64,000 nucleotides of DNA from Gyrodactylus bullatarudis (Eukaryota; Platyhelminthes; Monogenea; Gyrodactylidea; Gyrodactylidae), in the NCBI GenBank assembly GCA_012064415.1, contig SSNU01000247.1, forward strand, positions 421,202 through 485,201. The letters run 5' to 3'. Below the pieces are notes generated by a model that saw only the letters and a list, made by a program, of their open reading frames with translations, had not been told where the DNA came from and made no database searches. Positions 1 to 64,000 of this stretch are shown piece after piece. A program made the position numbers and the translations under genes. Numbering within the stretch: the first letter of the stretch is position 1; each line of letters opens with the position of its first letter.

Positions 1-31
1 AATATAATATACTTGAAAATTTTCTCTATAG

Positions 32-3000
32 AAAGACAAAAAAATCTAGGATTCTTGTCGACAAAAGTACCCATATTACCACGATCGCCAGTCTCAAATC
101 AAGAGCTGAGTAAGTCATACCCATGAATATTTTTGCTATGAATAATATTCACTTTTGAACATTTGACAATACCAGAAACCTATAGCCCTGGAGTAGTATG
201 TGCTAGATTACTCATTATTACTAATAAGTAGTTTACTCAAAGAAGCTATTTTAGTAATTAACCCTTTCGTGAGGTTCTCCCCTAGACAAGGCGATTATTC
301 AAAGTCGTATATTTTCAATCATTACGCAGGTCAAAGCAGTATCACCTGACATGGATGAATTAAGCCCAAGATTAGTGAAATTTGGTTTTCATCTACTTAT
401 TAGTATTAGATGGGAAATTCATAGAGAAAATTGACTTTCTTATATGGGATCAGAAAGAATCCCTATTGAATAGAATCTTATTTAGGATGGTTTCATATCA
501 GTTATTAGTTGAAAGATTTGTGTTAAGTTATTATTTCATTCTTTTAGACCAATTGACGTCCAAATAGATTTTACGGAAAAACCCCAATTGAAAGATCAAC
601 TCATGAAGGGAGACTATGGCTGTGTAATGCTCTCCTATCCAGATACTCATGGTAATTTGACCTCCGTAAAAGAGCTGGAGGAAATCTCAGAGATTTGCTC
701 AGAAAAAAAAATTCTTTTCTGTGTAATATCAGATTTGTTGGCCTTAACTAAGATCACTCCCCCAGGAGAATTTGGCGTTGATATTTGCTTTGGGTCAGCA
801 CAGCGCTTTGGAATTCCGGTTGGTTTTGGTGGGCCGGCAGCTGCTTTTCTTGCCGTTAAAAAAGATTTGTTACGTTTCATGCCAGGAAGAATTATCGGAG
901 TTAGCAAGTTGGTCCTTCTCTCTGGATTTTTGTTTTTTCTGATCTAAGAGTATTTTTCATTCATTTAGAGATAAAAACGGAAAATCAGCCCTGAGACTCA
1001 CCCTCCAGACAAGAGAACAGCATATCAAACGAGACAGGGCCAATAGCAACATATGTACATCTCAGGCCCTTTTGGCCAACATGTCGAGTTTCTACGCCAT
1101 CTATCATGGCCCAGATGGACTCAAGACTATTGCTGATAATATCAACAACAACGCACTCAGACTAGCGACAGCCATTGGCAAGAAGCATGAAGTAATTTTG
1201 TTTATTTATAACGTTTCAGATCCTGAACAAGGGTCCAATCTTTGATACCCTCCATATAAGACCAAGAGGATTAATTACTGAGGATATTCGCAAGATTGCT
1301 TTGGAGAAGAAAATTAACCTTCGTTATAACCTAGATGAATCGATCTGCATCTCGATTGATGAGACAGTTCGATCCAATGATCTTGACGACTTGGCCAGTA
1401 TTTTTGCTGTTGAAATCAACCATAATGAGGTAAGTTTATAATAATTTGCTGCAAGATTAATTTTATCTATTATGAGGAGTTTTCTGTCTTTTTATTTTTA
1501 ATTTTTCCCTTCTTTCTACTACAGAAGGAAATCGAATCAAGTTTAACCATCCCTGAGGAAATGATGAGAAAATCACAATTTCTCACTCAAAAGGTTTTCA
1601 ATACACTCCATGATGAAACCAGTATTGTCCGTTATATGAAGACACTGGAGAATAAGGATATATCACTTGTACATTCCGCCATTCCCCTTGGCTCATGTAC
1701 CATGAAGTTGAATGCTGCAGTTGAAATGATTGTGAGTTTTTTGTTTTGTGAATCTACTTTAAAGTAATTTCACGATAATAAAAAATAGCCTTGTTCATGG
1801 CCATCGATCAATTCAATTCATCCGTTTGTGCCAAGAGATCAAATTACTGGCTACTTGGAAATGATGTCAGAGTTGGAGAAATACCTTGAGGATATTACCG
1901 GCTATGATAAAGTTTGTTTAACACCAAATAGTGGAGCTCAAGGAGAGTATGCTGGCCTTCGTGCCATCAGCAAATATCAAGAAAGTATCGGACAAGCTCA
2001 ACGTAAGGTCTGCCTCATACCCCTCACTGCTCATGGAACTAACCCAGCTAGTGCTGTTCTCGCTGGATTCTCAGTTAAACCAGTTCGTACCACTACAATC
2101 GGTTCTGTTGATTTAGGTTAGTTATCCCCCCAGTGATTGGTTTTAAATATGATTTTATTGTTTTTTTAGGACACTTGAAAGATATTATTAAAGAATACAA
2201 GGACCAATTGGGTGCAATAATGATTACGTATCCCAGTACATCAGGTGTATTCGACAAAGATGTCAGAGAAATATGCGACATGATCCATGAGGCTGGTGGA
2301 CAAGTTTACATTGATGGAGCTAATATGAATGCCATGGTTGGTTTGTGTAAGCCAGGACTATTCAATGGAGATGTGTCACACTTGAACTTACACAAAACCT
2401 TTTGCATCCCCCATGGTGGTGGTGGGCCAGGGGTTGGACCAGTTTGTGTAAAGAAACATTTGGCGCCATTCCTTCCGAATAATGTTTTCTTCAATACTCT
2501 AGCAAGTGCTCAGCTCGATAAAATACCGAATAATCCTGATGAAAATTTAGCGGTTTGTAATACACCGTTTGGATCAGCCTCAATTACACCCATTCCATGG
2601 GCCTACATACGACTAATGGGTCCAGATGGACTCAAGAGAGCCTCCGAAATTGCAATTCTCTCAGCTAATTACATGATGAATAAATTGAAGAAGGATTATT
2701 CCATAAAATATAAGAACGACCAGGGCATGTGTGCTCATGAGTTTATTATTGACTTTTCAGAATTCAAAAAACACTGTTCAGTTGTAGATGTATCCAAACG
2801 GCTAATGGATTTCAGCTTCCACAGTCCTACCATGTCTTGGCCCTATCCCGATGGTCTGATGATTGAGCCAACAGAAAGTGAGAGCTACCAAGAATGTCTG
2901 AGACTGATTGAAGCCTTCCAGACTATCAGAGGGGAAATTGAGGAAGTTACCAAAGGTAAACTGGCGTATGATGAGAGTCCCTTAAGTAACGCTCCACATT

Positions 3001-3203
3001 CCATGGATGACATTATAGTTGACAATTGGTCGAGAAAGTATACAAGGGAAACAGCGAGTAGACCGGGTAGCTGGCAAAAGAAGGACTATATCGGCAAGAC
3101 AGTCCAAAAGGTTTGGCCAACAACATCGAGGATCGATGATAGCTTCGGGGATCGTAATGTGGTCTGTGCCTGTCCACCCTTCACCGAGGATGAACAGGAC
3201 TGA
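32..3203 (+). CDS. GLDC: Glycine dehydrogenase (decarboxylating), P-protein, 3' part
   Basis: The gene enters from the left edge, so the N-terminus is missing. Exons read: 32-109, 548-907, 969-1191, 1220-1429, 1525-1731, 1789-2116, 2170-3203 (TGA 3201-3203). All junctions are GT..AG and phases agree. The product is the PLP-dependent P-protein of the mitochondrial glycine cleavage system, which decarboxylates glycine and passes the aminomethyl group to H-protein lipoate. Recognised directly: [30 protein letters not shown] ([13 protein letters not shown]), [21 protein letters not shown], and [19 protein letters not shown]. In the last motif, the Lys at 2394-2396 is the expected Schiff-base lysine. 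The C-terminus ends in a CACPPF motif typical of the family. The fourth intron (1192-1219) is only 28 nt. The first visible intron (110-547) holds a MITE. No frameshift or lost key residue was seen. Confidence 0.97.
258..520 (+). mobile_element. TTAA-flanked MITE, copy A (3'-truncated)
   Basis: Starts TTAACCCTTTCGTGAGG and then follows copies B (23581-23942) and C (37729-38030): TTTTCATCTACTTATTAGTA, AGATGGGAAATTC, GAAAATTGACTTT. The right terminus with the AAAGGGTTAA end is missing. It sits inside GLDC intron 110-547 and accounts for most of that intron. Confidence 0.75.
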
Positions 3204-4284
3204 TATGAGAGAAAGAAATGTTTTAATGCAATTTTACCATGTAATTAATTCTATTTTGATATTTATCATTATTATTATCATCACTCATCTTGATGATGAT
3301 TTGATTCGCCTTGAGATTCCCTATCTAATGCCCTCTCGTCCATCTGGAGAGAATGTTGAGCTTTCTTATCGCCCTTAAAAAAAGAATTAAGAATCCTAAA
3401 ATTTGAGAATTATTTCAAGATTAATCAGAATTTATAGTAATAAGATGCAATATGTATTTTTTAAAATAATAAATAAATCGTAATATAGATCTGTACAAAG
3501 TTGGAAAACGAATGCGCGTCTGAGGCAGAAAGTAAAATAAAGTCTTTGTTTGTATAGGTAAAAAGGTTGAGTTTGGATGAATGAATTGCTTCTTTCATGT
3601 ATTAATATGTATACATTTTGTATTCCATAGGTCATATGTTTATATATATAGATAGATGAATAGATGGGAATTTTCGATCATTTCTTTAGTTTGTATCGAC
3701 AAGTTTACCGGTTTCAGGAGTCAGATTGAGAGAAAGAATGAATGAACAATGACAAAAAGGGAGGGTTATCTTCTTCTTCTTTTCATGAGATCTTATGTAC
3801 AAGTTGAATGATTTTTTCTTACAATTTAAAAAACACACTGTATGGAGTAGTTGTGCAGTTTCCAATGATAATGGATACCAAAGTCGTATGATAGAAATGT
3901 TTTCTTCTGTTGTTATTATTATCAATACAGTAATAAAAATGCAATTCGATAATTTGGGTTTAATTATAAAAAATAAATATAACTAAACAGGGGTAGAGAG
4001 AGATGGCTTGTGGATGGATGAAAGGGTGACTGTTGTTATTTTATTGGTTATCAAGAGCTTCTTCTCGTCTAATCTCTGATTCTTTTTGTTATCTACACTG
4101 TAGATTCTACAGTTAATTTAGAGGGAAGAGAGGCCCAAAAAGGCTAAAAAGATTATAATAATGTTAGCTAATTATTATTATATGTAAATATGTAGTTATA
4201 ATATCACAAATCCACATGTGTATCTGTGTCAGTCTTTACTTTCGGTTGTACTGCCTTCTCTTACATGGTTGCTGCTGGCTCATG
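3204..4284. other. Convergent intergenic region / 3' UTRs
   Basis: This stretch lies between the GLDC stop (+) and the proposed upSET stop (-), so both genes end here tail to tail. Overlapping AATAAA hexamers at 3468-3477 are plausible GLDC poly(A) signals, and others occur nearby. The rest is simple AT-rich sequence. I see no coding potential that looks real on either strand. Confidence 0.6.
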
Positions 4285-7200
4285 TTAACTATTTAGTTCA
4301 CTATCTGGGAAAAGGGATTAAGATGAAAATGTAATTGTTATGCATGGGATTATAATCCCTAATTAGGGGATCAAGACTCACCTTGACTAGTGCCATTTTC
4401 ATTCACCCTCATGGGATGTGGAGGCTGTCTTGAGGATGTGGAAGATAATTTGATTTTGACGTCAGGATTATTCGTGTAGGAAGAGATGTAGGAGGATGCC
4501 TTTGGATTGTGAGTGTTTACATGACCATCTGAGGTGATCAGGTCCTCTAGACTAGATTCTTTGGTACAATCAATATTGGCATTATCAGCATTATCAACAT
4601 TGGGATCAGTAGTAGTGGTCAATTGATAATTGGTATTAATAGAAATGGAATTAGTAGTAGTAGTAGTGGAGGAGGAATTCTTGTTGTTATTGGTACAATC
4701 AATTAGTGGACTGGTAAACAAAAGGGGAGGTGGTGGTGGTGGTACAACACTTTCTCCAACTTTCTCAAACTTGCAATCGATATTGATCTATAGAGTGAAA
4801 ATAATAATAATCACAATGAAATATTAATATTATGCAAAGTCTAGACTCACCATATTCTTGGAGATGTGGAAACGCTCACGAATCTCATTCGGTAACTTTT
4901 CCTTTTGAGCCCTATTGAGCAATTCAGATAATTTCTCTTCAATGTTCTTATTCTGGTCAAGATCAAAATCCAAGTTGATCGATTCATCCAAACAATCGAG
5001 ACCTGGTTGTCTTTTCTGGACATCTTTGTCAATGACCTCAGAAGGTATCTCTTTCTTCTCCTGACAGTTGTCTGGAATGCCCTTCCTTCTCCTGTACTCT
5101 GATAGACTCATCTTGACCTTTTTACCAATGTCAGGCTTTTGTTCTTCTTTCTTGACTGGTTCAACTGTAGCAGGAGAGTCCTCTTTCTTACCACATTCTA
5201 CTGGTGATAGAGTCTGATTAGCTAGATCATTCTCGGCTAATCTTTGATCGAGAGTATTTGTGAGCAACTCTAGATCAGACATGTCTGCATCGACCTTTCG
5301 AGGCTTTTTAATTGGTTTGAAATCTTCAACTTCACTGCTACTGGATGTTTTCAATACTTGGGGATAGTCCTCATCTTCCTTTTTAACGTTCTGGCCTTCT
5401 GGTTCTGATGAGATTATCCTCTTCTTTATTGGATGTTTCACAGGATTTGGAATAGAAGAAGAGGCTTGAGATGAATCAGTTTCTGATTTATTCGTCTGCA
5501 TCAATATTTCACTAGCAGTCATGGAGAGGGCCAGCAGTTTATCCAATGGATTTATAGCAGTATCAGCAGGATTCAAAGAGTTCTCTTTGGTTTCTTCAAA
5601 ACAGGTTTCTTCTAGTCGAGCCTGAGTAAGCCACCTTTTCTTTGTGTGCTGGACTTCATTCAGTGTCGAGATTGATTGATGGGAACTAGTGTTGTTATTC
5701 ATGTTACAGAGTTCATCATTGGCAATGAGAGCCATGGTGACAAGAGAGTTGGTCACGTGAGCATTATTGTACAGGGTTGAAGAACGTGATCGACTAAACT
5801 TTGCCATTGGGTCCTTCTCCTGGACTTTGTAGACAATCAAATTGCAATCATTCGAGTCAATTGTTGTCTGGTCAATGAATGATGATTGGTCTGGAGGTGA
5901 GAAGCAGATTGATTCGTTCTTCGATAAGGTATCTAGTGATTTACAATCTTGATTTTGACTCTTGTTATTGTGTCCACTATTCTTACGACGTCGATCTTTC
6001 TTTTCCATTCGTTCAATACGACGCATTACTTCGTCCATCCATTTGTCTTCGCGGCTCTTCTCGGGTGTCTGGTTTTTCTTGCGCTGATTTAACACCATTT
6101 TTTCATTCGATTCATTTGAAGAGTTCAACTTTGATTGGTTTGATTGACGCTTGGATTTACGCTTTTCATTTGAGTCACGTCGTTTTGCTATCTGCAAGGA
6201 AAAAGAAGGTATTTGAATAGGCTATGTAAATGGGGATTTACAATTTTATTAAAACAAAATGCATACCTCTCTTTTCTGTTTGTCTTCTTCCTCTTCAGAG
6301 TATCTCAGATCCTCTGGGCCTAGATAATATAATCGATAGATAATTCAATTCTCTAGAAATGTAGCTTATTGTTGATTTAAAAAAATACTTTTGCGTTGTT
6401 GGCTGATAAAATTTTATAAGAAAATCAAAAGAGACTCACTTTTTTTTATGCGAGGACTAATGATACTATTATTGTTTTGACTCAAGTAAATTGAATCTTC
6501 CCCATGATTGTAATCAGGATCATAGAGATTTTCATCTTCTCTTTTGATGAAAATTTTTTCTTCGTCTATTCCACTACTGCTGCTGGAATTATCAAAGTTG
6601 TAGTGTATTCGAGAGAGGGAAGAGCGTGACCTAGTTGATGAGGTACGCCCGCAAATGGCATGAATTCTAGATCTTTTAAGAGGTGGCCGACCAATGAGAC
6701 CAGAACTTCGTCTGCCTAGATGCTTTTCACTGTTCTTTTCCGCGGAATTCCTGCGTGATGCAGCAATAGTTAGAGTGGCATTCGCTTTTCTAATAAGGGA
6801 ATTCCGAATAGAGAATTTTTTCTTTCCTTTGGGAACATTTTTAAGAGTACTCGAAGCTAGATTCAGGAGTTTTCTAAAATTAAAAATATTCAAAAAGTGG
6901 GTCATTTCAAGGCTTGAGATGAAAACTTACGAGGCTCCCCTCGATTTTCTAAGGGAACTCTTAAGACGACCAGTTGATTTACGACCTCTAGTCTTAGAGG
7001 TAGATCCAGAGAGCTTCCTTCCAGGTTTTTTCCTGATTTAAAATAAATTGATTTTTGTGATTTGATTATGTGGAAAGATTGAATAAACAGAAAATGTACA
7101 TACTTTATAACTAGGCTGTTTTGTATTTGATTCGAATTAAGCTCTTCAGTATCACTGAAGCATTCTTTGAAAGTGTTGACTTCATCAGCACATTGCTCTT

Positions 7201-9509
7201 CGCCCAATGGTATTGTTGACTTTCCGAGGACCTTACAATTAGGTCGGTCACAGGCACACTTGACACTATAGCGACAAAGACTCGGATCAAAGTCAAAAGG
7301 TATTGTGAGCTCTGTTTTGGAAGGAATTGGTTTCATCGAAAATAAGAGGAATTTGAGGATTAATTCTCCCGTCTCGATATCCTGGTAGAGAATGTGTTTG
7401 ATCTATAGAACAAGAAAAAGATTTTTATACAAGTTTTGATAATTGTTGAAAGCTTATTGGAATGCTTACTTCGCAATTTGGAGAGCATGAGCGACGCAAG
7501 AAACGAGCGGAATTTCCTGATTCTCGTGAATCAATCAAGAGGGATGTTTTATGGAATTTATTGTAGAAAAAGACATATGGCTCATAGCTAAATATGAGTA
7601 ATATGATAACAGGGTTGGAAAAAAATAGTTGAACAGTTGAACGTACTGCTTTCTAAAATCATAGAATTCCGTATATTCTTGTGCGAGACGAATGATTCCT
7701 TTTATTTCAATTATTGGCTCATGAGATTCAATAAACTTGCTTGAGCTTATGCTCTAAAAAAGGAAGGAAAGATATTTATTAATAATATTATTTAATAGAT
7801 TTATTAATACATTTCAATAAAAATTCATGATAAAAACATACTTTTTGGTTAAATTCTTGCATAATAACTTGGTAAGCAGGAGGGCTATTCAATTTGATAA
7901 GACTCTGAAGGAATAAATTACGCTGGCTTGGATGAATAAGATTAAAATAATGCTGAATAAGAGGCTGATTTGTTTTGGTCCTTGAAGAGAAATGCTTTGT
8001 CAGACGTTCTGATAATAAGGAATGAGGCAGATGTTCAAAATTATCCTCGCATAAGCCCAGAACGGAAGGATTTACTGAAGGTGGTACATTCTCATCCGTA
8101 GTAAATCGAGTGTTATCATTTTCATTTGAATCTTTTAGTTCTGACTTTGACTTGAAAGCTGTAAAAATGTGGATATTCTCAGAAATGTTCTTCTCATGGT
8201 TGTAGTTTCAAAAAGTTAAAAATTAAAGCCAATACTTACTAGTGTAAATAAAATCTTGTTTTCGCTTGGACTTGAAAACAGAGCTGAGATTCTGATTCAA
8301 GGAGGCTTGAGAGGAAGAATTCGACAGACCATTTAAAGAGATAAATTCTGGATAGACAATGCTAGCACCTTGACCAACATTTGAGATATTTATAGGTTGG
8401 AAGTTTTGAGTCTTTTGCTGCAATTCGTTCGTTGTACCAGATTGAGTTTGAGCTTGAGATTTACTTAATGCTGGCGTTGTACTTATTCTCAACTGCACTG
8501 GAGAGGCCTTATTCGTTGAGGTTGTTACAAATAAACGACTTGGTAAAAATGTCCCAGCATTAGTTCGATAACGAAGAGCCCCACCAGTAACATTATTTAA
8601 TAGAGATGCTGTTGTACCACCAGAATTAATGAAAGCGAGTTTTTCACGTTGAAGACATACCGCTTCGGCGTAGCGCATTTGACGTGGCTGACAAATATCA
8701 CAAAAGTAGGGCTTTGGTACAAAGCCATCATTATTTGGCGAAACACAGTCGATATGCTGATGCATCCTAAAACATTCAAAAATCAATGCGAGAGAAAAAT
8801 TCATTTAGAACATGTTATCTTTAGAGAGAAATAAAATATAAATGTGAAAATCAAAACTCACATGCATTTATCACACTTAACCAAGAGACCATCATCATGA
8901 GTGTAGCCACAAATGCATCGAATGAAATCATTCTTTAAAAGGTTGGCTGGAGAATTCAAGGACAACTGTGGTTTCATAAATATTCCATTTTTCTGACGAG
9001 AAAATAACGAGGCCTTGTTAGGAGCGAGTAGGATTGCTTTATTACCGATCTGTAAATTTTTAATTCTAGCTTCATTGTTAAACTTCAGTTGAGGAAATCT
9101 ATCTGAATTTTCTGTGGTTTTCTTGGGAGACAAATCATTTTTTTGATCATGCTTAGCAAGAGCAAGCTTTGCCAGCAATGATAGTTGATTGGAATTTTTA
9201 TCAGCATTTGATTTAGATGCTTTCTCCGGATTACTAGCATAATTATGATCCTTTATACGAAATAAAATTATTAAAAATCAAGAAATTACGTTATACGGCA
9301 GGCCAAATAAAGAGCCTCCTTCTCCATACGAAATTGCCTCAAATGGATAATCGTCAGGATCGCTAAAATATTAATTTGAGAATTTACCTTTTATCTGGAT
9401 CTGTCATAATCATGGGTTGTCGGCCATCTTTCAACTGTAATTCTAAACCATTCTCGTTAAAGGTGATATTTCTTCCAATTTCTATATTATCTGTGTCAAA
9501 CGCCTTCAT
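4285..9509 (-). CDS. upSET/KMT2E/SETD5-type PHD finger and SET-domain chromatin protein
   Basis: A 14-exon minus-strand gene of 1435 codons. Exons (high to low): 9388-9509, 9290-9362, 8862-9250, 8240-8766, 7842-8158, 7647-7753, 7470-7587, 7104-7402, 6931-7032, 6440-6873, 6267-6319, 4851-6191, 4382-4787, 4285-4304. All are GT..AG and phase-consistent. The PHD finger (about residues 173-222) reads IRCICGYTHDDGLLVKCDKC, then HQHIDC and YFCDICQPR, the signature of the KMT2E(MLL5)/SETD5/upSET family. The SET region (about 470-620) includes ARFLRRSCSPNCE and a CRYSVKCACDRPNC tail. It has RRSC where active SET enzymes have NHSC, as in other family members thought catalytically weak or inactive. The long C-terminus is Ser/Lys/Asn-rich with a PPPPPP run. 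The last coding exon (7 codons) is tentative: reading on from the 4382 donor also gives a stop three codons later. Introns 1 and 2 are 25 and 39 nt. Likely a nuclear chromatin regulator recruiting histone deacetylase, by family analogy. Confidence 0.87.
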
Positions 9510-10011
9510 TCTAAGCTTTCAGGATTGAATTAACACTGTTATAGCTACCTTAAAAGGAAGAGATATATAATAAAATCGAAATATTTGGCTTAAAATAGAG
9601 AAAAATGGCATAAAAAATACTCAAATGGGTGGACATAATTATTAAAATAATATTCTGATTGATTAAGCAACTCACAATCGTTCTAAGTGTGATTTATATA
9701 ACTTTTTCCATATCCAAAACAAAGAGAACTAAGCATTTGTAAATGGTACACTAATTATGGATCTTTATACGATAAACAACTTTTTTCAAGAAAATTCTAT
9801 AGAACAAATTCTTAATTTTTTCTTATTTAATTTCACAATTTTCTTGAATCTTGAAAAAAAATATATTTTTTAAAACTTAAAAGTATCTTTTATGGATTAA
9901 GAAAAAAAATCAATCATAATTCTTATGAGATTACCATTATAATTTATTTATTTGTTTTAACTTATCTTAAATTTTGAGGAAGTTTGAACTGTTGAATATT
10001 GTACACAGAGG
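9510..10011. promoter_or_regulatory. Divergent 5' region between upSET (-) and EDC3 (+)
   Basis: About 500 bp separate the upSET ATG (9509) from the EDC3 ATG (10012), and the two genes point away from each other. The sequence is very AT-rich with poly-T/poly-A tracts. The EDC3 ATG is preceded by GTACACAGAGG, which could be a splice (or trans-splice) acceptor in the 5' UTR. No TATA box or known factor site can be assigned with confidence. Confidence 0.45.
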
Positions 10012-11704
10012 ATGCCTAAAGATCATTACATTGGGCTTAGAGTTGAAATATCATCCAAAGCTTTCGGTGTTATAGAAGGAACTGTAGCTGATCTTGATGA
10101 ATCTAGGATTCAATTGAAGAATGCAATACTCAATTCAAGAACAGAGCACGCTGTGTTCACTTTGCTGTTAGTTTTTTAATTTAATTTCGTAGTAATTCCC
10201 AAATAGATGATATACGAATTCTTGAAATATCAAAACCATCCTTTCAAAAGAATAAGGAAATTATCAAAAATATTCCATACGCCAATAATGTTTATTTGAG
10301 TGATGAAACTCCTCCTAAAATTGTTAGAACAGAAATCACCGGACTTTTCAATGGGCCTAAAGTCAATCGAAAAGTCAGACCAAAGAATACTTCACGTAAA
10401 TTTAATAAACTTTAACAACAATTATAAATTTAGATTCAGAATTATACCAATCTACTGATTTTTCTGGTGCTGATAGCGATAATCTTTTGAATAAATCCAA
10501 GCAATCTATTGGTAGAAGAAATCTCAACAAAAACGTTAAGAATAGCTCCAAACCAAAAAATCAACGTAGAAATCGTGTTGATTGGGACGAAATTGAAGTG
10601 GATGATTTCAAATTTCAAGAGTTTGATTTTGAAGAGAACTTGGCCAGATTTGATAAGAAAGCTTATTATTCTCATATTGATGCCCTAGATGCTCCCAAAG
10701 ATTTTAGTCATTCCTCCAGTGAGGAAAAAAATGTTCCAAAAGAAATTTATTCAAAGCAAGATCTCTCTTTACTAGATCATTTATCAAAAATATCTCTGAA
10801 AAAATTAGAAACTATATCCTCCAAAAAGCTTTACTCCGACTTTGTGTCGGAAAAGAAATTTTGTTCTCTTGCCACAAGGAATAGACTCATTCACTACATT
10901 GCCACAGGTGTAGATCCAGCTAGAATTGTTGACCATCTTCCTTTCCCAGGATTCCTATGGGCACGGCTCATTGAATCATTATCCTGTGTTATCTGTGATC
11001 ATTTCTGGAGGATAATTAATATTTCCCCGGACTATTATCCCACAGTTGCTTTGGTTTATCGGGAAAATAATCTTGGCACTAGTATTTGCCTGAATCTCGT
11101 CAGAAAGTTGGTCTCAAAGGGCGCTTGTGTATATATTATTGCTCTTCACTCCCTAGAACCATATCCAACCTTGGATAAATCTAACAAGCTGTCTGTATCT
11201 TGCCAGGATGAAATTAACTACATTTTCAATGGAATATCTCAACTGAATGCCATTGGTTCTATTCAAATCATTGATGATCAGATTAAACTAAAAGAGCTCG
11301 ATGAATTGGAACGCATTGATGCTGTCATCTTTGGGCAAGGCCTGAACTTGGAAGAGAAATCATTGGATTCTCTTCATGACCAGAGTATTGACAAGAAAAA
11401 GACCGACATTGACTACATTTCCTTCAACAGTTGGCTTTTGGGCAATCTCCCTAAAGTGATGAAATTGGTACATGTTGCAAATCCCTATTACCATAAGAAT
11501 ATCGTTGACCTTGAAAGAAAGAATATTCTCTACGAGTTGATTTCCCCTGTCAACCGGAAGAACTTGGAGCCAAAATTCAATGGATCAGTTTATCTTGCCC
11601 GTTTCCTTGGTGCTGAGAACGTACTTAATGCATTTCTTAAACATGAACTCATCGATAGTTCCATGAGTCAGTCTTCGTGTTTAGCTGTTTATGCCCATCA
11701 TTGA
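10012..11704 (+). CDS. EDC3: Enhancer of mRNA decapping 3 (LSm-FDF-YjeF_N)
   Basis: Three exons: 10012-10166, 10193-10395, 10434-11704 (542 codons; human EDC3 is 508). The N-terminal LSm domain (about residues 1-70) begins HYIGLRVEISSKAFGVIEG and closes with DDIRILEIS, matching the divergent EDC3 LSm fold that docks on DCP2. An FDF box follows at about 165-195 (WDEIEVDDFKFQEFDFEENL, then ARFDK), the segment that binds the DDX6 helicase. A C-terminal YjeF_N domain (about 250-525) contains GVDPARIVDHLPFPGF and PTVALVYRENNLGTS. Expected role: P-body scaffold that promotes decapping. Introns are 26 nt (10167-10192, GTTAGT..CGTAG) and 38 nt. With the 26-nt intron the LSm alignment is continuous. 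An alternative donor at 10155 would give a 38-nt intron and remove four residues. Confidence 0.9.
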
Positions 11705-12039
11705 CAGAATGTTTTATGTAAGAATAATTTGTTATTGTTTTACAAAATCCCTGTGTCCATTCAGCTTTTATTCTCATACTTAACAAACTTTTTTATATAT
11801 AAAATTATTTTGATATGAATTATTTTTATGCAAACTATTTTTTTATATTTACTACCAATAACATTACACATTAATGAAAGAAATGCTAATAAATAATGGA
11901 CCTCGGTTGTCGTTTAATGAGAACAAACGAAAACACTATTTTTATCTTGTTATTTATTTATTCTGGCCATGTGTGAGAGAGTTTGTCTGTAATTAATTAA
12001 TCTGGAGTAGAGTGACATTTAACTCTTTGACGATCTCAA
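11705..12039. other. Intergenic spacer between EDC3 and the four-helix gene
   Basis: 335 bp of AT-rich sequence with AATAAA-like motifs near 11890 (CTAATAAATAATGG). It presumably holds the EDC3 3' end and the promoter of the next gene on the same strand. Nothing else recognised. Confidence 0.5.
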
Positions 12040-12552
12040 ATGCAGACGACTGTGAATGCTAACAATAGCAGCGTTCAGGTAATCACCGAGTTACTCGGAA
12101 TGATTCCTCTCCTCTTGAGTTTTGGACTAATGATAACATCCCTTTTGGTTATTGATGATTGGGAGTGCAGTTTTATATATCCTACCAACGTCCACCAGTT
12201 ATTGGTTGCCTCGTGTACTCTTTTCGGACTGGCCCTAGTCTCATATCTCGGAAGTATTTGCATACCCAGATACGTTAATGTCTGCACAAAGACCCTAAGC
12301 TACATAATTCTCCTGACAGGGATTGGCTGTTGGATTGCTGCTATGACTTTTTTGATAATGACCACGAACCACATTGCTGATGGTAGAAATAGTACATCGA
12401 CAAACGTTATCAAGATGAAAGATCCTAAAATCATCTCTATCAAATGTTACGACGTTAAGCTAATATTCATAGGAGCCTCGGGAGGTGTTAGTCTGACCTT
12501 TGCTGTCATGTCCCTCATCAGTGAAATACCTGTTTCACCTACCTTGGTATAA
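12040..12552 (+). CDS. Four-transmembrane protein, family not recognised
   Basis: A single-exon 170-residue ORF with a clear ATG (12040). Four hydrophobic segments sit at about residues 18-38, 51-72, 86-108 and 142-163, with hydrophilic ends, so both termini should be on the same (probably cytoplasmic) side. The first loop is short and carries DDWEC. The loop between helices 3 and 4 carries NST (possible N-glycosylation) and a Cys. It superficially recalls claudin/tetraspan proteins, but the large loop is the second rather than the first, and the claudin W-GLW-C-C motif is absent. G/C usage and amino-acid diversity are well above the surrounding noise, which supports a real gene. It ends tail to tail with the PP4 gene. 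Confidence 0.7.
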   Translation: MQTTVNANNSSVQVITELLGMIPLLLSFGLMITSLLVIDDWECSFIYPTNVHQLLVASCTLFGLALVSYLGSICIPRYVNVCTKTLSYIILLTGIGCWIAAMTFLIMTTNHIADGRNSTSTNVIKMKDPKIISIKCYDVKLIFIGASGGVSLTFAVMSLISEIPVSPTLV

Positions 12553-12985
12553 GAGATGAGATGCTTATTTTGACAATATATTTTATTTATATAATAGTTA
12601 TTTCGTCTTTGTGGTACATAAAAAATATTCTAAAACGACATAACCACAGATTCTTATGTAATGGTTTTGCTTGCCTTGACAAGGTCATGTCCAACCAAGA
12701 ACATGAAAATATCCAAAGGTAGAGAGGTATTCCAAAGAGGCATTAGTTACATTTCACACTTGAGTTTGATATTTGTCAGTTGGTGAATGAAAATATAGAA
12801 AATTGGCTTCTATAAATGCATTATTCAGAGAATATACATATAAAATTACATGATGAATATTATACACGGGTTTCAATTGAAATTGTTTGTAAAGGAAACA
12901 GGGCTATGGGAATAATAATTGTATAAAATTGTGATTTACATTACTATGGAAAGTCTGATAAGACATGGAAATTCTATGATAAGAA
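12553..12985. other. Convergent 3' region of the four-helix gene and PPP4C
   Basis: 433 bp between two converging stop codons. AT-rich; it presumably contains both 3' UTRs. No additional gene, repeat or structure recognised. Confidence 0.5.
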
Positions 12986-13909
12986 TTAAAGGAAGTATTC
13001 TGGCACTGGTTTACGCTGAGACATGGCTCTTACATCTTCTGAGGCGGGATCAAACATGATAAAATTAGGTTTGAGGTTATCACTTAGCTCCAATATAGCT
13101 GCAACATTTCCACATCGATAACAATAATTGGGTGCAGACCAAACTGTCAGCACGCTTTCTTTAAAATGATATCGATAGCCTTCCATGACAAGCTGATGGG
13201 CCCGACAAATCATGTCTAGTTTATTGGTGTAATTAAAGTTGGCTACAACATTGGCCCCAAATAAAAAGCCAGCCCCACGAGGACTCACAGCAAAACCACT
13301 GACATCATCCGGATCTGACCAAAGTAAATCGCACATTGGACCATCATGAGGAACTTCTTGCTTACGATCTATAGAACGGATTTGATCGAGGGTATTAATT
13401 TTTGGCGAAAGACCACCATGAACACAAAATATCCTGTCATTGATTATAGCTGATAGGCAGAGGTAATCAAAAATTTCAGTGCATTGTTTCCATACCATTG
13501 CAGAACCATACTTTCGCATGCATTCCTCATAAAAACCATAAACAGTGGTAATCTGTCTACTTTCATGGTTGCCTCTTATTAGAGTTATTCTGTCTGGATA
13601 TCTCACTTTCAATGCGAGTAACAATAGGAATGTTTCCACACTATAATAACCACGATCTACAAAATCTCCAAGGAATAAATAGTTTGTATGAGGCACATCG
13701 CCACCTTTCTTAAATAATTCCAATAAATCATAAAATTGTCCATGTATGTCTCCACAAACAGTGACAGGGGAATCTATGAACTGAACATTACTCTCTTCTA
13801 TTAAAATTTCTCTAGCCTTGGCGCAAAGAGCTCTAACCTCTTTTTCTGGAATAATTTTGCATTCTTTGAGAGTCTGTATCTGTTTATCCAAGTCATTTAA
13901 ACTGGACAT
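12986..13909 (-). CDS. PPP4C: Serine/threonine protein phosphatase 4 catalytic subunit
   Basis: An uninterrupted 307-codon ORF, exactly the usual PP4C length, starting at the ATG complementary to 13907-13909. All PPP-family metal and phosphate motifs are present: GDIHGQ (residues 53-58), GDFVDRG (81-87), GNHE (113-116) and HGG (164-166). The C-terminus ends YFL, the tail that is carboxymethylated and binds scaffold subunits in PP2A-type enzymes. [20 protein letters not shown] and [18 protein letters not shown] place it in the PP2A/PP4/PP6 group. Close similarity over the N-terminus ([10 protein letters not shown]) and the tail favours PP4. It dephosphorylates nuclear and centrosomal substrates in complexes with R2/R3 subunits. 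The gene is intronless in its coding region, unlike its neighbours. It diverges from Caprin. Confidence 0.98.
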
Positions 13910-14024
13910 TTTTACAATATGATTGAATTAACCTCCGACTAGATTACGAATTAAACAAAACCTTAGATCATATATTTAAAATAACTCGATTACATGCCCG
14001 CCATTTAAAGTTAAACCGATAGAT
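13910..14024. promoter_or_regulatory. Compact bidirectional promoter, PPP4C / Caprin
   Basis: Only 115 bp separate the two divergent start codons, so both promoters and both 5' UTRs must overlap here. The minus strand of 13997-14006 reads AAATGGCGGG, which resembles the YY1/Pho core (ATGGCG) often near transcription starts. That assignment is by eye. Confidence 0.55.
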
Positions 14025-17000
14025 ATGGCCTCTATTAGTCTTTATACAGATACTCAGATAAAATTCCTCAGAGATATAATAACGCTCTTAGATAAACGGA
14101 AGCGGAATTTAGAAAAGAGAAAAGTAAATAAATTAATTTATTTCAGCATAAACTCGATGAATACAAAATCAAGGAAAACCTTAACGAAGATCAAAAATTG
14201 GCGTTATCCAAGGCTGATGAAGTTTGTGCTTCAGTTGAACTAATTGATGAACTCAGTAAAGTCATCGGTAAAATAGTGGAGGATGCCATGAAAGAAGCTG
14301 AGGACTTTGTCAAAAACATTCAGACAATCCTCAAGGATAACAAACTTTCCCTATTGACAAAATCTCTAGAAATGCTCGAAATTCTCAATGTTCTCGATGT
14401 TTACACCAGTGATAATCAAATTCAAGATGATGAACTTAGAGATTACTACACCCTGTTCAAAAGATACTTGTGTCGCAGCTCCAATAATTCTGTCAAATGT
14501 ATAAAAATACTCTCCCAGAATCTTCTAAATATCAATGAAAATAACTTTGACAAATTATTGCCGATTAATCCGAAAGTTTGCCAGGATATGAAACCAAATC
14601 GTATAAAAGAACTTGTCGAGAATATTGATTCCATTGATTCACAAAATAAATTACGCAAAGTTAAAGACCTTCATAGAGTCGAAACGTCTGAAAACCAAAG
14701 CAACAGTAACCAACAACACAAACAACAAATCCAAAAGTCAAAGGAAGAGAAAAGTTTCAATTTCCTCCATAATTCTGTTGTGCCTGATGATCAATTACAG
14801 ACAAAACAGCGTATTAACAGAATTAATCCTAAGCAAACTTGCGGCGATGACAATGACTTGAATTCTGATAATCCAGGAAGAAAAAAGATGCCTACCTCTA
14901 AATTTCCTATTCCTCTCATGGAATTATCACCCACGACCACGTTATCTGTGGAAAATTCTCAAGTTCTTGCCGAGTGCACTTCAGAGAATAAGGAACGAAT
15001 TGATCCTGTTGGTGATACATGGAACTCTCAAAAGAATTTTCGCAATGGAGCTACGATAAAGAAAAATCTTAACGGTCACAAGCAGAACGGATCCATGAAA
15101 GATGCCAAGAAGATGGATCTTTTGAATGAGAATGTCGGCTCGTTGTGTGAGAGTCTCTCAAACTTTACCTGTGATTCAATTAACGGATTCTCAGATCTCA
15201 CCAATGGCAATGAACCTTCTAAATTATTCGACCTCCTTATGAAATTCAACAATGGCTCCAATAATCTCAATCATAAGTCTAATAACAGTCAAAATGGAAA
15301 CTGGCAGAATGGACAATCAAAGTTGACACCTGGCAACAATGTGGTCGGCATGAAATTGATTAATGGCGACAAGAAAAGGTGAGTTCATTTCCATCTGTTA
15401 CCCATTTATTATCTATATTAAATATGTATTTTTTCTTGAGATCAAATCTTGAAAATCTGATCTATTCTAAATATTGATAATTCATTTTCTGCAACTAAAT
15501 TCAGGGTCAAACATTTGTGTGTCCTTTTTCTATAAAAAAAATTCAAATTCGATACACTTGTTTTCTCTCGATCTACTTTGTTTTAAATTCAGGTTCAAAT
15601 TCTTCTTCCTTTAAAATCAATTATTTGACAGTATGTATCTACAGTTCAACTCGAAACTATTAGCCAATCGGCTGATAATCTCACTCATTTGTAATCTCTT
15701 TCTTTTCTTCAGAATATCTATTTACTTTTCTTTGAGTCTATTTAAGTTGGTGATTTTCTTATAAAACCTTTCAACTCTTTTCAACATTTTTGCCTATCCC
15801 TCTAGTCTTGCAAATGCGCTCGACTTTAGAAATGCTCAATTTTGTTTGATGTTCCATTGTTTAATTAGAAACTGGCGAAACAGTTTAACTCTTCCTGTCC
15901 AAAATTAATATTTTTCTTCACAACAATTAGATTATTTGTAACCTTACCAAAATAGTTACGCTGATTCAGAATCTGATATTGTTATTGTTAAGCCCTGCAT
16001 TAGATGCACGACAGAAACTACCAATAAAAAAAGGTAAAAAAAAGTTGCAATTAGATCTCCCATGTGCTAGAGACATCATGTCAAATTTCTCAAAGCCTAT
16101 GTATAAAATTTTTAATTTAAAATTAATTTAATCTAGCTCATCCATGGGTAAACCAAGCAGCATGAACATCAATCAAACTACTACTTCGAACAATAATACT
16201 GCAGTGAAAAATTTCCACTTAAACAATGAAAATGGCGACCAATCATCTGATAAAGACCTCCATTCATTGTCCCTCCAAAATAACAATCAATATCATCTCC
16301 CATTAAACAATAACAACGGATACTTTCATCATTCTCAGGCACCAGCTGCCTCACTAATTGAAGTTCCACCAATCTCTTGGCATTCATCAAATCCCATCCG
16401 ACCACCCGTTACCACCCCTGTTGGCCAGAATCAAATGTTATTCAACAACAATCATTCTCTTAACAATGGCAACAATAATATTTCTATCGATAGTCAAAAT
16501 AATAATCTTTCATCAATGCCTATCCCGACATCTAACAAGGGAACATCTGGTTATCCACCCAACCTTTTCTCATCTCTTCATGAAAACCTCGCTAAACCGA
16601 AAATGTATCAACATCCTTTTCAATCATTCAGTGAGTATTGGCTAAATTATATTCTCCTCTTCTTTTAATTAATTATACACGTTATATTTACTAGCCATAT
16701 ATCTGTAGCTTTCAACATAAATTTTTTCCTGTCTCACTTTGAGCTGACTGCTTCAACTGTTTTCTTTAGACCTTTTTTGAACAATAAGAGAATCCATTAT
16801 CAGCTCATATTTTAACTAGTAACTGTATCTATAATTATAAGTAATCAAACTAAATTGGTTTATCAATCAGAATGGATCAACTACTGTCTTTTCTTTTATG
16901 ATATAATAAATATCAAGCCAGTGTAAATATTTGAAGAGAGATCTGATGAAGTTTTACTATCTCGAGATGAGCCAGGAAAAAACTAATGTTGGGTAAAATA

Positions 17001-20000
17001 CGAGTAAAATAAGAACGGGGTCTCCCTACATTGCAAAGCTTACATGATATGACGTCATAGGTAAGAAAAAACGGTGGTCAAATTAAAAATAGAACGTAAA
17101 AAGTATTTCGCTCATTAATGGAAAAAGGTTTAGAAGCAAGATCACAGTGATATTAGCCAAAATATAAATTATTATTATTTTATTATGAAGTTCAAGCCTT
17201 ATTTGGCGCTTCAGAATACGCGAGATTCTAAAAATATTTTTGAAAATTAATGCTTGTACTTATGAGTAAAACAGGTATTTCGATCGATTATAATTATAAT
17301 TTTTCGAATAATACATTTTCTATGAAGTTTAGGATAGGAAGAACTTTATCAGCTTATCCACAACATCTTGATTGGTTTGGTTAAAATTTTTTTTAATGCT
17401 GATTCATCAAGCAAAAATGACTATCATCATAATACAGTTAACCTCTTAAATACGCACATTTCAATGAAAGCATTTCATACCAATCAGATTGCATGTAAAA
17501 TGCCTTTCCAAGAAACTGTTTACAATTTCCAAGCATCAAATGATAGAGAATTCAAATTGAAACATGATTCTCAAATTGAATATACAAATTAAGAGAGAAA
17601 ATGGTTTTCTTACTCTTTTAATCTATAGTCTCTCTGTAGTAATTTAATATCAGTTTAATTTTCTTGTAATTTTATCCTTGCTTTTACTTCACTTTTTACT
17701 CAAACGATTCTGTCTCTTCATCTTTGATATTGAATCAAGACTAGAATTCGTCTTTTGTTTCATACTCCTAAAGATGCTTAGGAATGAGAGATTGTCTACA
17801 AAATATCTATAATATTATTGATTGATTAATTAATCAAAATTGCCATGATGTTGATGCTTGTGATCACGAAAAGAAGACTATCCAGGGATTGTTTTATCAA
17901 GGATATGGTTACTCTTTCGCTCTCTCTATTTCTAGTGTATTTTATGTCTTGTCCTGCCAGAAGTAAGCTTCTATTTGTATCTCAACAAGGTGAGATAAAT
18001 ATCTCATAAGTCTTCAAATTAGGCTATTGAACCAAGAAGCAGGTCCTCTCTTTTGGTTTGTATGGCCCTTGTATAGGAAAATTATCTCATTTCCAAACAG
18101 TAGTTTCTTTCTTGATCAAGTTCAATTTAGCCGACTTCAGTTACCAAAAATATTCATTGCATATTTTCTACAGCTACAGAACAGGCATCGTATTATATGT
18201 TCATTTGAAATACACGTCAACATCGGAAAATTTTATACAAACAGTTACAAAAGGTCACGAATACACTTTGATAAGCACCCAAAAAAATGTTGACCTGTAA
18301 TTGCTGAAACATTATGGGGATATGTGAATTTTCTTCGACCAAAAAAATACCTACCACTACTCGGTTCTTCAGATTGAATCATGAATCATAATAAGAGCTG
18401 CCGAAATTCGAGGGACAAAAGGCAAAATGTTTCCATAAAATCTTTTGAGCTAGCGTTTGAGTAAAAATCGAAAATTATGGACATGTCTCTCATCTACAAG
18501 TTAATTCGTTTCTATATTTAACTAAAGCTTTCCTCAAACCCCAGAAGCATCAATAACTCCACATTCTCAATGAGATTCAAAATTAAGAAATGATCATGGG
18601 ATTAGTTCTGTAGAATCAAGTAGGCGTAGGTGCTTTTTGCTTACTGAAATTTGAAAAATATTCATCTGATTTTCTAATAAATTACCCAGTGTGAGGATTA
18701 GAAGACAAGTGAAAATGTTATCATAAACATTCTATTTCACCGGCTTGATATTTATACCTTATAACAAGAAAGATTTGAAATCCTCTGATTGGTTCAAAAC
18801 TATAGTGGGGTTCCGGTCTCTTCGTATCCTCTCAAGAAGTTTTCCTAGTTAAATAATATTGTTGAGTTTGAGACTGGAAAAGTTCTTACAGTATGTTGAA
18901 AGTTCTTTGTAGAAATAACGTCAGGGAAAGGATATTTTGACATATTACGATTCTGTTTCAGTAAATATTTTATTTATTCAAACTCTTGAAGGAAACTTTA
19001 TACTGAAACAGAAATTAATTTATAATTTTGATTCAAAAAAATTATTAACCATAATTAACTATACTCTCATGTTTGCTCAAGTTAATATTATGAGTTATGA
19101 GAAGCCTTGTAGTTTTGTTGCATTTTGATATTTTCTCTTGAAGGTAAATTCACCTTTTTTGTCACCTCAATTTATCTTTCTGGTGATACTAATTAAGACT
19201 TGTATAAGCTAAAAAATATCAGCAGATCATTTATTTTCTTTCTTTAATCACAGATGGCAATCTGAACAAGACTAATAGTACAAAGTTAATGTCTAACACC
19301 AGCAATAACTCATCTTTGGCACAATCACTCACTCTCGATGATTTGATGAATCCAGTCAGCTCAAAGAGCAACAACACCACCATCATCCCATCTACACCTG
19401 CGTCATCTCATCAGAATCAAAATGCCTCATCCATCACCCCAACCAGCAATCACCAAAGCAACATAAACTCAAATGGTGGCACTACCAATGTTAGTTCTGC
19501 CTTCCTCAATAATCTCTCGCTTAAACAAAAGACAATGCATCGTCTCGCAAGTAACACCACCACCAATTCCACTACAACCAACAATAATACTTCCACAGTA
19601 AACAGTTCATCCAACATGCAGACAAAGAGTAATTCTGCATCGAACAACTCTACAAATCCTGACTCCTCAAAGGTTAGTAAAATCACTCTTGCTTGCTCTA
19701 CTCAATTTTGACGTTTTTTTGATTTCACCAAGGCTTCTATGGGAAATCTGGGCCAAGATTTTTTTTTTAATTTTTATTCTCTACTTGACCGAGTTAAAAT
19801 CAATAACCCATGAATGTTTACAGTCATCCTCTAGCCCCTTTGTCTCAAACGATCAGTTTTTTATCGATTTGATATGACAATACTTAATGCACTCAATCCG
19901 CGCCAGCATTTTTCAATGGAATTTTTACTTTTATTTATAGAATTCAAGAGAAATTGGGATCTATGAATTTTTTTCATTTAAAATAGACTTATTAAATTAG

Positions 20001-20573
20001 TCTTCCAAGAGAATATATGAGATAAATAAAAGATTTTACTTAGATTTACTTTCAAGTATGATGATGAATTTTTTTTGATATTTTTTTTCTTCAAAGTTAA
20101 ATTTCATGAAACGATAAAATGCTCTAATTAAACCTTACCACACCAGAGATTTAATTTACGAGTATATTTTATCATATTATACCACTGCCAGTAAGGCGAA
20201 GAACTTCCTGATTTTAATACAAAAATATGGTCTAGATTTCTAATGATTCATCTAAAGATAAGGTTATTTAGCTATAGTTTTAAACAATCTGATGATATCA
20301 CTTAAACTCTGACTATTCAATGTACTTGTTTGTCTAGAAAATGTCCGAAGCATCTGGTCTAAAGGATCTCTACTCCAGCTATAACAAATATCTAATCGAG
20401 TAAGTCTCGACAGCCTTAATAGAATCATCCACGAGTCTAATAATGACTCTTTGTTCTCCTTCAACCTTTCCAGGAAAAATGTCTACTCAATGGATCCTAG
20501 CCAGACGATGGATGAACTGGAGAAAATGAACATTGCCAATTCGATCAATCAAAATCTTTATGATGTTAACTGA
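14025..20573 (+). CDS. Caprin-like RNA-granule protein
   Basis: Six exons: 14025-14123, 14147-15378, 16137-16630, 19254-19672, 20338-20399, 20474-20573 (801 codons), phases consistent. The first ~180 residues match the Caprin helical homology region: an RNLEKRK basic segment, then KLDEYKIKENLNEDQKLALS and SKADEVCASVELIDELSKVI. The rest is a long Asn/Ser/Gln/Thr-rich tail with little order, as expected for a stress-granule or RNP scaffold. Caprins bind G3BP and FMRP and regulate translation of bound mRNAs. No RGG box is evident, which differs from vertebrate Caprin-1. Intron 1 is only 23 nt (14124-14146); introns 2-4 are 758, 2623 and 665 nt. The last two exons (KMSEASGLKDLYSSYNKYLI and the MDELEKMNIANSINQNLYDV end) join in phase, but membership of this gene is inferred from phase and splice sites alone. 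Confidence 0.83.
16631..19253. other. Large intron of the Caprin-like gene
   Basis: 2.6 kb of AT-rich intron. A short ORF at 17368-17592 and others here have the composition of random AT-rich sequence, and I could not link them in phase to flanking exons. No repeat family from elsewhere in the window was recognised. Confidence 0.5.
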
Positions 20574-21278
20574 AACCTGATGATGATTAGAATTATTATC
20601 CCGCGAAAAAAATAACCAAAAATACAATTCCCATCTTGCATAGCAGCCCTCTCGTCCAAAAAACAAATTCTCTTGTCCGTCTAGCATTCTCATACTTTGA
20701 TGGCATTATCACACAATCTTACATTATATATATTTATTGAACTGATAAATCCCTGTTTTGATTCCCACCCCTTCCCCCTCTCTCACATACACACACAAAG
20801 ACACCACTTCCACAATGGTAATTATACGAATAAATGAAAAATAAAAATAGTTCAATAATGACTCGTTGAACAGGAACGTCATTAATTTCAATATACAAAT
20901 AATGCTTTAATTCATAAAAAAAATTCATGAATCCCATCCTTGTTTTTGTCAAAAATTTACTCGCAATTCCCAAAAAACATAAAAAATCTCAATTTATTAC
21001 AAAGACAAAATTTTAAATTTACTAATTTGCTCGTCCATTTGTTAATAATAATACTAATATTAATAATTTGAAAAATTACGCTAACGCATTATTAATCAAC
21101 TCTGATTATTACTAGAGCTCTCCTTCTACAGAGTCTGTAGTAGTCTGTACTACAGACCCCTACAAACTTTGTATCACAAAGCAGCACATGGACCGAAGAT
21201 AGTAAATGAACAAGAATTAATTCCTGAGATGCTTTATTTCTATTGAGGTTTGAGCTATTTCTATGACAATTGAGCTAG
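20574..21278. other. Caprin 3' UTR / intergenic
   Basis: AT-rich trailing sequence after the Caprin stop. A short perfect hairpin, GTCTGTAG (21133-21140) pairing with CTACAGAC (21150-21157), sits in it. No coding signal. Confidence 0.5.
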
Positions 21279-21629
21279 TCACCATCTAGTACTTATTCTA
21301 CTAGCACTGCACTTCTTCGTCAGGGGAGCTTCAACAAAACTCTGTTTTTTCTCAATCAGATAATTTTCTCTGATATGTTCCTTTCGCCTGTTAAAAGAGG
21401 AAGTCGACTTAAATGTGAGAGCTTTCTTTCCTTGCTTCAAATTATTTCTCTTTCTTATTTCATTTTCTCTTAGCCATTCTCTCTGATAGTAGTTTGATAA
21501 TAGAGCAAACATGTTATTTCCAACATTTTTATTTTCCTCATTTCTTTCTCGATTAAAGTTCTCTTTAACCATCTTTAGGACAGTAGACATGTTTAAGAAT
21601 GATTGTTTACTTAATTGAAATGGCACCAA
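21279..21629 (-). CDS. Small basic hypothetical protein, uncertain
   Basis: A 116-codon minus-strand ORF, strongly charged (many Lys/Arg/Glu/Asn) and predicted helical, with segments such as NYYQREWLRENEIRKRNN and RRKEHIRENYLIEKKQSF. An internal Met would give a start at about residue 14 (MSTVLKMVKENF). I recognise no domain. In favour: it is longer and more polar than random ORFs in such AT-rich DNA, and it sits head to head with the ARB2A gene. Against: no homologue is known to me, and its start overlaps the region that must encode the ARB2A 5' UTR. Confidence 0.35.
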   Translation of the reverse strand: MVPFQLSKQSFLNMSTVLKMVKENFNRERNEENKNVGNNMFALLSNYYQREWLRENEIRKRNNLKQGKKALTFKSTSSFNRRKEHIRENYLIEKKQSFVEAPLTKKCSASRISTRW

Positions 21630-21694
21630 TTAAAGAAAATGTAAGTTGATTATATACTTTTTTAATTAACTTTTTTTTTAAATCCAATAGTTTT

Positions 21695-24600
21695 ATGGAA
21701 ATAAGTAAACATGTACAAGTCAAATCTAGTACCGATTCAGATAATAAAAATAAGGCAGTAGAGACTGAAAAGCAAAACGTTACATTCACAGATGAAGAAA
21801 AGAATCCTGATCTTATGAAAGAGGTTTTGGCATGTCCTAATAGATGTCGCTCATTTTTGAACAAATTTTGCACCAAGAATATTCCACAGAAACTTTTATC
21901 TTTAAAAATTGAACAAAAGGTTGTTCGCGTAAGTTCTTAAACCTTATTACTAGATTCCTGGACATCCGTATTTAAACATAGTCATATATCACTCGAAAAA
22001 TATATTCGAATTTCGAGGCCCAATTCTTATGCTTATTCAGTCCGGAAGCATCTCTCCAGTTGGCATTTGGTCTCCTAAGTTGATCATTCATCCCAAGCAT
22101 GGTGTTGTTACAGGTTCTCAGACTAGCCTAATCGAAAAGGCGCACAATCTTGGATTTGGAATCATCCTCATCAATACCAACGAAATATTTTATTCAAAAA
22201 GTGAAATCGATCCAATCAGTCTAGTCAATTTGGAATTAAAAACTCATTTTAATGAATCTGATGTCTCATTGAAAAGACCTGCATATATGGAAATATCTGA
22301 AATTCTTGCCAAAAAACGTTTTGTACCTAATGTAACATTGAATAAACGAAGACCAAATGATCAAGATATCCTTGCATCTTACTCATTATCACCCCCACCA
22401 AGAAATTCAATAAGGATGAAGTTGAACAGCTTCCGTCGCCATCACCAGAATGCTGAGAAAATACCTGAATCATTTGTTAGCTATATTTAATTTTTACAAA
22501 TAATTTAAATTTATTTCTCTCTCTTTTTTTCAGTATGTTAGTAATGAAGAAATCATTCATGGCACTCTTTTGTACTTATTTGGCAAATTAATATCTAAAA
22601 AACTCTTTATATGGGCTCATCAGCTATCAAGTTTTGCTATTTTTTATCCCTTAAAATCGCCTCCGACACAATCGAATACGTCCTTAAATAATAAAATGTA
22701 AGTTTCTAAACTATTCAAAATTCTGTTTCATTTATTGATTCTGTTTTTCAAGTAAAAACCACAGACCACTAACCAATCTAGAGTTCCGTGCAAGACCCTT
22801 TACAAAGTCCACGCCAAATGCTCAGAGTAATTTTTTCTTCTACTCCTTCAAACGTGAATAATAAAAGGATTTTTTTGAAATTTTAGATCCAAGAAGACGT
22901 CACTATTCGGCTGCCGATGCAGATAAAAAGCTTCTTTTTCTCACCCGACCACAGTCACCAAGTAAGCCTTGAGCAATTCACATACAATTGCGTTTGTGAT
23001 TTTTTTTTAAATTTGTAACCTGCATTCATAATCAAGATACATTTATTGAAAACACCAAATGTACATTGACTAGAACGTTGTTCGCTTGCTACCTTACTAT
23101 GTTGTCTTCTGGCTTGTATTGGTCTATCTGTAGAAAAAGAAAGGGGAGAGAAAGGTGTAGTATTTCTTAAAGAATAAGGATTATAAAAATTATAGTGATT
23201 GTTATAGTAATCAGAATTATTAGAGTAATAACTCTGATAATATAATTCATCACTTGAAAGAAAATTAAAATTAAGATTAGAATAAAAAAAATAGTTAGGA
23301 CTCACACAATATTTCGAACACATGTCGTATTCTTCTTCTGGCGTGAGATTTTTCAAAAAACTTAAAACCTTGAGTGTCCAATCAAAACATTAAACCAATC
23401 AGATTTCTTCTCAACTTTTATCAACTTGGTTCAAAGTTATAACTAAATGTACATTTCTTTAAGGTTCATCAGTGGTGTCATTTGAATAAGGTGATAAGGT
23501 TAATTGAAAATAATTATTTTAAATTAAATTTTCAAGGGATTAGTAACAAAATGAGAAATGGTTAATATGAAAATAATCAATTAACCCTTTCATGAGGTTC
23601 GCCATATATAGGGCGATTTTTCAAAGTTGAAAATTCTCAGTTATTACGCAGACCCAAAAAATGTCACATAATCTATTTAATAATTTACGTTAAACAAATC
23701 TCGAAAATACCGAAAAATCTCCAAGACATATCTAAACTTGGATAAAATAACTAAATTTAGTTAAAATTGGTTTTCATCTACTCATTAGTAAATGGGAAAT
23801 TCAATAGAAAATTGACTTTTTTAGATGTGATCAAAAGAATTCTTATTGAATAGAAATCTCATAAGAATCTCATTTGAAATCGTTCTATATCAATTCTGAG
23901 TCTTTTTCTCGATCGGTTTTCTTATCGTCTCGAAAGGGTTAATAAATAAAGACTCTCAATGAATCTGACTGGTAATTACTAACTAATAGGGCCTGAAATA
24001 ATAATACGTTATAAAAATTTCTTTAGATCTTACGATTTTCAGAAATATGATTTTATCGTTTTAGATCTTATTTTCAAGACTTTATTCTCAATAAATATAT
24101 TTATCAAAAATAATCAGAAATTCAATAAATCAAAACTCTTCTCGGTTCTTAAATTGAACTAGAGAGTTATTAATGCGATTGCACGTCTTGGCTAAATGAG
24201 ATATTTGATTTCCCACGCCACATATAAAATTGAAAAAATAATACATTATAAGATGTTATAACTCTGGACCCTAGAGGGTCCAAAGGAAAATCTGAATAGC
24301 CTAATTTAATTATCAGAGCCGAGAAAAGCTCTGGTTAAAATATGATTTTTAAGACTTTTTGAGGCCCTTCTAATTACCAATTTTACATATGATGTCTGGA
24401 GAAATTTTTGACCAATTAGCTTTGAGACCTCATTGTCTAATAAAGAATAAGCAGTTTTACGCCTCATTCTCAATATTTTAATAACCTTTAGTAATTAATC
24501 TAACCAATCTACCTCAACAGATATCCCAAATGGAGACGAATCAAAGACTTCCTCTCATGTGAATGATCCTAAAAATTTATCTGGCTTTTGGAGTTCCGAG

Positions 24601-27239
24601 CCCCACAACATGCCCAAGGAGGAATTAACTCAAAGGATTAATGATGCTTGGTTCCGGAGATCTTGGCGGTATTGGAATTTTTTCGAAGGTAATTTAAACC
24701 TTTTCCTGTAGTCTTGATTTGTAGAATTTTCAAAAAATCTATCCACATGATCAAAACATGATCCCATCTTGCCTCAAGAATTTAATTCTATCAGGTTAAC
24801 TTTCTATTCAAACATCAATTCCAATGCCAAGGTACTTCTTTGCTAGAATTTTTTCTTGATTTCATAAAAGACCTGACTTAATACAGTAGATATCGTCCAA
24901 ATATTTTTTCTATTTCACGTTCATTTTTAGATTTTATCGAAAGAGGATAAATCTACTCAGAATAAAATTTTAAAAGCTTAATAAAATTTTCTCTCTTTCA
25001 GAGCGTGTAAAGGGTTTAATTTTCACTGACCCGCCGTTTATCGGAAATCTTAGCCAATTATCAGTTGGTTATGGCCTATTGAATCTAACCACTACCGATT
25101 CAAAGCGTAGCCAGGAAGAAACAAATGTTCTCAATCGGGTAAGGAATTGGTTCAAGCATAACTCCCGTCAATATATTGTCGCTCATGCTCCGATTGGGAC
25201 TCATTTGGACACTAACGAGTACGAGAATCAAGTTAAAGATATCCCTGTTTATTCTTCAGGTAAATCTTTTGAATATTTCTATTTGGAATTAACTCAAACT
25301 AATGAACTTTTAATGGTTATATAAAAAAGAAAGTAATGCTAGTTGGTATGAAGACGAGAATTAACTTTTTTCATATTATGTATTAAATATTCACGTATAC
25401 TTACATATACGTCCGAAATTCCCATAGAGTTATTCATCATTGTCAGTATAAAAAAAGAATTTTTTTAATTAGAGAAATATATATTTCGCCAGGTCTTATC
25501 AATCTCTAATCCTGGTTCAATTAAATGATTATAAATATTAGTTCAATGAAATTTATGTTAATGAAATTGTAAAATTCTTGAAACACTTCCAATTGATGAA
25601 AAACCAAAAAACTTCTCTATTATTAGATGTAGAAAAGAAAAATTAAAAATCAATTGGGCCAAGGCAACTGCAAATCATGTAAATGGTTCTTTTGGATGCA
25701 TAAGTTAGGATCTTCGTTCATGATTAGAAACTTCTCCCGGATTTTTAGGTCTATAAGTTTGTCGTTTGGGCATTTGAATAAAATTTTGAAATTTTCTTCA
25801 CTTGCTTCACAACCACATTGCTCTAGGTGCTTTTTAATTGAGGAATTCTTTCTGTTGAGGTGTTCTTTTATCCTAACAGCTAGACGTCTTTGGGTTCTTC
25901 CTATGTATTTGGCTCCGCATGTAGCTTGGAAACTATAGATGAGATTTGATTGCTCAGATGGTTCTAGTTTATCTTTAAGCTGGAATTTGAATAGACTTGT
26001 GGTTTTGAATACAACCTTCAATTGTATATCATTATAATTTTCATTTACAAGTTTGGTCAATTTCCTTCTTAAATCATGACTAAAGCCATCTCCTTTGAAC
26101 GATAATTTGACATAGATCCGGATGGTTTCATCATTTTGTTCCTCTTGAATATCTTCTTGGTTGTTTGCTTCATCTTCTAAAGCCTTTTCTATATATTTGC
26201 GAACAAAATTTTGAGGATATCCGTTTTCTCTGAGTCTTTCTTTTATCTCATCAATTTCTTTTAGGAATTCTTCCTCGCTCACAATTCTCTTGGTCCTCTT
26301 GATTAAGCCAATAATTAAACCTGTTTTGTAACTTTTTGGACAGAAACTTGAAAAATGTAGATATTTTCCAGTGTCTGACTTCTTAATCCTCATATTTATA
26401 ATCATTTAATTGAACCAGGATTAGAGATTGATAAGACCTGGCGAAATATATATTTCTCTAATTAAAAAATTCTTTTTTCATATTCTCCATCATTACAGAG
26501 AATTAAAATTGTGTATAAAAGTTAAAATCTCATCATGTCTCTTTACTACAGGGTATCCATTGAAAAAATCTAATTGAAGATGCAGAATTCACAAATTTTA
26601 ATCTGAATGAATTGTAGTAAAGTTTCATTGAAACTAGGCTTGACGAAACATAAAGTGAGAATAGTAAATTTCAAAATAAAATTTATTGAAGAGTTTTGGT
26701 GTTTTTATCAGCTTACATAATATTTCCATTCATGACTCTTATATTCTTTAACTTATACAATTTCTTTGTAAATTGTAAATTATTATTTTTCATTCAAACT
26801 TTAACCTTTATCCAAATAAAATTGATCAAATCCATTGTCAGATCAGCTAATTTTAGTGAAACTGATAGATTAGATTTCTTAATTCCTCTATTCTATTCAT
26901 CAACTTTATTATGTTATGAGTTCCCCCACAAAACCTCTCTATTAGACTCAACATCTTGGAGATTTTTCACTTTTACTTCTAGCATTCCCACTTTGACTTT
27001 TGTTAATTCCAGTCTCAATGGAATTTGTACTATGATTCAACCAGATATATCTACTTAATACAGGTCTCTTTAATAATAAATTATTAAAGAATTATCATTC
27101 ACAATGTTTAGTCTTGATTAAAATTAATTTTAAATAATATTTAACCTCCTACACAGGAACCTGTGAACACGAAGTTGTTGCTCCAAATGTGATTGATAAC
27201 GTTTTTGAATTTTTCTACCAAAAGATGTACTCATCGTGA
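21695..27239 (+). CDS. ARB2A (FAM172A)-type alpha/beta-hydrolase-fold protein
   Basis: Eight exons: 21695-21928, 21954-22475, 22534-22697, 22753-22826, 22887-22961, 24521-24688, 25002-25259, 27157-27239 (525 codons). Diagnostic segments follow the Arb2 domain order. GPILMLIQSGSISPVGIW with a downstream LGFGIILINTNEI corresponds to the family's LIHGSG..GQW and GYGVIVLNPNEN. KKLFIWAHQLSS sits where the family has VFFVAHSYGG. RNWFKHNSRQYIVAH and VYSSGTCEHEV correspond to the family's NWVSSSEPLDT and VSAGTDRHELT; FEFF closes the domain. In vertebrates the protein is nuclear and linked to Ago2 and alternative splicing; in yeast Arb2 supports heterochromatic silencing. The nucleophile-elbow Ser is not conserved here. 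Intron 1 is 25 nt. Intron 5 contains a TTAA MITE and intron 7 a Penelope-like remnant. A spliced 5' UTR from about 21640 (GTAAGT) is possible. Confidence 0.85.
23053..23121 (-). repeat. Dispersed repeat R5, copy 1
   Basis: Read on the minus strand, this segment contains AAGCCAGAAGACAACATAGT followed by AGGTAGCAAGCGAACAACGT. Close matches occur at 39511-39580 and (second half only) 52251-52287, both on the plus strand. It lies in ARB2A intron 5. The parent element is unknown. Confidence 0.6.
23581..23942 (+). mobile_element. TTAA-flanked MITE, copy B (complete)
   Basis: A 362-bp unit starting TTAACCCTTTCATGAGG and ending CTCGAAAGGGTTAA, so the ends are inverted repeats (TTAACCCTTTC-x-GAG) and TTAA forms both outer borders. 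There is no ORF. TTAA target duplication with CCC-starting termini is the hallmark of piggyBac-type transposition, so this is probably a non-autonomous piggyBac-like MITE. It lies in ARB2A intron 5. Confidence 0.8.
25451..26478 (-). mobile_element. Penelope-like retroelement remnant with inverted terminal repeats
   Basis: A ~1.03-kb unit in ARB2A intron 7. Its ends, 25451-25538 and 26392-26478, are inverted repeats matching over ~87 bp with one length difference in a poly-T run. They include AATATATATTTCGCCAGGTC and its complement. The interior carries one minus-strand ORF of GIY-YIG type. Penelope-like elements are known to carry terminal repeats in tandem or inverted arrangement and to be 5'-truncated, which fits. 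The reverse-transcriptase core is missing. No clear target-site duplication was found by eye. Confidence 0.85.
25650..26405 (-). CDS. GIY-YIG endonuclease portion of a Penelope-like element
   Basis: A 251-codon open ORF. The first ~75 residues (KYLHFSSFCPKSYKTGLIIG, then RENGYPQNFVRKYI) match the linker that follows the RT thumb in Penelope-like proteins. The last ~100 residues are a GIY-YIG nuclease: LIYSFQATCGAKYIGRTQRR, VRIKEHL, then IREKFLIMNEDPNL. That supplies the Tyr pair, the Arg of the R..R/H helix and the late catalytic Glu. The ATG lies inside the right inverted repeat, and no stop or frameshift breaks the frame. The RT domain that should precede it is absent, so this is either a truncated copy or a GIY-YIG-only derivative. 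Nicking activity is family knowledge, not shown here. Confidence 0.85.
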   Translation of the reverse strand: MIINMRIKKSDTGKYLHFSSFCPKSYKTGLIIGLIKRTKRIVSEEEFLKEIDEIKERLRENGYPQNFVRKYIEKALEDEANNQEDIQEEQNDETIRIYVKLSFKGDGFSHDLRRKLTKLVNENYNDIQLKVVFKTTSLFKFQLKDKLEPSEQSNLIYSFQATCGAKYIGRTQRRLAVRIKEHLNRKNSSIKKHLEQCGCEASEENFKILFKCPNDKLIDLKIREKFLIMNEDPNLCIQKNHLHDLQLPWPN

Positions 27240-28082
27240 TTACCCCTGCTTTCTTTTCATCCAGCCACATCTTTTTTGTCATATTTAACTTATATATACT
27301 AAATTATTAATTGTAATTGAAATATCTAAAAGTATTATTATCCAAACAAACGAGCATATCTATTCAAAGTGAGGCACAATAAAAACTTTTCTATCCAGGC
27401 CAAGTACTTATGATGCTTAAGAGATTTTTTCCGTAAAACATTATGAAAAATGCAATGTAAAAAATGTTGTTTGAATGCTATTCATTACTATTATTATAAT
27501 CAAGTGTTCTTTTATCCTAAGACGTGATCTCTCGGATCATAAATGTTGAACAAGTTGTTGAGTAATGTATCTTTATAAACTTCTTTTTTATCATTATAAT
27601 TTATATGAATGCACAATGTTATAAAATAATATATGAATCAAGTTAATATATATGTATTGAATGGTTAATTTCTTTTTATTTATACAATTGTAACTTTATT
27701 CAAATTAAAATCTCGTCTTTTCATATCTACTAGCAAGTAACAACAAGTAAAGTAAATCAAGTTATGTGTGCGTAACTCATTAGGAATAAGCACTGCTTAT
27801 TAAGCACGCTCAAATGATCACTCAATGAGAATAAATTTTCCAGTCATTATAGCAGTAATTGAGCGATACTGATTGTCCTTTTTATGACGAAATATACCAC
27901 CACCTCTCCTCTTCCGAGAGTAAATGACTGTACATCTATTGTCATTTGTATTATACTGCTCTTATGACATGGAATGTAGTTTAGCTAACCAAAACTTTTA
28001 TTCTATCCCCAAAAAAAATGGGAGAAATGGATGGATTATCAAATTAATTAGAAAAGATTTTTCTTTCCCTTTGCCAGTTTTA

Positions 28083-28310
28083 TCACACACACACACACAC
28101 AAATACTGGGGAATGAGTCAGAATCTCATTTATTCCTTCACACATTTTTTTGAATTGGGCATTGAGCAACTAAATTGTACTTGATTGCATCACTGCATCA
28201 TAGAAGGGCATCTCGATAATTCCTGTCTCTCATTCCTCAAAGTGTAATTGCAAACTTTAAATTGGTATGGCCATCTGGATGGTTATTTTTTTCAGACTCT
28301 CTCTCTCTCT
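28083..28310. repeat. Short (CA)n and (CT)n microsatellites
   Basis: About nine CA units near 28083-28100 and about six to seven CT units near 28298-28310, separated by unique AT-rich sequence. Confidence 0.8.
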
Positions 28311-29985
28311 TAAATCAAAATTCACCTTGCCCTAGTGAGGATTGAAGTCACTCTCATCATTCCAGAAGGATTAGACTCAATTTTATCAGCCAATTTTGAC
28401 ATTTTTCCAGTAGACTCTAGGAAAATTTTATTTTAAAATTACCGATTGAATGATTTAGTTCAACTCACTGCAAACTACTTGTGGTGGGGAAGCTGATCGA
28501 CCATTTAGGGGAAGTACAAGTCGTCACAAGGTTTCCTCACTTGAATCTGTAAAAACATGACGTATTATTCCACATGAGAATCACAAATCTTCTATTAGTC
28601 ATATTTATACCTAGACCTAATAGAAACTCCATGTACATTGAACAGGTAGTCATAGATACGTAAATTGTATGAAATTGTATTTTTCATCAAGTATCATGAT
28701 AATCTGTATGATTACTAACACTGTGTGCGAGCAAAATTTTCTACTCACCCGACATTTCTACTGTGGTTTGACATGCTGATTTTTTTTGAATATAAAAGTA
28801 AAATGCGATCACAACCTTGATCCAAAGTTTAGGATCATATTCCTCCTTAAAATGATATATATACACGTATATGATCTGCTACTCCTACATATTAATGAAT
28901 AGAGTCTATTTGAGTTGAAGAAAAGTTTAAAAGGGTTATGACAACTTTTCTATTCATCAATTAGCACCATATATATTTCACTTAAGGACTATGTAACTTA
29001 AAACCCTGATTTCATAAAGAATCAACGTTTGATGAATTCTTACTAAAAGGATAAATCTATTGACCAAAGATTTGCCAACTTTTCAACCGCCCCTATTATG
29101 ACTATGATAAAGCAATTTATTTTTCCTTGTACTCAGAACGGAAGGGATTGAGTGGTTAAAATAAGCATTTTAGTACTTTATTATTATAAAAATAAAATAA
29201 TCTTGACCCCGGCATTTTTGATATCTTCATGTCTGCTAGGTTAATCGTTAATGAACAAATGTAAGAACACAGTTCCTTTTCATCTTTTAAATTTCTATCA
29301 ACTCGATTGTAATCATTTCTGTACATGATCATATGCTTAAAAAGTACAATAACTCTCTATCCTCTTTTTTGATAATTTGTCTGATATAGAATCATCTAGA
29401 TACTATGATTCTTATTTACATTTCGGAAATGATACATGTTTTTTTCTTCATTACATTATTTACAACAATAAATCATTCACTCATATTTTTCACTTCGAAA
29501 TTCATATCATCTAAAACCATTCATAATTATAATTGATGGAACTCTACGCATGTGTGTATGATACCCAGCCTGTTCTGAATTAAAATCTGACAATATCTTG
29601 GCGTACACTTGAGAAATTCATTTCATTCTCTACTGACCAATTGCAATTAAGCATACTCTCTTGCATTATTATAATTGTACTTATACATCCGACAGTCTAT
29701 TAATCAAAAATAAACTCTATGATTCATTCTTGAAGAAAGTTCAGCATTGTTGAATCAGCACTATAGTCAAGAGAATATTTCTGTTGATGATATATATTTA
29801 TACAAGAGGTTAATTCAAAGAAATAACCCAAAAATGGAGAGTTATTCCAAAAACTAAGCCCATCTGATTTTCATATTAGAGAACCGCTCTTCGTCTAAAG
29901 ATGTTTAGCCAAATACACGAATACTTTCAAAATTGAAAGCCAAAATTTCTGTAAGAGAAGGTAGATTATTTGCATCTTTTGAAAT

Positions 29986-30640
29986 TAAAGCTAATTGAAA
30001 TGAAGTTCGGAATCTATGATTTTTACAGAAATCTCAATTTTTTCATCAAGAATTCGAATTTGTTAAAGATTTTCTGGAATCCTACTCATGTTGCCCACTT
30101 TTACCCTTTTAAGAAAAAAATTCTGAAAAAAATTATTTTTTATGAAAAATATGGTCATTTTTCAAATTTCAGTTTCGCGCCGAAATCTCATTTTTTCGAA
30201 CTTTGAGCTGAAAATCTTTGTTGATTTGAAAGTGGGAGGCTGATCGAAATAATCTTTTTTTATGATCAAGATTAGACAAGAAAATCAATTCAACTGAATC
30301 TGATCTTATGCATAATCACATTATCGTTTGGGAGTTGAAATTCGATTTTTCGATCAGTTTCACTACTTGAAAATCAATGAAATTTCAAAAATTCAAAATC
30401 TCTCAAAAATGGGGAAACTTTCGATAATTTGACGGTGCTATTCAGCTTTATCATCTAATCTTGATCATAAAAAAATTATTTCGATCAGCCTCCCACTTTC
30501 AAATCAACAAAGATTTTCAGCTCAAAGTTCGAAAAAATGGGATTTCGGCGCCAAATTGAAATTTTTTTCAGATCTTTTTTCTTCAAATGGTAAAAGTGGG
30601 CAACATGAAAAGGATTTCAACAAATTCGAATTCTTGATGA
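29986..30640. mobile_element. Long-inverted-repeat foldback element F1
   Basis: The left arm (about 30042-30276) and right arm (about 30454-30640) are reverse complements: for example TGGGAGGCTGATCGAAATAA near 30235 against its complement near 30480. CAAATCAACAAAGATTTTCA near 30500 pairs with the left-arm region near 30210. The right arm lacks about 45 bp present in the left. The outer left end, TAAAGCTAATTGAAATGAAG, is shared with other family members. No ORF is present. A single-armed relative is at 37407-37720. Confidence 0.85.
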
Positions 30641-32070
30641 CAAATTAGCCTCACGGGCCCATTCCATGAAGAATATCGAAGTTTTTCTACCTTATTGACA
30701 AAATACCAAGAGTTGTAAAATAAATTAGCTTTACGATCAAATATATTAGAGAAACTGTATCTTTTCCCTCTTTTTACTTCTTTACTAGACAATAACTCTA
30801 CTGGCATTATTTCTCAGACAAAATACAGATACTGTCTAATGATATAGTCCCATGATTCTACAGAGGAAAATTGAAAAAATTAATTTTAATATCATCAAGA
30901 AAGTTGTAGTAGAATTGAAAAAAACTTGGGTAATCTAGATACTTCCATATCAAAACTTTATCCCTGGAAATCAACTCCACTAGGTTGAAATAACCATGAC
31001 TCACAAGAAACTCTTCTACATATTGTGTACAGTGTATAAGGGAGGTGGACAATAATAGTGTTACATACACGATTATAGGGATTAATTTATTAGTACTTTT
31101 TATCTAGGGAGATTATTCCTGAGAGAAAATATATAGACTTGGATTTCTGTTCTGCAGAATTATTATCGCTGCAACAGACGTTAGGCTCTATCTTTCCCTA
31201 GAAATTTCAACAACCTCCCCCCTCCCCTCATTATTATAATGGAAGCGTGGACAATATTCCTTCTAAAATAGAGGATTAGAATCTTAAAAATCCATTTCAT
31301 TCATACCACAGGAATAAAAGATTACCCAAATTGGTGAACTTAGTCTTGGAGATTAGGTAAAAACAATACCAACACTACAAGAATTCTATCACTCTTTTCA
31401 GTTATACATTTTGAAATTCTTCAGATTTCTCTTTTATCTTTTGAATACACCTTGACCAACACGTTGCGATAGGAAAAATCAACCTTAGGATCATGGCTTG
31501 ACAAGGGAATCCTATTACTATTTTGATAGGCTCATCGTTGTTTAATAATTTCATTCATTATCAACCAGGAAAATAATCAAGGAACATTTAGAATACTTTT
31601 GATATTAAATTATATCTGTTGCAGCTAATTCATACTTGAGTAAAATTTAGCAGGAATTCGTATACTAAAACGGCATAGGGGCCAAGCGTATGCTTAATAA
31701 TTTCAGTGTCAATTAGCATAGCAATCTCTGCTAATTCGTACTGAAAAGATTAAGATCTTTTATGCAATTAAATCTTAGAGTTTCTGTACTCGATTTGTTC
31801 TCATTATTAATTTATTTTTTCACACCTCATTTAAATAGAGAATTTCTGAATTTTCGAGTTTTTTAAAATGATTTTAAAGATTGAAAATATCTTTGCTTTT
31901 AGAGAAAATATAAAATTCTCTTTTTGAATGAGTTTTGTAAAAAAATATTTGAAAATTATACTGGTAAAAACCTCTGAAATTAGAACAAATTAAATGTAAA
32001 TGAGAAGGAATTAGCAGTTCATGCTTATGAATTAGCTACGGCATATACAATAATTAGATATCTCAGATAT

Positions 32071-32608
32071 AAAGCTAATTGACATGAAGATGAGAATTTA
32101 CTATTTTTACAAAAAACTCGATATTTTTCTTCGGATTCACAGGAAAAGAATATTTTTTTGAATTCTAAAATGTCATACGATCAACATTAGACGAAGAATT
32201 CGAATTTCGTCATAGAGATAGTGAATATCTTACTGTTTCAGAGAAAAAGTTAAACTTCCAGATTTTGGATAATTTGCCTTCGTGATAATAGAAATATTCA
32301 AATGGTTCAATTTCCCACAGTAATGAAGAACTTGAGTGAACTTCTGCAGGCGAATTCGAATTCTTCGTTCAATGATGATCCCGAATATCATCACTTCGAT
32401 TCATCGAAATCGATAAAAATTTTGAGCTAAAAAGTTGAAAAAGTTCGGTTCATTTTCGATATTCAAAAAACGGCCTAATTTTGGTCATATTGAATTTTTT
32501 TCGGAATTTTTTCGAATACCTGCATCTTATTATTTTAGAATTCAAAAGAATTCGGAGAAAAATATCGAGTTTTTTGTAAAACTAGTCAATTCTCATCTTC
32601 ATGTCAAA
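32071..32608. mobile_element. Foldback element F3
   Basis: Begins AAAGCTAATTGACATGAAGA and ends with the complement (TCATCTTCATGTCAA). ACAAAAAACTCGATATTTTT at the left pairs with AAATATCGAGTTTTTTGTAA at the right. The arms have diverged in the interior. No coding capacity. The right end defines the consensus terminus shared with F2, F4, F6 and F7. Confidence 0.75.
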
Positions 32609-33121
32609 TACTTGTGCTACAAACCTTTTTTGCCTTGAACCAAATTATTTTTGCCATGTTCTAGAAGTAACTAAATTGAAATTTGAAATATGTATTACAT
32701 ATGTTGGTCATCATTAAAATTAACCCTGATTAAAGACTCTGACAATGAAATTGAGGGAAGGAAAGTAGTTTTCTCAGAACTTCCTTCACCCCTCTACAAT
32801 CTCTCAGCCTTGCTTCATTTTTATTAAATTAAATCTGATCACATTTTCTGATCATGATTTCAGAAAAAAATTAAAATTTTGAAATCTTTCTCATAAAAAA
32901 ACATAAAATTAGAAACAAAATAATTCTGTCATGATTTCAAATTCCTCGTGCCTACAAAAGTAAATATTAATGTTTGACATTGTAGTTCATGAAAAGTTCA
33001 TATTTTCACATTTTTCTTCCATGAAAAGATGAATAATTCTCATTACATAGTTATCAATAATATTTATCAGACAATATGCTCAAAGAGAACCAGTGAGCTC
33101 TTGAGTAGCGTGAAATTTTTT

Positions 33122-33290
33122 AGGGAAATTTACACTTGCAGTATCATTTCAGTTACAGTGTAATAGACCGATGTTCTTTTACACCTGCAGTATCATTATT
33201 TATTTTATTTTCTTCATTAGTATCAAAAGATGAAATAATTTCAGAAACAGTATAATATACCAATATATCCTTTCACTTTCACTATCAATG
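33122..33290. repeat. Imperfect tandem duplication
   Basis: TTTACACTTGCAGTATCATT and TTTACACCTGCAGTATCATT begin two adjacent diverged units. Each is followed by a CAGTTACAGTGTAATAGACC-like block (the second reads CAGAAACAGTATAATATACC). A third, weaker unit may follow. Confidence 0.6.
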
Positions 33291-33701
33291 ACTATGAAAA
33301 TTTACTGACACAGTTGTTTTTTTCAAAAGATTTTCACCATAGTACTAATATTTTTCCAATCTTAACTTAGGAATATTTCCCAATTTTCTACCCTCATATT
33401 AGTACCAACTTTTGTGAAGATCCCTAGATGCCTACATGAATAAAGATTCTTTAGTATTCAAGGACTCTAGGTTGGAAATTTCGCTCAGATAAAACCTTTT
33501 CCTAAGGGTGATGTCAATACAAGCAAGTTTTTATGAATTTCGTTTTTTTCACGAAAATAAATCCCACTACTACTTTTAAGTAGTGTGTACATTTTTAAAC
33601 AGGAATCCATGGTATTTTCAATTAATTCAAGAAAATATCTAATCTACATGGTTGGCTAGAAAAACTTGATAACTTCCCAAAAGAAAAGTTTATGATTCTA
33701 A

Positions 33702-33840
33702 CCCATAAAGTCCCACTGTGATAGTTCTATCACACATCATTTTAGCAACTCATTATCAAGCCTCAGAAAATACTTCGTTTACCATCTATTCGATAGGAAA
33801 TTTATTAATCTCCTGGAATATGCAAAGATCTCAGCTCTAT
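33702..33840 (+). repeat. Dispersed repeat R4, copy 1
   Basis: Shares TATCACA...ATCATTTTAGCAA, CTCAGAAAATACTT and a following TTCACCA/TTTACCA block with 52066-52185 in Mesh intron 7. About 120 bp are alignable by eye with indels. No ORF and no clear termini. Confidence 0.6.
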
Positions 33841-35822
33841 CATTCGTCAAAATCGTGATATACTTATTCAAAGAGAGTTGATTTTTATCAAAAAATTAGT
33901 TTTTGTTTAAAACGTTTTTTTTGAAAACCTAGGGTCATAGATAAAAAGTAAGATAACCTTTATCGAATAATCATACCTGTAGAATTCAAATACGCAATCA
34001 CCTGAACTCTATCTGCTAAAGCTGCAAATATAGCCTGTTTTTGGCCCAAAAAATGACCCAGTTTTTGATTGCGTTAAAACAACTAAAGATTTGTAATAGG
34101 CGCATTCATAAATCACTAAAATAGACCGAAGATTCAATGCAAATAATGAATAAAATTCTCGGGGACCTTAAGGGCTAAGATTTATTATGTATAGCTTTCA
34201 AAAATTCGAAATAATTGGTTTTTGACTTTCGATACATTTACATGGGAAAATCATTCAATTTATTTACAAAACCCCTGGGACTTTCTAAGAACCTACTGTG
34301 TGTTGTATATCATTAGAACCGCCCTTAAAAGTTCTATCGAATTAGCGTTAGGAAAAAATTTACTAATTTTCTTAAAATATCCCTATTTACCATTATTGAC
34401 TCAGTTTCAAAAATCCAATTCACCGCTTAATTTTCAATGAATTTTTACCACGCAATCACTAAAATCCGGAGTATCTTGACCATTTAATGAATTTTCAAAG
34501 TTTTATCTTCAAAAATAGTAATCTTATCATCAAAAGGGCCTTGGTTATGTCCGTAGGAAATATTTTGAAAAATGGGCAATGCCATAATGGAGAATGACTT
34601 CCACGTCTTAAAAACATGCAAAACATGGTCTGAGCACTAAATTTTATCAGAAGAATAAGTACTCTCGCGAGTTGTTTGGAGAAAAAAAATAGTGAGCACT
34701 GGAATGCTTCTAAAAGCCAATTTTTTTTGAAATTTAAGCTTTGTGAGTAGAATTTCGATTTTTAGACCCTTTTCATTGTTTTAAAAACCAATGAATCTTA
34801 ACTTTTCAAAATGCTCCGAAAACTTAATGTCAATTTTCAGCTTCCTTGTTTAATTTTAATCGTAAAAGACTGGATCAACTCTAGTTTTGAACTGCCAAAG
34901 CCTCTTTTGAGACTAAACTTTTTATTATCAATTGAATTTATTCAATTTCTAATTTAAAGAGTAAAGCATTTCTTGACAAATGATTGAAACTTATTTTTCA
35001 TTGTAAATCTGGATATCAAGTGTTTCTCTCTTCCATCGTTTATTTAGCTCAAATGTAAATGGAATTTGCTGATTCACACTGCTAATTAAATGACGAGCCT
35101 CTCTTCAACTTGAGAGCATTCCTATTTACACTTGAAGACTAATGTTTTGTGACCATTTGTTCTCCCTTTTCAATCTGTTATCACGACTACTGTATTATAA
35201 AAACCGTTGGTTTTCTCTCCTGCCTATATGAATGATCATAGATATTTTTATTTGGACGTCAATCAATTTCGTTTCTTTGGATCGAGATCCAACGATAAGT
35301 GTAATCTACAAGTATTTTTGTTACTTCACGCCAAGTATTTTAAGGAAAATCATAGTGGAATGGATCCCCACTTGAGTTTATATATCGTCTTTTGATACAA
35401 CGAAAAAGGGATACTTGAGTCCCTTTAAATTACTATGAATGATTGACATTCTCTCAATTATCAATTGTGTAATTTATTTGTGAAAATAAATAAATAATTT
35501 TTATCTCTATCATTACTATTAGTTACTTTTGGGATAGAGAGATGAATACAAATAGACTAACCAATCAGAGACCGTCTAGTCACAAATTAATTTTCTTCAC
35601 TTAACTAAACCAATCAGAATTGAGCTGTTAAATTAGTTTTGAAAAAAGTAAGCTAAAATTTTCATTTTCATATGAAACCACTATCGTGATTACATTCTCA
35701 TAGACATAATTCTCAGCATTTTGGCATTGTTATTATTCTTTGTAGCCATCTAAAAATAATAAAAAAACAATACAACATCTTAATTAATCATACGCACAAA
35801 TAAACACACACATGCCGGAATT

Positions 35823-38800
35823 ATGAATGCAACAACAATTACTCAACGTAATGGATTAATACTCATACTCATCGTAACATTTTTATCAAGTGAGTGTTTT
35901 TTATTTTCCATACCATTATCATTCAAATATTTAATTCCCATAATTCTTGAGAATAAAACATTTTTAAAATTAAATCATGCTACCATATCGTAAATAAATA
36001 TCATTTTATTACCTACATGACCATTATAAAAAAAATTTGTATGTAATTACAACTTTTCATTGAAACGCGATTACATATTACGAAAAAATTTCATTGAGGT
36101 AAAATGCAAAATAGGCACGAGGCTTGATTGAAAAAAAAATGAATGACTCATTCTACATTTTATGCATAGAGTAAAAGGGCTTGGAATGTATTTTAAATAT
36201 ATTTCAAAAATTCACATCATTTGTTGAACTTCTTTAATGATGCCGAATTTAACTCATTTAAATGCATCTCCTTGGCTTGGAAAATGTAAATGTAGCCAAT
36301 TTTAAAATATTTAAAAATACGAATTTTATTCGTAAATATCACATACCCGGTAACCTAAGCCTGAATTGATGAGATTTTATGGCTTTAAAAATAAAAATAA
36401 TAATTGTAGTACCAACCAGGGAATTAATTTGGGTCAAAAGGTGTTGGTTTCTTTACAACCTGCTTGTTTGAGGAATAAAACACAAATTCTGTCAGTCATG
36501 AAGAATTGAGAAATTCTTTGTCTTGGGGAAACCAACTACCCTTAATTATTTTGCATCTATGCTCGCATCTCTTTTGTATTCTTCATCAAATAATTGAAAG
36601 AAATGACCTTTTTCTAAAATGATTTCGTTATACAATTTATCCTGAATGAATAGCAATCATAATTATAACTATTCTCCTTTTACTCTTGAAGATATTTTAC
36701 CATGCTACATTGTAGCCAGAATGAGAGAGATTTGGGAAAATCTCATTATAAGGATAAATCTATTATCAACATCATCAGATATATAATTTTTCTTTTTTTT
36801 AATAATTTCATTCTCGATGATGAGGTTATAATGAATTATCGCGCATCTATATAACATCCAGGCTTTTGTAGTATTCATTTTCTCTTAAATAAAAGATAAC
36901 ATAAATTATTATCATTACATTCCTTACGAGAGTTGTACAAGATTCTTTTTAATACATGTCCTCAAGAATAACTTGTTTAATTCTTTTGGTGACACATGTT
37001 GCCTGATGGTTATAAAAGTTGGACATTTTCTAAAGTATTCGATAAATCAATTGTCGTATTTGGAGGATTAAAATCGAGTTTTGTTTATAAAATCCAGTTG
37101 TACTCAAGTATTGCACTATTACCTTTTGAATTTAACTAATGAACTGCCGAATAACTTCACCTTGTCCAACTTTAGTGCTAATACATTTCCAAGTAAATAA
37201 ATAAGAGAAACTGTCTTTCTATTATAGAGGAATTTTTCCTATATTCAAAGTGAAAAGACCCTCTTCTTCCACAAAAATATTTTCATGCTCAACATGAAAA
37301 ATCTATACTAAAGATGCTCTTTCTGATGCTTATTAAAAATTGAGAAGGTTTTCTTGTAAACCTATTTGCTGAGGATGTAGGAAATCATGATCATTTAGTT
37401 TCTTGAGCTGAGTTAATTTGATATTTGTAAATTTCAATTTTTTCATCAAAGAATTCAAATCATTACTAAAATTTTTTCGAGTCCTATTCATGTTACCTAC
37501 TTTTACCATGGGAAGAAGAAAATTCTGAAAAATATTATCTTCAAGAAAATTATGGTCAGTATCAGAATTAGACAAGAAAATCAATTATGATAAATCTGAT
37601 CTAATGCTTCACCTAATTATCGTTTGAGAGTTAATCATCGTTTTTGATCATTTTCCCTATTTGAAAATCAATGAAATTTCAATAATTCAAAATTTAGAGG
37701 CAATATTCGATTTTCATAGATTCCCAACTTAACCCTTTTGTGAGGTTCAAATTCCCAGTTATTACTCAGGTCCAACGTTATTAAATAATCTATTTTATAA
37801 TTCATGCTAAACAAATCAAGATAACTTTGATGAAATAAACAAGATTTGTGAAATTTAGTTTTCATCTACTTGTTAGTAGACGGGAAATTCAATAGAAAAT
37901 TGACTTTTTTAGATGACTCCAAAAGAATCCCTATTGGATAGAATTCCCATTAAAATCACATTTAGAATTGTTGTATATCACTTCGAAGTCTTTTTCTCGA
38001 TTGGTTTTCTTATCTACTCGATAGGGTTAATATGAATTAGCTTCACAAGAATGACTCGAGAGTATTTATCTCGGATAAAATTATCTTTAGTGCTATTAAG
38101 ATGGTTGAGTTTTGATTTTTTTCCTTACCATTCTATCAAGAATTAAAATGTACTAAAATTCGAGGATGAATAATCTTGATGAACAACGATGCTGCTCCAA
38201 TTAAAGACTACATTTAGATAATTTTCCAGGCATTTTTTCTTTCCATCAAGAAATAAAAGTGGCAATGAATTCTAAGGGTAATGGGTAGTTAATAAGCAGG
38301 TTCTTTTATGCTTGACAACAAAATATGTATGTAGCCTGGAAGTGATACCCAACAGCCAGGAAAGAGAAACCCAAATTCATGCACACACATTCTCATTGTG
38401 AATTGTCTCGTGTTTTTTATCTAATATACACACGGCTATCCATTGTCTTTATGAATGAAATTTCCGTTGTTTTATCCCTTTTTTCCTCCCCATTTCAATT
38501 GGTAAAGTACGCAAATTAATAAATTTCCCTCTTTTCTTAAAAAACATGAGACACAATATATTAATCCCTGAACTGAATACTGTACCCAGGCAGTCATTAC
38601 AATTGATAAACTCACCAAATACTACTAAATACTACTTTTACTACACCATATTCATCATCTATAAATCTATATAAGGCTATTAAGAGACAGAAGGAAACAT
38701 TTCCTAATGCTATTCGTGATTCATTCATTCAGGTTTCAATTTAAGAAATGCTACATTTATAAAATCTCCTCACCTTGTCTACAATGCCTTCATTGTGTAC

Positions 38801-41800
38801 TTTATATATAGGGTCAGTCAAAACTATTCATTGTGTCGTCAACATTGCCATTTATTTATTATTAAATTAACAAGCCTAAGCAGATTATATCCTAGTTGTT
38901 TTTTACGCATAAAGATTACATATATGTATGGGAAGAAAAAGATAATTTATTTGTAAAAAAACCAGAAAACGTTAAAAAAATCCCACGCTCAATTAACACA
39001 AGGCAGTTTTTTTACATTAAAATATCTGTTGCCAACCCCAATGTTTTTTATGAAAATATTTTTTTTATTCTCCCTGATAACATCAGTTCAAATTGTTTAC
39101 TAATGATGTTTTAATTTATCTATCTAGCCAAGGTTACATCATCACAAGGGGAACAAGAAGATTCCTTTCAAGTGCTGAAGAAGCCGTATTATCTCAAAAA
39201 TGATATTGTCTACTATGGACGGAAGTATTCCAATTTAACGGTGAGTCTCTCCTTAATTATTTTTCGAATTATAAAAATAAAACTAGTAAAGATAGAAAAT
39301 TGAAAAAGTCTTTCAGGATTTAAACTCACAATTCAGAATCTTTAACATGTTAGGCAAAAAGTTCAGCTCTCTAGCTCATCAAATAAGTTATGCTTATTTG
39401 GATTTGGGTTTACTCCAATTTCGATTGGAAAATGTAATGAGTTGATTAAACATATCAGAGAATAATCATTATCGTTGATCTTACTAATTAGACCCTACTA
39501 GACCTCAAAAGTTAGCTCTCTAGCTCACAAGCCAGAAGACAACATAGTCAGGTAGTAAGTGGACAACGTTTTAGGCAATCTAAGCAGAACAGCTCCCTGA
39601 TGAACTACTTCTGGTTTAAAATGATGAGTAGTAATACTCTAGTTCTAATTCATGTACATCAGAGTGAAAGAGATTACCAAATTCCCTGAAACTATGAATG
39701 AAAAAACATAGAATATTGTTTTAATAATATCCGTTCTTGATGATGGAACTTTATGTGTGTTAATTAAACTCAAATATACTCAATAGTAGTAGTGTCTTTT
39801 GTATGAAACGGAAATCTATTTTTTCCCCTGTTCATACACATGTGTTTTTCTACTTCTTGCTGTTTATATTAATGTTGCTCAGGAAATGAGTTCGTTTTGT
39901 TTTAAATGAAACTCTGCCAGAAAATCTAGGAAATATGATGTTACAATAAAATTCAATTGATTGTAATCTCAAATTGTGTTTTTCATCCGAAACCAAATTT
40001 ATATTTCATCTTGATCGCCTAGCAAAACAGTGTTGATTTTTCTTTGGAACTAAAGCATCATAATTCTCTTGTATAGACTGTAGGAACTGGTTCACACTTT
40101 GGTGCTAAACCTAAACATAGTAACCAGAAAAAACTCTCTTGTAATAAATAATTATTAGTACAAATTCTATTTGTTTATCTATATATTGATGATAACAACT
40201 AACTGATACATAATCATCATCATCATCAGAGTTTTTGATCATTCATGTTTTTTATTAGTATTGTATTTGAAAAAAATACATTGAGAGTCTGTAACAAGTA
40301 TTTGAACATTTTGTGAACATGTTTATTGTCATTTTATGAAAAAGAAACAACATCAAAAACAGTCTAGTTCTTGTACTGAGGAGGGTAGATAGTTTAATGC
40401 TTTTCTTGAATTTAGTTCTCAACTAAAAAAAATAAAATTTTCAACGCCAACAGTTGACCATTGATCTTCTCTCTGTTATGTTTATGCTTGTGTGCAAGTT
40501 TTGACTTTTTGAAAGAAGAAACTAAATTTTGTCAAATGATTTGAGATTCTCTCTAACCATCTTGACTATTTTCAAGACCTGAATATATATTTAAAGCTCA
40601 ATAAATAAGGATGAAAAATATTGCTTACAATAAAACACACAACATGTATATCTGGGATAAATATTAGTAAAAAACTAGACTAAATCAGAATATAACTAAC
40701 CTATTTCCTCTTCTGATTATCTGTTTCAAGTTTAATTCAACTTTGAGTCTTTTCTCAGATCTTGACCAATAGAAATACAAAGGGGTTAGATAAAATTGTA
40801 GAGAGCTCGAAATGTCTAGAAGAGACTTTGGAAAAAAGATAACCAATCAATAAACTCTGATAACAACTGTGTATTACTATTTTTTAATTCTTAATTTCAC
40901 TGCGATTGAAGAGAAACCATCCAAATAGGGATGCTTTCAAGTTTTTTGCTACTCTTTTGGCAGTTGTCACTTTAAAATCTATTTAATTAATTAATCAAAC
41001 TAGATGAATAATTCTTATCCATCAGGGAACTGGAAACCCTCTGAAAGAGCTCTCATTGCAATCGATAAACCCAAAATCATGATGAATGAATCATGTATTT
41101 TTTTCTAAATTCTAATTCACGGGAGATTGTAAACTCCTCCCTTCTTTTTTTATGCAACAACAGAAATTAGTAAACTAGATTTTTCTCAATAAAGTTCTTC
41201 AATCCATCGTAACATATATGTACACATTTAACATGGGAAACAAGCAGATTTTTCCAAATATTGTTTTTTCCATTTGTCTTAAATTTATAACAAAAAGCAA
41301 GTTTTATTTTCTAATGCTGTAATGAAATTTCATAAAATCTGGAGGACTAAATACCATTTTAGAGACATCAAACTTTTATCATGTTTACTGCCGGGCGAGT
41401 CGACTCATCAGATTAAAATTAGCACCCAGCCTTTGTAACTCGTTAAGTTAAATTTAAACTATGGAATCTGTTTAAGAAAACTAGGTGCTTCTATTGTTGT
41501 CCATCTGGAGAGAAAAAATAAAAACATGTGAGAGGTTTTCAACTTATCCCAGCCTTAATCTCATTTTAAAGATGACCATACGTTTTCGAGTTTGTTCTGA
41601 TATAAAAAATCTCGATTGAAACTGATAAATTTTGAACATGCGCCAAGATTTTTTCGATGAATTTCACTACGAGAAAGGACAAAATTAAAAAATTTGGTTA
41701 CTTATAGCAACATTTCGAATAAAAATTGAGTAATTTTTCACATTTTGAAAGAAATTCCTGGGAAATTAGGTAAATAAAGGGGAAAATATTATTTTGTATT

Positions 41801-44800
41801 ACCCTAGTATGTAAAATGCTTGAACAATGTTTCATCTGCCATAAATTTTACGGGAATAAAAGACAGCTTAATAACTATAACAATTATTGTTAAGGGCAAG
41901 TGTGCAGTGGAAACTCAATCGCTTCATCCTCAAACAAAAAATGTACATGAATTATATATTTTTTTAAAACGACTAAAATCCTCCCTTGGAATGTGTGCAT
42001 CGAAATACTGTAATTTATTTAACAAATTGTGTTTAAAAAATTATCATTTTGTCTCTCACTTTCAAAGTTGTCTTTGGGCAACGCTTAGCATCCTTACATC
42101 TCTCTTTTAACCTTTCCTATTATTCTTAAGAAGCATTCAAATATAAATTTATCCTCACTAACCCTGTCCTAAGGACATGGTTCACACTTTTCCAAAGGGA
42201 TATTCATTATTATTCAGGAGGGGAAAAAGGGAAAGGAAGTGAAATTTTGCCTAATTTATTCCTCTTCCCTCTTTCTATGGTACAGAGGGAAACCTCAGCT
42301 TTTTTTATTTCAACTTTGTAGGGTTAATTAATTTAACATGATGGTTAAATTAGCTAAAGATCAAGGACAATGTGGAGATAATCTTTTATAAAAAGGCAAT
42401 TTTTCCCTCGTAAAATTTAAAGTGAATCGGTCAAAAATTACTGTAATAGTAAATTATTGTAACTCAAACATGAAATTTTAGTCATCTATTAATAGTATAA
42501 ACTGCTGTAATATTTTGAATTCTAAAACGGAAGGAGCGGATATTCGAAAAAATTCCGAAAAATTTAAATCTGACCAAAATTAGACCGTTTTTCGAAATTT
42601 GAAATTTCCACTTTTTCAACTTTTTTTATCGATTTCAATGATTCGAAGCACTTAAGTGATGATATTTGGGATCAACATTGAACGAAGAATTGAATTCGAA
42701 TTCACCTGCCGAAGTTCACTGAAACTCTTCATTACCGTGGAAAATCGAACCATTTGAATTTTGAAAATTATCGAGGTTTTTATAAAAATAGTAAATTCTC
42801 ATCTTCATGTCAACTAGCTTTATGTAATAGGCTGTATTAGTAGATGAAAGAGTTGCATTCCCCTTTTTTTCAGACACATTCGTCCTTCTCTAGACTCTTG
42901 GCAGTAAATACAATTTTGAAATAATTCTACCCATCATAAAATGTAAGCGAGTAGGATTTTAAGAGATAATTTCTTCTAATAATTTCTGCGTAAAATTATT
43001 ATTCCTAATACCGAATACAGATATAGATGGAAGGAATTATTTTTCGGTTTCATCAATGACATTTCTGTTTTTTACTTCTGTTCAACATTTCCCCTATCGC
43101 AAGGAGTCATAGATAATCTGAGGCTGAAGAGATCCATAGTATTTTTGATCAGACAGACTAATTTATCATCTTCAGCCTCCTTACGAAATTGATCAAAGCC
43201 ATCTATTTTTACTGAACTTTAACTGATCTCGATTGGAAATGTAAGATTAGCTACATGATAATAATTCTAAAGTTCACTCGCTCTATTTATTATTTGAGCT
43301 TTTTAAAATTAATTAATATTTTTCTAGAGAGTAAAAAAATACTTTCAATTAATCAACCTTGCATTCATTATAGATTTCAAAGCACGGAGGTTTATTCTTT
43401 GGCTTATCAGACCACGATGAAGTTAGCGATTATTTTGAGAAGCTTCCTGCCTTCTCTTCTGTCAATGATCCACCCTTTATTGCTGTCTATCATGAACGAG
43501 TCATCACAAACATTGGCAGGGTTGATGTTCGACATTTGACGACTGATATCAAATCCGATGTGAGTCATTCTACTTTCTTTTTCTTCTATGCTCTATCCTA
43601 GTTCTATAAATACATTCGTTTTACATTTAATTATGTTCTCGTTTCTTATAAATAATCATTCTCTATAAACTATAAGCTAAATACATAAATAATAATAACT
43701 CATGTAGTATTTTGTATTTCTCTCTCTCTCTTGCTCTTCACTATGTCCCTTCTTCAATTTACATTGACAAAAAGGATGTCTCTCTCAAATCTTTTTTTCT
43801 GACTCGAACATGAAAGTCTTGAACATTTGATAAAACCATTTCTAATTCAATTACATAGATTTTTATTTTATATGTTAATAATACACAATCTATGGAACTT
43901 TTGACATTTTTTTCTGTCACTCATTGACTGACCTTTGTCAAAGAAAAGAAAAATTTAGCCCTTTATTTTTCTTGATTTTATTCCCTATTAAAATTCTGTA
44001 CTGACAAAAACTGGTGGAAATCATCAAAACTTTAATATTCCTTTAAGCCAAGTTTTTTCTGATTTCAATATCTTGATTTGATGTTTCCTTTATGGCTTGT
44101 AAAGGATTAAAATTAAATTACATGTATGTTAAAAAGCGTTATTTTTATCTGAATCTGGGCGAACCCTTTGGCTTCCCTCTTTCTCGACAAGAAATTCATT
44201 AATTTTCTAGAATAGTTCAGCAAAAACTGAACTAGAGTTACTGAGTTGTTTAGTCATTTAAAAATTGACATAAACACCCATTTATATTGAAAGGTTATGA
44301 AAAATCTACTTTTTTGACGATCAGAAATAATCTGATTGCTTATTGTATTCAATTTTCATTTTTCTTGATTTAAACTGTATTCATATTGTATAGTAGACAC
44401 TCTAGGATACTCTCTCCATTGAAATTATTTAACAAGTGTACTTATGTATGTGTAATCATTTTTTATTATGTCTGTCTGTCTTCTCGAGATTAGAAGATTA
44501 CGAAATTGGGACAAAATACAATTTATTACCAAAGCACAGAGAGTTGATAAAAACTAAACTGTATTGTCTTTGGTTCCCTCAATATTAGTTTTTCTACCTT
44601 CTATCCAGAGCAATCATTATCATTAATACTACTACTGATACTAATACTTTTACTGTATTACATCAAGTATGTATTAAGTGGAATGGCAAAGGAAAAACAA
44701 AACTTTTTCAAGACAATAAACAAGATTTTCCCTGATACCCTTGAAATAAATACAATAAAATAATACAAAATTATCTAGCATACCATTTAATAATTATTAT

Positions 44801-47800
44801 TATAATGACTGGATGCAATTATCTAATGATATATACAACGCTTAGTAGGATTTACTTTTGATCCTAACATCAACCTCTGATACATATCCCATTCTTTGCA
44901 GATTGTATGAAACCTTTCAAATGAAGCATGATAATAAAAATAAAATTTGAAACTCCTTGTACTTTACTCTGTATTTTTGGGATAGTCTGTTAAAGTTTTT
45001 CGAATAAAATTTATCTTTGCAAATCAATTTATTGTTCAATTCAATCAGAGAAGACTGCTTTAGAATTCGATAAATTACATTTCTCTCTTGACCGTAATTA
45101 CTAGACTTGGATGAAATTTCGTAAGACTGATGAAACCGCCTGTAATCTTTGAGCTATTTCTAAATCATTCCACCATGTCTGGCTGAATCAACTCTTTAAA
45201 TGATTCTTGTATTATATAAACAAAATTTCGGAAATTTTCAAATTTTGAACGTTTTTTATTTTAATTTTTGTTAATTATATTTGATTTTAGTTTTATGCAG
45301 TTATAAATAGTTTAAATTTTTTATTTAAATTGTTTTTCATATCTTGGATTTTGAATGTGAAAGATTAAGACATTTTTAATGAAAATATAAATCAAGAGAA
45401 TATTAAAAACGTTCAAAATTTGAAAATTTCCGAAATTTTGTTTATGTGATACAAAAATTATTTAAAGAGTTGAATCAGACAGACATGGTGGAATGATTTA
45501 GAAATAGCTCAAAGATTATTTAAATTTTATTTATTTTTGAATACAAAAAAAATTTCCGTAAAAAAATTAAATCTGACTAAAATTGAGCCGTTTTTTGAAT
45601 TTCGGAAATGTTTCAAATTTCCACTTTTTCAACTTTCAAATCCAAAATTTTTATCGACTTTAAAGATTTGAAGCAGTTAAATATTGATATTCAGGATCAA
45701 AACTAAGCGAAGATTTCGAATTCGAATGCAAGAATTCACAGAAATTCGTCATTACGGTGGGAAATTGAACCATTTGAATTTTTCGATTATCACGAGGTAA
45801 AATGATCCAAAATATAGAGATTGAACTTTTTCTTGGAAAGAGTAATTTTCTCCCAAATTCTACGGGCAAATTCGAAATCTTCGTCTAATTTTGATCCTGA
45901 ATATCAATAGCTTTAGTTTCAACTCTAAAAACCAACAGGCAAAAGTGAAAAAGCTGCTATTTCTTCTCTTTATAAGTTGACTATTTCCTTAATCTCTTTA
46001 AAAAGTCTAGAAATTTTTGTCAAGTGGAAATCCAGACTAAAAATGCCTCTATTTTTTCCATCTGTCTTTTACATTTGGGTCTAATTACAAACAAAATTAT
46101 GGAAACATGTTTAAGGATCTTTAATGTATAGAAATGGCTTAATTTATGATCTTCTAACGCATTCAGAGTGTATCACTAGAGGGAGTTAGTCAGATAAATT
46201 TTTTCCTCTTTTAGCTTTCTTCATTCATTCCTCAATCAGGGACATCTATTTTATATTTGTATTTCTATTCTCTATTCAACGTTTTACCCTGAATATTAAA
46301 TTCATCTACACATCAAGCAAGAGAATATACAAGGGGCATTGACTCATTTTCCTGAGTCCTATGCATTTTTAATGAGTTAACATTCAGTTTTTTTCAAAAT
46401 TTCATAATCCAGTTATCAAGATATACAGAAGCTTCATCCAAGTTTTGTTGGCTGTGATAGCTAGAAATTCGTATTATTTCCAGTTTATAGGAAAGAGTTT
46501 AATCCAAGAAATTTTTTCTGCCAATTTTTTTTGTAGACTTTATTCTAAAATGTAATTGAAACAAGTTTGAACAAGATGATAATATAATACATGTTTTACG
46601 AGGCAATCCCCCTTTTTAACTCAGTCTACTTCATGGCAATTTTTTCCCCTTTCTCGTTGCTCTTGGATAGAAACACTCTTTTCATCTATGATGAGTGCTG
46701 TGTGTGTGTAGTCTAGTCAGATTTTATAGGTAATTCGTTTTTATGTTTGTAATGTTAAATTAATAATCCAGTTTTATACATTACAAGGAGACGAAAAATT
46801 TCCTCTTCATATTGACAAAAACATTAGAAAAACATTGCAGTCTTTCCCTGAACAATTCTGTAATGGCAAATTTGTACTTTGAAACATTGTGAATGATTAT
46901 TATTTTCTTGTTTTTCTTTCACTTTCACAATAAAAATGGAAAAATCAAAATACAAATTTTATTTTCTTCCATTGTCATAGTCCAATAATGAAATCATTTG
47001 TAATCATCATGATCATGTATGAAATCTCAAGAATATCTAATTTCTTAATTTTGTTCTCAAGAACTTGAAGAAAATGAATTAAAGATCTAAGTATTGAAAG
47101 GTATGGAAAACAGTGTCAATAACATAGGAGAGTCAAATAATATTCAACTGAGGGGTCTCAATAAACGCGTGTATGCCTGCCATACATGTTTGGATTTTTT
47201 CTTTACTAGCTTAAGGCAAAATGTGTGACTTCTCTGTATTGAATTAGAGATAATAAATGATTATGGCACTTATTCCTGACCACACTTGACTGATAGGTTA
47301 AATGTCTAAAGGTTACTTTAATTTTTGATTGGTACTTTTAGAAATTGGAGAAGGATCATTATGTTCTTGTAGAAAATGTATTTTTCTCAGTTCTTTCAAT
47401 GTTAGACACCACAGACTACTATTATGAGATCTTTTTCTTTGAGTACTAGTTTAATTTCCTCCCCAATTGTAATTCTCAGAATAATCTCGTTTCACTTGGT
47501 AACATGAAATATTTTAAGGTGATTTTACTCATCACTTTATTCATACGGCTCGCATAAAGAGAGACACAAAGAGAACCCACCATATTTCAAAAGGAAACCT
47601 GTTATTGTTTTATTTTCTCATACATTTGCAAAAAAAACTTTTCTTCTGAATAGTGAATTAAAAAACACACATGAGAGATAAGATACATCCAATGGTGCAT
47701 TACAATTATTATTATTGATTATTACTTGGCTTTTCATTCCTTCAATGGATCATTACTAAATTGATACAGTAAAAATACAATAAATAAGATAAGTTAAAGA

Positions 47801-50800
47801 ACCAACCCAATTATAATTATCATATATAAATAATAATATTGTGTGGATACATTTGAAACCAATTATTTTATTCACTTTTGCAAATACATATAAATAAATA
47901 AATAATTTCACATTTCAAAAGAGAAATGTACATGAATACGCCTAGAAATGGTTTCCGGAATCAATTTATCTCATTTACTTGCTGGCATTTAATAAAATCA
48001 CAACAAAAATTTAGTTTGTTTATTCGCTATATGCATTCCCTGTACTTTGCACAAATTGGTAGAAAAAGTATGACTTTGTCTGACAAATGATGTGCATCAA
48101 ATGTATTAGATTAAAAATATTCCATAAATATTTTCTTAACAAAACTGTAATTTGTCCCAAGAGAGGAATTTGTATCATTTAAATCTTTATTTCTTTCAAA
48201 TTATAGCGGCCACTCATGGAGCTTGTCAATGATATACGTCTTAATTTGGCAGACTGCCCATATGATTGGATTCCGAGGGAAGCAATCATTGTAACCTGGT
48301 CAAAGCTCATCAGCCGTGATAATTATGCCAAATATATCTTTAATAATACAAACAACTTTATGGCGGGTTTGTTCTGGGATGAAAATAGGACTTATTATCT
48401 CAAGAAATATATAAATATTAACTCAACCCTTAAAGAATACATGGTAAGTTATTTCTTATGAATCTTACAGTAGATTCCTCCTCCAACTAATATTAATCGA
48501 ATAAAAGTTTTTTCAATTTTATTATGATATAAAAATCCAGATTGTTACCTAGAAACAAACACCCATACGAGTGTTATCTTGACAATAATTATGATCATTA
48601 TTCCTCAAAGTAACAATTAAAACTATATAATATTTTGAATACGATACATTAGAGAATAATAATTGTTATAATCTTTTATTACCCTATTCATTGTTAATTT
48701 GATTTAATTATTTATTTTCAATAGAGTGGTTTCAATCTCGGCAAGAATCTCGGTTGGCTCAAAGACACTCAACAATTACCAAAGGTGCCTGAATCCCAGG
48801 AAATATCTTTCAACTATTACAGATTGGATATTCCATTGAAGGAAGTCCATCGAGGTTCCTGTCAAAGATACAGATTATCTGAAAAATTTGCCCATACTTG
48901 TCATGATATGCCTACCCAAAGTTTTACACCCTATCCGAATCATCTAAGTCAGTTGGGGGATGAGCTCGTCACTCTGCAGAATATTCCCTGCTCTGATTTA
49001 TTAAGAGATAGAGAAGTCTATTGTAATTTTATTCATAAAGGGCCCATAGTCAAGAAAAGCTCGTCATTTCAACGAAAATACCGAACCAAAGCCTATGCCA
49101 TTGATAATCCGTCAAAAGTAAACTTTCTCGTTTGTCATACGCCGAGTTTCCTTGAATCTGGTCAGTATATCATGACAGTCACTGACAATACCGACTTTTC
49201 AGAGTGTCTCCTAGATCAAAAGTACTCCTCAACTGTCATTGTTGGTTAGTTTATTCTCCCTGAATTTTCTCCTGAAATAAGTTTTTAATAACCTCTTTTT
49301 GAGGTTGACGCCTCTATTGATTTACGGAAACACTTCCTTTTTGAAAAGCAAAGTTTTTTTTGATAAAATTCATAAACAAAAGTAGCCTTTTACTATGCAG
49401 CTGGAAAAGTACTATGAAAACGCAACAGGATCATTTTTCACAACTTGAGATTTGATTTTCATCCTTTGTGCATGAAACTATATAAAATCACAGAATAATT
49501 TATAACTCAAAGATGGTTCCATATATACCCAATCAACACTACACTGGGAATTATTTATGATGCAATTTTGTTCGTTAACCTTCTCAGTCCAGTGCGTATC
49601 ATATTATTCTCTTGTGAATCGAAGTACAAATCAACTTTTCAAGATTAACAAGAATCCTCCTTTCGTATTACGGAAGATATAGTGTTTTTGCTTTGTATCG
49701 CAATTTTAGATATTGAAATATTTTTTCAAAACTGCACTATCATTTAATGGCTTATACATCAAATATTTGTTTAGTGTTTCATTGTCTTCTCTGACAATAA
49801 GAGAATAGGATTTCTCTGCCTCTTTTTTCATCAGTTTTGAATAGAGAAAACTCGATAAATCAGCTTTCATTTTTATACATGAATGAATTTTGTACTTTAG
49901 GAAATACACTCAGTGTCAGACTAAATCATGATGAATAAGTTTTGTATTCAATGTCATTTTTTTAGTTATACCCATTAAATATCGCAATGGATTTCTTACT
50001 CAAACAGAGACAGGAGAGGTCCCAGATTAAGCTTTGAGCTTTGAAACTAACATAGAGAATTAAATCTTTATTCATAAAGGACATTCCAAGTGCATCGAAT
50101 TCTTGGTTGAGTATTCTTTTTCAAAATTTATTATTCAACAATTGATTCCGCCTACATTCAAGAATAATCCCCAGTACAATGTATTATGTACCTGTAATCC
50201 CATATTCCAGTAAAGGGAATGAAATGAATTAATACAGTATATTGCATAAGATATTGCATCCCTTGGTAATAAATTTGTTATCTCAAATGTTTACCTGAAT
50301 AGTAGTAGTAGTACGAAATCTAATAGAGAGTTCACATGAAACTCTCAATTGGAGGTAACTTCCCAAAAGTAACAAAATGCACTCTCCAAATTCTACCCTT
50401 ATAATTCAGCATACATGTGTAATTCTATAGATATCTGATACCTTTTTTTCTCTTCATTCTGCATGAAAAGTGGACTTTTATTGTTTTTACATTACAAAAA
50501 TGTATTCTCTTTTTCACCCTCAACAAATTGTTAAGAGATCTTATTCATTTTCCAGGTTTATTCAATAGCTCTATTACCTGTTGACTTACATTCTAAGTCT
50601 TGAGTTCTCCATTGAAACGTTCTTTGGTCTTTAATTATTTGTTAAGGGTTTACTGACTGAGACTCTAGATTTGCTGACTCTTGAGAATGAGTAATGTATT
50701 GATGAAAAGGAATATAACAAAATTCGAAGCTTCTTCCAGACGTTCTGGTTCTGAGATAGTCAAGTATATTCTTCAGGTATTGGCTTTATTCTTTTGGATC

Positions 50801-53800
50801 ATACATTGAAGAAGATACTTGACAATCTCAGTACCGAAATATCTGGAAATGGCTTAGGAAGAAAGCTGAACACTTCGTTCGTCCTTAAAACTAGCATGAC
50901 CTTCAGTCAGCAACTTCTAAATATTTTCAAGGAAATCAGGCTACTCTTGTCCTTTCTTATTTCTGATTTATTTTCTTTTTTTTCATCAAAAGCCATAGAT
51001 TAGAGGATACCCTGTTATGCAATGTCTAAATCCTTTTTTCAGATTAATCATAGACACGTATTTGTTTATATAGGGACTGTATTTTCGAGAAAAGTTGGTC
51101 TTTTGCTGGGATAATTCTTTGTCTCACATTTTTATCTCACTTTGCATAATACACCCCCGAAAAGTATGCAGCTGTTTTATGAATGTATCCAAGATAATCT
51201 GTTTAGCGTATCCAGAATTCAAGTTATTATTACTATCTTGATACGTTATCTTGGACAATCTGGGAGATTTTTGGATTTTATGACACAAACAAAAATCCTA
51301 TTTATTGGGAAATTACCTTCCTTAACTTGTCAATTCATTTACAGGTATAAATTGAAATTATAACTAATCAAACATGAGACTCTTACAAGTATTTTCAAAA
51401 ATTCTTTTCCTGATCAAAAATATCACAAATTTTAGAATTAAAAAATAAACAATTCGACCCCAACCCAAAATAAAGTATCGTTAATATCAGTTTGAATTAT
51501 TTATTGATAAAATATTTTGTTCGTTTTTTTGCTGAAATCTATGAGGTCAATTTTAAAATACGAATATTTTATTGTAGATTCTTTAGAGAATTCAGATCAT
51601 TTCCCCCAAATAAGCATACACCAGGAGGCCTCCACGTCATCATTAAATCCTAGGGATTCTTTCAGGAGAAATATCATCAATTTTAATAAGCTAGAGAATA
51701 TACGGATTTCGGTATCAGTGCACGATTTCCATTTTGTCGAATTATCTAATCGTCTCAATTTCTCAATACATTCACCTACAACTATGGTAAGTCTTGAATA
51801 CACCTCAATAGATCATCTTTAAACTTCTCAATCTCCCTCCCCTTAGAAAACAATCTTCTCCGCAAATGTTTATTCACGAGATTTGGTGACAGTCAATCAA
51901 TACGAAATCAAAGATGAATTCGAATGCCTTGCCAGTTTGGAAGAATGTTCTCAAGTCAACTTTGGTATTGCTTCCCTTAGAGATACTGCCTATAATTCGT
52001 GAGTATAATTCAAACTTGTGATAAAAGATTAACCCAATTTATTTATAAAAGAGACTTTTTCTCTTAAAGCCCTACTGGGTCATTTTCTATCACATATATA
52101 TCATTTTAGCAAATCATCATCATAGATTAAAGGCTCAGAAAATACTTTGTTCACCACTCATTTTATATAAAATATCTTGGAACCAGATCTATTATTTGTC
52201 TGATGTCGTGATAGTTCAATGAAATAGAATTTTGAAATATAACATTTTTAACCAGGTAGCTAGCGAACAACGTTATAGTCAAAATACAATTTTCTTAAAA
52301 AGCTATATCTCAAGGCAGTCATGAAAAAAAATCTCTGTTTCACTTTAATTGTTATTTATAGGCTGGCTTATTTAGTTCGAGAGACATATAACAAGTAAAT
52401 TAAGTATTCAAAATACTTAAAAACAAAAATACATATTATATAGACATGGAGAAAGAAAAATTACAATTCAAACTGGAAGAGTGACTACTTGATCCTATAT
52501 TTTTGGGATTATTACTTCCAACTTTATTCTTTGTTTTTTGTAAATTCATGCTTCTTGTCTTATCTTTTAGACAAATACTCTAAAGGCATATTACATGCTT
52601 TCTCCTCTCTCCATGTAATTTTTAGATAAAAATACTTGTTGAGAAATACACATGAATTGGAACACAATATAGTAAATTCTTCATTGCTGGTCTTTTAGTG
52701 CATGTGTAATTATCAATTTGTAATTTTCCCCTGTTGTAAATCCACTCAAGAATATCTCTTCCCCTTAGACTAAGAATAAACAAGGTTTATAACTAAATTA
52801 AATTTCCCTTCCTCCTCAGAACAATCTGGAGTAAAATGATCATCATCATTAACAAGGAGGAGACGTCAGGCTCGTCTAGCAACATGCCAAAATCCAGCCA
52901 GTTGATTATGGACAAAGAATCTCGGACTTCAGAAGACAGCTCACCCTCACTACTGTCTAATGACACTTTTTGCAATAATAACCAACTCAGGACAATGATC
53001 TCAGATGGAAAGAAATCCTGGTTTTATTCTCTCAATGAAATAAATTGTCCCTGCCAACTAGTCCAAGTAATTACCTCAAATCTCTTTATTACAATTTTTA
53101 AATTACTCTTTCAAAATTATTTGGGAATAAAATAAGAAAAATTCAAGTTTTTCCTTAAAAATGGTGACCCTCTCTTAACTTATCTGGCCAAATTGGACAT
53201 CGATCACAAATACCTAAATGAATCAAAGTTTTGAGCTCAAACGTTGAAGAGCTGTCGAATTTAAAATTTTCTCGAAACATCATCAGTGGCATTACTTTAT
53301 GAAATGATACAAATTGAGAATTCCTAAAAATTTTTAATAGATAAATAAATAGTAGAAATAAATTTTGCACATTTTCTATTTCTGGCTCATAATCTCAATA
53401 GGCCAAATGCATAACTGGTTGCAGTAGAAATAATGGTTTTGTATTAAAACTAACTTTAGAAATTTGCAATTTTATTTTGGCCATTTTTCTCATCATAAAA
53501 GCTAAAATATTTTTCTCCTAATCATTTTCAATATAGCCTAATTGTAATGAGTTTTGATTACTTGAAAGTAATAATACCAAATTTGAGAGATTTTTTACTA
53601 AAAACGGAAATTTCACACTATCACTGCCAACTTAATAGAAAATTATTTTGAAGATAACCACATTTTCTGTGAAAATTTTCCACCCTAGGCAAAATCAAAT
53701 TGAGCATATTAGAATTGAAAGGTGAAAAAGCTCACATAGGCCAAGGTAATTGAAGATTATCGGAGTAATTTTTCTGAACACATGAATATATTGGGTTAAC

Positions 53801-56800
53801 TAGAATTTTTCACCCATACATCTATGCTGTCAACACCAGGGGTTTTGTATAAAATTGAAGCCACATGTTCTTCTTGCCCTAATCACAGTATCTTTCTTTA
53901 TATGATCTTCCTCTCTTGTAGATAACTTCCTCATACTTGTTCCTATCCATGAAGCCTTACAATCACATTGAAACTTATAAACTAAAAGAGTCTGGCTTCA
54001 GCAAATCTTTATGAATTGTACTCCTGACTGTTTGGAGAAAAGTATTGAGTAAAATTGGTAAACAATCTACTCTTCATTTTTCTATAGAGTTCAGTGGGCA
54101 GATTCTCTCTCAAGGCTCCTTTGAGATATTTATAATGTTCAATGAACGATGAGATTAAGGGAATTTTGGATGAAAGAAAAAAGGTAAATGAGGGAGATTC
54201 TAATGTAATTAATTGACCCCAGTCATCATCATCATTACTTCACTCTCCATGTAAAAAAAGAGAATAAAACTAGGATTTGTTTCTTCTTCTTCTCTTTTCC
54301 TTCACCTAATGAAATGATCACTTTGCATTACATTTCATTAGGACGAGGTAAAGGTTGGAGAGGGTAGTGTGGTCATTTCGTTTTTTTCTCCTCTCTTTCT
54401 TGCTTGATTAAACTTTTTCCATCTCTTGCAAACTGTTGCTTCTGGGGTTAAATGTCTTTTTTTTATTCCTTGGAATGAGATGGATTTGATAAACACCATT
54501 AAGGTAATTTGTTCTTTTACACTAAATTTTCTTGGTGTATTTTGATTTATGATTGTGTACTTGTTTTTTTTCTTCAAAATAGTAATCTAGAATGTAAATT
54601 TTACTTTGATCAGGTTGATTTTCTAATTTTTTTTCAGGCTTTGAATGATGCTGTTAACTTTTATCAGACCAATTATTGTCCATTGACCCTCGGCCAGAGA
54701 TGCTCCCAAGATCAAGTTTGCTTTGATGGCGAGTAAGTCAAGATTTGATGACATTTGATGTTAAATCACTTTTGAATAATAATCTCAAATTAGTTTTGGA
54801 ACTGTAAAAATAAAATGCTGCTACGACAAGTCCACAGACCAACTAATCCATGTGAATGAGTTAGACTCAAAGGAGAAACGGGAAACCCTCCAACCTAGTG
54901 TCATCATGTCAACTGAAAGTGGCCATGATCAAAATGATGATGAATATCCTAGGATGCGTTTAGCAAATGAATGGAACTCCATTATATGGCCTCATTACAA
55001 ATGTTGCCTAGTCGATGATACCCAAATTACAGAGGAGCATTGTGAACGATTTTGGCTGAGCACTAGTCAATATGTCTCATGCAAAGATTATGTCCCAAAG
55101 AGGACTGGCATTGCCTTTGGAAATGGCCATATCATGCCGTTTGATTTATCTCACTCGAAAAAGTGCCAAGAGGATATTGAAGATTGTCTAACTGAGAACA
55201 AATATTATACCCTTGATAAAATTGGTGACTATCTCCTTATAACTGATCCAATGATCCAGATCAGACTCTTGTCTGTCATGTCTACCAAGGTGTTGAGGAT
55301 ATCTGGTGTTGCTTGGAGAAATTTCAATGATGGAAGCATTTGTGAAATCAACCAATCGGATAACATTGGCAATCTACATTGTGTTTGTGATGGCCTCAGT
55401 GTCTATGATGAATATTCTGTAGATGGTAAGTTGTCTAATTGAGGAAATGAGAAATCTAAATTTCTTCATGTTATTATTGTTGTTTTTCTAAACAGTCAGA
55501 AGTAATACTCCATAAGTCTTCATATAACTTTTACCCAAAAGTATTTGTACTTACGAGTTAATTAAAAGAATTCTCAAAACCCTTTGATCTGTATTTCTCA
55601 TTCTATTCGTAGGAAACTAATTCGACTTTGATACATATCATAAATATGATTTTTCTTACTCCAGGCATGAAGATTATAAAGTTGACCGGAGTTAAACACA
55701 ATAATATCGAGCACCAATATTGGATAAAGTTTCAAGATAGAAATATCGGAATGATGATTTCAACGTAAGTCCTTCTCTAGTCTTAAATTAAATACAATAC
55801 AGAACTTTTCACCAATAAGCTGGTTAACAACTGTTTCCTCCTTGATAAATTATGACACGAAACTCGTTTACTTGTCAAACTATCCACTTTTGAAATGGCT
55901 AATTGAAACAAAATAAAAATACAATCCTAAAGGTCTGAATTTAATCAATTCCTTTTTTGAAAATATCACCAATTTCCCCCCCCCCCATTCATCCATCTCT
56001 CATCTCCTGGTTTGTTATTTTTAAAATTTTTTAATCTTGACTTTCCAATCATATATAGGTATACAATGGATAAGGAAACTCGCCTCATAGTTCAGGTTAG
56101 CAACCAGTACTCAAAGGAAATCCGTCAGGTGAGTTCTCACATTATTTCCCTTGTGTTAATCGCTGGTAATACTACAAAATTCATTCAAAATTAACAGGTA
56201 ATTTCTTCAGTGGTACGTCAAGCTCATCAAACAAAAAGATATTGTATTTATTTACTTTCATGATGTGTTTGATGATCTTAACGTACCACTGAAGAAGGCG
56301 TGTGAAGACGATCATCGTCGAAATGGTTGGATGACCAATGGCTGACAATTCTTATTTTAATCTTAGTTTTAATGAATTTTAGATCATTTTTTTTACTGGA
56401 GTAAAAGATTTATTGAGCACCTAAGGTACATTTCTTAAAGGTTCATCTGTGGCATTAAAATGATTGAAAATTGTAATAGTAACCAAACCCTGATCAAGCT
56501 TAAGCTGTATATATGATGGAATATTAAATTTAAAATGGCATCAAGATTGTTTTGAAATCAATAATAAATATGGGTAACATTCATGATATCGTTCAATATA
56601 ACGTTCACAGCCCATATTTTAATACTCCTCTATTTATTTAGGATTGATGATAATCAAAATGAAACAGTGATTATATTAATAAAATTTGTTAAAGTTAAAA
56701 ATAAACCTGATAAATAATTCAAGATTTAATTTCTATCATGGATTCTGTGATCTTTTACCTTGATGCATTTTCCATGAGTATTTTTCCGTTTGCATCAAGG

Positions 56801-58561
56801 TATATACTATTTTAATTTAAAAGATTTAATATCGCCTTCTTAGCTTATCCTATCATTCTGTATATTATTCATTCAATTCATCATTCTAGAATGACCTTGG
56901 ATTATTGGAAATATTCAAGGGACAATTGAATGCTAATAATAATGATAATAATCCTGGCAGGAATGACAAAGATCAATCTGAAGGTGATAACTGTGAGTTT
57001 ACTGATACAATTCTATATCTCCTTCTCTAATCTTTATTTTTTTTCTTGGCTATATTAAATCTTTGTTATACATCACTCTATATATCAATCTCTCTCTATT
57101 TCTCATTCTTGACTCAAACTAAGGAGAAGGATTAAATTTCATGCTCTATTTGGCATTGTATTCCGTTCCCAAGTTGAATTTCTTCTCTTTGTAATATTAC
57201 TATTATTTTTTTGTTTTGCACTCACTGAGTCAACTCTCTAGATATGTGAAAAAGCTTTCCACAGAGGAAACAACATCATGCAATTTAAATGGATCGTTAG
57301 CTCCAACATTTCTCTAATCATAAGAATTTATTTCCAAAATTATATTGAAATTTGATTAAATACGAAATGGATTATTTTTTATCGAAAACCACTTGACCAT
57401 TATGACTTTGAGGTTTAAAAATGTTCAATGAATATCTACTACGAAATCTGGTAGTTTGAAGAAAGGTTACGAGAGTAATCTCCAGTGGACTACGCTCGCT
57501 CTTTTTCTCATCTCTGTAAACAAGATAAGTCATTAGCTTCAAAGTAAGTATAATTCAATCGCAAGTAAAATAATTTTCCAGAATATTTCTATTCTAATGA
57601 GCGCCGGTAAAATTAAATTAATTATTGCTATACTACAAATAGGTAAGGTATTAAAATTAAAAATACTTTTTTGCCAATTATAATTATTATCCTGAACTTG
57701 GTAATGGACAATTTTCGTCTGTAATACAGACTCTGTATTGTATGAGTCACTTGGATAATCTCGTTTATTTTTCTTGAAATATCTTGATTCCGATACTGGA
57801 TGTAGGAGGGCAGTATTAGCGTCTGTCATGATTTCACAACTGTCAATTTATGTTCTTGTGATATGGAGAGAAAAAATAACAAATAAAACAGGTCTTAAAG
57901 TAGAAGAGGTCAATTTTAACCTTTATTATTGAGGAATCTTATCAGATCTTTCAGGATACGACTATACAGGAATCTCATCATATTGATTCGTTTATTTCAT
58001 GTTTTGTAGCAATGGTGGAGGAAGGTAAATCCTTGTTCAAACAAAAGATTGACTATCGATCCCTGCAGCTGTACATGCACGCCTCAGACCAGCACAACAA
58101 TGAGATTAGCAACACCCAGCGCATCAGGGATATAAAAATGTGCCAAGGCTCAGAGTTTTGCCTTTATGACCAGAGCATCTCTCAGGCTGAAGGCAATTTA
58201 ACAAGGGACATTAGCGATTATCTCACAAGGATGGTTGATCTCGGATCACGGGACTACGATATTTGTGACCTGCCCAATCTCCTGGGCATATCGCATAGCA
58301 TCTCAAATATCAATCGATCCCTTGGCTCACAAATACACTTTCATGGATGTGAATTAACAGAGTATCGTATTAATCTACTCAAGACCAATGGCATAGATGT
58401 TAGCTCAGAGATGATCTCGAATGGAAACATGGAAATATGGCTGCCAAAGAACTTCACTGGGGAAAATCAGGTATCATGTATGAAATCAATTGATGGCAGT
58501 CAGGATTGGTATCCACACAATACAGTCAAGAAATGGCAGAATATCTGTCAGGGTGATCGAA
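35823..58561 (+). CDS. Mesh-like cell-surface protein (NIDO, IPT, AMOP, vWD), 3' end uncertain
   Basis: Fourteen phase-consistent exons: 35823-35889, 39128-39240, 43374-43559, 48207-48443, 48725-49244, 51578-51786, 51847-51998, 52820-53066, 54638-54732, 54794-55425, 55665-55764, 56059-56128, 56890-56992, 58010-58561 (1094 codons so far, ending mid-codon at a GTGAGT donor). Exon 1 encodes a signal peptide (GLILILIVTFLS). A NIDO domain spans about residues 40-215 (YYGRKYSNLTISKHGGLFFG, then SGFNLG). An IPT/Ig-like domain with CNF..C spacing is at about 265-375. AMOP runs from INCPCQLVQALNDAVNFYQ through KCCYD to WPHYKCCL. A vWD-like domain starts at AFGNGHIMPFD, with YTLDKIGDYLLI. A Cys-rich, possibly Sushi, end follows (DICDLPNLLG). 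This order is that of Drosophila Mesh, a smooth septate junction protein. The cognate GDPH cleavage motif is GNGH here. A candidate last exon is at 63753-63985. Confidence 0.85.
37407..37720. mobile_element. Single-armed relative of foldback F1
   Basis: Follows F1 from 30030 onward without the second arm: TTTCAATTTTTTCATCAA, CCTATTCATGTTACCTACTT, AGACAAGAAAATCAATTATG and TTGAAAATCAATGAAATTTC. It lies immediately upstream of the TTAA MITE at 37729. Confidence 0.7.
37729..38030 (+). mobile_element. TTAA-flanked MITE, copy C (complete, shorter)
   Basis: A 302-bp unit from TTAACCCTTTTGTGAGG to CTCGATAGGGTTAA. It shares the internal blocks TTTTCATCTACT, GGGAAATTCAATAGAAAATT and TCTTTTTCTCGAT with copies A and B, with a ~60-bp internal deletion relative to B. 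It lies in Mesh intron 1, directly after a partial foldback element at 37407-37720. Confidence 0.8.
39310..39385 (-). repeat. tRNA-like relic (possible SINE head)
   Basis: On the minus strand this reads GATGAGCTAGAGAGCTGAAC, then GTGAGTTTAAATCCTG, in the order and spacing of a tRNA D-arm/A-box and T-arm/B-box (compare GGTTCGAATCC). A second GAGCTAGAGAGCTAACTTTT lies at about 39508-39527. No complete cloverleaf can be drawn by eye, so it is a degraded copy at best. Confidence 0.35.
39511..39580 (+). repeat. Dispersed repeat R5, copy 2
   Basis: Contains AAGCCAGAAGACAACATAGT followed by AGGTAGTAAGTGGACAACGT, the plus-strand counterpart of 23053-23121. Located in Mesh intron 2. Confidence 0.6.
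42519..42825. mobile_element. Foldback family member F4 (one arm)
   Basis: Shares with F3 the blocks ACCGTTTTTCGAAATTTG, TCGATTTCAATGATTCGAAG and ACGAAGAATTGAATTCGAAT, and ends with the family terminus AATTCTCATCTTCATGTCAA. The second terminus is not found. Located in Mesh intron 2. Confidence 0.65.
45143..45518. mobile_element. Near-palindromic element R3 with ~115-bp arms
   Basis: Left arm about 45143-45258, right arm about 45402-45517, spacer ~145 bp. AATCTTTGAGCTATTTCTAA at the left is the complement of TTAGAAATAGCTCAAAGATT at the right. GAAATTTTCAAATTTTGAAC is mirrored likewise near 45410. There are few mismatches and no ORF. It abuts foldback fragment F5. A hairpin MITE is the simplest reading. 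Located in Mesh intron 3. Confidence 0.85.
45550..45915. mobile_element. Foldback family member F5 (internal part)
   Basis: Matches the interior of F4/F7: AAATTTCCACTTTTTCAACT, GATATTCAGGATCAAAACTA, GTGGGAAATTGAACCATTTG, and a complementary CGAAATCTTCGTCTAATTTT near 45870. The canonical ends are missing. Adjacent to element R3. Confidence 0.65.
52066..52287 (+). repeat. Dispersed repeat R4 copy 2, followed by R5 copy 3
   Basis: 52066-52185 matches 33702-33840 (ATATCATTTTAGCAAATCAT, GGCTCAGAAAATACTTTGTT). Immediately downstream, 52251-52287 carries the R5 block AGGTAGCTAGCGAACAACGT also seen at 23053-23121 (minus) and 39511-39580. R4 and R5 may therefore be parts of one larger degraded element. 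Located in Mesh intron 7. Confidence 0.55.
55976..55986 (+). repeat. Poly-C tract
   Basis: Eleven consecutive C residues in Mesh intron 11, unusual in such AT-rich sequence. It may be a length-variable or assembly-sensitive site. Confidence 0.85.
56205..56294. repeat. Strong hairpin with hammerhead-like flank
   Basis: 29-nt arms at 56205-56233 and 56266-56294 pair with only two mismatches (left arm starts CTTCAGTGGTACGTCAAGCT) around a 32-nt loop. Just downstream, CTGAAGA (56289-56295) is followed by a second small stem, GACGA-TCA-TCGTC, and then GAAA. Located in Mesh intron 12. The function is unknown. Confidence 0.75.
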
Positions 58562-58654
58562 GTGAGTTAATATTTCTCAGGCCTATTTAAATTATTTCAT
58601 CAAATTTAACATTTTTTTAAGGCTCAGTTTAATTTCTGCATGTCAAATTTTTTC

Positions 58655-59010
58655 TAATTTCGGAAGCTCATAACTTAGTTTAAGATTGAAGTTCCGTAAA
58701 CACTTCATTATTGTGAAAAACCAAACCATTTGAATCTTCCAGTTATCAAGAAGGAAAAAAAATTAACGAAATTTACTTTTTTCCTGAAAATTACAAGGTT
58801 TCTATCAGAATTCTTCTGACCAAACTCGATTATTTGCCAACGTCAAAACAGATCTTAAAAATCGGCGTATTTCCTAAATTCGATTTTAACATCTTATAGG
58901 CTTTTTCATTAGATTATCAGAGGAATGACTATTTGTCTTCCTCACTAGCTGGAAAGAAAAATATATTGAGTTTTCAGTAAAATGAGTAAACTCTCATCTT
59001 CAGACTTGAC
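58655..59010. mobile_element. Foldback family member F6
   Basis: Contains AACCAAACCATTTGAATCTT (compare AATCGAACCATTTGAATTTT in F4) and ends TAAACTCTCATCTTCA, the family terminus. It lies downstream of the last confident Mesh exon. Confidence 0.55.
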
Positions 59011-60159
59011 CTCGGACTTGAATTTTCTGCTCTTCCATTAGCCTTCCCGTATCTATCGACTCACTACTTTTCTCTCTTCAGCATATTGGTACCTTTCAAG
59101 AATCCATCCATTAATAACTGGCCAGTGGCCGCTGTTTATCTTTTGTTTTCACTTAATTGAGGGATTGCTGATCAACTCTACCCTTGTGCTAATTGCAGAT
59201 TGTCTAATAATTTGATTATCAAAATACTCTTGACTTTTCGGTTTGTGCTTTGAGTTGAACCAAATTTAGGTGGGGGTAGGGGCCTGAGAATTTTCTAGAT
59301 TTTTGCCAGCACTTATCCCTGATTAACAGTAGCTTTACATCTATTTGGCCAGTATGTTGTGGTCAATTAGAGAAGAAATAAAACGAAAATGAATAGAGTA
59401 AACATTATCGATTTCACACACATATTCAAGTCTTATATTAATAATAATGATCATTTGAGTTCACATTCCTCTTGCTACTAAATGCTTTGCTCATGCTCTC
59501 TACTGCAATGTATGCATTATAATTTTCTTATATACATTTATTAAATACATTGTATATAATGTTTTTTTTAGTTTGGCCAATTTATTTCTCAATCTCTGTT
59601 CAAAGTTGTACCTTTTTTCTCTATTTCAATGTTACACACACCTAAAGAAGAATTATATAATAACATCTGATTAATACAGAAGTAGTAATTCTAATTACAT
59701 AAAAATTGCTGTACTTTATTTTCTGAAATTTCCATTGTCAATGAAATTTTGTTCAATTTACTCTTAGATTAAATCTACAATAGGTTTACTTTCCTAATGA
59801 TTCACTTTGTTGCCGTTCCTTCTTTCCTTTGTTGCCCCTGTGTTACCTTGTTCAGTCATGAGTTGAATTTTCAATCCAAGATTCTTTTTATGTTAAGTAG
59901 TTTCTGAAAGTGTCCAAATAATTGAAAACTGACCTATTCTTGAAGACCGTGTTTGGCGAGAATTATTCCAATTCATATGTGGATTTCCGTTCTAATTTGA
60001 AGTATATCTATTAAGGTTCTGGAATAGATAAGAGTTGAGAACGATCGATAAAAAATCAAAATAAATTATATTAGTGTGATATTAATATGAGCTTTATCTT
60101 ACTATTATTAGTTTCTGAATTTATGAGAAAGTTAAGATGAGACTGGCGTATGTATAGTG

Positions 60160-60210
60160 ATGAACGTTATATTTCGCCAGGTCTCTTTAGACTCTTCTCA
60201 GGTTACGATA
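60160..60210 (+). repeat. Relict of the Penelope-like terminal repeat
   Basis: TATATTTCGCCAGGTCT at 60168-60184 is the same string that lies in both inverted repeats of the 25451-26478 element. Flanking bases are alignable with indels (AACC..AGAG..AGACCTGGCG on the complement). No ORF survives. Confidence 0.5.
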
Positions 60211-60229
60211 TAAGTTGAAAGAGCAATTA

Positions 60230-60645
60230 TATTTTGATATTCAGGATCAACAAAGAACTCGAATGAGCCAAAATAAGTTTACAGAAATTCATCATTATTG
60301 TGGGAAATCGAATCATTTGAATTTTTTGAAGATGATCCAAAATTAAGTAGTTCAACTTTTTCTTGAAGATGGCGAGTTTCTCTAAACCTCGATGGCCGAA
60401 TTCGAATTCATCATTTATTGATGATCTGAAATTTCGGTATCAAATTGCTTCAAATCGTCGAAATCGATAACAATTCCAATTTCAAACGTTGAAAAATTAT
60501 ATTTTTCAAAGAATGGCCTGATTTAAAAAAAATTTAAGTTCCACACCTTATTGCCTCATTGCACAATGGAGTTCAAAACTCTAATGCTGGATAAGTTGAT
60601 TGTTTGTAAGAATAGTACATTCTCATCTTCATGTCAACTAGGTTT
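60230..60645. mobile_element. Foldback family member F7
   Basis: Carries GATATTCAGGATCAACAAAG, GTGGGAAATCGAATCATTTG, GGCCGAATTCGAATTCATCA and TCGTCGAAATCGATAACAAT, and ends ACATTCTCATCTTCATGTCA. The same blocks, in the same order, as F3-F5. Confidence 0.7.
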
Positions 60646-61583
60646 ATATCAAAAGTCTCTCATTTCATTGTTCTGCAAACCCTTATTCGATTCAATTCAT
60701 TTTAAAAATGCCAAGGATAGGAGCTACATCACGCGTGAAGACTACGAGTTATTACGAAATATATATTGGAATTTCATACTCAAAAACTGCTAATAGGTCC
60801 CTTTGATTAAGTATATCAGAGAATAAATTTAAAATTTGTCCTATATTTTTTTAATTAAGTCCTAATTTTTGTAGTTGCCTAAGATCTAGGGTCCTAATAA
60901 AAGGGAATAGCGTGCTATTTTTTAATGCTCTGATAATAAATTATGGGATTGTAATTTTGTTAATAATTTCTTCTAATTTCAAGACTCAAGTTTTAAATGG
61001 CTTGATAATAATTTCAAGATAGATTTCCTCTTCCCAATCAACCTTTTCACATTTGTGACTGATAGGTTGAAAAATAAATTTATTTTCTAACAACAGTACA
61101 CTTTAGCAATCATATCAACAGTTTGACAAGAGGTTATTTATATGCACTAGAGTATTGAAATGCCAATGTTGACATCTCAAGAAAAAGGCATACAAATCCA
61201 TTTGTATGATTGGAAAAAAAAGGTTCGTAGATTTATACTTTTTTTTAAGAGTTCAAATGATCCCTAATCATGATTAGTTCAAGATTTAATCTCTCCCTTA
61301 TGTATGATACTTGCCAACTCTTTTTTTTCATCAAACTTGATTCTTCTCTTGAAAGTATAGAGAGTTTCTATGTGCTGAGTGAAAGATTGATTAATGATTA
61401 GTTATCATTGATAACCTACAACTTTTTCAACTCAAAGTTTACAATTGAAGGCCTAATTAAGTAAAAAATTTGGTACAGCAGGGAGGTTAATAAACCCTAC
61501 AAGTGCTAGTCTGGAAGAAAGTGTCCTTGAACCTATCAAATTTTATCTTAAAAAGCAGTTAATTGCAATCTTAATCTACACCT

Positions 61584-62147
61584 AGTTAAAATGAAGATGG
61601 GAATTTATGATTTTTACAAAATTCTTAATTTTTTCATCAAGAAATTTTGGAATCTAGATTATGAGGCCCTCTTTCACGACATAGAGAAAAAAAATTTAGA
61701 AAATATCAATTTTTAAAGAAAATACGGCAAATTTGAAATCTTGAAGTAGCGTCAAATTCCCATTTTTTTGAACTTTGAGTTGAAAAATTTTGTTGATTTC
61801 AATCTGAGAGAATGATCAAAAGTTCAAGATCCCAGAAAAATGACGAGTTCATCAAAATTTTTATGGTCATAATCGGTTTTTTTGATCAACTTTTGATCTC
61901 TTTCTCACATTTAAATCAACAAAATTTTTCAACTCAAAGTTCAAAAAATGGGAATTTGACGCTACTTCAAGATTTCAAATTTGCCGTATTTTCTTTAAAA
62001 ATTGATATTTTCTAAATTTTTTTTCTCCGTATCGTAAAAGAGGGCCTCATAATCTAGATTACAAAAATTCTTGATCAAATTCGATTTCTTGATGAAAAAA
62101 TCAAGAATTTTGTAAAAATCATAAATTCCCTTCTTCATATTAATTAG
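61584..62147. mobile_element. Foldback element F2, best-preserved palindrome
   Basis: Arms of roughly 250 bp meet near 61860. CTAGTTAAAATGAAGATGGG at the left mirrors the CCCTTCTTCATATTAATTAG end at the right. GTAGCGTCAAATTCCCATTT (61746) mirrors AAATGGGAATTTGACGCTAC (61946). TCTAGATTATGAGGCCCTCT is mirrored near 62040. The right arm has an extra ~25 bp (TTGATCAAATTCGATTTC). The arms are nearly identical, suggesting a fairly recent origin. ORFs on both strands are by-products of the palindrome. Confidence 0.9.
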
Positions 62148-63752
62148 CTTTAAATGGGATGATTTCAAATCCCACTTCCCTTTGAACTTGGTTGAATAAA
62201 AAGACTGACTTATAGAAGTCTTGTTAAGCCTCTTATTAATTTGAAATATTTTCTTATAAATGAAAGAAAATTGACAATTGGAATGTACAATCAACCTTTT
62301 TCAAAAGCCTCTTCCAAGCGTTTTAATACTGAAATTTTTAAATACCTTCTTCAACGGAAGAAGATCCAGATTTCAGATTCCTCAATAGAATAAAATTTTG
62401 GAACAATTTAATCTAATATAAATTTCATCTTACTTTTGGCCAAATAATAAGTTCATGAGTCGAAATGACACATTCAAAGTATGGAAAAAGTTTGCTCCCT
62501 CTTTTGAGGGTATCGAATATCAAAGTAAAGAGCAAAATATTCTAACAATATCATGAGAGAATGAATCCTTTATTACTAATATGAATTCTATAGTTTAATA
62601 TTATTTAGTCTGATAAAGTAAATAGTATAATGTATACTAATGATACGTAGAATTTTCATTGTCTGGGAATATATATCCCTCGTGAATTCCAGAATAGAAA
62701 TTGAATCAACTCCACTAGAGAAACGTTCACAGCTATAAACTACCAATTTGAAGCTGATTCTAGTCTCGACTCTTAAGAAAGGAAAATCAATAGATTTAAC
62801 TACTTGTCATATTTAGGCCCACAAATTTGCATATTTCACAAAATAATATTTCGAATTTTTACTTCTGAAACGTAAGAATATCCTTTCTAAATCTTATTTG
62901 GTCTCTCTAAAAATGAAATTATCTAAATTTTAGCAATATTTTTCAGAGATAAGTTTTATTATTATCTACCAGAAATAGATAAACATTTAGATGTAAAATA
63001 GACTCATCCTTAATTGTGGCCCTGAGAGTCATGATGCTAGAATGAGAGATGTAAGAAGTTGAAGAGCATAAATTTATGTTTCTTTTTCAAGCCGTTCATT
63101 CCCATTTGATACTTTTCTTTTCTGAATATCCTCTCCCCTGATCAAAGCACGTTCAGGTTTTCCATTTACCCAGTGGAAATTTCCCCAAAATCAAATAGCC
63201 TAATTAATCCATGGTTTACCCCTTCCTCTCTTTCTCTTTCGTATTGCCCCTAAATTTGTTTACTCTTTCTTTAGCTATTTATATCTTTCGAGTGAATAAA
63301 TTTTATCCTTCTTCCAATTCCAATATACAAATAAATTATCCTTTCCTCGTACATTTTGATATGTGGACTGGGGGAGGGAGAGGGATTAAAAACCTCAATT
63401 TTCTCTATCTTTTCAATAAACAATGATGAGCTTGTATTTTTGGAAATTACAATTTACCATCTCTTTATGCCCTAGAGGCAAGTTATCATCATCATAATCT
63501 ATAATACCTTTTTATGATATTTTACATGATCGGCGGTTTTTATAATTTATTAGCTATGCCTATTCTGAGGATGAATTCACTACATCTCTCTTCATCTTAA
63601 GCTATAGTTGATGTTAGGATAAAAGTTTGCCGAAAACTCAAAATTCTTAATTTGCTAGAAATTTAGAAATTTCCGATGTTCCATAAAAATTTAGAGAAAA
63701 ATTAATTTTTAAGAAAAAAACATTAATATCGTAATTTTGGATTATTTTTCAG

Positions 63753-63985
63753 ATAAAAGTGCTAAAGGTATTCGCCAGGCTGAAAAATTCTTCATTTTTG
63801 TTTTGTTAATAAATTACTGTATCAGCCTACAGAGTCAGCCTGTATCTAACTTATATAAGCAAGTAAAGATACAATTCATGTTTCGTCTTTATTTAGACTC
63901 TTCAGTGTACCGTAGCAAAATTGATTCAGGGCCGGGAGTATTGAAAACCCAACGGTCATACCTATCATTTACTTTCACAGATTGA
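63753..63985 (+). CDS. Candidate terminal exon of the Mesh-like gene
   Basis: Preceded by a good acceptor (TTATTTTTCAG), and its phase (2 nt needed) completes the codon left open at 58561. It reads 76 codons to TGA and includes a hydrophobic stretch, KFFIFVLLINYCISL, which could be the single membrane span expected near the C-terminus of Mesh-type proteins. Against it: the span is short, the rest of the peptide resembles nothing I know, and an in-phase open stretch of this size is not rare. Confidence 0.3.
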
Positions 63986-64000
63986 TTTATATTTAGGGTT

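Follow-up and report, generated by a model that had tools for sequence, protein, structure and literature searches.

The short introns of tapeworms form two peaks, at ~36 bp and ~73 bp, and bimodal short introns are reported for the monogenean Gyrodactylus salaris too (PMC5036155). In the fluke Opisthorchis felineus, microintron peaks are reported at 37 and 90 bp, 34% of the introns being <75 bp; the microintrons have splice sites closer to the consensus and often miss the polypyrimidine tract (PMC6530080). For dicyemids, a mean of 26.2 nt is given in Dicyema (PMC2222250) and, for Dicyema sp., a median of 27 bp with about two thirds of the introns <30 bp (PMC6543705). Human short introns are described as depending on Smu1/RED or on SPF45 (PMC6692369, PMC8363638).

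In the window, by which we mean the whole stretch of 64,000 nt that was analysed, five genes contain intron-like segments of 23–28 nt. They are of a kind already known from parasitic flatworms and look shorter than the sizes we found printed for that group in the passages cited. We propose, with a probability of about 0.93, that they would be U2-type spliceosomal introns of the ordinary sort, which occupy the lowest sizes of the parasitic-flatworm short-intron class, in the genome of a monogenean that is probably a gyrodactylid.

Candidate introns in five genes of the window

An earlier note on this DNA had placed tiny introns in GLDC, upSET, EDC3, Caprin and ARB2A (28, 25, 26, 23 and 25 nt, respectively). 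All five segments are present in the window sequence, at the positions listed below and with GT..AG ends, as are the 39 nt intron of upSET and the 38 nt intron of EDC3 that it added.

1192..1219, + strand: GLDC, 28 nt, phase 0; spliced alignment, 5/5 references
110..547, + strand: GLDC, 438 nt; spliced alignment, 5/5 references
908..968, + strand: GLDC, 61 nt; spliced alignment, 5/5 references
1430..1524, + strand: GLDC, 95 nt; 4/5 references (98 nt by one)
1732..1788, + strand: GLDC, 57 nt; spliced alignment, 5/5 references
2117..2169, + strand: GLDC, 53 nt; spliced alignment, 5/5 references
9363..9387, - strand: upSET (KMT2E/SETD5-like), 25 nt; 15/30 references in the long alignment, 16/24 in the N-terminal one
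9251..9289, - strand: upSET, 39 nt; 20/30 references in the long alignment, 21/24 in the N-terminal one
10167..10192, + strand: EDC3, 26 nt; frame, splice signals, gene HMM
10396..10433, + strand: EDC3, 38 nt; gene HMM, position from the sequence
14124..14146, + strand: Caprin, 23 nt; Caprin-2 PDB alignment, removal test, gene HMM
21929..21953, + strand: ARB2A, 25 nt; frame, GTAAGT donor, in-frame stop ending in the acceptor AG

None of the five lengths is divisible by 3, and excision regains the reading frame in each gene. Reading through meets a stop or a frameshift at every one of the five, as the note had said, with stops inside four. We regard it as very probable that the 23–28 nt segments are genuine introns, if very short ones. 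Their GT..AG ends and U1-like donors uphold the view of them as spliceosomal, and their lengths do lie far under the usual animal minima.

It had further been claimed that each of the five must be spliced, given the conserved protein around it. Homology calls for a removal of about such a size in GLDC, upSET and Caprin, but the claim does not extend to the junctions of EDC3 and ARB2A, whose introns are predicted from frame and splice signals. When all 256 end-dinucleotide pairs were tried and GT..AG was ranked for each reference protein, homology proved to say more about how long the removed piece is than about where precisely it begins and ends. For the 28 nt intron of GLDC, with five reference proteins aligned out of 120, GT..AG ranks 50, 63, 63, 6 and 79 of 256, and homology alone leaves the exact ends unfixed. 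In upSET, whose long alignment used 30 of 34 references, GT..AG ranks 2, 26, 1 and 5 of 256 for the 25 nt intron (four references) and first in 4/4 references for the 39 nt intron. The gene HMM, run over the window, missed both upSET introns. A further piece of 18 nt in the upSET alignment (9066-9083) came from one reference only and was taken for an aligner artefact. The 39 nt intron divides the conserved GLPYN/DHNYA motif. For Caprin, the Caprin-2 PDB alignment (E 0.0022) crosses the 23 nt junction without a break, the top four removals are each of 23 nt, and GT..AG ranks 5 of 256. A second 23 nt Caprin intron, near 20400, is doubtful and measured 14 nt in a later HMM run.

In EDC3, Pfam and PDB comparisons confirmed neither the 26 nt nor the 38 nt intron and gave no significant match to the LSm region; a weak FDF match, under the Pfam cut-off, lies downstream. 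In ARB2A, the sole other AG in 21940-22010 (at 21981) would break the frame, and the Arb2 Pfam match (residue 87 onward) starts 8 residues downstream of the junction. A search for ARB2A homologs returned 0 of 1114 candidates at E 0.001. The gene HMM favoured an ARB2A intron of 112 nt, which would cut into the Arb2 match.

Tiny introns as a size class in the genome

Comparable introns occur in other genes of this genome. Solved structures support tiny introns of 26 and 29 nt in V-ATPase H, of 26 nt in NOB1 (where Pfam PIN_6 spans the junction with no net gap), of 36, 30 and 36 nt in ASCC3 and of 30 nt in LARS2, and a single Pfam match crosses the junction of a 27 nt intron in an ABC transporter. 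Removal restores conserved protein in GLDC, upSET, Caprin, V-ATPase H, NOB1, ASCC3 and LARS2. GT..AG comes out as the best register or close to it in ASCC3 (ranks 18, 5, 1 and 1 of 256, for two introns and two references), V-ATPase H (ranks 1 and 9), NOB1 (rank 16) and Caprin. An 18 nt intron in a channel-like gene is doubtful.

Intron lengths were predicted with a gene HMM applied to 314 kb of the 77.3 Mb genome, with nine decoy runs as comparison. Early settings over-spliced or merged genes and their results were dropped; a later run began from the parameters of the gene-merging run. Seeded as it was with splice sites of the introns listed above, and so biased towards similar ones, the HMM predicted 134 introns, 17 of them at 23–38 nt (median 28), against 4, 4, 8, 4, 2, 6, 1, 2 and 5 in the decoys; at least one of the 17 is false, a 30 nt prediction (2961-2990, - strand) that sits within a GLDC exon. 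Only 2 of the 134 fall at 39–49 nt (decoys 8, 4, 5, 4, 10, 10, 3, 3, 3), and 49 at 50–80 nt, with a median of 63 (decoys 9, 20, 21, 11, 16, 11, 13, 9, 5). Two peaks below 100 nt flank a trough at 39–49 nt, a pattern absent from all nine decoys. The tiny introns, treated as exceptional in the earlier note, instead form a genome-wide class, and introns of this kind have appeared in print for parasitic flatworms, among them a monogenean. The introns of 2–5 kb said to coexist with them in the window were seen only in the gene-merging HMM run; in later runs the window maximum is 1559 nt.

Genome-wide pattern counts stayed below their reversed controls: AGGTAAGT..TTTYAG, for introns of ~17–47 nt, gave 70 matches (57 distinct) against 230, a version with a longer gap 109 against 225, and another count 1328 against 5166. 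By length, the 57 distinct matches divide into 8 (15–22 nt), 18 (23–30), 19 (31–38), 6 (39–42) and 6 (43–50); the excess at 23–38 nt is mild, and the count is weak. The donor GTAAGT occurs in 2 of 18 tiny introns, two doubtful ones included, as against 11 of 50 introns of 50–100 nt, and intron bodies are T-richer in the tiny class (0.55 vs 0.45; 19 vs 49 introns). A branch-site motif was in no clear excess in the tiny introns, where 19/300 shuffles matched the observed mean score; at 50–80 nt, 286/300 reached it. Fluke microintrons are described as clustered in the same genes and placed towards the 5′ end; here the mean rank in the gene is 0.47 for tiny introns (n=12) and 0.56 for the others (n=104).

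The nearness of dicyemids and flatworms, suggested earlier, is upheld by the printed lengths (PMC2222250, PMC6543705, PMC5036155). The short introns of tapeworms and G. salaris are likewise those of parasitic flatworms, A/T-rich and in two classes with a gap, with tapeworm peaks at ~36 and ~73 bp against predicted ranges here of 23–38 nt and 50–80 nt (PMC5036155). O. felineus is likewise a flatworm with a short peak well below 50 bp alongside long introns; unlike what is described there, donors here show no sign of being closer to the consensus and the tiny-intron bodies are T-richer (PMC6530080). On the figures in these sources, the lower class here is closer to dicyemid introns, with their median of 27 bp. 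The likeness is one of length, ~26–27 nt (PMC2222250, PMC6543705), whereas about two thirds of the introns of Dicyema sp. are <30 bp, as against some one in eight at 23–38 nt here, in a lineage of Monogenea (PMC6543705).

Competing explanations and the spliceosome

Assembly errors, in which short insertions break frames that are intact in the animal, would sit well with exact ends that homology often leaves unfixed. We consider them very improbable, since extra pieces of one narrow size range recur in eight unrelated, homology-supported genes on three contigs (C467 with GLDC, upSET and Caprin; C98 with V-ATPase H, NOB1, LARS2 and the ABC transporter; C222 with ASCC3), with GT..AG in or near register and no equal excess for decoy signals. 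There is just as little to commend the idea that the segments are kept in the mRNA and passed by frameshifting, bypassing or editing: they have splice consensus at both ends, four of the five would stop translation if read through, and their signals resemble those of longer introns. The contig might also derive from a dicyemid, where most introns are so small; the Dicyema median (PMC6543705) and the 67.5 Mb genome given for D. japonicum (PMC6736024) would agree with this. Yet the upSET tree, built without a dicyemid sequence and with a long, 25% filled row for the window, joins the window sequence to the monogenean Cichlidogyrus with support of 100/99, the nearest relatives of the GLDC protein are schistosomes, and, where a dicyemid would have most introns <30 nt, merely 17 of the 134 predicted here lie even at 23–38 nt. 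Such an origin is scarcely credible. A glass sponge origin was also rejected, as the matches of GLDC and upSET were to flatworms.

Less improbable, though still unlikely, is that the tiny introns are maintained as a class apart, serving export, surveillance or translation-linked control, and are more than ordinary introns that have shrunk; this idea is compatible with our preferred reading. The 39–49 nt gap and the T-richer bodies speak for it, and the authors of PMC6530080 suggest a distinct functional significance for fluke microintrons. Against it, clustering by gene is non-significant: the tiny introns are spread over 9 genes, with 504/5000 shuffles equally low, and form 4 adjacent pairs, with 336/5000 shuffles equally high.

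If these are ordinary U2-type introns, as we favour, what machinery would remove them? The earlier note had proposed a look at U1, U2 and U2AF, and these are recognisable, together with SF1 and RED: U1 has two matches in the genome and U2 three, with the branch-pairing stretch GTAGTA in 2/2 U2 loci read, while U2AF65 is matched at E 8.6e-139, SF1-HH at E 1.1e-25 and RED_N at E 1.5e-64. The donors of these introns match the U1 end. U1 and U2 would pair with both ends of a single intron (intron definition). In the smallest introns, ~20 nt at most would separate the 5′ splice site and the branch adenosine, because the donor takes up ~6 nt and a few more separate branch and AG. With the branch so close, either U1 may have to depart before both ends are held, or by then the early complex and the B complex may need a different arrangement. 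Human short introns pose the same problem of a short distance between 5′ splice site and branch site, at a described minimum of ~50 nt (PMC6692369, PMC8363638). The most likely helper would be RED, found here, which with Smu1 permits activation of the human spliceosome on short introns.

The tiny size probably stems from deletion-biased shrinkage to the minimum length that this spliceosome accepts. More tentatively, and with the odds somewhat against it, the lower class may have shrunk from ~36 nt, as in tapeworms and flukes, to dicyemid length (23–30 nt), while introns of 50–100 nt and longer persist in the same genes (in GLDC, 28 nt beside 53–438 nt). A recognisable animal spliceosome would then work at a distance under half the human minimum, and hence with an altered assembly order or shape.

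Introns of 23–38, 50–80 and several hundred nt share common splice signals in one nucleus, so the lower limit of the animal spliceosome can be studied in a single species. Where annotation programs apply their default lower limit on intron length, microintrons end up underrepresented, as stated for flukes (PMC6530080), and such underrepresentation would distort gene models for genomes of this type.

Probable tiny introns in five genes of the window

The earlier note placed introns in GLDC (1192-1219), upSET (9363-9387), EDC3 (10167-10192), Caprin (14124-14146) and ARB2A (21929-21953). All five strings lie at these coordinates, run GT..AG and measure 28, 25, 26, 23 and 25 nt, respectively, and retaining any of them breaks the reading frame. 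The further claim, that conserved context forces their splicing, stands for a piece of about such size in GLDC, upSET and Caprin but not for EDC3 and ARB2A, whose junctions are without homology support. Judged from sequence, homology demands the removal of a piece of about tiny size, and the splice consensus supplies its exact ends.

Our splice-aware protein-to-DNA aligner made GT..AG obligatory and had a 15-nt minimum but no length preference. With all five GLDC references, taken from 120 proteins among the homologs listed, it returned introns of 438, 61, 28, 95, 57 and 53 nt without a single frameshift (with one reference, 98 nt replaced 95). For upSET, 30 of 34 homologs were used in a long alignment and 24 of those in an N-terminal version; the 25-nt intron was recovered with 15/30 and 16/24 references, and a 39-nt intron (9251-9289, minus strand) with 20/30 and 21/24. 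The latter splits a GLPYN/DHNYA motif that is kept in the displayed sequences of trematodes, cestodes and Cichlidogyrus. The Caprin junction falls within a continuous alignment to the solved Caprin-2 structure (E 0.0022).

The register was examined by repeating the alignments with all 256 pairs of end dinucleotides and taking the rank of GT..AG. It was 1 in 4/4 references for the 39-nt upSET intron, 2, 26, 1 and 5 for the 25-nt one, and 5 for Caprin, where the top four removals are all 23 nt. GLDC ranked low (50, 63, 63, 6 and 79 in the five references) because the sequence around its junction is variable and other removals there outscore GT..AG; these somewhat better removals are of 25, 28 and 31 nt, or 22 or 61 nt with one reference.

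At ARB2A, the Arb2 match starts 8 residues past the junction, and the homolog search yielded no scoring match; the 25-nt intron is argued from an in-frame stop that coincides with the acceptor AG and from the next AG (21981), which would be out of frame. In EDC3, a weak match is confined to the downstream FDF region, and the match in the LSm region is without significance.

Intron-length classes across the genome

Tiny introns are a genome-wide class. A gene HMM of our own, whose cost for intron length is nearly flat from 12-15 nt upward, was seeded with a few splice sites, including those of the earlier note, and retrained on the data. The intron-length histogram that the note had wanted genome-wide was made on 314 kb (the window, 50 kb adjoining and 200 kb of another contig; genes scoring at least 35), and it has two short classes, at 23-38 and 50-80 nt, with medians of 28 and 63 nt.

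Introns per length class in the HMM runs, with the range in decoy runs using other end dinucleotides
314 kb (n = 134; nine decoys): 12-22 nt, 3; 23-38 nt, 17 (1-8); 39-49 nt, 2 (3-10); 50-80 nt, 49 (5-21); 81-200 nt, 24; longer, 39
264 kb, earlier run, similar picture (eight decoys): 23-38 nt, 18 (1-7); 39-49 nt, 2 (2-10); 50-80 nt, 44 (9-19)

The HMM missed the 28-nt GLDC, both upSET and the 25-nt ARB2A introns; a 30-nt intron that it called at 2961-2990 is false, lying within a GLDC exon. The 2-5 kb introns reported to share the window found no confirmation, turning up solely in an HMM run with merged genes; later runs reach 1559 nt at most in the window, and the longest intron there with homology confirmation has 438 nt (GLDC).

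Elsewhere in the genome, solved-structure alignments are continuous across junctions of 26 and 29 nt in V-ATPase H (GT..AG ranks 1 and 9 of 256), 26 nt in NOB1 (rank 16, the top four removals all being 26 nt), 30 nt in LARS2 and 36 and 30 nt in ASCC3, and a single Pfam match bridges a 27-nt junction in an ABC transporter. ASCC3 was chosen since its helicase match read through a stop and is thus not a random draw; with two references, GT..AG ranks 18 and 5 for its first 36-nt intron and 1 and 1 for the 30-nt one, and the alignment with the other helicase cassette runs over a second 36-nt junction. At another LARS2 site (joined stretches L001-L020, around 43771-46564), the 91-nt intron called by the HMM looks overlong; since the PDB alignment is short of 17 residues there, the true intron may be near 40 nt.

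Other elements were seen in and near the window:
25650-26393, minus strand: single-exon GIY-YIG ORF (Pfam E 2.2e-5), resembling the endonuclease of Penelope-like retroelements
12986-13909, minus strand: predicted single-exon gene for a PP4-like phosphatase (Metallophos E 6.9e-48)
L034 (a stretch just beyond the window) 1673-2434, plus strand: Transposase_1 ORF of 253 residues (E 5.1e-17), assumed to be mariner-type

The phosphatase sits among intron-rich genes. Two alike stretches opening with AACCCTTTC.TGAGGTTC, spotted by eye at about 260-300 and 23583-23625, resemble dispersed-repeat copies. The 30-base string AGGTAAGTTTGAGAAGGGATTAATTTTTAG, at seven places on seven contigs of the assembly, is probably a dispersed repeat mimicking an intron.

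Splice signals and machinery

The donors of 18 tiny introns, two of them doubtful, are GTTAGT (4), GTAAAT (3), GTAAGT, GTATGT and GTAGGT (2 each), plus others; GTAAGT occurs in 11/50 introns of 50-100 nt. The T fraction of the intron body is 0.55 in 19 tiny versus 0.45 in 49 short introns, and the branch-site score observed in tiny introns does not clearly exceed that of shuffles, 19/300 of which reached it. Whole-genome splice-pattern counts gave fewer matches than reversed controls, which differ in base order; by length, no more than a mild excess appears at 23-38 nt.

The search for U1, U2 and U2AF components proposed earlier found U1 (two matches), U2 (three matches; GTAGTA read by eye in both loci inspected) and U2AF65, and SF1-HH and RED_N domains are also present. 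The U1 snRNA matches (contig C9, 19011-19163 and 19577-19728) lie on the same strand, about 0.4 kb apart.

Most likely, the ordinary U2 spliceosome would remove tiny introns through intron definition. In an intron of 23-28 nt, no more than about 20 nt could separate the branch adenosine from the 5′ splice site. PMC6692369 gives a human minimum distance of about 50 nt, with assembly abolished at 35 nt for one substrate and Smu1/RED essential once the distance is sufficiently short; PMC8363638 has SPF45 taking the place of U2AF on truncated tracts. We infer that a RED or SPF45 homolog may enable tiny-intron splicing in G. bullatarudis.

Flatworm short introns

The assembly has 77.3 Mb in 471 contigs, and window G+C is 27-38% in 2-kb bins; published gyrodactylid assemblies range over 67-91 Mb and 31-39% G+C, and their introns average 353-773 bp (PMC12677651). 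Among the homologs listed, GLDC is closest to schistosomes (950 bits versus 892 for the next group) and upSET to Cichlidogyrus casuarinus (333 versus 293). The 16 rows of a maximum-likelihood upSET tree were the window protein (a long row, just 25% filled), Cichlidogyrus as the one other monogenean, five cestodes, six trematodes and a dicyemid-free outgroup of three. The window protein groups with Cichlidogyrus at 100/99, separate from cestodes, trematodes and outgroup.

Dicyemid introns have a mean of 26.2 nt in Dicyema (PMC2222250) and a median of 27 bp (PMC6543705), and those of D. japonicum a mean of 38 bp (PMC6736024). Tapeworms have two short-intron peaks, at ~36 and ~73 bp, a feature also found in Gyrodactylus salaris; the fluke S. 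mansoni and Schmidtea each show a single short-intron peak (PMC5036155). O. felineus peaks at 37 and 90 bp, and microintrons are mentioned for other flatworms, with Hahn et al. 2014 cited for Monogenea (PMC6530080). Our search, whose sources did not include Hahn et al. 2014, found no figure for a monogenean lower peak; compared with the lower class of tapeworms and flukes, that of G. bullatarudis is apparently about 8 nt shorter in a small sample. Since bimodal short introns or microintrons are already in print for tapeworms, G. salaris and flukes, the tiny introns of G. bullatarudis are a further case of an already known flatworm kind.
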